From Cliona cf. orientalis (taxonomy: Eukaryota; Porifera; Demospongiae; Clionaida; Clionaidae), in NCBI GenBank assembly GCA_963930775.1, contig OZ005696.1, forward strand, positions 7,936,001 to 8,000,000: 64,000 nt of DNA, given 5' to 3'. The notes beneath the pieces were generated by a model, which was not told the DNA's origin, ran no database searches, and worked only from the letters and a program-made list of their open reading frames with translations. A program made the translations under genes and the position numbers. Positions 1-64,000 of this stretch are shown piece after piece (within the stretch, counting starts at the first letter, position 1; each line of letters opens with the position of its first letter).

Positions 1-1
1 A

Positions 2-1069
2 GATATAACAGAGCGTCGACTGAAACACGAAGAGTTGTCAGTCGAAGCGAAACGGTTCTGTACTGAGGACTTCGCCCGCGCCATGGCTGTTCACTACGTT
101 CACTTCTCAAACGTTGGAGAAATGGTGGGAACACAAAACAAAAAAGACACAGAACGAGTGTTAAATCGATTTATGAATGATGAAACAGTCACAGCAGGCT
201 CTACACGGATCGAAAAAGAGACTATGAACACATACGAAGCTTTGAAGCGTTTCCACCGTAAGCACGAAACAATGCAAGATACTGGCTACCTGACAGTACA
301 AGAGATTTGCGATATTCATAAAGTCTTGCTTAAGGGTGGGCATCCCGACTGTGGACAAATTCGCACTTTTGAAGCGTACACTCATTGGCATGGAGGTATT
401 AGGTTTACTTACCCACCCCCAAGTGAGGCAAAGTATCGATTTTATGCTCTAGTAGATCACCACAATAGCTACATGGAAGCAGCCCCTTCTGACAAAACAT
501 CCGTGGAGTATACCGACTACATTTTCAAATGTGCTGCACGTCTCCTGTTCGAGTTTGTAGACACTCATCCTTTTGGTGATGGAAATGGACGAATGTGCCG
601 CCTATTAGCCAATTATGTCATCACTCTCATCACTCCTTTTCCTGTGTTTCTCCATGATACTTCCAACTCCTCCAGAAATGGACGTGAGGACTACATCAAT
701 GCGATCGTACGCTGCAGAGAGCATCCCGTCGAGGGTCCGGGTGGATTAGCAGCGATGCTAGTCGAAGGAGCGTGGAGGGGATGGGAAAATTTGTTCCAAA
801 ATTTGCAATGGCAACGGCAACTCCAGCACGGAGTTACCATTGGTCCTATCGTTATCAAGAAAAGTGCCTGTGATGCAGAACATGTCTCGGATCGTGTCGG
901 CCGCAGTATTAAGACACGAGGTTTGAATGTTGAGAAAGATCCCATTGTCGAATTGATTCTTGGTACAATCCAAGCGGCTAATGCTAGCTCTATAAGTCGT
1001 GGTGAATATCTAGAAAAGACTGTAGCTGTGGATGATGAACTCAATGTTAAGCTACAAATTTTCAATTAA
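2..1069 (+). CDS. Fic-domain protein, 3' part (5' end lies outside the window)
   Basis: The frame is open from base 2 and ends in a stop at 1067-1069, so about 355 residues are present and the first roughly 33 are missing relative to the full paralog at 61630-62784. The Fic active-site motif HPFGDGNGRMCR is intact, with the catalytic His and the GNGR phosphate-binding loop. Fic enzymes usually transfer AMP from ATP to a hydroxyl side chain of a target protein. The N-terminal FSNVGEM resembles the (S/T)xxxE(G/N) autoinhibitory helix, with Met in the last place. The two paralogs differ by scattered substitutions and no frame break, so both may be functional. I see no signal peptide or membrane segment in the visible part. 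The substrate cannot be inferred. Confidence 0.85.
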   Translation, partial: DITERRLKHEELSVEAKRFCTEDFARAMAVHYVHFSNVGEMVGTQNKKDTERVLNRFMNDETVTAGSTRIEKETMNTYEALKRFHRKHETMQDTGYLTVQEICDIHKVLLKGGHPDCGQIRTFEAYTHWHGGIRFTYPPPSEAKYRFYALVDHHNSYMEAAPSDKTSVEYTDYIFKCAARLLFEFVDTHPFGDGNGRMCRLLANYVITLITPFPVFLHDTSNSSRNGREDYINAIVRCREHPVEGPGGLAAMLVEGAWRGWENLFQNLQWQRQLQHGVTIGPIVIKKSACDAEHVSDRVGRSIKTRGLNVEKDPIVELILGTIQAANASSISRGEYLEKTVAVDDELNVKLQIFN

Positions 1070-1648
1070 TTGTAAATTTCATTCTCCTAACTTATCTAGT
1101 CAGCACTCTGTCATTTTTTCTTTCATTCTCAGATTATAATAATATGATAGAAAAGTTGTGAGTGTGAACATAGATAATAGAGACATGTAACCGTTGTGTC
1201 TGTTATAATAATATGTTATCCTCTGTCTATTATCTATTTAATTTCGTGCTGGTCCTGGGTGTGTTTCCCAAACCCAAATGGATCATCCCATGTTTTTTAA
1301 CGTTGCACGCGAAAAGCATGGGACCGGATGGCCTGGGTATGAGACTACTAGTACTACTCCATATTGGAACTCTTTTGTCTTATCATAATACATACTGGAC
1401 AAGACTGAAGAGACGAACCAGCTAGACATAATATTATATACATGCAGTTGTTTGGGGTGTCATATGCATGGATTAGTACTAAACATATTATGTTATGGGA
1501 CGTCTGCATGTCCCTATAATTATGACTACATTTTTAAGCAACTAAAGCATAAACCCATAGATAGCAACTTCAACTTTAGATGTAATTGCGGCCAAGCGTG
1601 TTGTTCAGTTCACGATGTTGCAGCAAAGATTATTATAATAATTATTAT
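1070..1648. repeat. Duplicated 3' flank of the Fic gene
   Basis: No gene seen. This flank recurs at 14331-14669 (its 3' part only) and at 62785-63390, with small indels in AT microsatellites. It marks the first part of a block present three times in the window. The ORFs in it differ between copies and have no recognisable domain. Confidence 0.7.
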
Positions 1649-3057
1649 CATAGAGTCGGTAGACTCTATAAGTAGGGATGGCCCGGATATGCCATATATA
1701 TAATACATTACAAATATCCAAATATCTCAAAATAGGTAATTTTATGAAATTTCTAAGTGTGAAAATCAGAATCTCCAGCAAATTATCTATCTAACAAGAC
1801 CAAGATCATTCATCAAATCAGTTGTATATGCCAGAACCAGATGTTCAAAAAAATGGCCATTTGTCAATCTTTCTTTCTTTCTTTCTTTCTTTTTCATTAT
1901 CAGGGCTAGCTCAAGACTGCCTTAATCGCTCATCTTAGTTTGAGTATAAATCCACTCCATTTTGTAGCGCGCAGTGCAGTGGCACGCAATTCGGCATTAT
2001 CTCGACCTGAGTTACATAATAGTGGGTGTGTACGGCGCATTGATAATTGGGTGTGTCTGATACGCCATTTTGAAATAAAATACGCATGCTCGGAATGTGT
2101 TGCCATGGTGAAGTCATGTGACAGCGCCCCCTCCCGGATGCCCCAGGCGAGCTCGAGCGCTCCTCGAGCTGAGGCCGAGGCGAGCTAGCTATACACTCGC
2201 TACTAAGCGCGTGCAGCAGCGCGCTGGATCGATCATGGATAAGAAGGCGCAAGGCTCGGGGAGCGGTAAGGCGCTAGGCTAGGCATAGGCGAGCTACTCG
2301 CTAGCGCGTGCAGCGCTAATGCTCCGCTGGAACTTAGATCATATGGATATCATAACGGCGGCGACTCTTGAAGGCGCAAGGCTCGAGGAGCGGTAACGTA
2401 CAGATCACAGAATTATGCCGAGTAGCTGCTGCTAACAATAAAATTTAGAACTTGATTTTCTCCCTAAGCCTGGCTAAACGGAAGAGTCTCATCACTACTT
2501 GGGCCGCCTAAAACAGCCTTCTTTATCAGCCTGCTTCATCACATAGGAATATGAACGCAAGTTAACGAGAGGCGTGGCTACGAAACTTCGGCACCTCCCA
2601 TCGTCCACTTAATTAGAAGTTGCATGTAAGATGGCATTGATAAAATGCACTATGTGCAATAAGAAAGAACAGGAACAAGTATAAAAACAATTGAATAAAA
2701 TTGAAGGATGAAGTAGGGATGGCAGGATCAAAAAGTACACAAACAAGATTTATAATCGCATCTACTATACATCCCTACGCTTGCTTTCAAGTTGAGTGAT
2801 GCAAAAAAACCCCAGTAATAATGCATGTGATTGAATCAAACTGACCATCCCACCATCGTGACAACTAGGAATAACCTGAATGTCTTCCACATACTTCACT
2901 CGATAAGTATGTTGACATTAAGTGCATAATAATAAAGAAAAGCAAGCGTAGGGATGTATAGTAGATGCGATTATCCCTTATAAATCTTGTTTGTGTACTT
3001 TTTGATCCTGCCATCCCTACTTCATCCTTCAATTTTATTCAATTGTTTTTATACTTG
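1649..3057. mobile_element. Non-autonomous element X, copy 1
   Basis: This non-coding element begins CATAGAGTCGGTAGACTC, which contains a short palindrome, and ends ATACTTG. It holds a CTTT microsatellite, a GC-rich middle, and a 3' foldback at 2676-3057 made of two inverted arms of about 110 bp around a short loop. It is flanked by TTAT on both sides. The third copy of the host block, near 63390, lacks it, so the insertion is directly visible. Other copies lie at 3594-4885, 17225-18548 and 19273-20604, and a diverged inverted one at 39300-39835. No protein is encoded. Confidence 0.7.
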
Positions 3058-3593
3058 TTATTGATAGAATGGTGGATACTTACAGTCAGCAATATACTCA
3101 GTTATGAATTCAATAAACATCTTTTATAGACACACAAACATTCGTAACATTGTAACACATACATGGCAACGACTTATGGTACAGATTAGGTGCATATCTA
3201 CAGTTAGGTACAGATGACTAACACATTAACAAAATTAAGGCACAGATGACAAACACATTAACAACAGACGCACAAACACTTGTAAGAAATGCATGTTGCA
3301 CAACCAATACACAAAGTGGTGACACATCAACAAGTTACTATAACTACTGCACAAAATTTAATAATTAACACACTCTAGCTACTATTACAATGACCCCCAA
3401 ACTGGAAACTTGTATGGGTTAACTGCCTTATGGGTCTATTGGATTCAAAATTAATGCATCTCACAACACAATAATAATAGAATATCATCAACAGTTTGGT
3501 CCAGGAGTGTTTCTGTCAAAATGATCCATAATCATCATGTAAATCACAAACAAGCTAGTAAGCTACTGTATAAAGCACATTAATACCTATAAT
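3058..3593. repeat. Spacer of the duplicated block (copy A)
   Basis: No gene seen. The stretch is nearly identical to 18549-19272 (which carries an extra 186-bp MITE) and to 63391-63937. Each copy in blocks A and B is bordered by element X. Confidence 0.65.
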
Positions 3594-4885
3594 CATAGAG
3601 TCGGTAGACTCTATAAGTAGGGATGGCCCGGATATGCCATATATGTAATACATTACAAATACCCAAATATCTCAAAATAGGTAAATTTGTGAAATTTCTA
3701 AGTGTGAAAATCAGAATCTCCAGCAAATTGTGCATCTAGCAAGACCAAGATCATTCACCAAAACAATTGTACATGCCAAAACCAGATGTTGAAAAATAGC
3801 CCATTTCTCATTCTTTCTTCTTTCTTTCTTTCTTTCTTTTTCATTATCAGGGCTAACTCAAGACTGTCTGGACCGCTCGCCTTAGTTCTCGTATAAATCC
3901 ACTCTATTTTGTAGCGCGCAGGTCCATGGCACGTTTGTTTGGCGTTATCTCGACAGCTATACGTAATGGTGGGTGTGTACGGCGCATTAACTAGTGGGTG
4001 TGTCTGATATACGCCATTTTGTCATACAATGCGCATGCTCGGAATATGTTGCCATGGTGAAATCATGTGACTATGGTCAGGGGCGCGGCGCGCGCAATGC
4101 AGCATAAACCGCGTACCGTACCGGACCAGAGTACCAGACCGCGTACAATGTAACTGGCCTGCCTCGAGCTCGATCGCTCAGCGCTCAGGTTTAGCTAGGC
4201 GCCAGGCTCTCCCGCGCGAGCTAACTATAGCTTAGTTAACTAGGCCAGTGCGAGCTGAGCGCTATACAGTGAACTTGGTATCAAGTGGCTCCCGGCCTCA
4301 GCAGTCAGCATAACAGCCAGTTCAGTCACAACTTGAAGACACACCGCTACCTTCTTTGTCAGCCACCTTGAAGGGCGTGGCTAAGACTTTGCGCGCACGC
4401 GCGAACTTCGGTACCTCCCTTCTAATAACTACTTAATTACACTGAGAGTTGAATGAGCAAGCCATTTTAAGATGGTATTGATAAAGCTAAGAGCAATAAA
4501 AAAGAACAGAAACAAGTATAAAAAACAATAAAATTGAAGGATGAAGTAGGGATGGCAGGATCAAAAAGTACACAAACAAGATTTGTAAGGCATAAGCATC
4601 TGCTATACATCCCTACGCTTGCTTTTTGAGGGGTGCAAAAATAATGCAACTGAATCAAAACTGACTATCCTGAACCATCATGACAACCAGATAACAGCCT
4701 GAATATCTCCCACATGCCACACTCGACAAATACGTCAACATTAATAGCTAGGTGCATAATAATCGAGAAAAGCAAGCGAATTAAGGGATGTATAGCAGAT
4801 GCTTATGCCTTACAAATCTTGTTTGTGTACTTTTTGATCCTGCCATCCCTACTTCATCCTTCAATTTTATTGTTTTTTATACTTG
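3594..4885. mobile_element. Non-autonomous element X, copy 2
   Basis: It has the same ends as copy 1 (CATAGAGTC to ATACTTG), with TAAT at both borders. The 3' foldback is at 4513-4885. The empty site is near 63938, where the left flank CCTATAAT runs straight into AATAATTATACT. Non-coding. Confidence 0.7.
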
Positions 4886-5784
4886 TAATAATTATACTCT
4901 AGCTATCTACTATGACTTATACTTAATTTTTAGAATGCCCAAAACTTCCAGAAAAGACTATTATAGCTTCACCAAGGACAGGAATATGGTCCATGTCCTT
5001 TGTGTAAACAGGAAAAACTCTCGTACACGTACTCACATCAGGCCAGGGACCTAGGGAGAGAGCACAAGGACAGGTTGTTACAATTTTGTATAGAATCTGA
5101 TACAGTACACTAGTATGACATTGTATATGTATTAAAACCCCATGTGGACGACATTAAGAGAAACTTGGGCATGCGCAAGTGCAGCATAAGGTACCTTCTA
5201 AGTTACCTGGTCACACGAGTAAGGCAAGCACCTACTTATACAGGAGAGGTAGTGGTAGTGACCTACTACTGATGCTAACAAAAATTCTCCATAGAGAGCA
5301 CTCACCACTGCCACCAGCAGGCCCCAATATACTGCCACTGACATGAATAGCGAGATTTGGGAGGAAATGACACAAAAATTCATGATCAGTTAATAATCAA
5401 TCAACAATTTGAAAGTTGATATACGGTACTTAGTGAATTTGATGTTGACAAGTACTGGTGGAGCTAATGGACAAGCACATTATGAGGATGCCAGCTGTAT
5501 TAACTAAGCCAAAAGAGAAAAAAAAATCCACTGTGACAATGTCTATGAAGACATGCATACAAAAAACCTGAGATGCTTCAAGTATCATAATGTTCTGTGC
5601 TATTAAATAGTGAGTGTAACTTTCCCCTGCGCACTCTACTTCCCAATGCAATTGAATTCAGAGGATCTACTGAATTGATCCGAATATTTGATCACTTACT
5701 AATAGGTGTAGTTTCATCTAAGGACACACATGCATGCATGCGAGGTACCGGTATGTAGTAACTCAGTATAAGGAGAGGAATCAC

Positions 5785-5848
5785 CTAAAATTAATGATCT
5801 GATCACGTCAGCATGGAACTTCTTCTCTGGCACACTTCTCAACGTCCT
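5785..5848 (-). pseudogene. Possible vigilin-like half-KH exon remnant (unit 1)
   Basis: On the - strand a 64-nt stretch lies between an AG acceptor and a GT donor and reads RTLRSVPEKKFHADVIRSLI. The SVPxxKFHxxVI part resembles the start of a KH domain of vigilin. An identical copy is at 21534-21597. Its downstream flank matches the flank of the clearer KH exon at 28547-28657. The GxxG loop is not recognisable, so a decayed exon or chance are both possible. Confidence 0.25.
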
Positions 5849-6275
5849 CTTGGGAGGGAGGGAGAGACAAAGGAAATGTACTTGAATTTCCCACAACACA
5901 ATTCATTGTTACGATACAAGCTATGTACAGGTACCGGAGAGTAAACTGATTAAGTTACATAGAGTCAATTCAATGTATATTACTCAAGTGCAATTGTAAA
6001 TGGAACTTGAATCAAATAGCTATTTGATGAACTTATCATTTATTACCAATTCCCTGTCTATTATTGGGCAATCCTTTCGTTCGATTTTGATTTCTGTACA
6101 TAAGTTATACCAGGAACTATTATTCTCTGGTAATACACATAATTCAGTCCCCTTAAAGCAATTGCTTGCAATCTTGGGCTTGTTAAAATTCCTTTTAGAG
6201 TGTAAATAGTATGATCACTTAATAGAGCAGGTAGGTATGCACCCGCACTCTGCTACACCTGCATTCTATTGCCTT

Positions 6276-6278
<3 letters not shown>

Positions 6279-6313
<35 letters not shown>
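6279..6313 (+). repeat. Long poly-G tract
   Basis: This near-uninterrupted run of G lies about 0.8 kb before IL-17 copy 1. A matching run in unit 2 is at about 22027-22070. Length may be uncertain because homopolymers are poorly resolved in sequencing. Confidence 0.8.
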
Positions 6314-6314
<1 letters not shown>

Positions 6315-7006
6315 AGGGGAGGAGGGGGGAACACTTTCAAAGATTAGGATAAAGACTACACGCTGCATCACATCCACTTTACATCCCTACACTTGCTTTT
6401 CTCGAAACAGTATGCACAGTGGCGTCTCTAGACAATTGTTTAACTGGGTGCAAATTATCAAAAGTAACTGCACAGGTGGATACATAAAGCTAGTGGTAAT
6501 GTAGTATAGTATGATAATAATAATATCATTATAATAGTACTATTAATAACCTGGTACTCTTTCACTTAGGGAGTGTAGTGATATACACGACATGTTACAT
6601 TACTGGCTGTGACAGTGTAGTAAAACATGCTTATACTATGACAGGCTATAGGTAAACAAAACTACACAATCATGCATAGGATGGGTGCACAGGTGCATGG
6701 ATTAGGTGCACATGAACTCACATGCACCCCCCTGGCGACACCACTGAGTATGCATACCTAACATATTATTCATCGCTGCACTTGTATCCCTCTTAAATTT
6801 CCATGTATAATACCAAGAATACAGCAAATATTGCAAGATTCACTCTATTCATGCAACGGTACATACGTGACTTCAACTCAGATACAAGCTGGTAATTTTT
6901 TTTCATTGTAATAATCATTCCGTAATAATATAACCACTACAAGTCATGATTGCATAATGCAAAATACGAGAGCCGCTTACCAAACACGTTAACTAGTGCT
7001 GAAGGC

Positions 7007-7013
7007 TATAAAA
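7007..7013 (+). promoter_or_regulatory. TATA box of IL-17 copy 1
   Basis: TATAAAA in the context GAAGGCTATAAAAGCAG, 105 bp before the ATG. The same context occurs before copies 2, 3, 4 and 9. Confidence 0.65.
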
Positions 7014-7117
7014 GCAGGGTAAAATTTAATAAGTTAAGCAGACCATAAACTGTTCGGTAAAAACTCCAGTCAAAGAAATAAAATCTTTCTTCGAGCAACT
7101 ATCAAATTGCGAAAAAA

Positions 7118-7645
7118 ATGTCAATCTGTACCATCACTGTGCTGCTGGCAACGTTAACAGTGCTGTGTGCTGTGCTAATGACAGCCAAGGCCTGTCCACT
7201 ACCCTCAAACTACAAACAAGATCAAGAATGCCAAGCTTACAATGACGCTAAAGCTGCAACCAGCCCAGTGTACCTCAACGTCACTGCAACACTGAGCGAC
7301 TTCACAAACACCCCTGACGAATTCAACCAAAAACTTGGTACAGATTATGAAACTGACGGCACTCCAGATGAAGAAGAATTTATAGGAAGACAAGCTTGCT
7401 ACAAATTGAGCAATCAAGAAATAGGCTGCAGAGAGAAAATTGAAGTTGAAGGAGCTTGCTCCTGGGACTACCAGTGCGACTATGATCAGAATAGGCTCCC
7501 ACTATACATATGGAGAGCATCTTGCAGCAGTGAATCACAGAACATCTACTACCCTGTCCCAGTGCTGAAGCGCAGAGATGCCTGCAACCCACAACCAACA
7601 TGGCAGATAGTCATGGAGAAGGTTCCTGTGGGATGCAAATGCTAA
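7118..7645 (+). CDS. IL-17-like secreted cytokine, copy 1
   Basis: This is an uninterrupted 175-aa frame. Residues 1-25 form a hydrophobic signal peptide (class I, MSICTITVLLATL) with likely cleavage after TAKA. The C-terminal half carries the IL-17 family signatures: CSWDYQCDYDQNRLP (114-127), IWRASC (131-136), PVPVLKRRDAC (146-156) and KVPVGCKC (168-175). These match the CPW, IWEAKC, VLRR..C and VSVGCTC landmarks of animal IL-17. The known family acts as secreted disulfide-linked dimers on IL-17 receptors. The usual NC cysteine at residue 32 is Tyr here, so ten rather than eleven mature cysteines remain. NVT (54-56) is a potential N-glycosylation site. The start is fixed by the TATA box and by alignment with the other copies. 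Confidence 0.8.
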   Translation: MSICTITVLLATLTVLCAVLMTAKACPLPSNYKQDQECQAYNDAKAATSPVYLNVTATLSDFTNTPDEFNQKLGTDYETDGTPDEEEFIGRQACYKLSNQEIGCREKIEVEGACSWDYQCDYDQNRLPLYIWRASCSSESQNIYYPVPVLKRRDACNPQPTWQIVMEKVPVGCKC

Positions 7646-8090
7646 GGATAAAATTTCACACTAAACCCAAACCCAAACCTATAGCATTAGTCCCATAGCA
7701 AAAAACAGAGCTGCTGCATTCTATGTAATAGCTGCATAGCTACTATTGAACAATCACTCAGAAAAAATTAATATTATAGTTTCTGTATTAATTCTTGTAG
7801 TTTTGTATACAAATGCCATGCAGACTATACCCAGTACTTGTATTTCTAAACCATAAGCTGCCATCCCATTCTAGAAACATTGTGTTAGATATAATTAATT
7901 TTTATATTTATAATATAATATCGTAGAGGTTCATTGCTATGGACTTAAATGAGATAGAGTTGTTTAGCTTAGCATAGCATACTTTTCATTAAACTTCATC
8001 GATTGGACGTTTCGGTCCGTGGACCTTCGTCAGCAATAAAAACAGATACACGTTACACGTAAATAAATATGAAATATTGGGGGGTGTGGT

Positions 8091-8396
8091 CTATCGAGTG
8101 CGCATGCTCCATGTATCACTGAGCGTCAGCCCACAGTCCAGATTACACGTTTGGGGGGTCTTCTGAATCCAGATCGCCTCCAAGACACGTCTCTTCCATT
8201 GGTGTGGCTCAGTTTCCATGACCTCTGCTGCATCCCAGTCAGGTTGGTGACTCATGTCCCATGCATGAACTGCGATACCATTCTTTCTGTTGTTGGTTTT
8301 AACTGCATATTTGTGCTCGGTGATTCTCTTCTGCAGGGTTCTTCCTGTTTCACCTATGTAGCTGGTTTCACAGTCTCGACAGGGGATCTTGTACAT
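8091..8396 (-). pseudogene. Penelope-like element GIY-YIG endonuclease fragment (left arm)
   Basis: The - strand encodes about 100 residues: YKIPCRDCETSYIGETGRTL, then a KRITEHK motif. This is the GIY-YIG endonuclease typical of the C-terminus of Penelope-like reverse transcriptases. It duplicates the 3' part of the + strand ORF at 13145-13588 in inverted orientation and lacks any upstream reverse transcriptase domain, so it cannot work alone. Confidence 0.75.
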
Positions 8397-8490
8397 ATCG
8401 AAACATGCCTATGGAACAGTTAAGATCAGTAGCGCGCATGAGCGCGTGCAATAATTGATGAATACGTCATTTTCTTAAAATTTTTTATGG

Positions 8491-9189
8491 GTGATGACGT
8501 CACATATGCAGGTATCCATGGTGCCGGTTGATATGATGGAAGCTGGAGCTGAAAGAAGGCCTGGACTACGTCCAGCTCATCGCGTGAACTACAAAAAGCT
8601 GTCTGAACTAAAACTACCGAAAGCGTCTAGATCAAGGCCGTCAACAGTAGACCAAGAGCATCTCTACCCTGTGGAGATAGTCGAAGAAGATTCTCTGCGT
8701 TATAAGGTGCACTACGTGGGATATAGTCGATCGTTTGACGAGTGGAAATCGAAAGAAGAGATCGTAGCGCTTGGAGAAGACGCGGATGAAGACACAGGTG
8801 GTGTAGAACTTGTTCCTAACTCTGAGCGTTTCATGCTGTATAATGAGCTTGCAATACGGATAAAAACCTCATTAAATAGTCACAGAAAGTTATCTCCAGT
8901 AGTGAGAATCGATATGCCATTCGATCGTATTGAATTTGATGGTGGATTACGTATCTCTGGGAAAGAAAAAAGATCTATTCATGGAGTACAGCGATGCTAC
9001 ATCATGCGCAGTCCAAAAGCAGCCAGTGGTACCGATCAGAGAACACTTCAGCAAGCCAGAGGTCGATTAAAGTCTGTTTCAGGAGAATTTCAGCATAAAT
9101 TGGAGAGCAGCTGGCCTCTGATATACCATAGCACAATTTCAGGATCTAAACAGATTATTAGGAGTAAATTGGCATTTCAGAGGCATTAA
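8491..9189 (+). CDS. Chromo/Tudor-knot-like protein of a mobile element, probably truncated
   Basis: The frame gives 232 aa. Residues about 53-92 (YPVEIVEEDSLRYKVHYVGY, then SFDEWKSKEEIV) look like a chromo-barrel or Tudor-knot fold, which binds modified histone tails in other proteins. After the stop, a shifted frame continues with sensible coding text to about 9400 (LYHRRPLKEFMP), so the gene seems frameshifted. The chromo-like segment is present again, inverted, at 12095-12215. It lies head-on to the transposase-like gene at 9687-11935 and may be its partner ORF. I do not recognise the family. Confidence 0.45.
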   Translation: MMTSHMQVSMVPVDMMEAGAERRPGLRPAHRVNYKKLSELKLPKASRSRPSTVDQEHLYPVEIVEEDSLRYKVHYVGYSRSFDEWKSKEEIVALGEDADEDTGGVELVPNSERFMLYNELAIRIKTSLNSHRKLSPVVRIDMPFDRIEFDGGLRISGKEKRSIHGVQRCYIMRSPKAASGTDQRTLQQARGRLKSVSGEFQHKLESSWPLIYHSTISGSKQIIRSKLAFQRH

Positions 9190-9580
9190 TGCTAATGGAG
9201 ACTTTTGCTATGTTATTCGTAACACAGTAGAATATTACCTCTACCATCGGCGACCTTTAAAAGAGTTTATGCCATCAATAGGAGAAGGATCTAGCCCTAT
9301 TAAGTTACGGGATACTAGCTATATGCTAGTGTTTACGTTTGTGAGGGGAGATGGGACCTCCGACAAATTTGGAACTGACCCTCAAATATTTGTGAACTAA
9401 CTTGAATACAATATGAAAACTTGAGTATAATATTGTGAACTTGAATACATAATGTATATATACACACTTCAAGGATAAAATGTTTATCATAATTATACGT
9501 AATCTTATATTAATTTTATGGTACACATAATGCACAATGTAAGGACACCATGCAAGTGTGCTTTATTTGAAATACGTACA

Positions 9581-9725
9581 TGTGTAACAGTGTGCTTTAT
9601 TCAGAAATAATCGAAGTCATATCGGATTTTCGTGTCCAGGTGCTAGTACATATGTAACAGTGTGCTTTATTCAGAAATAATCAAAGTCATATCGGATTTT
9701 CGAATTCGTGTCCAGGTGCTAGTTC
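9581..9725. repeat. Two-copy 70-bp tandem repeat
   Basis: The unit starts TGTGTAACAGTGTGCTTTAT and is repeated once from 9651 with a few changes. It overlaps the 3' end of the - strand ORF that ends at 9687. Confidence 0.7.
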
Positions 9726-11935
9726 TCGAAGTGGGGAACGAGATGGGCAGGTGCGTCGATTATGATCAACTTTTCCACACACACTACACGTTTGTTGCCG
9801 TATATTGCGTTTGAATCCATCGTCCTCAAGTTCTTCGATGCGGTTTCGCTTTTCCATTACTTGCTTCAGTGCAGCCACGTCATGATGATTGGTAGCACGT
9901 AAGAAGTGCTGGGTTGTCAGATCATTCAGTTTTTCCAATCCTTGTTGATTAAACTTGCATACACTGCCATACTGCTCAATAAACTCAGGAACATGGAATG
10001 CAAATGCATGGACATATGGGGTTATGTTCTTCGTCTGATAAACTTTAAGAAAGTTTCTCACCCAATTTTTTATGTCCTCCTGTAATTCCCTAGTATCAAT
10101 GTCAGTCTTTCCGAGTTCATTGAATAGACGCCAAAATTCGATCCATATGTCTTGTAGCAATGCACCATGTTGTAGTGCCGGAAAAAACTTAGGTATATCA
10201 ATATTCTTAAATAGACGTATTTTTTCCGGACCAGTGAGATCCCTCCACTTCATCTGTTTCGTTTCCTGTGATGTGTACCACCTAAAGTGTATTTTGCACA
10301 CAGTGTTCAAGAAGGTTTCGTACGACGTAACATTATTGTGTTTTTCTCTATTTAGAGCAGCATTTGCTATACCATCCTCCCTGCGTAGATCTTGAATGAG
10401 AAGATTGATAAGTAAATCAGACACATGAAGAAATAGATGGAGGGTGTCAATAATCACGTGGTCTATTGGAATGAATTTAAAGATTGGGACTTTACAACAA
10501 CTAAAACATTTGGACTTTGATAATTTGCAGTGTTTTTCGATTTCGTCCGTGGTCCTTGCTCCTTTTGACGCATCGAAAGCCGACCAATCCTTGCTCATAT
10601 CCCACCTATCACCGCTGGCACACTTGCACCAAATACAGGCATACTTCGCATTTGCTGCCTCAATTCCACACACTATAGCAAGGAATTTGAGATCACCTCC
10701 CAAAAAGTATTCGATATTATGCTCCTTTCCTTTAATTTCAATCGATTGTAGTTCGCTAGCTTCTTTTACAATATCTGAGAGCGACGTTGCAAGAGCATTG
10801 TAGTCTTCTGGTCCCTGTAGTATTGCAAGAGAATGGTTTCCAATGGTGAACTAGCAATGGATTCTTCGTTAAGCAAGGTAAATGCAAAGTTTACAACATG
10901 TATACTCTTCGCAATATTAGTTCCATCACCAGTCAGCTTAATTTGAATTATCTCTCCATCCTTGAGGCTCAGGGCTCCTAATCGTACTAACAACCTAGCT
11001 TTAAGACTTTGCTGGACACCAATTGTCCCACTAGGAGAGGATAAAATTTCAAATTGCGAGTTCATATCCTTCGTTAGTTCCTTCAGTTTATACAAACGTG
11101 GAAGATCTGTTGTGAGTTGACTTATCTCACGGTATGTAGCATCAGAAAGGGAAAATTTGTCCTTACAGTATAGGGCAAAATGGGTCATGTCGTGATCAGT
11201 CATAGCACTAGTGCTGCATTGCTTTCTCGTGAATGTACCTTTATCCAAGTCAATTGTTTCATGCTTTCCTGTTTCAATATTTTTGACTTCTACAGACACT
11301 GGACTAAAACATTTTGTGTCACAGGCTGAGAGTGCTGCCTGGACTCCTGAAATTAAATTTTTGCGCATTACACTCTGATGTGGTCGGCTATATTCGGACC
11401 ATCTTTTGGATGACGTCCCACGCCCTTGCTTAGATTGTCCCGTCTTTAGTGATACTATTGTTGCAGCCTGATCTTGGGATACTTTCTTTAGTGACTTCAG
11501 TTCATACTTAAGTGAGGATGCAACGGATTCAATCTTTTGCCTCTTTGATACTTCATGTTGAAGCTGATTTTCCACTTGTCGCTTACGACTAATGAGCTGC
11601 CTGCTCACTTCACGAGGATCAATAGTGAATGACCATACTGTTTCTTCCCACTTCTGTAATAGTTCATGGCGCTGAGTTCCTCCAAGGCCAGATATGGATT
11701 TACCGAGTCGCCAAAGCTTACTTTTGAACGTAGTTCTGATATTATCGGATATTTCAAGAGGTATGGCATATCGTGTAAATACCTTTGTGATCACACGTTC
11801 TTCAGCAAGTTGTCGTTCAGTGAATGAGTGACTGCTTCCTATTTGAGCTTCAGTATCCTTTGATAGATCAACTGTTGGCATTCCATGTTTATCAGGGTGG
11901 GAAATGGAATACAAAAAGTAGCTGTTGTGTATCAC
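9687..11935 (-). pseudogene. Transposase-like protein with one frameshift, family not recognised
   Basis: Two - strand frames (11935-10766, 389 aa, and 10703-9687, 338 aa) join into one protein across a frame break near 10820; the second frame is open upstream to the break. The N-terminal half has a coiled-coil-like Lys/Gln/Glu-rich part. Later come GDGTNI, a CIWCKC Cys pair, IIDTLHLFLH, FHVPEFIEQYGS and NQQGLEKLND. A C-terminal CSVCGKVDHNRRTC knuckle follows. The spacing of acidic residues (GDGT, DTLH, QGLE) recalls the D-D-E layout of Transib/RAG1-type RNase H-like transposases, but this is only by eye. The frame break makes it inactive unless it is a sequence error. Confidence 0.5.
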
Positions 11936-12094
11936 GGTATGAATGGATCGCGTGTACGTGTGTGCCAGGGAGGGGGAGAGGGAGAGAGAGGTAATTTATA
12001 TGGTTCTTTTGTACTGTGTATATTAAAATAATATAAATTTACTTGTTAATTGGGTATGATTCCATCACCGTATCCAATCGTATTAAATATGATT

Positions 12095-12215
12095 TCTTCT
12101 TTCGACTTCCACTCGTCAAACGATCGACTATATCCCACGTAGTGCACCTTATAACGCAGAGAATCTTCTTCGACTATCTCCACAGGGTAGAGATGCTCTT
12201 GCACCTTCGCAGCTG
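12095..12215 (-). repeat. Inverted copy of the chromo-like segment
   Basis: It matches about 8655-8775 in reverse complement. Together with the Penelope arms this makes the insertion partly palindromic. Confidence 0.65.
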
Positions 12216-12226
12216 CTTCGCTGATG

Positions 12227-12320
12227 GAACTCGACTACCATGCCCCCGCATATACGCACTGATAAAATAGAATTAACTAGAACTCGACTACCATGCCCCC
12301 GCATATACGTACTGATGTAA
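12227..12320. repeat. Two-copy direct repeat of 53-bp period
   Basis: GAACTCGACTACCATGCCCC occurs at 12227 and again at 12280, each followed by the same GCATATACG tail. The next stretch, to about 12750, holds no gene I can support. Confidence 0.6.
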
Positions 12321-12753
12321 CAAAAGCGGATATTAATGTTGGACTTTATTACACTTGTTTGGTATCAGGAGGATGTGACGCTCATGCTTATGACACAGCA
12401 GAGCGAACTGGAGGAAAACCCCTTACGAAACTCGAGAAATATTGATATTTAGAACATGACTTAATTATGTCCATAATAGTGATAGTACAGAAAAGGTCAA
12501 AGTGCTCCTACTAAAGCAGCAAATAGCGTTGTGTTCTTGACCAGCGATGGGTGCAAGAGACCTCCATATTGTAGCGAAGGCGTAGAAGAAGGTATGTAAC
12601 TGCGAACTACATAAGAATTGAACTGTAGAGACCTGCAATAAAGAAAAATATCACAAAATATGACGATTTTTGGACAGCTCTTCATAGGCTTGTATAGTCG
12701 TTATCGATCTTGTAATATACCTTGTATATTGTAATTATCTAGTATAGCAAATC

Positions 12754-13119
12754 TTACACTGTGGTTTGATATGATACTACTCCTTTCTTCATCAATTCTG
12801 GTGTCTTGATCTTTACTCTGGTCAATACACTCCGTAGGGTTCCACTCGACTTGAGGTTTCGTGAGATGATATGTTTTGGGTATCCATTCTTCAGGAATGT
12901 ATCTCGGATGTATAACAGTTCTTCCTTCTTGTTGTCATCCTGGCATATCCTCCTTGCTCGTTTCGTCAGGCATCGGATCGTTCCAGATTTCACTCGCGGG
13001 TGGTGGTGTGATGTAAAGTGGGTGTATCCACCAAAACATGTCATCTCACGAAACCTCAAGAAGAAAGAAAGATGACAGGAGACAACACATGACGCAGAGG
13101 AGACCGACGGATCCACCAA
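12754..13119 (-). pseudogene. Penelope-like reverse transcriptase fragment
   Basis: The - strand text includes THFTSHHHPRVKSGTIRCLT, then LKNGYPKHIISRNLKSSG. This is typical of the segment between the reverse transcriptase and GIY-YIG domains of Penelope-like elements. It is followed on the opposite strand by the rest of the element, so the copy has been internally inverted. Confidence 0.65.
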
Positions 13120-13144
13120 ACAACCAAGCCTATTCCTACCCTAT

Positions 13145-13588
13145 GTGCAGGGACTATCTGAGAAGATTCAGATTGAGTGCCGCAAGTTGAATGTTAGAAC
13201 AATCTTCAAGTCGAGTGGAACCCTACGGAGTGTATTGACCAGAGTAAAGATCAAGACACCAGAATTGATGAAGAAAGGAGTAGTATACAAGATCCCCTGT
13301 CGAGACTGTGAAACCAGCTACATAGGTGAAACAGGAAGAACCCTGCAGAAGAGAATCACCGAGCACAAATATGCAGTTAAAACCAACAACAGAAAGAATG
13401 GTATCGCAGTTCATGCATGGGACATGGGTCACCAACCTGACTGGGATGCAGCAGAGGTCATGGAAACTGAGCCACACCAATGGAAGAGACGTGTCTTGGA
13501 GGCGATCTGGATTCAGAAGACCCCCCAAACGTGTAATCTGGACTGTGGGCTGACGCTCAGTGATACATGGAGTATGCGCACTCGATAG
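13145..13588 (+). pseudogene. Penelope-like element C-terminus with GIY-YIG domain (right arm)
   Basis: The 147-aa frame begins at GLSEKIQIECRKLN and runs through FKSSGTLRSVLTRVK to YIGETGRTLQKRITEHK. The GIY-YIG endonuclease nicks DNA for target-primed reverse transcription. The reverse transcriptase core is missing, so this is a 5'-truncated copy. Confidence 0.7.
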
Positions 13589-13923
13589 ACCACACCCCCC
13601 AATATTTCATATTTATTTACGTGTAACGTGTATCTGTTTTTATTGCTGACGAAGGTCCACGGACCGAAACGTCCAATCGATGAAGTTTAGTGAAAAGTAT
13701 GCTATGCTAAGCTAAACAACTCTATCTCATAATAATATAATTATTATATTGGTGATTGCAATTAGTACAGCTACAATTGCAAGTTTTCACAGACAAGCAG
13801 CATCTATGAAATGTACGTACGTACGTACATTTCTCTACAAAGCAGCACAAGATACTGTGTAGGAAGGAGGAGAAAAGAGGGCCTGGTACCTATTGCACGC
13901 GCATGTGCCAACTACCCCAAGAA

Positions 13924-14068
13924 AACCTGGGGTGCCGCAAACGACTGTACGCTTTTTCGCTCTCCTCTCGTGCCTAGGGTACGAAGCGACACTGATATGA
14001 CATCGCTTCGTACCCTAGGCGCGAGAGGAGAGCGAAAAAGCGTACAGTCATTCGCAGCACCCCAGGTT
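13924..14068. repeat. Near-perfect hairpin (MITE-like)
   Basis: Arms of about 65 bp run from AACCTGGGGTGC to its complement GCACCCCAGGTT around a short loop near 13994. No coding content. Confidence 0.7.
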
Positions 14069-14330
14069 ATTCTAAGGGTCTGGGTACGAGGCTAGGTTGG
14101 TTAGTGTTCTCTTTTCAGGTTTGTGTTCTCCATTAGGGTATCCAAATGTGACTGGTGGCTGCGAGGGGTAGCTTTGGTGGATTGTGGGGAGCCAGGAACA
14201 GGGCCAGATATAGTATTTATAAAGCGCTCAAAAGTCACGAGGTAGGCTGACAAGCTACTACAGTGCACATGCACTAAGCCCAAGCATGCCCCTCCCCTCG
14301 AACCCCTTTTCAATTCCGCACATTCCTATT

Positions 14331-14669
14331 TAACGTTGCACGCGAAAAGCATGGGACCGGATGGCCTGGGTATGAGACTACTAGTACTACTCCATATTGG
14401 AACTCTTGTCTTATCATAATACATACTGGACAAGACTGAAGAGACGAACCAGCTAGACATATACAGTTATTTGGGGTGTCATATGCATGGATTAGTACTA
14501 AACATATTATGTTATGGGACGCCTGCATGTCCCTATAATTATGACTATACATTTTTAAGCAACTCAAGCATAAACCCATAGATAGCAACTTCAACTTTAG
14601 ATGTAATTGCGGCCAAGCGTGTTGTTCAGTTCACGATGTTGCAGCAAAGATTATTATAATAATTATTAT
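14331..14669. repeat. Fic-gene 3' flank, copy B
   Basis: It matches about 1298-1648 and 63041-63390. The Fic coding region itself is absent from this copy, so block B begins within the flank. The preceding 14069-14330 holds nothing I recognise. Confidence 0.65.
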
Positions 14670-14674
14670 CATAG

Positions 14675-17224
14675 CAGGGTTTCATCCAGTGGGGGGGACA
14701 GGGGGGAAGCTTCCCCCCCAAACCTCCAAGCTTCCCCCCCCCTAAAATTTTTGATCATAATCTAATTAATACCATGAATAATATTATTATTGTAATAAAA
14801 ATGTGTTACTACAGTAATGTCAGTTTATATTACTAATCGTCTAGGTTTCTGCTGTTTCCAATTTCTTACAATTGAATCAAGTTCTTCATCTGATAGAGTA
14901 GGTGAACCCTCAATACATAGTCTAAGAGTTTGGTCGAGGGTATCTTCTCCCAATCTGCTTCGTAGTCGAGTTTTTGTCAGTTTCATATCACTGAAGCTTC
15001 TCTCAACAGTTGATGTTGTAACTGGCAGAACGAGGGAGAGTGATGCTAACCGTACAAGATTAGGAAAACCAGCACACAGTGTAGGATTTGTCAGGAGATT
15101 ACTTGTTACATTCTCTAAACCTGTACTCCTAAATTGGACAAACATGACTCTTCGAAATATCTTCCATTCAGCTTCAGCTTGCTCTGCAACGACATCAGGT
15201 TGTGAGACTCCAGTTTTATCCTCGTACATTGCACGCTGCTCCTTACCATAAAAATCGGTCAATTTTTTTAGTGTCTCCACACCATATGTAGCTAGTTCCT
15301 CTTCCTTCTCTGGTAAGTGTCGAGGATCAAAAATAGAAAAAGCAGATATAAGATCACTGGAGTTAAGCAGATGAAATACGATCAATAACACTTTGTATGT
15401 ACGGACGATAAATATGCATGATAAATTGTTCTTCTTGTTCATCTGAAATATCAATATTTCGTTCTCCAAGTAGGTTAGAGTCAGTAAAAACATTTCTGTG
15501 ATCTTTGAACCATGTAGTAGACGAAGGATTTTCTTTCAATTCAATTAGTCTAGATAGTGTACTATCAACCAACACTGGTACTGATGCCAAGTCTAGCTCC
15601 TTGGCTTGTAGACTTGCTTGAAGTTTAGCAACAGTGTGGAGGATGTCACATAACATATACAAACATGCAACAAATTTGTATGTACATAAAAGCCTCGACA
15701 ACCCATATGCCTCAGCATCGCCATTTTCCTCATAGAGTTCCTCAAACGTACGAACAAGAGCAGGTAAGCATTGCCTAACGGAACGAACACACCGCTCCCT
15801 TGCCAACCATCTTGTGTCACTGGGTTTAGTGACTTTCAATTCTGGAGAATTGAGAATTGCTTGAATTTCAATCAACTTTTCGGCTTTTTTAGGTGAATAA
15901 TGAAAAGTTTTCCACATGGTCAAAAGTGTACCAAACACTTTACTAACTTCCCTGTGATCATGGGCAGCATTTACTGCTGCCAGTTGAAGTCGATGGCAGT
16001 GACAGTGAATGTAGAGAGAACTGGGAGCATGACATTTCATTCTCATTTGTACACCACTCCTACAGCCAGACATTGTGCTAGCACCATCAAATCCTAAACC
16101 ACGCAATCTCTTCAGATCAATACCTTTAGTATGTAAGAATTGTAGAAGAGCTTCAGTTATGCTCCTAGCATCCACTTGTTTTATGTGAACCATCCCCAAA
16201 AAATGTTCGACAGGTTTTCCTATTTCCAGCCATCTTCCACAAATCGAAAGCTCCTCTTTAGAGGCAATATCTGTACTTTCATCTGCCAAAATTGAAAAAT
16301 ATGGACTCTCTTTTAATCTGCTGAGTAATTTCTCTTCAATGTGATCACTTATGCTTCTTAGTAGCTCAGCAGTTGTCATTTTAGAGAGATAAGTTGCATT
16401 GTTGGGGCATGAATTCAAGTGTACTTTAAGCTGCTCATTTCCATTTTCAATTTGCAATGTTATCAAATCTTGAAATGTTGTAGTATGTGGTATACGATGT
16501 TTAACTAGAAAGTATAGTGACCTGATTAACTTTATTATCATTGCACGATTTTTTCGTTTCTCTTCCTCACTTGCACTGCGCATCTGTTCTATTATGTCTC
16601 CCTGTTTCTTTGCCATTTCAGCCATTGCACTAGATTCAACTGATGCTCTGTGCCAGTCAGATTTTTCATGTTTTGTGAGAAGCTCAGTAGCTTTCACCCA
16701 ATTGCAAATAGGCCGAGTAACCCACGCACCATGAGCTTGGGTGGGAGGCTTTCCAAACCGTTTGCAAAGAGAGCACAACATCCCCTCTCCAGCATCATCA
16801 TATTCAATCCAGGGCCATTTCGATCGCCATTCAGGGTTATATCGCAGCTTACTCTTGTAGGTTTTCATTCGTGAACTAGCATCACTGCTAGAACTGGCAC
16901 CAGAATCATTACTATCTCCTGTAGTAGCCTGGGAATTGCAAGTTCTCTTAGCAGAGGGTGTAGCAGACTCATCAGAATTATCGTTGCAACTTTCTGATGA
17001 TGACCGTCGAAGTTTAGTCCTGATTACAAATTTATCCATCTTGATTGGCTACATGTATACAGCTAGCTAGCTAGGCTAGTTGTAGCCTAGCTAGCTAGCT
17101 ACCACGTGGCATGTGCTTTAATTAGAAATGCTAGGTGTATGGTAATGGTCGACAGCATCGCAAGTTCCCTGAAGTTTCAATGTCAAGCTTCCCCCCCAAA
17201 AATTTTGGGCTGGATGAAACCCTG
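14675..17224 (-). mobile_element. hAT DNA transposon, 2.55 kb
   Basis: Perfect 15-bp terminal inverted repeats CAGGGTTTCATCCAG lie at 14675-14689 and 17210-17224. CATAG flanks both sides (14670-14674 and 17225-17229), a 5-bp target duplication; hAT elements more often make 8 bp, but groups with 5 bp are known. The element sits at the very start of element X copy 3. It carries one transposase gene on the - strand. Confidence 0.75.
14825..17039 (-). pseudogene. hAT transposase (TTF/ZNF862-like type) with one frameshift
   Basis: The first frame (17039-15363, 558 aa) has a Cys/His zinc finger (CSLCKRFG ... LLTKHEKSDWH), the first catalytic acidic motif ILADESTDIASKEE, then RGLGFDGASTMSG and SDTRWLARERC. 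The second frame (15493-14825) supplies FDPRHLPEKEEEL and the C-terminal dimerisation region VTTSTVERSFSDMKLTKTRL. The frames shift near 15365-15375, just after VIDRISS. The protein would excise and reinsert the element. With the frame break it is probably inactive, although a base-call error would look the same. Confidence 0.7.
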
Positions 17225-18548
17225 CATAGAGTCGGTATCATAGAGTCGGTAGACTCTATAAGTAGGGATGGCCCGGATATGCCATATATGTAATACATTA
17301 CAAATACCCAAATATCTCAAAATAGGTAATTTTGTGAAATTTCTAAGTGTGAAAATCAGAATCTCCAGCAAATTGTGCATCTAGCAAGACCAAGATTATT
17401 CATCAAAACAATTGTACATGCCAGAACCAGATATTTGAAAAATAGCCCATTTCTCATTCTTTCTTTCTTTCTTTCTTTTTCATTATCAGGGCTAACTCAA
17501 GACTGTCTGGACCGCTCGCCTTAGTTCTCGTATAAATCCACTTTTGTAGCGCGCAGGTCCATGGCACGTTTGTTTGGCGTTATCTCGACAGCTATACCAA
17601 ACGGTGGCGGCGCATTAACTAGTGGGTGTGTCTGATACGCCATTTTGTCATACAATGCGCATGCTCGGAATATGTTGCCATGGTGAAATCATGTGACCAC
17701 GGTCAGGGGCGTGGCGCGCGCAATGCAGCATGAACTGCGCGCGATACCGGAACGCGTATAATGTAACTGGCCTGGCTCGAGCTCGATCGCTCAGCGCTCA
17801 GACGCTCACGGCGCTCAGTTCTAGCTTCGAGCTAGGCGCCAGGCTCTCCCGCGCGAGCTAGCTATAGCTTAGTTAACTAGGTCAGTGCGAGCTGAGCGCT
17901 ATACAGTGCCGGAACTAGGTATCAAGAGGCTCCCGGCCTCAGCAGTCAGCATATTAAACAAGCCAGTTCACAACTTGAAGAGACACACCGCTACCTGGGC
18001 AGCCTTCTTTGTCAGCCACCTTGAAGGGAGTGGCTAAGGCTTTTCGCGCACGCGCGAACTTCGGTACCTCCCATCTATATACTAGCTACTTAATTACACT
18101 GAGAGTTGAATGAGCAAGCCATTTAAGATGACATTGATAAATTATGCTAAGAGCAATAAAAAAGAACAGAAACAAGTATAAAAAACAATATATTTGAAGG
18201 ATGAAGTAGGGATGGCAGGATCAAAAAGTACACAAACAAGATTTGTAAGGCATAAGCATCTGCTATACATCCCTACGCTTGCTTTTTGAGGGGTGCAGAA
18301 ATTAAATGCAACTGAATCGAAACTGATTATATATCCTGAATCATTGTGACAACCAGAGAACAACCTGAATGTCTCCCACATGCCACACTCGATAAATACA
18401 TCAACATTAATAGCTAGGTGCATAATAATCGAGAAAAGCAAGCGAAGGGATGTATAGCAGATGCTTATGCCTTACAAATCTTGTTTGTGTACTTTTTGAT
18501 CCTGCCATCCCTACTTCATCCTTCAATTATATTGTTTTTTTATACTTG
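17225..18548. mobile_element. Non-autonomous element X, copy 3
   Basis: It begins in the hAT target site; the first 14 bases are tandemly duplicated, so CATAGAGTCGGT appears at 17225 and 17239. The 3' foldback is 18173-18548 and ends ATACTTG before TTATTGATAG. Non-coding. Confidence 0.65.
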
Positions 18549-18773
18549 TTATTGATAGAATGGTAGATACTTACAGTCAGCAATATATTCAGTTGTGAAT
18601 TCAATAAACATCTTTTATAGATACACAAACATTCGTAACATTTTAACACATACATGGCAACGACTTATGGTACAGATTAGATGCATATCTATAGTTAGGT
18701 ACAGATGACTAACACATTAACAAAATTAAGGCACAGATGACAAACACATTAACAACAGACACACAAACATTTA

Positions 18774-18959
18774 CCGTAAATCGCGAATATTTCGATGTTA
18801 AAATATTTTCGGACAGCATGGCTTGTGCGAAAATCAAACGCACGAAATACATGCGCAATATTAACGACAATGTGGTACAGGGTCGTTTGTCCGAAAATTA
18901 TTTAATGCGAAAAATTATCACATGAAATATTTTAGACACGAAATATTCGCGATTTACGG
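18774..18959. mobile_element. 186-bp TA-target MITE
   Basis: The ends CCGTAAATCGCGAATATTTC are inverted and TA flanks both sides. The same site is empty in the other two block copies (3268 region and 63625 region). A second copy is at 50584-50769. TA duplication fits a Tc1/mariner-type source of transposase. Confidence 0.75.
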
Positions 18960-19272
18960 TATAAGAAATGCATGTTGCACAACCAATACACAAAGCGGTG
19001 ACACATCAACAAGTTACTATAACTACTGCACAAAATTTAATAATCAACACACTCTAGCTACTATTACAATGACCCCCAAACTGGAAACTTGTATGGGTTA
19101 ACTGCCTTATGGGTCTATTGGATTCAAAATTAATGCATCTCACAACACAATAATAATAGAATATCATCAACAGTTTGGTCCAGGAGTGTTTCTGTCAAAA
19201 TGATCCATAATCATCATGTAAATCACAAACAAGCTAGTAAGCTACTGTATAAAGCACATTAATACCTATAAT

Positions 19273-20604
19273 CATAGAGTCGGTAGACTCTATAAGTAGG
19301 GATGGCCCGGATATGCCATATATGTAAAACATTACAAATACCCAAATATCTCAAAACAGGTAAATTTATGAAATTTCTAAGTGTGAAAATCAGAATCTCC
19401 AGCAAATTGTGCATCTAGCAAGACCAAGATCATTCACCAAAACAATTGTACATGCCAAAACCAGATGTTGAAAAATAGCTAGCCCATTTCTCATTCTTTC
19501 TTCTTTCTTTCTTTCTTTCTTTTTCATTATCAGGGCTAACTCAAGACTGTCTGGACCGCTCGCCTTAGTTCGCGTATAAATCCACTCTATTTTGTAGCGC
19601 GCAGGTCCATGGCACGTTTGTTTGGCGTTATCTCGACAGCTCTACGTAATGGTGGGTGTGTACAGCGCATTAACTAGTGGGTGTGTCTGATATAGGCCTA
19701 CGCCATTTTGTCATACAATGCGCATGCTCGGAATATGTTGCCATGGTGAAATCATGTGACTATATGGTCAGGGGCGCGGCGCGCGCAATGCAACATAAAC
19801 CGCGTACCGTACCGGACCAGAGTACCAGACCGCGTACAATGTAACTGGCCTGCCTCGAGCTCGATCGCTCAGCGCTCAGCGCTCAGACACTCGCGGCGCT
19901 CAGGTTTAGCTAGGCGCCAGGCTCTCCCGCGCGAGCTAACTATAGCTTAGTTAACTAGGCCAGTGCGAGCTGAGCGCTATACAGTGAACTTGGTATCAAG
20001 TGGCTCCCGGCCTCAGCAGTCAGCATAACAGCCAGTTCAGTCACAACTTGAAGACACACCGCTACCTTCTTTGTCAGCCACCTTGAAGGGCGTGGCTAAG
20101 ACTTTGCGCGCACGCGCGAACTTCGGTACCTCCCTTCTAATAACTATATACTTAATTACACTGAGAGTTGAATGAGCAAGCCATTTTAAGATGGTATTGA
20201 TAAATTATGCTAAGAGCAATAAAAAAGAACAGAAACAAGTATAAAAAACAATAAAATTGAAGGATGAAGTAGGGATGGCAGGATCAAAAAGTACACAAAC
20301 AAGATTTGTAAGGCATAAGCATCTGCTATACATCCCTACGCTTGCTTTTTGAGGGGTGCAAAAATAATGCAACTGAATCAAAACTGACTATCCTGAACCA
20401 TCATGACAACCAGATAACAGCCTGAATATCTCCCACATGCCACACTCGACAAATACGTCAACATTAATAGCTAGGTGCATAATAATCGAGAAAAGCAAGC
20501 GAAGGGATGTATAGCAGATGCTTATGCCTTACAAATCTTGTTTGTGTACTTTTTGATCCTGCCATCCCTACTTCATCCTTCAATTTTATTGTTTTTTATA
20601 CTTG
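19273..20604. mobile_element. Non-autonomous element X, copy 4
   Basis: It occupies the same position in block B as copy 2 in block A, with the same borders and foldback (20235-20604). It was therefore present before the block duplicated. Confidence 0.7.
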
Positions 20605-22760
20605 TAATAATTATACTCTAGCTATCTACTATGACTTATACTTAATTTTTAGAATGCCCAAAACTTCCAGAAAAGACTATTATAGCTTCACCAAGGACAG
20701 GAATATGGTCCATGTCCTTTGTGTAAACAGGAAAAACTCTCGTACACGTACTCACATCAGGCCAGGGACCTAGGGAGAGAGCACAAGGACAGGTTGTTAC
20801 AATTTTGTATAGAATCTGATACAGTACACTAGTATGACATTGTATATGTATTAAAACCCCATGTGGACGACATTAAGAGAAACTTGGGCATGCGCAAGTG
20901 CAGCATAAGGTACCTTCTAAGTTACCTGGTCACACGAGTAAGGCAAGCACCTACTTATACAGGAGAGGTAGTGGTAGTGACCTACTACTGATGCTAACAA
21001 AAATTCTCCATAGAGAGCACTCACCACTGCCACCAGCAGGCCCCAAAGGATGAAACAGAGACAAATCAACACGCACTATATACTGCCACTGACATGAATA
21101 GCGAGATTTGGGAGGAAATGACACAAAAATTCATGATCAGTTAATAATCAATCAACAATTTGAAAGTTGATATACGGTACTTAGTGAATTCGATGTTGAC
21201 AAGTGGGTGGAGCTAATGGACAAGCACATTATGAAGATGCCAGCTGTATTAACTAAGCCAAAAGAGAAAAAAAAAAAAATCCACTGTGACAATGTCTATG
21301 AAGACATGCATACAAAAAAGCTGAGATGCTTCAAGTATCATAATGTTCTGTGCTAATAGTGAGTGTAACTTTCCCCTGCACACTCTACTTCCCAATGCAA
21401 TTGAATTCAGAGGATCTACTGAATTGATCCGAATATTTGATCACTTACTAATAGGTGTAGTTTCATCTAAGGACACACATGCATGCATGCGAGGTACCGG
21501 TATGTAGTAACTCAGTATAAGGAGAGGAATCACCTAAAATTAATGATCTGATCACGTCAGCATGGAACTTCTTCTCTGGCACACTTCTCAACGTCCTCTT
21601 GGGAGGGAGGGAGAGACAAAGGAAATGTACTTGAATTTCCCACAACACAATTCATTGTTACGATACAAGCTATGTACAGGTACCGGAGAGTAAACTGATT
21701 AAGTTACATAGAGTCAATTCAATGTATATTACTCAAGTGCAATTGTAAATGGAACTTGAATCAAATAGCTATTTGATGAACTTATCATTTATTACCAATT
21801 CCCTGTCTATTATTGGGCAATCCTTTCGTTCGATTTTGATTTCTGTACATAAGTAATACCAGGAACTATTATTCTCTGGTAATACACATAATTCAGTCCC
21901 CTTAAAGCAATTGCTTGCAATCTTGGGCTTGTTAAAATTCCTTTTAGAGTGTAAATAGTATGATCACTTAATAGAGCAGGTAGGTATGCACCCGCACTCT
22001 GCTAGACCTGCATTCTATTGCCTTCCGGGGGGGGGGGGGGGGGGGGGGGGGGGGTGGGGGGTGGGGGGAAGGGGAGGAGGGGGGAACACTTTCAAAGATT
22101 AGGATAAAGACTACACGCTGCATCACATCCACTTTACATCCCTACACTTGCTTTTCTCAAAACAGTATGCACAGTGGCGTCTCTAGACAATTGTTTAACT
22201 GGGTGCAAATTATCAAAAGTAACTGCACAGGTGGATACATAAAGCTAGTGGTAATGTAGTATAGTATGATAATAATAATATCATTATAATAGTACTATTA
22301 ATAACCTGGTACTCTTTCACTTAGGGAGTGTAGTGATATACACGACATGTTACATTACTGGCTGTGACAGTGTAGTAAAACATGCTTATACTATGACAGG
22401 CTATAGGTAAACAACAAAACTACACAATCATGCATAGGATGGGTGCACAGGTGCATGGATTAGGTGCACATGAACTCACATGCACCCCCCTGGCGACACC
22501 ACTGAGTATGCATACCTAACATATTATTCATTGCACTTGTATCCCTCTTAAATTTCCATGTATAATAGTACCAAGAATACAGCAAATATTGCAAGATTCA
22601 CTCTATTCATGCAACGGTACATACGTGACTTCAACTCAGATACAAGCTGATAATTTTTTTTCATTGTAATAATCATTCCGTAATAATATAACCACTACAA
22701 GTCATGATTGCATAATGCAAAATACGAGAGCCGCTTACCAAACACGTTAACTAGTGCTGA
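20605..22760. repeat. Upstream part of IL-17 unit 2 (copy of 4886-7000)
   Basis: Near-identical to unit 1, including the KH-like remnant (21534-21597) and the G run (about 22027-22070). A 34-bp insertion near 21045 is one of the few differences. No gene supported. Confidence 0.6.
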
Positions 22761-22764
22761 AGGC

Positions 22765-22771
22765 TATAAAG
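22765..22771 (+). promoter_or_regulatory. TATA-like box of IL-17 copy 2
   Basis: TATAAAG at the same place as the TATAAAA of copy 1, with one changed base. Confidence 0.5.
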
Positions 22772-22875
22772 GCAGAGTAAAATTTAATAAGTTAAGCAGA
22801 TCATAAACTGTTCGGTAAAAACTCCAGTCAAAGAAATAAAATCTTTCTTCGAGCAACTATCAAATTGCGAAAAAA

Positions 22876-23393
22876 ATGTCAATCTGTACCATCACTGTGC
22901 TGCTGGCAACGTTAACAGTGCTGTGTGCTGTGCTAATGACAGCCAAGGCCTGTCCACTACCCTCAAACTGCAAACAAGATCAAGAATGCCAAGCTTACAA
23001 TGACGCTAAAGCTGCAACCAGCCCAACGTCACTGCAACACTGAGCGACTTCACAAACACCCCTGACGAATTCAACCAAAAACTTGGTACAGATTATGAAA
23101 CTGACGGCACTCCAGATGAAGAAGGATTTATAGGAAGACAAGCTTGCTACAAATTGAGCAATCAAGAAGTAGGCTGCAGAGAGAAAATTGAAGTTGGAGG
23201 AGCTTGCTCCTGGGACTACCAGTGCGACTATGATCAGAATAGGTTCCCCCTATACATGTGGAGAGCATCTTGCAGCAGTGAATCACAGACCATCTACTAC
23301 CCTGTCCCAGTGCTGAAGCGCAGAGATGCCTGCAACCCACAACCAACATGGCAGCTAGTCATGGAGAAGGTTCCTGTGGGATGCAAATGCTAA
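22876..23393 (+). pseudogene. IL-17-like cytokine, copy 2, broken by a 10-bp deletion
   Basis: Class I signal peptide and N-terminus as in copy 1, but with the NC cysteine intact. At about 23025 ten bases present in copy 1 are missing, which shifts the frame and gives a stop at 23041-23043 after 55 residues. The rest of the gene is still recognisable to the VGCKC stop at 23391-23393. The predicted product lacks the whole cystine-knot region. A 10-bp loss is harder to explain as a base-call slip than a single-base change. Confidence 0.8.
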
Positions 23394-23764
23394 GGATAAA
23401 ATTTCACTCTAAACCCAAACCCAAACCTATAGCATTAGACCCATAGCAAAAAACAGAGCATTCTATGTAATAGCTGCATACTATTGAACAATCACTCAGA
23501 AAAAATTTAATATTATAATTTCTGTATTAATTCTTGTAGTTTTGTATACAAATGCCATGCAGACTATACCCAGTACTTGTATTTCTAGACCATAAGCTGC
23601 CATCCCATTCTAGAAACATTGTGTTAGATATAATTAATTTTTATATATTTATAATAATAATATTATAATTATTATATTGGTGCAATTAGTACAGCTACAA
23701 TTGCAAGTTTTCACAGACAAGCAGCATCTATGAAATGTACGTACGTACGTACATTTCTCTACAA

Positions 23765-24440
23765 GATACTGTGTAGTTATACTATATACAACGAAAAATA
23801 TTTTTCAGACGCCGGGTCATTTTTCTTATATAGTCCGTGTCATTACATGAGGGCATGGATACGCGTCTTGGATGCGCCCGGTTGCTATGAACGAGCCGCA
23901 CTACAAGGCTCAGGATTGGTCAGAACTGTAGGGCCGTGTGCACAAAGAAGAGTGGCCTTAATGCCTCAGGCCATAGCTACAGCTAGAGACGCATTGTCGA
24001 TCGAACGACGATCGGCGCGAAAGCGCCGCGCGTTTCGAAAGGCCTGCTAAGCAGGCGCTGGCGCTAACCACCGAGCCTCGAGCGAAGCGAGAGGCGAGGT
24101 CTGTTCATTCCTGTCAGTAGTCCGGTAGCAACGTTCGAGCAGAGCGAGAACGTTGCCACACTTGCTTGCTTTGCCAAGGGGTGTGGCCTCTGCAACCGCT
24201 TCCATCTGCACATGCGCACGGTGCTAATGGACCCCTGTTTGTGCATGAACTATGTCTCTATGTTTTGTGAGCATGTACTGTTAATAGATGATCATGCATG
24301 CTAGCCACAATATCCCATGATTGTGACATTAAACATACTTGTTTGGCGGGGAATAAAATTTGGCAGTTTTACTAATAGCCATCTTTAACTCTGATGATGC
24401 CCAGTGGTATCTATATGCACAGTGCTGTCAAGTAGCGGCT
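23765..24440. other. Unassigned spacer with a possible tRNA-derived SINE
   Basis: No gene supported. On the - strand, 24085-23985 reads GGCTCGGTGGTTAGCGCC, which is A-box-like, and then CGTTCGATCGA, which is B-box-like. The stretch is GC-rich compared with its surroundings. A SINE or relic tRNA is possible. Confidence 0.3.
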
Positions 24441-24690
24441 AAAAAAAGTTTCTGGGGTCTTAATTAGTACTTTTTTCTGATCAACCTACTATGATTTTCA
24501 ATGCAAAAATTTTTCCAAGCCCAGCTACCTTTGTATTGCAGAAATTTTCAGGTAAATAATAGCATGTTATGGTCAAACCATTACTTCCTTTAGTATCCGT
24601 CTATCACGATCACCGATACACGATAATGAGGAACCTCATAGAGAACTATACATGTAGGGAGGTAGCTAATGACTCAAATTAATGGGGTGT
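24440..24690. repeat. Copy of vigilin intron 1 sequence
   Basis: It matches about 59405-59690 inside vigilin intron 1, with many small differences. The next few bases (ACATCCGTTCGTTAATTTAG, from 24719) match about 60977 upstream of vigilin. Vigilin-derived DNA has therefore been copied next to IL-17 unit 3. Confidence 0.6.
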
Positions 24691-25494
24691 GACTGTGACT
24701 GATTGTCCGAATTTAGGACATCCGTTCGTTAATTTAGAACAGAATTTACGTGTTAAAGGTACCCAGGCCGTGATCGTGATCAGATAATAATCAATCAACA
24801 AGGTTAATTGATGTAGGATCTCCCTGCTTGGGCACACCTGGAAACTGCGCGCAGTGCACACACCCATACTATAGTCAAGAATACTATTATGGATCAAAAT
24901 TAATAGTATACATGTATATCTTGTCGCTAAAATCCACGGCACCTAAAGTTGTATCCAAGATACACAAATCCCTTGTACTGGGCTGCTCCAGAAAAAAAAA
25001 AAAAACAATGAGGGGTGGTATAATTTAAATACGTACTGGGGATACAGGTATAATATTGATTTGTTATAATGGGGGGAGGGGGTACAATAACAGTTTTGAT
25101 TTTGTACATACTGGGGAACACCAGCACGCATTAATTAACACATCGGGGAAGTAAGAGTGATCTTGTAATTGTATTAACGGGTGAATAGCCATGGATTTTG
25201 AGGGGTATGTTGTGCTCCTAATTATGTATTGGGGGAGGGGGCTCCTGCACAGGTTAATTATCATTCCTCAACAGAAGCCTTATCAGAAATAGCCCAATCA
25301 GCAAAAAAAAAAAAACACTCATCCCACGAGATATTATATGTAATAAAATTAATGCAATGTTCAAAACTTGAAACTTTCCTGGGGAAGAAAAGTATGCTAA
25401 TAATGCAATTCCCCCCCTCAGAGTCTCCTCTAATAAATAATCGTGTATTAATCACAGTGGAATACTGCCCCCTCTCACTTGTACTCTACCATAC

Positions 25495-25605
25495 CTGGAC
25501 TCCATTAAATCGATCCCTGATCTCTCTTATCTTCTCTCCTTTGGTGCCAATGATCTGCTTGTGAAATCAGTGGTCGATAATCATATCTTTGCTTCGCTCG
25601 TTCTC
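25495..25605 (-). pseudogene. Vigilin-like half-KH exon with a nonsense codon (unit 3)
   Basis: The same 111-nt exon as at 28547-28657, with GCAG acceptor and GTATGG donor preserved. The codon for Arg in DHRFHKQ is TGA here, so the frame stops. It is a non-functional copy unless skipped. Confidence 0.7.
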
Positions 25606-26351
25606 CTGCACGCAGCAGTGGGAGGGAGGGACAAAGGAAATGTACTTGAATTTCCCACAACACGATATTATTGTTACGATACAAGCTACGTACATGTACT
25701 GGAGAGTAAACTGATTACGTAGAGTCAATTCAATGTATATTATACTCGTGCAAGTGTAGCTAATTGAAAATGGAAATCAAATATTTGATTATTACCAACT
25801 CCCTGTCTATTATTAGGCAATCCTTTTGTTTGATTTTGATTTCTGTGGACGCATAAGTAATACCGGTACACATAATTCAGTCTCCTTAAAGCAATAGCTT
25901 GCAATCTTGGGCTTGTTTAAATTCCTTTTTAGAATGTAAATATTACACTTCGTACAATCACTTGATAGATCTAGAGTAGGCCAGGTACACACCTGCACTC
26001 TGCTAGACACGCATTCTATTGCCTTCCTTGGAGGGGGGGGGGAATACTTTCAAAGATTAGGGTAAAGACTACACGCTGCATATCTTGCTCATAATAATAT
26101 AAATAAAAGACATTGCAAATGATTGGATAAACAGTAATAATTACTCATATCGATGTATGACTTTGTAATATTATGTGTATGCATTTTTCCACACTTTCCA
26201 ACAACAAAATGGCTATAAACACTGTAACGAAAGGAAGTAGAAAGAACAAAAAGGCTATTTTGATCAAGTACAGCTCTAAGAGGATGAAAGTTTAGAAATA
26301 GTACGCCGCATACCTTACATACGTGCATAGATGCAATACCAGGAAAGTCAC

Positions 26352-26475
26352 TAAAAACAGTTGAATAAAATTGAAGAATGAAGTAGGGATGGCAGGGCCA
26401 AAAACTCGGTACACAAACAAGATTTGTAGGGATAATCACATCCACTATACATCCCTATGCTTGCTTTTCTCAAAA
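26352..26475. repeat. Single arm of the element X foldback
   Basis: One arm (GAAGTAGGGATGGCAGG ... ATCCCTATGCTTGCTTTTC) without its inverted partner. The same half-element is in unit 4 at about 29585-29705. Confidence 0.55.
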
Positions 26476-26719
26476 TAGTATGCATATACCTTACATAGTC
26501 ACTGCACTTACATCTTTCCATGTACAATAGCAAGAATACAGAAAATATTGCAAGATTCAATTCTATTGTATATACATACGTAACTTCAACTCGGAGGAAA
26601 TTTTTTTACATTAGAAACATTATTCCGTAATTATAATATACAACAGCTACGAGTCATGTATGATTGCACAATGCAACATATGAGAGATACTTACCAAATA
26701 CACAACTAGCGCTGAAGGC

Positions 26720-26727
26720 TATAAAAA
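26720..26727 (+). promoter_or_regulatory. TATA box of IL-17 copy 3
   Basis: TATAAAAA in the class I context, about 100 bp before the ATG. Confidence 0.6.
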
Positions 26728-26824
26728 GCAGAGTGAATAAGTTAAGCAGATCATAAACTGTCCGGTGAAAACTCCAATCAAAGAAATAAAATCTTTCCTC
26801 AAGTAACTCTAAAATTGAGAAAAA

Positions 26825-27356
26825 ATGTCGATCTGTACCATTACTGTGCTGCTGGCAACAGTGCTGTGTGCCGTGCTAACGACAGCCAAGGCCTGTCCTC
26901 TAGCACCAAACTGCACACGAGATCAAGAATGCCAAGCCTACAATGATGCTAAAGCTGCCACCAGCCCAGTCTACCTCAATGTCAATGTAACACTGCATGA
27001 GCGACTTCACAAACACTCCTGATGAATTCAACCAAAAACTTGGTACAGATTATGAAACTGACGGCACTCCAGATGAAGAAGGATTTATAGGAAGACAAGC
27101 TTGCTACAAATTGAGCAATCCAGAAGTAGGCTGCAGAGAGAAAATTGAAGTTGAAGGAGCTTGCTCCTGGGACTACCAGTGCGACTACGATCAGAACAGG
27201 CTCCCCCTATACATGTGGAAAGCATCTTGCAGCAATGAATCACAGACGTCGACCATCTACTACCCTGTCCCAGTGCTGAAGCGCAGAGATGCCTGCAACC
27301 CACAACCAACATGGCAGCTAGTCATGGAGAAGGTTCCTGTGGGATGCAAATGCTAA
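26825..27356 (+). pseudogene. IL-17-like cytokine, copy 3, broken by a 4-bp insertion
   Basis: Class I signal peptide followed by CPLAPNCTRDQEC. Four extra bases (CATG, about 26996-26999) in the codons for TLSDF shift the frame, which then stops at 27020-27022 after 65 residues. The remaining frame (from about 27000 to 27356) encodes the full cystine-knot half, with an extra two residues (TS) before TIYYPVPV. As written it cannot make a complete cytokine. Confidence 0.75.
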
Positions 27357-27857
27357 GGATAAACTTACACTCCAAACCCAAACCCAAACCTAACATTAGA
27401 CCCATATATAGCAAAAACAGAGCATTCTATGTAATAGTTGCATACTATTGAACAATCACTCAGAAATATAGTTTCTGTATTAATTCTTGTAGACTAAGTT
27501 TTGTATACAAATGCCATGCAGACTACCCAGTACTTGTATTCTAAACCATAAGCTGCCATCCCATTCTAGAAACATTATGTTAGATATAATTAACTTTTTT
27601 TATATTTATATTGGTGATTGCAATTAGTATAGCTACAATAATTATTGCAAGTTTTCACAGACAAGCAGAATCTACGTACAATAATGAGGGAACCTCGGAG
27701 AGAACTATACAGGTAGGGAGGTAGCTAGTGACTCAAATTAATGGGGTATGACTCGACTGTGACTGACTGTCCGAATTTAGGACATCCGTTTGTTAATTTA
27801 GAACAGAATTTACGTGTTAAAGGTACCCAGGCCGTGATCGTGATCAGATAATAATCA

Positions 27858-27908
27858 ATCAACAAGGTTAATTGATGTAGGATCTCCCTGCTTGGGCACA
27901 CCTGGAAA
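27858..27908 (-). pseudogene. Possible second half of the vigilin-like KH domain
   Basis: After a CGCAG acceptor the - strand reads FPGVPKQGDPTSINLVD and then a stop. This sits 640 bp downstream of the KH exon donor at 28547 in the right phase, and resembles the INFPDPxxxSDxVxL part of a vigilin KH domain. The same is in unit 3 at about 24794-24844. It is short, so chance cannot be excluded. Confidence 0.25.
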
Positions 27909-28546
27909 CTGCGCGCAGTGCACACACCCATACTATAGTCAAGAATACTATTATGGATCAAATAGTGTACATGTATATCTTGTCACTAAAATTCACCTAA
28001 AGTTGTATCCAAGATACACAAATCCCTTGTACTGGGCTGCTCCAGAAAAAAAAAAAACAATGAGGGGTGGTATAATTTAAATACGTACTGGGGATACAGG
28101 TATATATTGAATGGGGGGAGGGGGGAGGGAGGGGGTACAATAGCAGTTTTGATTTTGTACATACTGGGGAACACCAGCACGCATTAATTAACACATCGGG
28201 GAAGTAAGAGTGATCTTGTAATTGTATTGACGGGTGAATGGCCATGGATTTTGAGGGGTATGTTGTGCTCCTAATTATGTATTGGGGGAGGGGGCTCCTG
28301 CACAGGTTAATTATCATTCCTCAACAGAAGCCTTATCAGAAATAGCCCAATCAGCAAAAAAACCACTCATCCCACAAGATATTATATGTAATAAATTAAT
28401 GCGATGTTCAAAACTTGAAACTTTCCTGGGGAAGAAAATAATAATGCAATTCCCCCCCCCCCCCCCCCCCCCAGAGTCTCTTCTAAAAAATAATCCTGTA
28501 TTAATCACTGTGGAATACTGCCCCTCTCACTTGTACTCTACCATAC

Positions 28547-28657
28547 CTGGACTCGATTAAATCGATCCCTGATCTCTCTTATCTTCTCTCCTTTGGTGCC
28601 AATGATCTGCTTGTGAAATCGGTGGTCGATGATCATATCTTTGCTTCGCTCGTTCTC
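28547..28657 (-). CDS. Vigilin-like exon encoding the first half of a KH domain (unit 4)
   Basis: A 111-nt, 37-codon exon with AG and GT borders reads ENERSKDMIIDHRF, then HKQIIGTKGEKIREIRDRFN. It aligns with the sixth KH domain of animal vigilin (ERTKDLIIEQRFHRTIIGQK), including the GTKG loop. It is on the same strand as vigilin at 53-60 kb and in the expected order, but about 25 kb from the preceding exon, and the exon for the second half of KH5 is not seen. It is either part of a stretched vigilin gene or a captured exon. Confidence 0.6.
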
Positions 28658-28863
28658 CTGCACGCAGCAGTGGGAGGGAGGGACAAAGGAAATGTATTTG
28701 AATTTCCCACAACACGGTTCATTGTTACGATACAAGCTACGTACAGGTACCGGGGAGTAAACTGATTACGTAGAGTCAATTCAATGTATATTATACTCGT
28801 GCAAGTGTAGCTAATTGAAAATGGAAATCAAATATTTGATTATTACCAACTCCCTGTCTATTA

Positions 28864-29070
28864 CCGTATAGCGGGAAATTTTTGAGGGAGAAAACTTTCG
28901 CGGATCGGTAGGATAGGAGCATTTTGCGGAGAAAACTTTCGCGGAATGTTAAAACTGGTCGCATAATGGGTGTGGCATGCCTAGAATTTCGTGGAGAAAA
29001 CTTTCGCGGATGGCTGAAAAATCGCGAAATTCGTGAAAGTTTTCTCCCTCGAAAGTTTCCCGCTATACGG
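28864..29070. mobile_element. 207-bp TA-target MITE
   Basis: Inverted ends CCGTATAGCGGGAAA, TA on both sides, and internal GAGAAAACTTTCGCGG repeats. Unit 3 has the empty site (CTGTCTATTATTAGGC at about 25805). A related copy is at 54577-54780. Confidence 0.75.
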
Positions 29071-29952
29071 TATTAGGCAATCCTTTTGTTTGATTTTGAT
29101 TTCTGTGGACGTATAAGTAATACCGTTACACATAATTCAGTCTCCTTAAAGCAATAGCTTGCAATCTTGGGCTTGTTTTTAGAATGTAAATATTACACTT
29201 CATACAATCACTTGATAGAGTAGGCCAGGTGCACACCTGCACTCTGCTAGACACGCATTCTATTGCCTTCCTTGGAGGGGGGGAAATACTTTTAAAGATT
29301 AGGGTAAAGACTACACGCTGCATATCTTGCTCATAATAATAATATAAATAAAAGACATTGCAATTAATTGGATAAACAGTAATGACTCATATAGAAGTAT
29401 GACTTTGTGTATGCATTTTTCCACACTTTCCAACAACAAAATAGCTATAGCTACACACTGTGACGAAAGGGAGTAGAAAGAACAAAAAGGCCCGTTTTGA
29501 TCAAGTACAGCTCTAAGAGGATGAAAGTTTAGAAATAGTACACATACCTTACATACGTGCATAGATGCAATACCAGGAAAGTCACTAAAAACAATTGAAT
29601 AAAATTAAAGGATGAAATAGGGATGGCAGGGCCAAAACCTCAGTACACAAACAAGATTTGTAGGGATAATCACATCCACTATACATCCCTATGCTTGCTT
29701 TTCTCAAAATAGTATGCATATACCTTATACATAGTCACTGCACTTACATCTTTCCATGTACAATAGTAAGAATACAGAAAATATTGCAAGATTCAATTCT
29801 ATTGTACATACGTAACTTCAACTTGGAGGAAATTTTTTTACATTATAAACATTATTCCGTAATTATAATATACAACCGCTACAAGTCACGTATGATTGCA
29901 CAATGCAACCGTGATACGAGAGATGCATGCTTACCTAACTAGCGCTGAAGGC

Positions 29953-29960
29953 TATAAAAA
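29953..29960 (+). promoter_or_regulatory. TATA box of IL-17 copy 4
   Basis: TATAAAAA, about 105 bp before the ATG, class I context. Confidence 0.65.
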
Positions 29961-30059
29961 GCAGAGTAAATAAGTTAAGCAGATCATAAACTGTCCGGTG
30001 AAAACTCCAGTCAAAGAAATAAAATCATTTTTCAAGTAACTCTAAAATTGTGAAAAAAA

Positions 30060-30584
30060 ATGTCGATCTGTACCATTACTGTGCTGCTGGCAACAGTGCT
30101 GTGCGCTGTGCTAACGACAGCCAAGGGCTGTCCACTAGTCCCTAACTGCACACGAGAATGTCAAGCCTACAATGATGCTAAAGCTGCCACCAGCCCAGTG
30201 TACCTCAATGTCAATGTAACACTGAGCGACTTCACAAATACACCTGATGAATTTAACCAAAAACTTGGTACAGATTATGAAACTGACATACATGTAATTC
30301 CAGATAAAGAAGAGTTTATAGGAAGACAAGCTTGCTACAAATTGAGCAACCAAGAAGTAGGCTGTAAAGAGCTTATGGAAGTTAGAGGAGCAGCTTGCTC
30401 CTGGACATACCAGTGTGACTACGATCAGAAAAGGCTCCCCCTATACATATGGAGAGCATCTTGCAGCAGTGAATCACAGACCATCTACTACCCTGTCCCA
30501 GTGCTGAAGCGCAGAGATACCTGCAGCCTGCAACCAACATGGCAGCTAGTCATGGAGAAGGTCCCTGTGGGATGCAAATGCTAG
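30060..30584 (+). CDS. IL-17-like secreted cytokine, copy 4
   Basis: Open 174-aa frame with class I signal peptide (MSICTITVLLATVL). It keeps all eleven mature cysteines and the IL-17 landmarks IWRASC, PVPVLKRRD and KVPVGCKC. The segment before the knot reads GCKELMEVRGAACSWTYQCD rather than the common GCREKIEVEGACSWDYQCD; copies 8 and 12 carry related KELMEV/TELMEV versions. Upstream of that, IHVIPDKEEFIG is two residues longer than in most copies. NVT (N-glycosylation) is present. AATAAA starts two bases after the TAG stop. Confidence 0.82.
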   Translation: MSICTITVLLATVLCAVLTTAKGCPLVPNCTRECQAYNDAKAATSPVYLNVNVTLSDFTNTPDEFNQKLGTDYETDIHVIPDKEEFIGRQACYKLSNQEVGCKELMEVRGAACSWTYQCDYDQKRLPLYIWRASCSSESQTIYYPVPVLKRRDTCSLQPTWQLVMEKVPVGCKC

Positions 30585-30752
30585 GAATAAACTTACATTT
30601 CTAACCAGAAGATTGAAACATTTTGGCTCTTGAGGTGTAACAAACATTAGAACCAGAGTAAGAACATTAAGTCTACATAACAGCTGCATAATTTACCATT
30701 GAGATACTTCCACTGTTGTGAATATCATGCTGTTTTAATTTGCATATTATAT

Positions 30753-31660
30753 GGGGCAAGCCTGAGTGAGCCCCAAATACACGAGAGACAGGAAGCGGTT
30801 TTCTAGGCATACATATAATATATTCTTGTATGTTTGTGGGGTGATCATTTCAGTGAGAGAGTTAAATTTCGAACGCGTTAGGTTATCAGGGTTTCATACA
30901 GGATTTTTTGTTAGGGAGGGGGGGAACTATGTGTCGGTACCCCCCCCCCCCCCTGGAATAAAGTAATTTTTGAAATTGCATCTTAGGCATAGCTATTTTG
31001 ATCAAAAATTAGTGCTGATAGATTGTGGTTGACAAATACATACCCACTAAGTAAGTGTGAAATTAGTGCATAACTAGTGGTGATGAAAATCATCTGTGCG
31101 AGATGAGCCTTCGCGAAAGTCACAAGATTTCTTTGAAAGCACACAGGCATGCATGCACACATGGGGTTGGTACCCCAATAGCTAGGCCGGAGAAGCTACC
31201 ACGACAGTGAAAGTATCACAGATTGCTACGTAGTACAATAGCTATAGTCCAATAATGTTGATCACCTATACTACAATAATATATTATATTTAGTAGTCCA
31301 CACGCCATGACCATGAGTCCAAGTACCTGTAGCCAGGCCCTGAGGGAATAAGCCTCCATGCAGTCATCTTCATGCTCAGGAAAGTGGAGTCTATCAGTGA
31401 TGTTAATCGTGGACCTGAGCCTTGCCAGAGTGGTACAGCACTTACCTTTCCGGTTTTGTGCCTGTACAGGCCCGAGTTGTCTCTCAGATCGATCATGTGC
31501 AGTGCAGGCCTATGCGCATGCGCATGACTACCATTACCGTACGTGTTCAAAATTTAACTCTCTCTTCACTGAAATGATCACCCCACAAACATACAGTTAT
31601 ATATACATATAAAACCGCTTCCTGTACCTCGTGTATTCGGGGCTCGTTCAGGTTCGCCCC
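30753..31660. mobile_element. Foldback element F, about 0.9 kb
   Basis: Long inverted arms (outer end GGGGCAAGCCTGAGTGAGCC, then ATACACGAGAGACAGGAAGC) extend about 150 bp. Left ends alone recur at 41312-41357 and 50268-50470. The interior has an unrecognised - strand ORF (31550-31290). Confidence 0.6.
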
Positions 31661-31789
31661 GATTATAGATTAACTTTTCCAAATCGAGCACAGACTCGAT
31701 ATTAGACATTTTCAAACCGACGAATCACTCTTTATTGGCTTTTAGCATAATAGTACTATAATAATAGCACCTTGCTATTACCATATATT

Positions 31790-32230
31790 TCTATAATAAT
31801 TCTATGTTATTAGCACAGCTGTGCTATTTATGCTAATACACACCACCTTCTGCTATTTTTGCTACTAATTTTGTAGTTAGTCTAATGAGGCGAGCTATTT
31901 GCTATTTTGTAGTTATGGTCTTAGAAGTCGTGCTATTTTGTTATTTATGCTATTTTGTAGTTAGTGTTAGGTGTGCTAGTTTTCTATTAATGCTATTTTG
32001 CTACCTTTAAGTTAGTTAATCTTAGGAGGCGTGCTATTTTGCTATTTATGCTATTTTGTAGTTAGTGTTAGGAGGTGTGCTAGTTTGCTATTAATGCTAT
32101 TTTGCTACCTTTAAGTTAGTTAATCTTAGGAGGCGAGCTATTTTGCTATTTATGCTATTATGCTATTTTAGTTAGTCTAAGAAGCCGTGCTATTTTGTTA
32201 TTTATACATTTCGCTACTTTCAATAGCAAA
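31790..32230. repeat. CTATTTTGC minisatellite
   Basis: Irregular tandem units combine TGCTATTTTGCTATTTATG with TAGTTAGTGTTAGGAGG. The same array is at about 51590-51915 in the duplicated spacer before IL-17 copy 13. No coding content. Confidence 0.7.
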
Positions 32231-32675
32231 ATAGCACCAAAACCAAGGAAGCCAGTGATGCTAGCGTTATCGTATACTGCACGCAAGTGCAAGCACTAAC
32301 AGCTGGGCATGCGCGCAATCTCCCACAGCAAGCATACGAAATTAAAGAAATATGAATATTTATTCTAAGGGTGTTTTGGTCAATCATCCAAAAGCACCAA
32401 CGAAAATTTCCCACTATATGGTATATAGCCAAATTACTCTAGATTTGAGGCCACAGACTCCCATAATAATATGTGACCTGCTATAAGAAAAGGTAGTATG
32501 AAACGCGACCAATTTTTATCACGACAGTCGCAGACTTGCTTTCTACAGATGTACGTAGTAGTGAGTATACTTGTACATGGAGCGGATGCACCTGCAGTAC
32601 ATTATTACAATGTCATGAATTGTATACTCACTCACAGCTGGTCACACGTCATGCACCCACCAGAGTGAAAGAGGA

Positions 32676-32682
32676 TATAAAA
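32676..32682 (+). promoter_or_regulatory. TATA box of IL-17 copy 5
   Basis: TATAAAA in the class III context GAGGATATAAAAGCAGAG, 98 bp before the ATG. Confidence 0.65.
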
Positions 32683-32779
32683 GCAGAGTAGAAGGCTGTA
32701 GCTAAACAACTCAAAGAGGACAGACGTGATACCATCTCCATTTGGATCAAGTCGAAATCTTTAAAGTAAAAACACGGCT

Positions 32780-33271
32780 ATGGCTACACAAATCATCACC
32801 ACTCTGGCTCTGCTGGCTCCACTTCCAAACTGCACACGAGATCAAGAATGCCAAGCCTACATCAATGCCAAAGCTGCCATCAGCCCAGTGTACCTCACTG
32901 TCAATGCAACACTGAGTGACTTCACAAACGCTCCTGACGAATTCAACCAAAAACTTGGTACAGATTATCAACTCAACAGCATTCCAGATGAAGAAGGGTT
33001 CATAGGAAGACAGGCTTGCTACAAATTGAGCGGACAAGAAGTAGGCTGCAGAGATATATTTGAAGTTGACAGAGCTTGCTCCTGGGACTACCAGTGCGAC
33101 TACGATCAGAAAAGGCTCCCCCTATACATATGGAGAGCATCTTGCAGCAGTGAATCACAGACCATCTACTACCCTGTCCCAGTGCTGAAGCGCAGAGATG
33201 CCTGCAACCTACAACCAACATGGCAGCTAGTCATGGAGAAGGTACCCATGGGGTGCAAATGCCATGGATAA
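32780..33271 (+). CDS. IL-17-like cytokine, copy 5, shortened signal peptide
   Basis: Open 163-aa frame. The start is class III (MATQIITTLALL), but the 12-13 codons that elsewhere hold VTTKLAANAAC are missing, so the hydrophobic core joins APLPNC directly. The first mature cysteine and the usual cleavage site are lost, leaving ten cysteines. The knot half is intact, ending KVPMGCKCHG. A receptor-binding role is inferred from the family. Whether it is secreted normally is uncertain. Copy 13 has the same shortening. Confidence 0.75.
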   Translation: MATQIITTLALLAPLPNCTRDQECQAYINAKAAISPVYLTVNATLSDFTNAPDEFNQKLGTDYQLNSIPDEEGFIGRQACYKLSGQEVGCRDIFEVDRACSWDYQCDYDQKRLPLYIWRASCSSESQTIYYPVPVLKRRDACNLQPTWQLVMEKVPMGCKCHG

Positions 33272-34690
33272 ACTTCCACTTTTATCCAGAAGATAAGAAA
33301 AAAAACTTTGGCTCTTGAGGCATAACTAAGATTAGACCTATAGCAAAAAACATGAGAGTGTTCTACGTAACAGCTGCAAAATTTACCATTGATACTTCCA
33401 CTGTTGTGAATATCATGCTGTTATAATTTGCATATTATTATACCAAAATTTGATCTACAATAATTACCGTACTAAATCTAATACTACGCATGGAAAAAAA
33501 TAATTTCAATTTTGAAAAACGCGCGTTTTTCTGGTAAAGGTCGTCAATCGCTCCATATATAAACGTTACGAGAACTCTAATTTCTTATGTTAAATTTGAT
33601 CATGCATTGTATTCGATTAACTACGGTAATCACTTACCACTGGCTGAAAGTGGTTACTACCTGTTACTAGCTCAGCTATTTATTTCTGGAACAGGGATGA
33701 TAAGGTAATTATATATAATATAGCAGAAGGGAGGGGGAATACCCTGTCCATTCAGTTGCTCAGTAGATGGAGGCCACAGATTACTACAAAAAGATCTGCT
33801 TGAACAACCTGCATGCAATCTTGTTTGTGTACTTTTTAGCACTGTCATCCCTACTTCACCCTTCAATTTTAATTGTTTTTTATACGAGTTCTAGGCGTCT
33901 GTGCGTGCTATAAGCACAACCAATCGGTAGATATCGGTGAAAAAATGGTTTGTACGCACTTCGAATTTCTCAAAAAGGCTTACTAGTGCTACAAATCGTG
34001 CATTTTCTGTTCAGCATGCCTGTGGTTTATCGACCACACCCACTCTTTTAGCATAATAGTATGTGGATGCGACTGCGCATGCTCAAGCACGGTGTTGGAA
34101 AGGGTCGTCATGTCATGAAACCGCTACATGTGTGCCTCATAGTGTTGCAATACTACGCTATAGTGGCTACAGGGCACGCGGGGTATGTGCTCTACAGAGC
34201 TCTAGTTTAATATTGCATACCACCCAGTTTCTGTGTGCAATATTAAACAGCCGAGAAAGAGGAGCAGCTGGGGAGTAGCTCAGTGAGTTACATAGAATAG
34301 TTACCAGGGAAGATAAGCTAGGTAGCATACATAGCAATATTGTCGATTGTATATTATAATGTTATACTCCTGCTATTCATTTCCTTTGGTGTGGTCAATG
34401 GAATAAAGATATAAGAGTGGAAGAACCATCGAGTAGAATGACATCACAGACCCATAGAATAGTTTACACAAGTGACCACTTTATCATGCCTAAATCATTA
34501 GTGAGGCCAAGGGCTTATAGAACCCAAAGCCCTACAAGTCCTTGGTAGGTGGTGAGACTCTGTCATTGCGTGTGTAGACACTTCTATAGTAGTTCAATAC
34601 TCTTATCCTGTATGCAGGAATGTTCAAGCATCTATGATCTTTGACCTGAAAACGACCTCCAGCACCATGCATCCACAAAAGTGGAAGAGG
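33272..34690. other. Spacer between IL-17 copies 5 and 6
   Basis: No gene supported. 33272-33780 is duplicated at 48752-49270. Half of the element X foldback (GTTTGTGTACTTTTT ... CATCCCTACTTCACC) lies at about 33820-33886. The rest looks unique in the window. Confidence 0.5.
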
Positions 34691-34691
34691 A

Positions 34692-34699
34692 TATAAAAA
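34692..34699 (+). promoter_or_regulatory. TATA box of IL-17 copy 6
   Basis: TATAAAAA in the class III context, about 103 bp before the first ATG. Confidence 0.65.
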
Positions 34700-34801
34700 G
34701 CCGAGTAGAAGGCTGTAACTAAACAACTCAAGAGGACAGACGTAATACCATCACTATTTGGATCAAGTCGAAATCTTTAAAGTTAAAACACGGCTACAAA
34801 A

Positions 34802-35323
34802 ATGATGGCTACACGGATCATCATCACTCTAGCTCTGCTGCTGGTCACAACTAAATTTGCGGCCAATGCTGCGTGCATTCCATTTCCAAGAAACTGCACA
34901 CGAGATCAAGAATGCCAAGCCTACAATGACGCCAAAGCTGCACCCAGCCCAGTGTACCTCAACGTCAACGCAACACTGAGTAACTTCACCAACACTCCTG
35001 ACGAATTCAACCAAAAACTTGGTACAGATTATGAAACTAACGGCCTACTAAATATAACAGGGCAAGCTTGCTACAAATTGAGCAACCAAGAAGTAGGCTG
35101 CAGAGAGAAAATTGAAGTTAAAGGAGCTTGCCCCTGGGACTACCAGTGCGACTACGATCAGAACAGGCTCCCCCTGTACATATGGAGAGCATCTTGCAGC
35201 AGTAAATCACAGACCATCTACTACACTGTCCCAGTGCTGAAGCGCAGAGATGCCTGCAACCCACAACCAACATGGCAGCTAGTCATGGAGAAGGTTCCTG
35301 TGGGATGCAAATGCTCAGGATAA
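34802..35323 (+). CDS. IL-17-like secreted cytokine, copy 6
   Basis: Open 173-aa frame with a complete class III signal peptide (MMATRIIITLALLLVTTKFA, likely cleaved before ACIPF). Two in-frame ATGs are adjacent; the first is used here. The middle segment is GLLNITGQACYK, replacing PDEEGFIGRQACYK, so NIT adds a potential N-glycosylation site in that loop. The Ser of CSW is Pro (CPW), which is the residue usual in IL-17 of other animals. It ends VGCKCSG, two residues longer than class I. All eleven mature cysteines are present. Confidence 0.82.
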   Translation: MMATRIIITLALLLVTTKFAANAACIPFPRNCTRDQECQAYNDAKAAPSPVYLNVNATLSNFTNTPDEFNQKLGTDYETNGLLNITGQACYKLSNQEVGCREKIEVKGACPWDYQCDYDQNRLPLYIWRASCSSKSQTIYYTVPVLKRRDACNPQPTWQLVMEKVPVGCKCSG

Positions 35324-35479
35324 ATTTGCACTTTTATCCAGAGCAGTTGCTCACAAAAAAAAACAAAAAAAAACAGAACAACTCTATAGATAATAGTCTC
35401 TGTATTCTAGCAGTTTTGTACACATGCAAAACTACCCCATACTTACATATTATGTATCTAGAGAAACTAGGCTAAATAT

Positions 35480-36150
35480 TGTTATACTATATACAAGTAT
35501 GTTTGATGTCACAATCATGGGATAATGTGACTGAACACTACTAACAGCATGCTATAGTACAATCTAGAATAGCGCGCATGCGCAGATGAAGACCACACCC
35601 CTCACTGCAGGCAAGAGTAGCTGATCAAACTCACCATGTAATGGTGACGTTCTCACTCCGCTCAAACGTCAAATCTATCACCAGACCATGACAAAGAGCA
35701 GACATCTACACTGATCTCAGTGCACTTCTTGGCTTTACTTTACTATAGATCTGTTGATCTGATATGCACATGGTACTATTAGGCCAATCAAATTACATTA
35801 TTAGTTTCTCGTCCACCCCGTTTTTATATTTCTATGCAGGAATTTTGAGGGTGTGGTTTCCTGGAACCGCCCAAATAATTAGCAAAAAAGAGGTGTGGCT
35901 GGTATTTCAAGGCAATAATGAAGCAGAAGTGGTAGGTTGAAACAGACACGGGAGGTGACGAGAAACTAATATTCAAGTTTGTGTGGCCTTATTACGTAAT
36001 TATGTGATATCTGTATTCTTCTCTATAACTACACTGTGCACTGTAGTGTTGCTTGGCTTTACAGGTTTGCAACATGCAGACTAGCTATATTATAGCAAAT
36101 GTGCCGAGGGTTATAATGCTTCATTATATATAGCAGAAAGGGATCTGGTT
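35480..36150. other. Spacer, partly repeated in inverted orientation at 44820-45080
   Basis: No gene supported. About 35745-36150 matches 44820-45080 in reverse complement, apart from a 169-bp MITE present only here. Confidence 0.55.
35801..35969. mobile_element. 169-bp MITE
   Basis: Inverted ends TTAGTTTCTCGTC and GACGAGAAACTAA. It is absent from the inverted copy of this spacer near 45000. Confidence 0.6.
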
Positions 36151-36152
36151 CC

Positions 36153-36270
36153 CACAAGCTTGCCCCCAAGGGCTCAATTGGTAGAGCATCACATGTAAGT
36201 GTGTGGGTTGATCCTCACTTAAGTCCTGAGATTTTCTTTTCCCATCTTGGGACTTGTAGTATACAAGTGC
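36153..36270 (+). repeat. tRNA-derived SINE fragment before IL-17 copy 7
   Basis: An A-box-like GGGCTCAATTGGTAGAGC and a weak B box (GGGTTGATCCTC) are followed by a shared tail (TCTTTTCCCATCTTGGGACT). A better copy is at 45253-45378. The acceptor halves do not pair, so this is not a tRNA gene. Confidence 0.5.
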
Positions 36271-36430
36271 TACAGTGTAATCATTATTCCGTATATAAAC
36301 AACCACTACAAGTCATGTACGATTGCACAGTGCAATACACAATAACACTATACGTAAAGCAGAGTAAATCAGTGAAGCTGATCACAGTCAAAAGCAAGAA
36401 AACTTTTCTTCAAGTAACCATAAGAAAGTA

Positions 36431-36961
36431 ATGATCTATCAATCGATTCATACGACCACTGTGCTGCTGGGCACAATGCTGTGTGCCCTGCTGATCACAG
36501 CCAAAGTCTGTCTACTACCCTCAAACTGCATACAAGATCAAGAATGCCAAGCCTACAATGACGCTAAAGCTGCAACCAGCCCAGTGTACCTCAACGTCAA
36601 TGCAACACTGAGCGACTTCACAAACACCCCTGACGAATTCAACCAAAAACTTGGCACAGATTATGAAACTGACGGCATTCCAGATGAAGAAGGGTTTATA
36701 GGAAGACAAGCTTGCTACAAATTGAGCAACCAAGAAGTAGGCGGCAGAGAGAAAATTGAAGTTGAAGGAGCTTGCTCCTGGGACTACCAGTGCGACTACG
36801 ATCAGAATAGGCTCCCCCTATACATATGGAGAGCATCTTGCAGCAGTGAATCACAGACCATCTACTACCCTGTCCCAGTGCTGAAGCGCAGAGATGCCTG
36901 CAACCCACAGCAAACATGGCAGCTAGTCATGGAGAAGGTCCCTGTGGGATGTAAATGCTAG
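36431..36961 (+). CDS. IL-17-like secreted cytokine, copy 7
   Basis: Open 176-aa frame with class II signal peptide (MIYQSIHTTTVLLGTMLCAL). The normal TATA box is replaced by a weak TATACGTAAAG at about 36349, and a SINE lies just upstream, so expression may differ. In the segment before the knot, VGCREKIE has become VGGREKIE, removing one conserved cysteine and leaving ten. The remaining landmarks IWRASC, PVPVLKRRDAC and KVPVGCKC are intact. AATAAA lies immediately after the TAG stop. Confidence 0.8.
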   Translation: MIYQSIHTTTVLLGTMLCALLITAKVCLLPSNCIQDQECQAYNDAKAATSPVYLNVNATLSDFTNTPDEFNQKLGTDYETDGIPDEEGFIGRQACYKLSNQEVGGREKIEVEGACSWDYQCDYDQNRLPLYIWRASCSSESQTIYYPVPVLKRRDACNPQQTWQLVMEKVPVGCKC

Positions 36962-37469
36962 GAATAAACCTGCACTTCTCTCCAGAACAGTCTCTTAGCA
37001 AAAAGAACAATTCTGTAGATAACAGTCCCTGTATTCTAGCACACACCAGGTCATTTCTCAATATTTCTAAACAGCAAGCTTCCATTCCATTCTAAAAAGA
37101 CTGAATATTGTTTTATCTTTTCAGCATAATTATTTTTATAACATTTGTAATAATATTATTAGTACAGCTACCAGTTATTACAGACAAGCAGCACCTACAT
37201 ACATACATACATTACTCTGATAAACTACCATAATAATAGCTGGAAAATTTGGCGGGGAATAAAATTTGGTGGCTTGGCCATCTTTAACTCTGACGATGCC
37301 TACATTCACGGTGAATGGTACAGACAGTCAAGCAGCCTACTGGACTCAGTATAATTGCTCATCATCAGAACACAGATTTAGTGAAGCCATTACCACCCAC
37401 TCCCCCCCAAAAAAGGAAAAGTAGAAATTCTTGGAATACTGTATAATAAAATACCCAGTATACCTATAT

Positions 37470-38340
37470 TATAATGGTTGCAGGAGTAGTACCGTGTTTA
37501 TGCTAATAAAACGCATGATCTAATTAGCACAAGAAAAGTCGCATTCTAGGATTTTTTATATTGTATCTTAATGGAGCGTGTGACGACCTTTACCAGAAAA
37601 TCACGCAAAATTTAAAACCGCAATTATTTTTTTAGCTTGTGTTCTATTAGCATAAATACGATATTAATTTATTGAACCATATAAAAATCAGACCAGCAAA
37701 GAAACAACCAATGACGGTAGGTTTGAGTCACAGAACCAGGGCTAGTTGAATCAACTAGTTCTTCAGCTTTCCGTGAACAGAAGACAGTCAGGTAGCTTCG
37801 AAAACAAATAGAATAGTTTCAATAACTCGGACAATGGCTATTGAGACTTGGACTACCAGCTAATACAGTTCACTTGCAGTTGAACTTGCCACGTGGTAGA
37901 ACTGCCAGATCAAGCGATAGCTAATTGGTTCCTGATCAGTGTCAATTAGTGTGCGTGTGTTTCCGTGTCTGTGTAAACAATGTCTACTGCACACTGCGCT
38001 GATGCACACGCAAATAATATAGTAGGTATGATGATGTGACTGCTTGTGTGAACTAAAACAATGGGTCTGATTGGTCAAAGTAATAGCCAGAGGGAGGGAA
38101 ATATGGATCATATTTTCCCTTGTACCCCTCAGGCAGGGAAAATATCCAGTTATACCCCGGCTGATATAATACTTAGGAATACTTAGGTGGGATACTTATT
38201 GCACTTACATCCCTCTTAAATTACCATGTACAATAGCAAGAATACAGAAATTATTGCAAGATTCACTCTATTGTACGTACATGCAATTAACTTTCAACTC
38301 GGATACAAGCCGGAAATTTTTTTACATTGTAATCATTATT
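37470..38340. repeat. Spacer duplicated at 42590-43345
   Basis: No gene supported. It includes a segment with inverted ends (GTGTTTATGCTAATAAAACG and GTTCTATTAGCATAAATACG, about 37494-37670) that looks like another MITE carried in both copies. Confidence 0.6.
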
Positions 38341-38361
38341 CGTAATAGCAGGACCAACTCC

Positions 38362-38445
38362 CAAGGTTTGTATGCAGTATAGAGGCACAAATCCCGAGGG
38401 CAAAGCCCGAGGGATGAGTGCTTCTATACTGCATACAAAGCAAGG
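38362..38445. repeat. Short hairpin element
   Basis: TTTGTATGCAGTATAGA is followed by its complement TCTATACTGCATACAAA, with a GGGCAAAGCCC turn region between them. Confidence 0.6.
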
Positions 38446-39299
38446 GATTGGTCAATAACTACTTTCTAGTCCATTGTTTCCATGGATACAATAAACATGT
38501 TTTTAGCCCTCAAGAACTGTATGAATGTTTGCCCTGGCCCTCAGACTGTATAATAGTAAACATATGGACATGAGCCCTACAAGGAGGGACTGTATCACAT
38601 ATACAGTACCTTGTATACCTTAGTAACCACATACGTAGCAACAGGCTAGAATGTAATATACAACTGCTACAAGTTATGTACGATTAAACAGTGCAATACG
38701 CAAGAACCGCTTATCAGAAATAGAATAGTTTCTGTATCCTTCAATTATTATTCTGTTCTTTTTTATTGCCCTCTGGGGCAGTTCATGTCTATCAATACTA
38801 CCTACCTGGCATGGTTGCCCGTTCAATGCTGGACTTTATCGTCAATAGGTAAAATTAGCTACGTCTGTGTTTTTATTCACTATCTTGTAGTTATCTTTCT
38901 GAAAACAGGGTTGCATGCAGAGGGGGGGGGAGAACTGGGATTTCCTCCCCCCTCCTACTAGTATACACATGGCAGCAGCACATATACACACCTAAAAAGT
39001 CAGTCATCCGTGAGATCCCTCCCCCCCCCCCCCCCCCCCCTGCTCAGAAAAAAAATCCTGTATGCAACTCTGGTAAATGTGTATCTAGCAGTGTGTTCAG
39101 AAGAACTTCCTAAGATTTTCACTCTTGCATAATAATTATGAATATTATACTGCCATCAGCATCAGTAAGGGCATGCATCATCTCCTGAAACATTGGATCA
39201 GTGGCTATCTATAGAGCTCAATACATACCCTGCAAAGCCTGGTAGCTACCCCAAATACCATACTCAAGAGCTTCATCCCATGGCATTGCTGTACCACTG

Positions 39300-39835
39300 G
39301 GAAGATGAGGATGTAGCCACGCCCCTCATCAACTAGCGCTAGCGCTATGCTCTATGCGCCGGTGAGCGCCACTAGTATTGACATCATCTGTCACATGACT
39401 TCACCATGGCAACACTATACGAGCATGCGCATCATATGACAAAATGGTGTATTGGAGATGACCAATTGTGTGAAAATGCGCTGCATAAACCCACGATTTA
39501 TCAACTGACATGATAACACAAAACTAGCGTATCATGGACGTATGCTTAGCAAAATGGAGTGGATTTATACTTGAACTAAGGTGAGAGATGAGTTAGCCCT
39601 GGAAGAGATGAAAGAAAGATTGACAATTTGGACTTTTTTTCCAAAAAAAACAAAACAAAAAGAGCTAGTTCAGGCGTACCTATTTGTTTCCATGGATGTT
39701 TTGGGGCTTGATAGGTAATCTGGTGTAGATTACGAATATGAAAGTTAAAAATCTTGGAAATTTATTTGCTTTGAGATATTTGATGTTTTGTAATGTATTA
39801 TATATATGGCATATCCGGGTCGACTCTATAATATG
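39300..39835. mobile_element. Diverged, inverted partial copy of element X
   Basis: The - strand text matches the 5' half of element X (CCCGGATATGCCATATATAT, AATGTGTTGCC-like middle, CCATTTTG blocks) without the foldback tail. It lies just upstream of IL-17 copy 8. Confidence 0.5.
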
Positions 39836-39955
39836 TAACTTCAACTCAGATACAAGCCGGAATTTCTTTCTTACAATATGATCATTATTCTGCAATATAC
39901 AAGTCATATACAATTAATTGCACAATGCAATACTCAAGAGCCACTTGTCAAACAC

Positions 39956-39963
39956 TATATAAA
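39956..39963 (+). promoter_or_regulatory. TATA box of IL-17 copy 8
   Basis: TATATAAA in the context CACTATATAAACATG, 67 bp before the ATG chosen. Confidence 0.55.
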
Positions 39964-40029
39964 CATGAAGTTGATCACAGTCAAAGCAAGAAAACTTTTC
40001 TTTCAAGCAATCATCAAACTGAGAAAGTA

Positions 40030-40551
40030 ATGATCTACCAATCAATTCATATGACCACTGTGCTGCTGGGCACAGTGCTGTGTGCCCTACTGATCACAGC
40101 CAAGGCCTGTCCACTAGCCCCTAACTGCACACGAGATGAAGAATGCGAGGCCTATAATGACGCTAAAGCTGCAACCAGACCAGTGTACCTCAACGTCAAT
40201 GGTACACTAAGCGACTTCACCAACACACCGAACAAATTCAATCAAAAACTTGGTACAGACTATGAACTCGACGGCATGCCAAATATAACCGGGCAAGCTT
40301 GCTATAAAGAATCCAACCAAGAAGTAGGCTGTAAAGAGCTTATGGAAGTTGAAGGAGCAGCTTGCTCCTGGACATACCAGTGCGACTACGATCAGAATAG
40401 GCTCCCCCTATACACGTGGAGAGCATCTTGCAGCAATGAATCACAGACAATCTACTACCCTGTCCCAGTGCTGAAGCGCAGAGATGCCTGCAACCCACAG
40501 CAAACATGGCAGCTAGTCATGGAGAAGGTTCCTGTGGGATGCAAATGCTAG
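40030..40551 (+). CDS. IL-17-like secreted cytokine, copy 8
   Basis: The frame is open from 39925, but the ATG at 40030 is chosen because it aligns with the class II starts (MIYQSIHMTTVLLGTVLCAL) and lies after the TATA box; this gives 173 aa. It carries the short middle with a glycosylation site (MPNITGQACYK) and the KELMEVEGAACSWTYQCD version of the pre-knot segment also seen in copy 4. All eleven mature cysteines are present. The knot half is canonical, ending KVPVGCKC. AATAAA lies just after the TAG stop. Confidence 0.82.
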   Translation: MIYQSIHMTTVLLGTVLCALLITAKACPLAPNCTRDEECEAYNDAKAATRPVYLNVNGTLSDFTNTPNKFNQKLGTDYELDGMPNITGQACYKESNQEVGCKELMEVEGAACSWTYQCDYDQNRLPLYTWRASCSNESQTIYYPVPVLKRRDACNPQQTWQLVMEKVPVGCKC

Positions 40552-40989
40552 GAATAAACTTACACTTCTGGCACATAAACTTCCATCCCATTCTGAGAAA
40601 CATTGTGTTAAATATATTATTTTTATATTAGTGATTGCAATTAGTACAGCTACAAATTTTCACAGACAAGCAACACCTACGTGTATATACATACATTACT
40701 CTGAAAAAGCAGCAGCATAAACTACCAAAATTATTATAGCTAAAAAATTCAGCGGGGAATTAAAATTTGTCAGTTTGGCCATCTTTAACTCTGACAACGC
40801 CCAGAAAGCCATATGCTTGCAGTGTTTTATGCGCATGCACTACGTGATAAACGGGGAATACCTGTTATGCACGCGCACATATTACGCTGACGACCTTTAC
40901 CCGATTTGATCAAAATTGGAGTAGAGGCTATGGCTCTACTACCCATCCAGCTCAACTATGTGGAGGTTTCTGAAATTTTTTTTTTCTGC

Positions 40990-41150
40990 TTAGTGTGTGG
41001 GCTCCTTGGAGAAGGTCCCTGTGGGATGTAAATGCTAGGAATAAACCTGAGCCCAGTGCTGAAGCGCAGAGATGACTGCAACCCACAGCAAACATGGCAG
41101 CTTTATTAGTCATGGAGAAGGTCCCTGTGGGATGTAAATGCTAGGAATAA
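40990..41150 (+). pseudogene. Two IL-17 3'-end remnants in tandem
   Basis: GAGAAGGTCCCTGTGGGATG with a TAG stop occurs at about 41009-41040. A second piece, from CCAGTGCTGAAGCGCAGAGA to another GGATGTAAATGCTAG, spans 41053-41140 and has an internal TTTATTAG insertion. No upstream part of the gene remains. Confidence 0.7.
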
Positions 41151-41311
41151 ACCTGCACTTCTAACCAGAAGATTGAAACATTTTGGCTGTTGAGGCGTAA
41201 CTAACATTAGAACCAGAGTAAGAACATTAAGTCTACATAACAGCTGCATAATTTACCATTGATACTTCCACTGTTGTGAATATCATGCTGTTTTAATTTG
41301 CATATTATATG

Positions 41312-41357
41312 GGGCGAGCCTGAGCGAGCCCTGAATACACGAGAGACAGGAAGCGAA
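41312..41357. mobile_element. Left end of foldback element F
   Basis: It matches the first 46 bp of the element at 30753 and then switches abruptly to Penelope-like sequence. Confidence 0.55.
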
Positions 41358-42527
41358 TTCACAATATACATGAATACAATCAACCAATTACACCACACAA
41401 TCAAATTCACATACGAATTAAGCAAAATAGAACTCACATTCCTAGACATAACCCTGTATAAGGGTGACCGATTTGACAGAAATCAGATCCTTGACGTACG
41501 AACCCACATAAAACCAACCAACAAACAATTATACATTCATGCATCCTCATACCATCCCCAACCACAATTAACGCCATAAGCAAAGGCAAAGTCAACAGAT
41601 ACCTAAGAACAAATTCAGATGAGAGTTTCAAAATACGAAACAAAAATTAACAAACAGACTTTTACAAAGAGGATACAAACACAAACAAATCTTGCCACAT
41701 ATCCATGCCGTCAAATTTAATCAAAGACACCAGATCTTATTCAAAGGAAAACCGAAAAACAATAAAAAGAAATTAGTCTTTGTCACACATATTTTGTGAT
41801 GACGCTCAAAGACTTAAACAAAATTAATACTCAAAAAACACTGGAAATTAATAGAACATTGAGCCATATTTTCCCGGAACCCCCAGTAATAGCATACAGA
41901 AATAACCCAAACTAGTCCGAGCAAAACTAAAACCTATAGACGAAAGCATCCAAGTAGATAACACACAACTAAATGCCAGTAAACCCGAACATACCACACA
42001 ATCTTTACCTGTCGGATACCCACACACCATATTCAACAATACACTACAAAATTTCAGAAACCCCATTAAACGCTGCTGTCATGCATGTGCAATATGCCCC
42101 TTATTAATAACAAGATGCTTCACAGAAAGCACAACCCTTAAACAAAAAGTTCCAATAAACCTACCCCACCCTAAGCAATTCTTTAACTGTAAATCCAAAA
42201 ACGTTATATACCTTATTATATGCACAACACCTGGTTGTGGAGCACAATATGTAGACTACACCACCAGGGGCATCATAAATAGAATATCCGAACACTTAAA
42301 CGAAGGCCCTATGATCAACCACATCAAACAAGAGAACCACGAATACAAGAAAATTAGATTCCAAATCTTAGCCCAGGCACCGACCCATGAAACTAACACA
42401 GAGCTCTGGTTAAAACGACATGAATACTTATGGATATGCCGATTAGGCACATTAAACAAACTAAGTAATAAAGGCCTAAACAAATTGATATATGATCCTA
42501 TTTTTCATACCAATACAGATGTCTAAA
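41357..42527 (+). pseudogene. Decayed Penelope-like element (reverse transcriptase end and GIY-YIG)
   Basis: The frame at 41298-41579 has SKIELTFLDITLYKGDRF and later IHASSYHPQP, typical of the Penelope reverse transcriptase thumb region. After several stops, 42205-42525 gives VIYLIICTTPGCGAQYVDYT, then RISEHL, a worn GIY-YIG domain (YVGYT became YVDYT). It is a different family from the copy at 13.1-13.6 kb. Multiple stops make it dead. Confidence 0.65.
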
Positions 42528-43460
42528 GAACACTTGTTCAAAAGCGCGAGTGATCCCCACCCACCACTGATAATAATCAAATAGTATACCTACATAATGG
42601 TTGCAGGAGTAGTACCGTGTTTATGTTAATAAAACACATGATCTAATTAGCACAAGAAAAGTCGCATTCTAGGATTTTTTATATTGTATCTTAATGGAGC
42701 GTGTGACGACCTTTACCAGAAAATCGCTCAAAATTTAAAATAGGCAATTTTTTTAGCTTGCGTTCTATTAGCATAAATACGGTATTAATTTATTGAACCA
42801 CATAAAAATTAGATCAGCAAAGAAACAACCGATGACGGATGGCTTCAGTCACGGAACCATGGCTAGTTGAATCAACCAGTGCTTCGGCTTTCTGTGTACA
42901 GAAGACAGTCAGGTAGCTTCAAAAACAAATAGAATAGTTTCAAAAACTCGGACAATGGCTATTGAGACTTAGACTACCAGCTAGTACAATTCACGTGCAG
43001 TCGAACTTGCCACTGCGCACTATGCTGATGCACACATAAATAATATAGTAGGTATGATGATGTGACTGCTTGTGTGAACTAAAACAATGGCTCTGATTGG
43101 TCAAAGTAATAGCCAGGGGGAGGGAAATATGGATCATATTTTCCCTTGTACCCCTCAGGGAGGGAAAATATCTTAGTTATACCCCGGCTGATAAAATTCT
43201 TGGGTATACTTGGGTGGGATAATTATTGCACTTACGTCCCTCTTAAATTACCATGTACAATAGCAAGAATACAGAAAATATTGCAAGATTCAATTCTATT
43301 GTACATACATGTACGTAATTTCCAATTCGGATACAAGCCGGAAATTTTTTTACATTGTAATCATTATTCTGTAATATACAACTGCTACAAATCGTGTACG
43401 ATTGCACAATGCAACATACGAGAGCCGCGTATCAAATACGTAACTAGCGCTGAAGGCTCA

Positions 43461-43467
43461 TATAAAA
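43461..43467 (+). promoter_or_regulatory. TATA box of IL-17 copy 9
   Basis: TATAAAA after GCTGAAGGCTCA, 101 bp before the ATG. Confidence 0.65.
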
Positions 43468-43567
43468 GCAAAAAATCAGTAAAGCAGATCACAAAGTGTC
43501 TGGTATAACAGAACAGCCAACAGAAAGAAAATCTATCTTCAAGCAAACATCGAATTCAGGAGGAAAA

Positions 43568-44095
43568 ATGATCAATCAATCAATGACTCCCATCACCACT
43601 GTGCTGCTGGCATCAGTGCTGTGTGCCCTGCTGATCACAGCCAAGGCCTGTCCACTAGCCCCTAACTGCACACAAGATGAAGAATGCCAAGCCTACAATG
43701 ACGCTAAAAATGCAACCAGCCCAGTGTACCTCAACGTCACTGCAACACTGAGCGACTTCACAAACACTCCTAACCAATTCAATCAAAAACTTGGTACAAA
43801 TTATGAACTCGATGGCATACGAAATATAACAGGGCAAGCTTGCTACAAATTGAGCAATCCAGAAGTAGGCTGCAGAGAGAAAATTGAAGTTGAAGGAGCT
43901 TGCTCCTGGGACTACCAGTGCGACTACGATCAGAACAGGCTCCCCCTATACATATGGAGAGCATCTTGCAGCAGTAAATCACAGACCATCTACTACCCTG
44001 TCCCAGTGCTGAAGCGCAGAGATGCCTGCAACCCACAACCAACATGGCAGCTAGTCATGGAGAAGGTCCCTGTGGGATGCAAATGCCAAGGATAA
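43568..44095 (+). CDS. IL-17-like secreted cytokine, copy 9
   Basis: The ATG at 43568 fits the class II start (MINQSMTPITTVLLASVLCA) and gives 175 aa; an earlier in-frame ATG at 43496 lies only 29 bp after the TATA box and is less likely. The promoter context is class I-like while the signal peptide is class II. The middle has the IRNITGQACYK version with an N-glycosylation site, joined to the GCREKIEVEGACSWDYQCD version of the pre-knot segment. Eleven mature cysteines; ends VGCKCQG. Confidence 0.82.
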   Translation: MINQSMTPITTVLLASVLCALLITAKACPLAPNCTQDEECQAYNDAKNATSPVYLNVTATLSDFTNTPNQFNQKLGTNYELDGIRNITGQACYKLSNPEVGCREKIEVEGACSWDYQCDYDQNRLPLYIWRASCSSKSQTIYYPVPVLKRRDACNPQPTWQLVMEKVPVGCKCQG

Positions 44096-44594
44096 ACTTC
44101 TGGCATAACTAACATTAGACCCATAGCAAAAATTTTACGTAATAGCTGCATAATTTACCACTGACACTTCCACTGCTGAACAGTCACTCAGATAACGATA
44201 AAATATGATAGTATCTGTATTCTTGTAGTTTTGTATACAAATGCCAGACTACCCAGTACTTCACTTTTCAATATTTCTAAACCATCTCATTCTAGAAACA
44301 TTGTGATATATTATTCTTATAACATTTATATTGGTGATTGCAACTAGTACAGCTACAACTTTTCACAGACAAGCAGCTGTACATACATTTCTCCACAAAA
44401 GCAGTCATAAGATACTGTATAGCTGGAAAACTTGGCAGGGAATAACAGTTTAGCCGTCTTTAACTCTGATGATGCCCAGTGGTATCTTATCTACATGCAC
44501 AGTGCAGTGAAGTAGCCTACTGGAGTCAGTATTGCTCTTCTTCAGAATACTCAAAACTTGAACACAGATTTGGTGAAGCCATTATCCTCCCCAC

Positions 44595-44598
<4 letters not shown>

Positions 44599-44625
<27 letters not shown>
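44599..44625 (+). repeat. Long poly-C tract
   Basis: A C run interrupts the downstream flank of copy 9, corresponding to a C-rich stretch near 37400. Other C runs are at 28451-28472 and 39009-39040. Confidence 0.75.
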
Positions 44626-44627
<2 letters not shown>

Positions 44628-44769
44628 AAAGAGAAAAGCAAAAGTGGGAATGCTGTATAATAAAATACCCCCAGCATACCTATAAAATGGTTACAGGAGT
44701 AGTGTTTATTTAATGACTGAATAAAGATTATTAGACCATATAAAAATCCTTGGGAATAGTTCCCAGCCC

Positions 44770-45080
44770 TGAAGGTATAAGTTGAAACATGCCAGGAAGT
44801 GGTTACTACCGGTTACCAGCTCAAATGAACAGGGGAATCTTGGCCCCCTTTCTGCTATATATAATGAAGCATTATAAACCCTCGGCACATTTGCTATATA
44901 TAGCTAGTCAGCATGTTGCAAACCTGTAAAGCCAAGCAACACTACAGTGTACAGTGTAGTTGTAGAGAAGAATAAAGATTTCATGCAATTAGGTAATAAT
45001 AGTACCAGTACCACGTGCATATCAGATCAGCAGATCTATAGCAAAGTAAAGCCAAGAAGCGTAGTTGATAGCCTACTGAG
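44770..45080. repeat. Inverted copy of the spacer before IL-17 copy 7
   Basis: About 44820-45080 is the reverse complement of about 35745-36150 without its MITE. No gene supported. Confidence 0.5.
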
Positions 45081-45156
45081 ATCAGTGAAGAGTCAGTCAA
45101 GTTTTAAAAACTATCGCTAGAGCTACACACTACTAATTTTGAAATGAAGCCATCGC

Positions 45157-45225
45157 TACAGAATTCAACCAAAAACTTGTTTCAGATTATAAACAGGATA
45201 GCATTCAAGCAAGGAAGGGGTATAC
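45157..45225 (+). pseudogene. IL-17 mid-gene remnant
   Basis: GAATTCAACCAAAAACTTG, then CAGATTAT, matches the EFNQKLGTDY codons of the intact genes with changes, and nothing else of the gene is left. It lies just before the SINE and copy 10. Confidence 0.55.
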
Positions 45226-45252
45226 AGTTCTGGTTTGTGCCATCCTTTCCTT

Positions 45253-45378
45253 CCCACAAGCTTGCCCCCAAGGGCTCAATTGGTAGAGCATCACACTGGA
45301 GATGTTAGTGTGTGGGTTCGATCCCCATTTAAGTCAAATTTTCTTTTCCAATCTTGGGACTTGTGGTATACAAGTGCT
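45253..45378 (+). repeat. tRNA-derived SINE before IL-17 copy 10
   Basis: The D-arm GCTCAATTGGTAGAGC and a good B box (GGGTTCGATCCCC) are followed by the tail TCTTTTCCAATCTTGGGACT. The anticodon loop is too long and the acceptor does not pair. Confidence 0.6.
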
Positions 45379-45542
45379 ACAGCGTAATCATTATTCTATA
45401 ATAAACAATCGCTACAAGTCATGTACGATTGCACAGTGCAATACACAATAACACTATGTATAAAGCCGAGTAAGTCAGTGAAGCTGATCACAGTCAAAAG
45501 CAAGAAAACTTTTCTTCAAGCAACCATCAAACTGAGAAAGAA

Positions 45543-46078
45543 ATGGTCAATCGATCGATTTATATCACTTCTGTGCTGATGGGCACAGCACTGTGTGCTG
45601 TGCTAACGACAGCCAAGGCCTGTCCACTACCCTCTAACTGCACACGAGATCAAGAATGCCAAGCCTACAATGACACTAAAGCTGCCACCAGCCCAGTGTA
45701 CCTCAATGTCAATGCAACACTGAGCGACTTCACAAACACTCCTGATAAATTCAACCAAAAACTTGGTACAGATTATGAAACTGACAGCACTCCAGATGAA
45801 GAAGATTTTATAGCAAGACAAGCTTGCTACAAAAACTCCAACCAAGATGTAGGCTGCAGAGAGAAAATTGAAGTTGAAGGAGGAAATTGCTCCTGGAATT
45901 ACCAGTGCAACTACAATCAGAACAGGCTCCCCCTGTACATATGGAGAGCATCTTGCAGCAGTGAATCACAGACCATCTATACTACCCTGTCCCAGTGCTG
46001 AAGCGCAGAGATGCCTGCAACCCACAACCAACATGGCAGCTAGTCATGGAGAAGGTTCCTGTGGGATGCAAATGCTAG
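45543..46078 (+). pseudogene. IL-17-like cytokine, copy 10, frameshifted in the knot
   Basis: Class II signal peptide (MVNRSIYITSVLMGTALCAV). Two extra bases (TA, about 45979-45982) after the codons for SQTIY shift the frame, so the open frame ends at 46001 (152 aa) with TTLSQC in place of the PVPVLKRRDAC ... VGCKC tail. The ancestral stop is still visible at 46076-46078. The N-terminal part is otherwise intact, with changes such as GGNCSWNYQCNYNQNR that add glycosylation sites. The product would lack the last three knot cysteines. Confidence 0.75.
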
Positions 46079-46079
46079 G

Positions 46080-46545
46080 AATAAACTTACACTATTGGCA
46101 CATAAGCTTCCTAGAAACATTGTGCTAGGTATATTATTTTTGTATTGGTGATTGCAATTAGTACAGCTACAAGTTTTCACAGACAAGCAGCACCTATGTA
46201 TGTACGTACATTACTCTGAAAAAGCAGCAGCATAAACTACCAAAATTATTATAGCTGGAAAAATTCGGCGGGGAATTAAAATTTGTCAGTTTGGCCGTCT
46301 TTAACTCTGACAACGCCCAGGATTATACAGGGAAGCCATACGCTTGCAGTGTCTTATGCGCATGCACTACGTGATAAATGGGGAATACCTGTCATGCACG
46401 CGCACATATTACGCTGACGACCTTTACCCGATTTGATCAAAATTGGAGAACAGGCTATGGCTCTACTACCCATCCAGCTCAACTATGTGGAGGTTTCTGG
46501 AATTTTTTCTTTTTTCTGCTTAGTGTGTGGGCTCTTTGAAAAGAA
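46080..46545. repeat. 3' flank of copy 10, duplicated after copy 8 (40553-41000)
   Basis: No gene supported. The shared stretch includes GACGACCTTTACCCGATTTG and TGGGGAATACCTG. Confidence 0.6.
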
Positions 46546-46698
46546 AAAAAGTGGGAATTCTGTATCCCAGTATACCTAAACAGGATACAGGAGAAATATT
46601 AAAAATCCCTGGGGATCCAGCCCTGAGAGCATTGGTTGAAAACATGCCAGGTCTGCAAATGAAGTGGAAGAGAGTTCTGAGAAAACAGGTGGAGTAGG

Positions 46699-47765
46699 GG
46701 GCAGTCTCTATTCAGTGGACTGGACCACTGGACTGGACTACTGGACTGGAATACTGGACTCACCTTTGACCCCAAAATAGCATACAAAAGGCTTCATTTA
46801 GCCCCCTATAGCTTGGTGGGGCGAGTGGGGTTATAGAATAAGACGGCCTAATGGCCTTTGGCCTTGTGGCTTTATGGCCAAGTGGCTAAGCAAGCAAATT
46901 TATCTCCATTTGAGGTGGGATATATAGCATGTCCCCAGGTCTCTTGCTGGGAATGATCTGACACTGAATGAATATTAACTGATCAGTGAAAAGAATAGGT
47001 ACACATGCACTCATTTAATCATGCTGGTACAATTATATTCTTCCGATATAAATAGTCCCCATAACACAATGGTATCCTGTCCAGGTGTACTCTGGGGTAT
47101 CAGCCCCTTCACTGGCTGGTATATACCCCAGACTAGTTCAGGTACACGACAGTCTAGTCCAACTTAACGTCAGTAACATACTTGTGTCGTTTTGAATACA
47201 TGACACTAATAGTATGATACTACACTCAAAGTGACACAAAATTGATAATAAGATGTCACTTATACACATAACACATGATAGCTAATATTATACGATAATC
47301 GCTGCTGTGTAGCTAAATTAATGGAGTTACCCTGTCATGTAGACACAAACATGTTACTGACGTTAAGTTGGACTTGACTGTCATGCACCTAGACAGGATA
47401 CTGTTGTTATGGGGACTACTTATCTCGGAAGAATCGTAATTATCGTAATTGCACCTGCATGATCAACAAGTGCATGTGTATCTATGCTATAATTTCTATT
47501 CATTGATCAGATAGTTTAATATTCATTCAGTGTCAGATCATTCCCAGCAAGAGACCTGGGGACATGCTATCCCACCTCAATGGAGATAAATTGCTTGCTT
47601 AGCCATTTGCCATTAGGCTGTCTTATTCTATAACCCCACTCGCCCCACCAAGCTATAGGGGGCTAAATGAAGCCTTTTGTATGCTATTTTTGGGGTCAAA
47701 GGTGAGTCCAGTATTCCAGTCCAGTAGTCCAGTCCAGTGGTCCAGTCCAGTGAATAGAGACTGCG
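46699..47765. mobile_element. Large foldback element with 8-bp target duplication
   Basis: The ends GCAGTCTCTATTCAGTGG and their complement bound two inverted arms of roughly 300 bp, with further inverted pieces inside (about 47095-47210 and 47335-47410). The outer part has CACTGGACTGGA-type short repeats. GGAGTAGG flanks both sides (46691-46698 and 47766-47773). No coding content. An 8-bp duplication fits a hAT-type source. Confidence 0.7.
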
Positions 47766-48101
47766 GGAGTAGGAAACTGAAAGTGGTTACTACCAGTTAC
47801 TAGCTCAGCTATTTATTCCTGGAACAGGGATGATAAGGTAATTATATATAATATATATAGCAGAAGGGGGACAAATACCCTGTCCATTCAGTTGCTCAGT
47901 AGATGGAGGCCACAGATTAGTACAAAAAGATCTGCTTGAACAACCTACATGCATTCCATTGACCACACCACAGGAAATGCACAGGAGTAGAGTGGTGCAG
48001 CTGCTGTACACTCTTGCATGCATCAGCGATTTTCGGCCAAAATGAGAAGACCTCCAGGGAGATCCACCATGCACCCACGCAGCCACAAGAGTGGAAGAGG
48101 A

Positions 48102-48108
48102 TATAAAA
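48102..48108 (+). promoter_or_regulatory. TATA box of IL-17 copy 11
   Basis: TATAAAA in the class III context, 119 bp before the ATG. Confidence 0.65.
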
Positions 48109-48226
48109 GCAGAGTTGAAGGCTGTAACTGAGTACATTAAAACAACTCAAGAGGACAAGGAAGGACATAATACCATCACTATTTGGATCAAGTTGAAATC
48201 TTTGAAGTAAAAACACGGCTACAAAA

Positions 48227-48751
48227 ATGATGGCTACACAAATCATCACCACTCTAGCTCTGCTGCTGGTCACAACTAAACTTGCGGCCAATGCTGCGTG
48301 CATTCCATTTTCAAGTAACTGCATACGAAATCAAGAATGCCAAGCCTACAATGATGCCAAAGCTGCCACCAGCCCAGTCTACCTCAACGTCAATATAACA
48401 CTGAGCGACTTCACAAACACTCCTGATGAATTTAACCAAAAACTTGGTACAGATTATGAAACTGACGGCACTCCAGATGAAGAAGGAAGACAAGCTTGCT
48501 ACAAAAACTTCAACCAAAAAGTAGGCTGCAGAGAGATAATTAAAGTTGAAGGAGCTTGCTCCTGGGACTACCAGTGCGACTATGATCAGAATAGGCTCCC
48601 CCTATACATATGGAGAGCATCTTGCAGCAGTGAATCACAGACCATCTACTACCCTGTCCCAGTGCTGAAGCGCAGAGATGCCTGCAACCCACAACAAACA
48701 TGGCAGCTAGTCATGGAGAAGGTACCCGTGGGGTGCAAATGCCAAGGATAA
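48227..48751 (+). CDS. IL-17-like secreted cytokine, copy 11
   Basis: Open 174-aa frame with a full class III signal peptide (MMATQIITTLALLLVTTKLA). The middle is PDEEGRQACYKNFNQKVGC; three residues (FIG) are missing compared with most copies. Eleven mature cysteines, ending VGCKCQG. Copy 12 follows as a tandem unit of about 1.35 kb with a nearly identical promoter and signal peptide, so these two are recent duplicates, yet their middles differ. Confidence 0.82.
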   Translation: MMATQIITTLALLLVTTKLAANAACIPFSSNCIRNQECQAYNDAKAATSPVYLNVNITLSDFTNTPDEFNQKLGTDYETDGTPDEEGRQACYKNFNQKVGCREIIKVEGACSWDYQCDYDQNRLPLYIWRASCSSESQTIYYPVPVLKRRDACNPQQTWQLVMEKVPVGCKCQG

Positions 48752-49440
48752 ACTTCCACTTCTATCCAGAAGATAAGAAAAAAAAATTTGGCTCTTGAGG
48801 CATAACTAACATTAGACCTATAGCAAAAAACATGAGAGTGTTCTACGTAACAGCTGCAAAATTTACCATTGATACTTCCACTGTTGTGAATATCATGCTG
48901 TTATAATTTGCATATTATTATACCAAAATTTGATCTACAATAATTACCGTACTAAATCTAATACTACGCATGGAAAAAAATAATTTCAATTTTGAAAAAA
49001 GCGCATTTTTTCTGGTAAAGGTCGTCAATCGCTCCAGTTATGAGAACTCATAAAATCCTAATTTCTTACGTTAAATTGGATCATGCGTTGTATTCGATTA
49101 ACTACGGTAATCACTTACCACTGGCTGAAAGTGGTTACTACCAGTTACTAGCTCAGCTATTTATTCCTGGAACAGGGATGATAAGGTAATTAATTATATA
49201 TAATATAGCAGAAGGGGGGGGGATACCCTGTCCATTTCAGTTGCTCAGTAGATGGAGGCCACAGATTACTACAAAAAGATCTGCTTGAACAACCTGCATG
49301 CATTCCATTCCATTGACCACACCAAAGGAAATGAACAGGAGTAGAGTGGTGCAGCTGCTGTAAACCCCTACATGCATCAGTCAATGATCCTTGAGAAGAC
49401 CTCCAGGGAGATCCACCATGCACCCACGCGGCCACAAGAG
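48752..49440. repeat. Spacer between copies 11 and 12
   Basis: No gene supported. The first part is duplicated after copy 5 (33272 on). The second part repeats the upstream region of copy 11 (47780-48100), showing the tandem unit. Confidence 0.6.
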
Positions 49441-49450
49441 TGGAAGAGGA

Positions 49451-49457
49451 TATAAAA
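49451..49457 (+). promoter_or_regulatory. TATA box of IL-17 copy 12
   Basis: TATAAAA in the class III context, 119 bp before the ATG. Confidence 0.65.
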
Positions 49458-49575
49458 GCAGAGTTGAAGGCTGTAACTGAGTACATCAAAACAACTCGAG
49501 AGGACAAGGAAGGACATAATACCATCACTATTTGGATCAAGTCAAAATCTTCGAAGTAAAGACACGGCTACAAAA

Positions 49576-50109
49576 ATGATGGCTACACAAATCATCACCA
49601 CTCTAGCTCTGCTGCTGGTCACAACTAAACTTGCGGCCAATGCTGCATGCATTCCATTTCCAAGTAACTGCATACAAGCTCAAGAATGCCAAGCCTACAA
49701 TGACGCTAAAGCTGCCACCAGCCCAGTGTACCTCAACGTCAATATAACACTGAGTAACTTCACAAATACACCTGACGAATTTAACCAAAAACTTGGTACA
49801 GACTATGAAACTGACATAATTCCAGATAAAGAAGGGTTTATAGGAAGACAAGCTTGCTATAAATTGAGCAACCAAGAAGTAGGCTGTACAGAGCTTATGG
49901 AAGTTGACAAAGCTTGCTCCTGGAACTATCAGTGTGACTACGATCAGAACAGGCTCCCCCTATACATATGGAAAGCATCTTGCAGCAGTGAATCACAGAC
50001 CATCTACTACCCTGTCCCAGTGCTGAAGCGCAGAGATGCCTGCAACCCACAACCAACATGGCAGCTAGTCATGGAGAAGGTCCCTGTGGGATGTAAATGC
50101 AAGAAGTAA
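49576..50109 (+). CDS. IL-17-like secreted cytokine, copy 12
   Basis: Open 177-aa frame with a class III signal peptide. The pre-knot segment GCTELMEVDKACSWNYQCD is the TELMEV variant, and the middle is IPDKEGFIGRQACYK, both closer to copy 4 than to its tandem neighbour copy 11. It ends VGCKCKK. Eleven mature cysteines and potential N-glycosylation at NIT. The 3' flank from 50110 is shared with copies 4 and 7-like flanks, not with copy 11. Confidence 0.82.
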   Translation: MMATQIITTLALLLVTTKLAANAACIPFPSNCIQAQECQAYNDAKAATSPVYLNVNITLSNFTNTPDEFNQKLGTDYETDIIPDKEGFIGRQACYKLSNQEVGCTELMEVDKACSWNYQCDYDQNRLPLYIWKASCSSESQTIYYPVPVLKRRDACNPQPTWQLVMEKVPVGCKCKK

Positions 50110-50267
50110 ACTTACATTTCTAACCAGAAGATTGAAACATTTTGGCTCTTCAGGCGTAACTAATATTAGAACCAGAGTAAGAACATTAAGTCTACGTAAC
50201 AGCTGCATAATTTACCATTGATACTTCCACTGTTGTGAATATCATGCTGTTATAATTTGCATATTAT

Positions 50268-50470
50268 ATGGGGCGAGCCTGAGCGAGCCCCGAATACACG
50301 AGAGACAGGAAGCGGTTTTATATGTATGTATATATTCTTGTATGTTTGTGGGGTGATCATTTCAGTGAGGAGAGAGTTAAATTTTGAACGTGTTAGGTTA
50401 TCAGGGTTTCATACAGGATTTTTTGTTAGGGGGAAACTATGTGTCGGTACCTCCCCCCCCCCCCCAAGGA
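50268..50470. mobile_element. Left part of foldback element F
   Basis: It matches 30753-30955 and lacks the right arm; a MITE follows at 50584. Confidence 0.55.
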
Positions 50471-50583
50471 ATAAAGTAAGTTTTTGAATTGCATCTTAGG
50501 CCTATTTTGATCAAAAATCAGTGCTGATAGACTGTGGTTGACAAATACATACCCACTAAGTAAGTGTGAAATTAGTACATATA

Positions 50584-50769
50584 CCGTAAATCGCGAATAT
50601 TTCATGTCTAAAATATTTCATGTGATAAATTTTCATGTTAAATAATTTTCGGACAAACGACCCTGTACCGCATTATCGTTAATATTGCGTATGTATTTCG
50701 TGCATTTAATTTTCGCACAAGCCAGGCTGTCCGAAAATATTTTAACAACGAAATATTCGCGATTTACGG
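50584..50769. mobile_element. 186-bp TA-target MITE, second copy
   Basis: Same family and ends as 18774-18959, TA on both sides. Confidence 0.75.
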
Positions 50770-50899
50770 TAGATTAAGACTTTTCCAAATCGAGCACAGA
50801 CTCGGTATTAGACATTTTCAAACAGTCAAACCGACGAATCACTCTTTATTGGCTTTTAGCATAATAGTATTATAATAATAGCACCTTGCTATTACAATA

Positions 50900-51565
50900 T
50901 GTGACCGTCCATGACAAAACCAACCATATTATTGCGCTGGATATCAATCTGAGATACAGGCCTATTTAGTTGCCCAAGGTGATAATTATCATTTTTCACT
51001 TTTTGGCATAGATCGATAGAGGAAACATTCCTCTACACAAAAATCTGCTTCGTAGCTTCTAGAACGCTATACTTACTGAGTTATGGCTTGAAGAAGTCAG
51101 CCGTGTAGCTAACATTGATCGTCCATGATACGGAGCCGTTGCCATAGTTGCAGGTAGGCAAGCACGGCAGCTGCACAGAAAAAACTCTCCAGACACTTCT
51201 TTCTTCGATTATGTGCACTAACGATCTTTTCGTTCTTTTCCATCGAAACGCCGGCCGCTGCTTTCTTTCCAATGTTTTGGCCGCCATCTGGCTCTTTGAC
51301 TTAGTGGGCGTGGCCACGTATTTTGCATAAACGGCGAGTATACGGACTTCCGCGTGCAACGTACGTAGCAATGTTTCATTGAGCTTGCTGTACATTTTTA
51401 TTACGGGCGATCCGGGTACATTTTGGCTCATATCTCCATGACTACACGGGCTAGAGACTTCAAATTTGCAGGAGCAATAGTTCAAAGGTTGTACTTGGTA
51501 ATGGTGGCCTTAACTAAAAATCGGTTGTCAGCGCAATATGGTTGGTTTTGTCATGGAAGGTCACA
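50900..51565. mobile_element. 666-bp inverted-repeat element, TA target
   Basis: Ends TGTGACCGTCCATGACAAAA and complement; TA on both sides. The equivalent spacer before copy 5 has the empty site (ACCATATATTTC near 31783). A - strand ORF of 134 aa (51485-51081) is not recognisable and is broken in the related copy at 53378-54056. Confidence 0.7.
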
Positions 51566-51589
51566 TATATTTCTATAGTAATTTTATGC

Positions 51590-51915
51590 TATTAGCACAG
51601 CGGTGCTATTTATGCTAATACACACCACCTTTTGCTATTTTGCTACTAATTTTGTAGTTAGTCTAAGGAGGCGAGCTATTTGCTATTTTACAGTTATGGT
51701 CTTAGAAGTCACTCAATTTTGCTATTAATGCTATTTTGCTATTTTGTAGTTAGTGTTAGGTGGTGTGCTAGTTTGCTATTAATGCTATTTTGCTACCTTA
51801 AGTTAGTTAATCTAAGGAGGCGAGCTATTTTGCTATTTATGCTATTATGCTATTTTAGTTAGTCTAAGAAGCCGTGCTATTTTGTTATCTATACATTTTG
51901 CTACTTTCAATAGCA
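51590..51915. repeat. CTATTTTGC minisatellite, second copy
   Basis: Shares units with 31790-32230, with fewer repeats. Confidence 0.65.
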
Positions 51916-52414
51916 AAATAGCATCAAACCAAGAAAGCCAGTGATGCTAGCGTTACAGTATACTGCACGTAAGTGCAAGCACTACCAGCTGGGCAGGCGC
52001 GCAATCTCCCACAGCAAGCATACGAAATTAAAGAAATATGAATATTTATTCTAAGGGTGTTTTGGTCAATCATCCAAAAATTAGCACCAACGAAAATTTC
52101 CCACTATAATATGGTATATAGCCAAATTGCTCCAGATTGGAGGCCACAGACTCCCATAATAATATGTGACCTGCTATAAGAAAAGGTACCATTCATGGTA
52201 GTATGAAACGCGACCAATTTTTATCACAATAGTCGCCGACTTGCTTTCTACAGATGTACGTAGTAGTGAGTATACTTGTACATGGAGCGGATGCACCTAC
52301 AGTACATTATTACAATGTCATGTATTGTATACTCACTATTATAATAAGCTACACAAACACAGAGTCCTTTTTCTCACAGCTGGTCATACATGCACCTACC
52401 AGAGTGAAAGAGGA

Positions 52415-52421
52415 TATAAAA
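52415..52421 (+). promoter_or_regulatory. TATA box of IL-17 copy 13
   Basis: TATAAAA in the class III context, 101 bp before the ATG chosen. Confidence 0.65.
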
Positions 52422-52521
52422 GCAGAGTAGAAGGCTGTAACTACTAAACAACTCGAAGAGGACAGACGTGATACTATCACTACTCGGATCAAGTCAAAAT
52501 CTTTCAAGTAAAAACAAGGCT

Positions 52522-53007
52522 ATGGCTACACAAATCATCACCACTCTGGCTCTGCTGCTTCCACTTCCAAACTGCACACGAGATGAAGTGTGCCAAGCCT
52601 ACAATGACGCTAAAGCTGCACCCAGCCCAGTGTACCTCACAGTTAATGCAACACTGAGCGACTTCACAAACACACCGGACGAATTCAACCAAAAAATTGG
52701 CACAGATTATGACACTGACAGCACTCCAGATGAAGAAGGGTTTATAGGAAGACAAGCTTGCTACAAACCGAGTAACCAGGAAGTAGGCTGCAGAGAGAAA
52801 ATTGAAGTTGAAGGAGCTTGCTCCTGGGACTACCATTGCGACTACGATCAGAACAGGCTCCCCCTGTACATATGGAGAGCATCTTGCAGCAGTGAATCAC
52901 AGAACATCTACTACCCTGTCCCAGTGCTGAAGCGCAGAGATGCCTGCAGCCTACAACCAACATGGCAGCTAGTCATGGAGAAGGTCCCTGTGGGATGCAA
53001 ATGCTAA
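52522..53007 (+). CDS. IL-17-like cytokine, copy 13, shortened signal peptide
   Basis: The frame is open from 52468, but the ATG at 52522 aligns with copy 5 and gives 161 aa (MATQIITTLALLLPLPNC). As in copy 5, the VTTKLAANAAC part is gone, along with one cysteine, and the hydrophobic stretch has no clear cleavage site. If the ATG at 52468 were used, an 18-residue extension would precede it. The knot half is intact (DYHCDYDQNRLP, IWRASC, KVPVGCKC). This is the last gene of the array and lies 215 bp from the last recognised vigilin exon on the other strand. Confidence 0.75.
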   Translation: MATQIITTLALLLPLPNCTRDEVCQAYNDAKAAPSPVYLTVNATLSDFTNTPDEFNQKIGTDYDTDSTPDEEGFIGRQACYKPSNQEVGCREKIEVEGACSWDYHCDYDQNRLPLYIWRASCSSESQNIYYPVPVLKRRDACSLQPTWQLVMEKVPVGCKC

Positions 53008-53221
53008 GCAGAAACTTACACTTTTATCCAGAAGATAAAAAAAAAAAAACTTTGGCTCGAGGTACAACTAACTAATATTAGACTCACAGCAAAAAACATG
53101 AGAGTGTTCTACGTAACAGCTGCATAATTAACCATTGATACTTCCACTGTTGTGAATATCATGCTGTTATAATTTGCATATTATTATACTAAACTTTGAT
53201 CTACAATCATTAACAATTTAC

Positions 53222-53300
53222 CACTGGCCCCTCCTTTCCCGATGATGTGGCGATGGTACTTCTGGTCCACTCGAATCTCAGCATAATCCATGGTGGCCAT
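53222..53300 (-). CDS. HDLBP: Vigilin exon 7, first half of KH5
   Basis: 79 nt, MATMDYAEIRVDQKYHRHII, then GKGGAS, ending at a GTAAAT donor in phase 1. The partner half-domain exon is not found nearby. Confidence 0.75.
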
Positions 53301-56300
53301 CTACACAGATGAAAACACAGAAAAATGTATAGCATGATGAAATAACTATTTGCATACATGCACATAATAAATATATATGTGACCCTCCACGAGGAAACCA
53401 AGCATAATGCGCTGGATATCAATCTGAGATACAGGCCAAAACAGTTGCCCAAGGTGATAATTATCGTTTTTCACTTTTTGGTATAGATCGATAGAGGAAT
53501 CATTCCTCTACACAAAAATCTGCTTCGTAGCTTCTAGAACGCTATACTTACCGAGTTATAGCTCAAAGAGGTCGGCCGTGTAGCTAACATTGATCGTCCA
53601 TGATACGGAGCCGTTGCCATAGTTGCAGCTAGGCAAGCACGGCAGCTGCACAGAAAAAACTCTCCATTCACTTCTTTTGTCGATTTTGTATACTAACGAT
53701 CTATAGACACGCTTATCTTTTCGTTCTTTTCCTTCGAAACACCGGCTGCTGCTCTCTTTCCAACGTTTTGGCAGCCATCTAGCTCATTGACTTAGTGGGC
53801 GGGGCCACGTATTTACCATAAACGGCGAATATACGGACTTCCGCGTGCAACGTACGTAGCAATGTTCATTGCAATTTTTTGCAATACTTTAGTACGGGCG
53901 ATCCGGGTATATTTTTGTTCATATCTCCATGACTACACGGGCTAGAGACTTCAAATTTGCTGGAGCAATAGTTCAAAGGTTGTAGTTGGTAATGGTGGCC
54001 TTAACTCAAAAATTTTTTTCCGCGCATTATGCTTGGTTTCCTCGTGGAGGGTCACATAATATAATAATATAGCAGTTACAGAATTGGGCAGCACAAGATG
54101 CAAAGCCAAGTGCACCTGAAAATTACCGAATATGTAGAAATTTTATCCAGCAAAAAAATTAAATTGTCACGGATGCAGTAACAATTTCTATGTACAAATC
54201 TCATCAGGCTACCCAACGATCATCTTCACTCATCCCCAACCCAACAACCATAAAATATAAACAAGCAAACATAAATACACACACATGCACACTAGATGTA
54301 TATACACACCAGGTCATCAGTGAAGGTCTCGAAAGCCTCCTTCGCCTGTTGGACTTGGTCTGGCGGTCCTTCCAGAATGATCTTGTCGAGGTCAGAGTTG
54401 AACTCTACGTGCACCTTGGGGAGGTCCTGGGTGATCTTTTGAACATTCTGTCCCTTTCGTCCGATGATGAATCGATGGAGCCAGCGGGGAGCATTCACCC
54501 TCTCCGTCTGGACACTGTTGGCCTTGCCATAAACCTAGAAGAAGGATTTCGTGGAAGTTTCAGGATTAAGGATATACCGTATAGCGGGAAACTTTCGAGG
54601 GAGAAAATCTTCATGAATTTCGCGATTTTATAGCAACCCATGAAAATCTTCTCCACGAAATTTTAGGCATGTCACACCCATTATGCAATCAGTTTAACAC
54701 TCAGTGAAAGTTTTCTCCGCAAAATGCTCCCTTCCTACCAATCCACAAAAGTTTCCCCTCCGAAAGTTCCTGCTATATGGTATCACTTATCAAACAATTA
54801 TCGCTACTAAGCAAGCCTTACTTTTATATAAGGCATATTAATTTTACACTACAAGTAACAACTAGCGTTACCTCTGGTGGTAAAGCTAAACAAGAACAAT
54901 TAAACAATTAAAGGAGTGAGGAAAAGAGCAAGTTTATCTTTAATGATACTCTACATTGAATGAGCGGTGGGGGGGGGGGGGGGGTGCGCATTGGCAGGGG
55001 GAGGAAGGAAGCACGAAAGAGGGGGGGGGTTGTAACAAGGGAGAAAGAGGGGAGGGAGAAGGAGAGACTTACCACAGTGAGTGCCTGCCCGAGCTTCTCC
55101 TGGGGCCCCCTGAGAGTGATGGTGTTGACGTCCGAGTCGGAGGGCGGTACCTCGACCCACATCCCAGTGGTCTGGAGCACCTCCTGGAGACCTTGGCCGC
55201 GTGGACCCACGATGTACTTGTGCTGGGTCTTCTTCACCTCAACAGACACAGTTCCATACGTACGACACTGCAGGTACATAACAATACATGTGAGAAGTAA
55301 CACATGGGAAGGAGATGTCATAATAGTTATAACTCATGTACATTTAGGCAGTGTCTGTGGCTGGCTATCTACTTACAAAAGTATACTCCTCAAATTTTGG
55401 GTGGGGAATCTAAGTTAGCACTCTGGGGTGCTAGTAATTTGTATCTTTAAAAGCTTTCGTAGATAATTCTATTTGCAGAAACTGAGGCAATGCAGTGGGA
55501 AAGCTCTAGATCTTGCAGGAAATTCTCACCATCTCCTTGTAGAGTTGCATGATCTGTGCAGTTGCCTTGGCAACGGCATCCTTGTCACCAGCAACAGTGA
55601 TCTCATTCTTGTGGAGGGAGGGAGGAGGCATGTTTACTCGAGCTCCGGTGGAATCAGTGATTGATTTGATCACAGAGTTGTTGGGACCAGAGATGAAGGG
55701 ATGGTACTCCTTATCAACCTCAAGACGCTCAAAAGCAAGCTTTGCCTGAGAGGTACGTAAGAGAGGGAGAGAGGGAGAGGGAGTGAGAGGTACGTAAGAG
55801 AGGGAGAGAGGGAGAGGGAGAGAGAGAGGGGGGGAAAGGGAGGAGGGAGACAGAGAGTGGAGAGGGAGAAGGGGGGAGAGAGAGAGAGAGAGTGAGGAGA
55901 GAGAGGAAGGGAGGAGGGAGGGAGAGAAATATGCTTTTTACAGTTTATCAACAAAAGGTGCTAATTTAAAAGTTGAAGCCTTCACCTAAGTGTTAAACAA
56001 TTAGTCAATCAAAATCAAATTATCAACATTTGACAGTCTAATGCCAATTATCACCAGGCAATTCACCACAGGCGAAAATTTAATAAAAGCCAAGTTGGTC
56101 AAATCACCACAGGTACGTAGCAGGGTGTGGTACACACATGCAAAAATACACATACATACCTGTTCATCGGATATCATCTGTATCTGGTGCTGAGCCTTGT
56201 CAATTCCCTCTTTGGTGCCGACTATCTTGATGATGTCTGAGGGATCGTCGTGACGAGGAATGGAGATCTTGGTAGCCGTGGACAGCTCGATGTTCTTGAG

Positions 56301-59300
56301 CTTTTGTCCTTCTTTGCCAATCACAAACCTGTGGTGCTCCTTGGGAATCTTCAAGTCAACATGGGCCTATTGGTGAAGAGAGAGAGAGAGAGAGGGGGGG
56401 GGGGGGAGGGAGGGAGAGACACAAAGGAAGCAATAAATGAGCCAAGCCAGCCAGCACAGCAGTGAGCCCATATGAACCACTGGGTGGTCCAGCCCACAAA
56501 CCTCTGTTCCAATTAGTGGTCACTAACTGGAGGATGACCTTCCCACAGAATTACACAAGGTACAACAAAAATACACAACCTTAGAGCAAACTACGTGTTT
56601 GGGCCAATCTGGGCACTATGTATACATAGAAATAATGCCCAGATTGGTGTAACAAGTAAATTTGAACTATCCTAGGTCCATGTATGCCATACACAAGTAC
56701 TCAAAGTAAGCTTCTCACACTCGTACTATCCCACAAAGTGAAAGAAATACATTGGAATCTTCATTTCCTTCCTCACCTGGGTCTGGAGTTTCTGCAGTAA
56801 GTCCTTGCGAGCCTTGAGCACGCTGGGTGGCTTGCCAGTGACCATGATCGTGAGGGCGCGGTCTTTCATCTGACTCATCTCGATGTCACACCCGGTCCTC
56901 TCCATGATCTCACGGACAATGTCCAGCTGTCGACTCTCACCGCCACCAAAGGAGGGCTCGTCAAAGTTGTAGCGACGCTCCTCCACGGGGACGTGAAACA
57001 CCTAGGAGGGTGTAAATATAAAGCTATTAATCAAGTATGCAAAGACATGAGAGAGAGGGAGAGAGAGAGGGAGAAAGAGAGAGAGAGAGAGGGAGGGGGG
57101 GGGGGGGGAGGGATTACAGTTCGTGTGGGTGCATAGGTATGGGGATAAATGTAGTTTAAATTATACATTTTCACATATGCTAGCATAAACACATCAACCA
57201 AAAGACAGCATCAATATAGCATCAGTGGGTTGGATGATTAATGAAGCTGGTTGAAAACGGCGAGCTGTAAACACTGATAATGAAGAGAGAGGAAGAAATC
57301 AACAGGGCTTTAAACAAACCTTTCACTATGCAGATCAAAACTAACACACAATAATAATTCCAATTTTAATACTTACAGTTACTAGCTAGTATATCTTCTC
57401 AACAGTTTTGTTGACAGCAAGCCAAGTAGCCAAGGAGGAAAAGTGCTGCTAGCTCCACTTTAAAACCATAAACTACTAATATGCTCCTCTGAGTCACCAA
57501 CTAAGTACTATGATGATGAAATTTCATAGGCGAGTTGCAAGACAGAAATTTTCAGAGTGAACTTTTTTCTGAAAGGTTCAAAGTATGGTGAAACATATCC
57601 ACAAAAAAATTTTCATAGCTAAATTTCAAACATAAGTTTGTTGAATTATGATAAATCTAAGCATCCTCCTAGTATGAACATCAGCAAATGAGATAATGTC
57701 CATATACCTGATCTATACACATGAACAGTGGTATGAGATATAGTGCTATCTAATTTGGGCCAGGAAGGATGAAGGATGGAGTGAGTGAGGATGTTGGCTA
57801 AACACCACCAGCCAGCCACCAGTCCCCCACTTAATCAAATAAGGCCACTAAGCTGATAATGTATGCCAACATTCTCTGCCTGCCTTCCACCCACCCACCC
57901 ACCAATGTACTATGTAGCTAAAGTGCACATAACATTATGGGGAGTCATTGTTCTTGAAGAGGAGAGATTTCAGACACAACACCCCCAGCCAGTTCTCCAC
58001 TATTCATTTTTGTTCAGAGTATATACAACAATAAAAGGCCTAATGCTGAAAATCTATGTACAAAGATCTTAATATCTCTCCCCCCCCCCCCTACTCCCTC
58101 TCTTTCTGTCTCATCAGCTAAGGGGCTATTGACCTTAAACAGAAGCAGGTATGGAACACAATAGAGGCACCATCACCTGAGGAAAATTTTCTAGTAGTAA
58201 ACATCATTAGTTGCTGTGGTCTACACTATAGTGGAATTCACAATGACAACAACAGGGCCCTATATACAATGATAGTTCAATTTTTCACATAAAGTGACTA
58301 AACACCTCCTACCTATAGTACAATGAAATCTCTCTATTACTGAAGTGTCCTAATTACAAGGGGTATCCTCATTTCAGGGATAGTTGAGTACAGCCAAGGA
58401 AAAACAAGCAAGCTAGCTAGTATCACTCCTATATAAAAGGCTTGGATTCCACAGATTAATTACGTATCAGAGGGGCTTCCCCTCGACCCATTACATCACC
58501 AGACAAAACAGCACACACCTAAAATCCTTCAACACACACAATACCTTGACATCACCAATAGCTCTGTGGTACCTCATATATAAAAAGTTTGGTTGACGAT
58601 AGCTATGCACCTATGCGCACAAAAAACTACCTACATACAGATAGATACATGAATCTAGCCTAGTTACCAGTATTCTTAAAAACCACAAGAATTTCATATG
58701 AACACTGTCAATCTGAACAGAGGAGAGAAGGAGAAAGGGAGAGAGGGCATTAGTATGGCTACTTCAGAGTGACCTTGAAGTCACTGTACTAACATGAATC
58801 TGCCCCAGGCAACAGCTGTTTCTTGAAAGCTTCACATGTCAGTGGTCCAATACATACATGTACATGTACACTAAGCAGGCAGGTAGTAAGCATGCTAGAC
58901 TGTCATAATTAAGAGCACTGTGCAACTGTATGGTACAGGAGGGAAATAAACTTTGCAGCAAACTCTCGACACTGCCAGGCACCTGCACAGCTACAGTAGC
59001 TGTCTGCGTTGCTATACACCTGGGGAGCGAAGGGGTACTCGCATCGTATGAGGGTTTTTAGAAATCACCTGTCTACATTGAAATTGACATTAGTATTTAA
59101 TCTTCTTGAAAGCTCAACATCCATGTACTACCAAATGGCAGCATAATATAGTGGCATACAATACAACCCTACACATGTCAAAGGCTAGTAAACACTGAAA
59201 ATTTCACTTTTGGAGGAACAGTTTTCTTTCATAAAGCAGAGCCCATTGCAAAAGTAGTAGCTACAACTACATTCATAATAATATTGTACCTACATAAAGA

Positions 59301-60334
59301 GGGTACTCTTTCTCATATGCATGTATGTATATGCATGTATGTATATATGTATGTATGATACTGGTGGTCTGTGTTTACACCACAGAGATTCGAGCACACC
59401 CAAGGCTAAAAAAGCTTCTGGGGGTCTTAATTAGTACTTTTTCTGATGTCCCAATTATAACATCAACCTTATGATTACTGTATACGTGGAAATTTTCGAC
59501 GCACAAAATGTTTGCCAAGCCCAGCTACCTTTGTATTGGCAGAAACTTTCAGGCAAACAATGGCATATCATGTCAAACCATTACTTCTTTTAGTATCCAC
59601 CTATCACGATCACAGATAATGAGGGAACTACTGAAACATGTAGGGAGGTAGCTAGCACTCGAATTAATGGGGTGTGACTGTCATGGGTAAAAAAACTGAA
59701 CCTAGGGATTATGGGTGGCTGGGACTGAACTTGTGAAGTATGTACTGTAACATAATATGGGTGGTGGTTGCCACAGTGACAGATCAGAGGAGCCAGACAG
59801 GCCAGGAAAATATTATTACTTAGAATAATTATAAGTCAGACCCCAGACACATCTTGAGCATTCATTAGGGGGATCAGAGGCTTATAGACCCCAAAGGGGA
59901 AGAGGGCATGTACTATCCATATCAGGGTGATATGAATAGGATCCAGTATCATTCACTACTTCTTGGGAAACATGTCAGACAAATCTTTTGCAGTTTTTAT
60001 AATCAAAGCAAGTAGTTCCTTCTTGTATACACCCCTCTTGCCTTCACTCCTATAGTATTCTGCCAGAGTTGATGCATACTAGAACAAACATACAGACTTG
60101 CTAAGACAGTTTATTACCCAACCAAGAACCCTATTAACACACACTTTGATAAACTCTAGCATCTGTTGTGGTTACCTGGGTGATGGATGAGCTAGGTATG
60201 GACCTGACCGGCCAGGCTGACTGGTTTCCTCCGCCCTGGAACATGGCGCTGGCCGAGGATGGGGCACTGATGGCCGTGGGAGAGGCGAGCGGAGGGAATG
60301 CCTCCTCGTATGTGGGTACTGTACCGTTCTCCAT
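53222..60334 (-). CDS. HDLBP: Vigilin (HDLBP-like multi-KH RNA-binding protein), 5' part
   Basis: Seven exons on the - strand join in frame with GT-AG borders: 60334-60176, 57001-56777, 56366-56160, 55745-55530, 55267-55073, 54534-54310 and 53300-53222, about 435 residues. The start MENGTVPTYEEAFPPL and the link SSSITQ-VFHVPVEER match animal vigilin, as do KH domains with loops GKEG, GPNN (degenerate, as in vertebrates), GPRG, GRKG and GKGG. Vigilin binds RNA through about 14 KH domains and acts in mRNA stability and translation in the cytoplasm. The last exon ends in phase 1, halfway through KH5, and no matching next exon is visible to its left; the IL-17 array starts there. The rest lies either beyond the array or elsewhere. 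Confidence 0.85.
53378..54056. mobile_element. 679-bp inverted-repeat element in a vigilin intron
   Basis: Ends TGTGACCCTCCACGAGGAAA and complement, TA on both sides; same family as 50900-51565. Confidence 0.7.
54310..54534 (-). CDS. HDLBP: Vigilin exon 6, KH4
   Basis: 75 codons; VYGKANSVQ, then APRWLHRFIIGRKGQNVQKI and DKIILEGPPDQV. A 204-bp MITE (54577-54780) sits in the intron just before it. Confidence 0.85.
54577..54780. mobile_element. 204-bp TA-target MITE in a vigilin intron
   Basis: Related to 28864-29070 (ends CCGTATAGCGGGAAA and TTCCTGCTATATGG), TA on both sides. Confidence 0.65.
55073..55267 (-). CDS. HDLBP: Vigilin exon 5, KH3
   Basis: 65 codons; SVEVKKTQHKYIVGPRGQGL and VPPSDSDVNTITLRGPQEKL. 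Confidence 0.85.
55530..55745 (-). CDS. HDLBP: Vigilin exon 4, KH2
   Basis: 72 codons; FERLEVDKEYHPFISGPNN has a degenerate loop, followed by RVNMPPPSLHKNEITVAG. A long purine tract (55755-55930) fills the intron before it. Confidence 0.85.
56160..56366 (-). CDS. HDLBP: Vigilin exon 3, KH1
   Basis: 69 codons including IPKEHHRFVIGKEGQKL, with an intact GKEG loop, and IIKIVGTKEGID. Confidence 0.85.
56777..57001 (-). CDS. HDLBP: Vigilin exon 2, degenerate KH-like region
   Basis: 75 codons, VFHVPVEERRYNFDE to KDLLQKLQTQ. No GxxG loop, as in the first region of other vigilins. Confidence 0.8.
57002..60175 (-). other. Vigilin intron 1, 3.2 kb
   Basis: No gene supported inside. It holds a GA tract (57045-57115), a C run (58080-58091), a GTATGTAT microsatellite (59321-59359) and, at 59405-59690, sequence copied next to IL-17 unit 3 (24440-24690). 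Confidence 0.6.
60176..60334 (-). CDS. HDLBP: Vigilin coding exon 1
   Basis: 53 codons from the ATG (60334-60332), ending SSSITQ at a GTAACC donor. The PTYEEAFPPL motif is the vigilin N-terminal signature. Confidence 0.8.
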
Positions 60335-60418
60335 GACAGCAATTAGGATTTGTCTTTATCAAAAAACGTAATGCAGGGTCGGTGCAGTGTCACTGTATTG
60401 AGCGGCGTGCATATGTGA

Positions 60419-60453
<35 letters not shown>

Positions 60454-61629
60454 AGAGAGGGAGAGAGGAAATGAAATTTGAGGTGATATTATGCAAGTAC
60501 AGACATCTTTCACACTCAAAATAGATTCATATCTGGTGGTTTGATAACCACTTCTTTCATCCACACCCTAGGGGTACTTTATACATAATTTCACATCTAC
60601 ACCACCCCTCTCTATTGGCAAGGCAGCCTCCCACCACCTTTTCAACTATCTACTGTACGCAGATTTGATACGATACAAATTTACACCACAGTTTGAAAAG
60701 ATCGAGCAGTTCATTGTCTCGGAGTGACAACACGTATTGTGTGCCCTTACGCACCTCGAGTATCTGACACCGCTTCCAAAAGGCAGTCCGGTAGCAAGTA
60801 CTATAAGTCCGGGAGAGCCACGGTGATAAAATTTAGTCCTGTACGAGAGTATAGATCTGTCCGTTAGCCTTCGAAGCAAGTCCAGTAGCCGGATGTGGCC
60901 GATTCACACCGTTTCTTTGTCCAGTACACACCGATCGTTGTTCTCAGCTAGCTAGCTCGCAGTGCAGCAGTGAGGAACATCCGTTCGTTAATTTAGAAGG
61001 TAAATTTAGAGGTGACGTAAGGTAGAGTGGGCGTTAGGAAGTATCCCGCAGCTGTTTTCAAACCTTCCATATAAAACCCTATAGATACCAAACCCAAACC
61101 CCGCCCCTGGCGTTACGCGAGTATACGCGTTACGCGCGTATACGTTTAACGTTTGAGGGGAACTCCCTGAGCTATCGCTAGCTAGCTAGTCTCGTCCCCA
61201 GACCCCACCCCCAAAAGGAGGAAAGGGTCTGGGGACATTGGCACTGATTCTTGGTTCTGCAAGCTCAGCAATCATGTGATTATTTGCATAGGTTTGTATT
61301 GGAGCACGTGCAGTCACGTGATGGCGCGCACGACCAAGAAAAGGCCTCCAATGTCCCCAGACCCTTTCCTCGCGTGCGTGATGGGGTCTGGGAACGAGAC
61401 TATAGCTAGCTAGCTACGTAGCTAGCCAGCCGGGCCGGCCGCGCCGGAAGGCTCACTATGTACGTCACCAACCCACGGACCAATGAGAGTACCGCTTTAG
61501 TTCGCGAGCGCGCGGACCTGATCGGAGGCTGGCCACGTGGCCACACATATAATATATATAATATGTACAATTGTAAGCTCGATCCAGAATACCACTTGCA
61601 CTGTTACCACTACTGCTACTACTGCAACC
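60335..61629. other. Divergent intergenic region between vigilin (-) and Fic (+)
   Basis: It contains a GT microsatellite (60421-60452), a TATAAAA on the + strand at 61071 with a nearby CCCCGCCCC (about 61096), and a 214-bp inverted-repeat element. The bases near 60977 match sequence beside IL-17 units 3 and 4. No further gene seen. Confidence 0.5.
61188..61401. mobile_element. 214-bp inverted-repeat element
   Basis: AGTCTCGTCCCCAGACCCC at the left and GGGGTCTGGGAACGAGACT at the right, inside a GCTA-rich stretch. Confidence 0.6.
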
Positions 61630-62784
61630 ATGTTATCGGATAAACTTTCATATTCATTTGACGAAAATCCAGTGTGGAGAGATGAGGAACTTTCTCTGTC
61701 TACGTCCGAAATGATTCAGGATATAACAGAGCGTCGACTGAAATACGAAGAGCTATCGGACGAAGCGAAACGGTTCTGTACTGAGGACTTTGCCCGCGCC
61801 ATGGCTGTTGACTACGTTCACTTCTCAAACGTTGGAGAAATGGTGGGAACACAAAACAAAAAAGACACAGAACGAGTGTTGAATAGATTTATGAATGATG
61901 AAACAGTCACAGCAGGCTCTACACGGACCGAAAAAGAGACTATGAACACATACGAAGCTTTGAAGCGTTTCTACCGTATGCACGAAACCACGCAAGATAC
62001 TGGCTACCTGACAGTACAAGAGATTTGCAATATTCATAAAGTCTTACTTAAGGGCGTGCATCCTGACTGTGGACAAATTCGCACTTATGAAGTGTACACT
62101 CGTTGGCGTGGAGGTGAGTTCTTTTACCCACCCCCAAGTGAGGCAGAGGATCGATTTTATGCTCTAGTGGATAACCACAATATCTACATGGAAGCAGCCC
62201 CTTCCGACAAAACATCCGTGGAGTATACTGACTACATTTTTAAATGTGCTGCACGTCTCCTGTTTGAGTTCGTAGATGCTCATCCTTTTGGTGATGGAAA
62301 TGGACGAATGTGCCGCCTATTAGCCAATTACGTCATCACTCTCATCACTCCTTTTCCTGTGTTTCTCTATGATACTTCCAACTCCTCCAGAAATGGACGT
62401 GAGGACTATATTAATGTGATCGTACGCTGCAGAGAGCATCCCGTCGAGGGTCCTGGTGGATTAGCAGCGATGCTAGTCGAAGGAGCGTGGAGGGGATGGG
62501 AAAATTTGTTCCAAAATTTGCAATGGCAACGGCAACTCCAGCACGAAGTTACCATTGGTCCTATCGTTGTCAAGAAAAGTGCCTGTGATGCAGAACATGT
62601 CTCGGATCGTGTTGGCCGCAGTATTAAGACACGTGGTTTGAATGTTGAGAAAGATCCCATTGTCGAATTGATTCTTGGTGCAATCCAAGCAGCTGATGTT
62701 AGCTCTATAAGTCGTAGTCAATATATAGAAAAGACTGTAGCTGTGGATGATGAACTCAATGTTGAGCTACAAATTTTCAATTAA
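61630..62784 (+). CDS. Fic-domain protein, full length
   Basis: 384 aa from the ATG at 61630, which is preferred because the text after it (MLSDKLSYSFDENPVWRDEE) is protein-like, while the upstream in-frame extension from 61537 is low-complexity Thr/Ile. The core motif HPFGDGNGRMCR carries the catalytic His and nucleotide-binding loop of Fic AMPylases. FSNVGEM near residue 70 resembles the (S/T)xxxE(G/N) inhibitory helix with a non-standard last residue, so autoinhibition may be altered. No introns, signal peptide or membrane segment seen. It is the best-preserved of two copies and is divergent to vigilin. The cellular target is unknown. Confidence 0.85.
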   Translation: MLSDKLSYSFDENPVWRDEELSLSTSEMIQDITERRLKYEELSDEAKRFCTEDFARAMAVDYVHFSNVGEMVGTQNKKDTERVLNRFMNDETVTAGSTRTEKETMNTYEALKRFYRMHETTQDTGYLTVQEICNIHKVLLKGVHPDCGQIRTYEVYTRWRGGEFFYPPPSEAEDRFYALVDNHNIYMEAAPSDKTSVEYTDYIFKCAARLLFEFVDAHPFGDGNGRMCRLLANYVITLITPFPVFLYDTSNSSRNGREDYINVIVRCREHPVEGPGGLAAMLVEGAWRGWENLFQNLQWQRQLQHEVTIGPIVVKKSACDAEHVSDRVGRSIKTRGLNVEKDPIVELILGAIQAADVSSISRSQYIEKTVAVDDELNVELQIFN

Positions 62785-63390
62785 TTGTAAATTTCATTCT
62801 CCTAACTTATCTGGTCAGCACTCTGTCATTTTTTCTTTCATTCTCAGATTATAATAATATAATAATATTATAATAATAATATTATTATGATAGAAAAGTT
62901 GTGAGTGTGAACATAGGTAATAGAGACATGTAACCATTGTGTCTCTGTTATAATGTGTTATCCTCTGTCTATTATCTATTTAATTTCGTGCTGGCCCTGG
63001 GTGTGTTTCCCAAACCCAAATGGATCATCCCATGTTTTTTAACGTTGCACGCGAAAAGCATGGGACCGGATGGCCTGGGTATGAGACTATACTATATACT
63101 CCATATTGGAACTCTTTTGTCTTATCATAATACATACTGGACAAGACTGAAGAGACGAACCAGCTAGACATAATTATAGCTACAGTTGTTTGGGATGTCA
63201 TATGCATGGATTAGTATTAAACATATTATTATGTTATGGGACGCCTGCATGTCCCTATAGTTATGACTACATTTTTAAGCAACTAAAGCATAAACCCATA
63301 GATAGCAACTTCAACTTTCGATGTAATTGCAGCCAAGCGTGTTGTTCAGTTCATGATGTTGCAGCAAAGATTATTATAATAATTATTATT
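62785..63390. repeat. Fic-gene 3' flank, copy C
   Basis: Matches 1070-1648. It runs straight into ATTGATAGAATG at about 63391 without element X, showing the empty site. Confidence 0.7.
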
Positions 63391-64000
63391 ATTGATAGAA
63401 TGCATGGTGGATACTTACAGTCAGCAATATACTCAGTTGTGAATTCAATAAACATCTTTTATAGACACACAAACATTCGTAACATTAATTATTATTTTAA
63501 CACATACATGGCAACGACTTATGGTACAGATTAGGTGCATATCTACAGTTAGGTACAGATGGCTAACACATTAACAAAATTAAGGCACAGATGACTAACA
63601 CATTAACAACAGACGCACAAACACTTGTAAGAAATGCATGTTGCACAACCAATACACAAAGCGGTGACACATCAATAAGTTACTATAACTACTGCACAAA
63701 ATTTAATAATCAACACACTCTAGCTACTATTACAATGACCCCCAAACTGGAAACTTGTATGGGTTAACTACCTTATGGGTCTATTGGATTCAAAATTAAT
63801 GCATCTCACAATACAATAATAATAGAATATCATCAATAGTTTGGTCCAGGAGTGTTTCTGTCAAAATGATCCATAATCATCATGTAAATCACAAACAAGC
63901 TAGTAAGCTACTGTATAAAGCACATTAATACCTATAATAATAATTATACTCTAGCTATCTACTATGACTTATACTTAATTTTTAGAATGCCCAAAACTTC
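63391..64000. repeat. Duplicated spacer, copy C, running off the window
   Basis: 63391-63937 matches 3058-3593, and 63938-64000 matches 4886-4950, again without element X between. A further IL-17 unit may therefore lie about 2.1 kb beyond the window end. Confidence 0.65.

What the first reader, a model, noticed from the sequence alone, without database searches (positions are those of the whole stretch)
7118..53007. A 13-member tandem array of IL-17-like cytokine genes in a probable early-branching animal
All copies carry the IL-17 landmarks (CxWxYQCDYD, NRxPxxIWxAxC, PVLxRxxxC, VGCxC) after a signal peptide, each in a single exon. IL-17 is established in vertebrates and several invertebrate groups; a cluster this dense, in what may be a sponge, would bear on the origin of cytokine signalling and on lineage-specific expansion.
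Basis: partly seen in the sequence, partly recalled or inferred. Interest (0 to 1): 0.92.

Follow-up and report, generated by a model that had tools for sequence, protein, structure and literature searches.

The report
Giant IL-17 gene array in sponge
A coral-reef sponge carries dozens of tandem, single-exon genes for IL-17-type immune messenger proteins, plus candidate receptor and adaptor genes, in a phylum where two published surveys had found none.

Summary
Confirmed, and larger than described. The window holds 13 IL-17 copies (10 intact, 3 frameshifted), all on the + strand, plus one 66-bp fragment. PF06083 passes Pfam's cut-off in 12 of 13; a sponge-built profile matches 25 PDB sequences, all IL-17A, IL-17F or IL-25. 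Contig and mtDNA lengths match the demosponge Cliona cf. orientalis, chromosome 8. The window is part of a gap-free 227-kb array of 54 pieces: 36 intact, 10 split over two frames, 8 fragments. Seven more intact IL-17 genes lie elsewhere: 43 in all, against a maximum of 36 in the one comparative table I read. The coding region is an island of conservation in scrambled flanks; 34 of 36 intact copies have a TATA box upstream. Copies are recombinant mosaics; most of the protein is under purifying selection, one segment is hypervariable. The genome also has transmembrane SEFIR genes, SEFIR/Death genes and an NF-kB-type gene. Best reading: an expanded repertoire of secreted IL-17 ligands acting through SEFIR receptors. 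Fold, expression and function are untested. IL-17 and tandem IL-17 arrays are known in other animals; phylum, scale and mosaic hypervariability are the news.

The parts
7118..7645 (+). IL-17 gene, intact (175 aa)
   Evidence: PF06083 45.3 bits; TATA box at 7007
22876..23390 (+). IL-17 copy split over two frames
   Evidence: two profile pieces; second piece PF06083 47.7 bits
26828..27356 (+). IL-17 copy split over two frames
   Evidence: two profile pieces; second piece PF06083 45.2 bits
30060..30584 (+). IL-17 gene, intact (174 aa)
   Evidence: PF06083 43.4 bits; TATA box at 29953
32780..33271 (+). IL-17 gene, intact (163 aa), shortened leader
   Evidence: PF06083 43.1 bits; TATA box at 32676
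34802..35323 (+). IL-17 gene, intact (173 aa)
   Evidence: PF06083 47.4 bits; TATA box at 34692
36431..36961 (+). IL-17 gene, intact (176 aa)
   Evidence: PF06083 45.8 bits; TATA-like match at 36292
39925..40551 (+). IL-17 gene, intact; real start probably 40030 or 40051
   Evidence: PF06083 39.8 bits; TATA box at 39956, downstream of the ORF's first ATG
41041..41106 (+). small IL-17 fragment
   Evidence: profile positions 144-161, 28.2 bits
43568..44095 (+). IL-17 gene, intact (175 aa)
   Evidence: PF06083 44.6 bits; TATA box at 43461
45543..46075 (+). IL-17 copy split over two frames
   Evidence: two profile pieces; first piece PF06083 20.3 bits, below cut-off
48227..48751 (+). IL-17 gene, intact (174 aa)
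   Evidence: PF06083 48.9 bits; TATA box at 48102
49576..50109 (+). IL-17 gene, intact (177 aa)
   Evidence: PF06083 46.5 bits; TATA box at 49451
52522..53007 (+). IL-17 gene, intact (161 aa), shortened leader
   Evidence: PF06083 44.4 bits; TATA box at 52415

Best explanation
This is part of a 227-kb germline tandem array of IL-17-family cytokine genes on chromosome 8 of the demosponge Cliona cf. orientalis. Each intact gene is one coding exon behind its own TATA promoter and encodes a small Cys-rich protein that is probably secreted. Inferred steps: the proteins fold as IL-17 cystine-knot dimers, are released by epithelial or immune-type cells on microbial challenge, bind type-I receptors with a cytoplasmic SEFIR domain (candidate cluster on chromosome 18), recruit SEFIR/Death adaptors (chromosomes 10, 15, 17) and activate NF-kB (chromosome 19). 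Tandem duplication plus gene conversion shuffles segments among copies: most of the protein stays constrained while one segment in front of the W-containing strand diversifies, giving a repertoire of ligand variants. Shown here: family membership, species match, array size, selection pattern, mosaicism, TATA boxes, presence of SEFIR, Death and Rel-homology genes. Inferred: fold, secretion, expression, ligand-receptor pairing, immune role.
For: PF06083 in 12 of 13 window copies; profile A2 against the PDB: 25 of 25 matches at E<=1 are IL-17A/F/IL-25, best 1.2e-5. Species. Array: 36 intact, 10 split, 8 fragments in C8:7789019-8016329; 5 array-type singletons and 2 diverged genes elsewhere. CDS identity 0.72-0.95 against about 0.45 in the flanks; dN/dS 0.27 outside and 0.80 inside the hypervariable segment; recombination, 0 of 2000 permutations. 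TATA box in 34 of 36, resampled mean 5.3, maximum 12 of 500. SEFIR at 8 places; TM stretch upstream of SEFIR in 3 of 4 on C18; Death domain with SEFIR at 3 places. Rel homology exons on C19.
Against: A single protein gives only E 0.46 against human IL-17F, with bee phospholipase at 0.76-0.78 in the same list. One of the four cysteines that form the vertebrate knot (the L-G-C one) is missing in the array. Seven of 36 intact copies have a leader of only 12 residues. NF-kB-like sites are not enriched upstream: 2 seen, shuffled mean 2.9. The IL-17 receptor ectodomain profile PF16556 has no match, the two ectodomain pieces tried match no Pfam family, and the C18 SEFIR exons resemble no animal IL-17 receptor in the PDB. 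No expression or structural evidence.
Confidence: 0.78

Rival explanations
1. IL-17-derived but repurposed: the array proteins are abundant secreted effectors (antimicrobial, decoy or matrix proteins) that no longer signal, while the diverged chromosome 16 pair keeps the cytokine role.
For: Large, fast-changing, mosaic Cys-rich secreted families are often effectors (recalled); one knot cysteine is missing; many array copies against few SEFIR transmembrane genes found.
Against: Purifying selection on the IL-17 core (dN/dS 0.27) and retention of the W-x-Y, N-R-x-P and V-G-C-x-C motifs; sea urchin has 35 IL-17 genes with only 2 receptors and still signals (PMC5457136, abstract and passages).
Confidence: 0.15
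2. Mostly redundant birth-and-death: the array is a by-product of unequal crossing-over and few copies are expressed; copy number and variation have little function.
For: 10 copies split over two frames and 8 fragments among 54 pieces; dN/dS of the variable segment is 0.80 with an interval of 0.47-1.38, compatible with relaxed constraint.
Against: 36 intact copies with dN/dS 0.27 outside the variable segment, pN<pS in 630 of 630 pairs there, conserved CDS in unalignable flanks, TATA box in 34 of 36.
Confidence: 0.25
3. Assembly artefact: copies inflated by haplotypes placed side by side (the genome is very heterozygous).
For: Primary k-mer completeness is 60.5% and curators removed 81 haplotypic duplications (PMC12639293, passages).
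Against: No gap in 260 kb; longest self-match in the region 4.7 kb at 96.5%, no match of 500 bp or more at 98% or above; all 36 intact proteins differ.
Confidence: 0.03
4. Not IL-17 but another Cys-rich secreted family with a chance likeness.
For: Similarity to human IL-17F with a single protein is weak (E 0.46), and the fold is untested.
Against: No other Pfam family passes its cut-off in the 13 window sequences scanned; 25 of 25 PDB profile matches are IL-17 family.
Confidence: 0.02

Closest known systems
Sea urchin SpIL17 family (PMC5457136; abstract and passages read)
   Same: Large IL-17 family with tandem clusters and pseudogenes; Cys at conserved vertebrate Ser positions; SEFIR receptors.
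   Different: 35 genes in 10 subfamilies on nine scaffolds, largest cluster described 8 SpIL17-1 plus one gene in 59.8 kb, mostly conserved within echinoderms; here 36 intact copies of one subfamily in 227 kb, with mosaic exchange and one hypervariable segment.
Bivalve and octopus IL-17 expansions (PMC8353272; passages and section 13 read)
   Same: Marine invertebrates with 24-36 IL-17 genes, often in tandem; CPW motif.
   Different: Two exons is the commonest structure in mussel; spread over many scaffolds; phylum Mollusca. That survey found none in the sponge Amphimedon, though it mentions one Pfam entry from it.
Vertebrate IL-17A/F and IL-25 (PDB)
   Same: W-x-Y strand, N-R-x-P, A-x-C, V-G-C-x-C, about 80 aligned residues.
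   Different: Vertebrates have the L-G-C cysteine and a longer loop after A-x-C, and Ser where the sponge has Cys before S-W; the sponge has an extra Y-Q-C cysteine.
Placozoan and ctenophore SEFIR proteins (PMC6321704, PMC11797021; passages read)
   Same: SEFIR transmembrane and SEFIR-Death proteins (placozoan), SEFIR domains (two of three ctenophores) outside Bilateria.
   Different: The passages read report no IL-17 ligand array with them; PMC4517768 (passages) found no IL-17 in Trichoplax.

Membership tests
IL-17 cytokine family | Match to Pfam PF06083 above the curated cut-off | tested here: met
   12 of 13 window sequences; 5 of the 7 intact genes elsewhere that were scanned: L001, L003, L041, L042, L045; six-frame matches above cut-off for the other two, C14 and C5
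IL-17 cytokine family | Sequence relation to structurally solved IL-17s | tested here: met
   profile A2: 25 of 25 PDB matches at E<=1 are IL-17A, IL-17F or IL-25, best 1.2e-5; single protein only E 0.46
IL-17 cytokine family | Four knot cysteines (A-x-C, L-G-C, and the two of V-G-C-x-C) | tested here: inconclusive
   three of four kept in nearly all of the 36 intact array copies; L-G-C absent from the array; a Cys near its place in one C16 gene, which lacks the last Cys. Extra Y-Q-C cysteine could substitute (inference)
IL-17 cytokine family | Cystine-knot fold | not testable with these tools
   structure prediction switched off
IL-17 cytokine family | Secretion signal | tested here: inconclusive
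   hydrophobic leader of 19-26 residues in 29 of 36 intact copies, 12 residues in 7 of 36; no signal-peptide predictor on hand
IL-17 cytokine family | Signalling through SEFIR receptors | not tested
   candidate receptors exist; binding needs experiment
IL-17 receptor (C18 cluster) | SEFIR domain | tested here: met
   four places on C18 above cut-off; L010, L013, L016 ORFs confirmed in hmmscan
IL-17 receptor (C18 cluster) | Transmembrane stretch before SEFIR | tested here: met
   hydropathy in L010, L011, L016, in L016 within the SEFIR ORF; not found in the stretch held for L013
IL-17 receptor (C18 cluster) | FnIII-type IL-17 receptor ectodomain | tested here: inconclusive
   PF16556 no match, but it rang in no control genome either; a W-T-P-P-containing ORF piece in L046 matches no Pfam family
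Demosponge, Cliona cf. orientalis | mtDNA with atp9 and a large tRNA set; chromosome and mtDNA lengths of odCliOrie1.1 | tested here: met
   atp9, 26 predicted tRNAs (that these mark demosponges is recalled). C5, C8, C10, C14, C15, C16, C17, C18 and the 19,633-bp mtDNA match Table 3 after rounding. Held genome 149 contigs, 216.79 Mb; paper 307 scaffolds, 217.17 Mb

The most novel reading that the evidence does not exclude
The array is a recombination-driven cytokine repertoire: gene conversion among dozens of single-exon IL-17 genes keeps generating new combinations of the hypervariable segment, so that individual sponges carry different sets of IL-17 ligands, matched to a co-expanded SEFIR receptor cluster, to regulate microbes or dinoflagellate symbionts or to recognise non-self. 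If so, both IL-17 signalling and repertoire-type diversity at the cytokine level reach back to sponges.
Probability: 0.25. Interest if true: 0.92.

Novelty: new member of a known kind. Interest (0 to 1): 0.74.

Why it matters
Two published surveys place the origin of IL-17 in nematodes (PMC4517768) or cnidarians (PMC8353272), having found none in the sponge Amphimedon. A sponge genome with 43 intact IL-17 genes, transmembrane SEFIR genes, SEFIR/Death genes and a Rel-homology gene suggests that the ligand-receptor axis already existed in the common ancestor of sponges and other animals, or was gained early in sponges. It is also a testable case in which a cytokine, rather than a recognition receptor, is the hypervariable expanded family, in a reef sponge whose genome paper reports Symbiodiniaceae sequences in the sample (PMC12639293).

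Tried and rejected
Structure prediction on A1 was not accepted because the tool is off for all sessions, so no fold search was run. 18S rRNA as a species marker: the machine gave no answer twice; mtDNA and contig lengths were used instead. IL-17 receptor ectodomain profile PF16556: no match, uninformative. NF-kB-like sites upstream: 2 in 36 x 400 bp, shuffled mean 2.9, not enriched. Poly(A) signals: 13 of 36 (background 0.26), 12 of these 13 only 1 bp after the stop codon, so not convincing. Relatives in IMG/VR and in GTDB genomes: 81 and 71 stretches matched a pattern, none confirmed, so no sign of a viral or bacterial source in those collections. Physical distance does not predict divergence (rho -0.004). 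Haplotypic false duplication: considered and rejected. Other sponges could not be searched: no eukaryote collection is on hand. Cliona varians-Symbiodinium transcriptome paper PMC4144087: 0 occurrences of interleukin, cytokine, IL-17 or TRAF in the main text.

Literature: searches (listings; open-licence PMC only) showed no report of an IL-17 gene family in a sponge. PMC8353272 mentions one Pfam entry from Amphimedon that its authors could not find in the genome (passage). Two papers mention KEGG 'IL-17 signaling' in sponges (PMC8242945, PMC7882143; passages).
Full report
OBSERVATION. ORFs of at least 100 aa were listed in six frames. A profile from the ten intact window proteins finds 13 full-length copies plus one 66-bp fragment in the window, all on +. 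Ten are intact; three (22876, 26828, 45543) are split over two frames. PF06083 is above its cut-off in 12 of 13 sequences scanned, with E-values of 6e-10 to 8.7e-13 for the ten intact proteins.

SPECIES. The window is C8:7936001-8000000 of a 216.8-Mb genome. Cox1 lies on a 19,633-bp contig with in-frame TGA; that contig carries atp9 and 26 predicted tRNAs. The lengths of C5, C8, C10, C14, C15, C16, C17, C18 and of the mtDNA match Cliona cf. orientalis odCliOrie1.1 (PMC12639293, abstract in a listing and passages). Chromosome 8 is OZ005696.1. The held copy has fewer contigs than the paper (149 against 307) and 0.4 Mb less.

ARRAY. C8:7770001-8030000 was rebuilt without gaps. It holds 54 pieces from 7789019 to 8016329: 36 intact, 10 full-length but split over two frames, 8 fragments; 53 of 54 are on +. 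Median spacing of intact copies is 3.5 kb. All 36 intact proteins differ. The whole-genome protein search (68 matches from 70 scored candidates, a lower bound) adds five intact array-type singletons (C18:931537, C14:1589678, C5:10961872, C8:4971117, C8:3277132), a copy on C13 in two pieces, and two diverged intact genes on C16 (36 and 27% identity to the first row of A2). Total intact: 43. The earlier Pfam search gave 49 matches, 42 of them in the array. The longest self-match in the 260 kb is 4.7 kb at 96.5%, and no match of 500 bp or more reaches 98%, so haplotypes laid side by side are unlikely.

EVOLUTION. Aligned on the stop codon, mean pairwise identity is 0.72-0.95 within the CDS and falls to about 0.45-0.55 within some 300 bases on either side; flanks are partly unalignable. 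The copies are therefore old and the coding part is held together. Mean dN/dS is 0.27 (codon bootstrap 0.17-0.41) outside and 0.80 (0.47-1.38) inside alignment columns 77-120, where 35 of 36 segments are distinct and lengths run from 36 to 43. pN exceeds pS in 237 of 630 pairs there and in 0 of 630 in the rest of the mature protein. Pairs are not independent, and the interval does not prove positive selection. Synonymous divergence falls from 5' to 3' (0.50 in the leader, 0.13 in the last part). Four-gamete incompatibility rises from 0.23 to 0.71 with distance, and 0 of 2000 permutations reach the observed value. Together this points to gene conversion making mosaics. Physical distance along the array does not predict divergence.

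PROMOTERS. TATAWAR occurs at -220 to -60 from the ATG in 34 of 36 intact copies (10 of 10 in the window), against a mean of 5.3 and maximum of 12 in 500 first-order resamplings, and in 0.10 of random 160-bp stretches of the region. Copies are related, so this is retention rather than 34 independent events. It argues that each copy is its own transcription unit without a distant first coding exon. NF-kB-like sites are not enriched.

PROTEIN. A profile of 15 sponge sequences (8 of the 10 intact window proteins and the 7 from elsewhere) matches 25 PDB sequences at E<=1, all IL-17. A single protein reaches only E 0.46. The array keeps W-x-Y, R-x-P, A-x-C and, with one or two exceptions, V-G-C-x-C. 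It has Cys before S-W, where the aligned vertebrate IL-17F has Ser; sea urchins also have Cys at conserved vertebrate Ser positions (PMC5457136, passages), and CPW is recurrent in invertebrates (PMC8353272, section 13). The L-G-C cysteine is missing and Y-Q-C is extra. One C16 gene has a Cys near the L-G-C place and lacks the last one, which hints at a changed disulphide; this is inference. Fold not tested.

PATHWAY. SEFIR matches at 8 places, at 25-35 bits against a cut-off of 23 in the ORFs scanned. C18 has four within 57 kb; L010, L011 and L016 have a TM-like stretch upstream, in L016 within the same ORF after a Ser/Thr-rich stalk. SEFIR and Death domains occur together in L015 (C15) in one ORF, and in neighbouring ORFs in L009 (C17) and L014 (C10); L012 (C15) shows SEFIR alone in the ORF scanned. 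Rel-homology exons lie on C19. The FnIII ectodomain is unproven, and the C18 SEFIR sequences do not reach an animal IL-17 receptor in the PDB. An array-type IL-17 gene lies about 200 kb from the C18 cluster.

COMPARISON. PMC4517768 (passages) and PMC8353272 (passages and section 13) found no IL-17 in Amphimedon; the latter's table peaks at 36 in Octopus and it mentions one Amphimedon Pfam entry. Sea urchin has 35, five of them probable pseudogenes or truncated (PMC5457136, passages). Tandem IL-17 arrays are therefore known; a sponge IL-17 family was not reported in the listings I saw. Counting methods differ, so 43 against 36 is only a rough comparison.

VERDICT. Observation confirmed; interpretation supported and extended. 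A known family in a new phylum at unusual scale, with mosaic hypervariability. Fold, expression and function remain to be tested.

Noticed in passing
83-1069 and 61630-62784 (+); also C8:7837171-7838325: Three near-identical (91-100%) single-ORF Fic-domain genes interspersed in the IL-17 array; in the window each is followed by an IL-17 copy of the same leader type (7118; 66456 beyond the window), pointing to a duplicated Fic/IL-17 block.
   Followed up: partly
7949-13730: Element-like block with 445-nt inverted repeats (99%) that each carry a GIY-YIG ORF (8091-8396 -, 13268-13588 +), enclosing ORFs without Pfam match; probably a mobile element inserted in the array.
   Followed up: partly
14825-17039 (-): hAT-type transposase remains: DUF4371 and hAT dimerisation domain in two ORFs.
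   Followed up: no
   Followed up: partly
L011 (C18:1188081-1191440), minus strand: The last part of the SEFIR exon is repeated several times head to tail downstream of the SEFIR gene.
   Followed up: no
C18:931537-932025 and C18:1133433-1189940: An array-type IL-17 gene about 200 kb from the cluster of SEFIR transmembrane genes on the same chromosome.
   Followed up: no
C111 (44,040 bp) of the same genome: A second contig carries cox1 with the same score and TGA count as the 19.6-kb mtDNA; perhaps an mtDNA concatemer or a nuclear copy.
   Followed up: no
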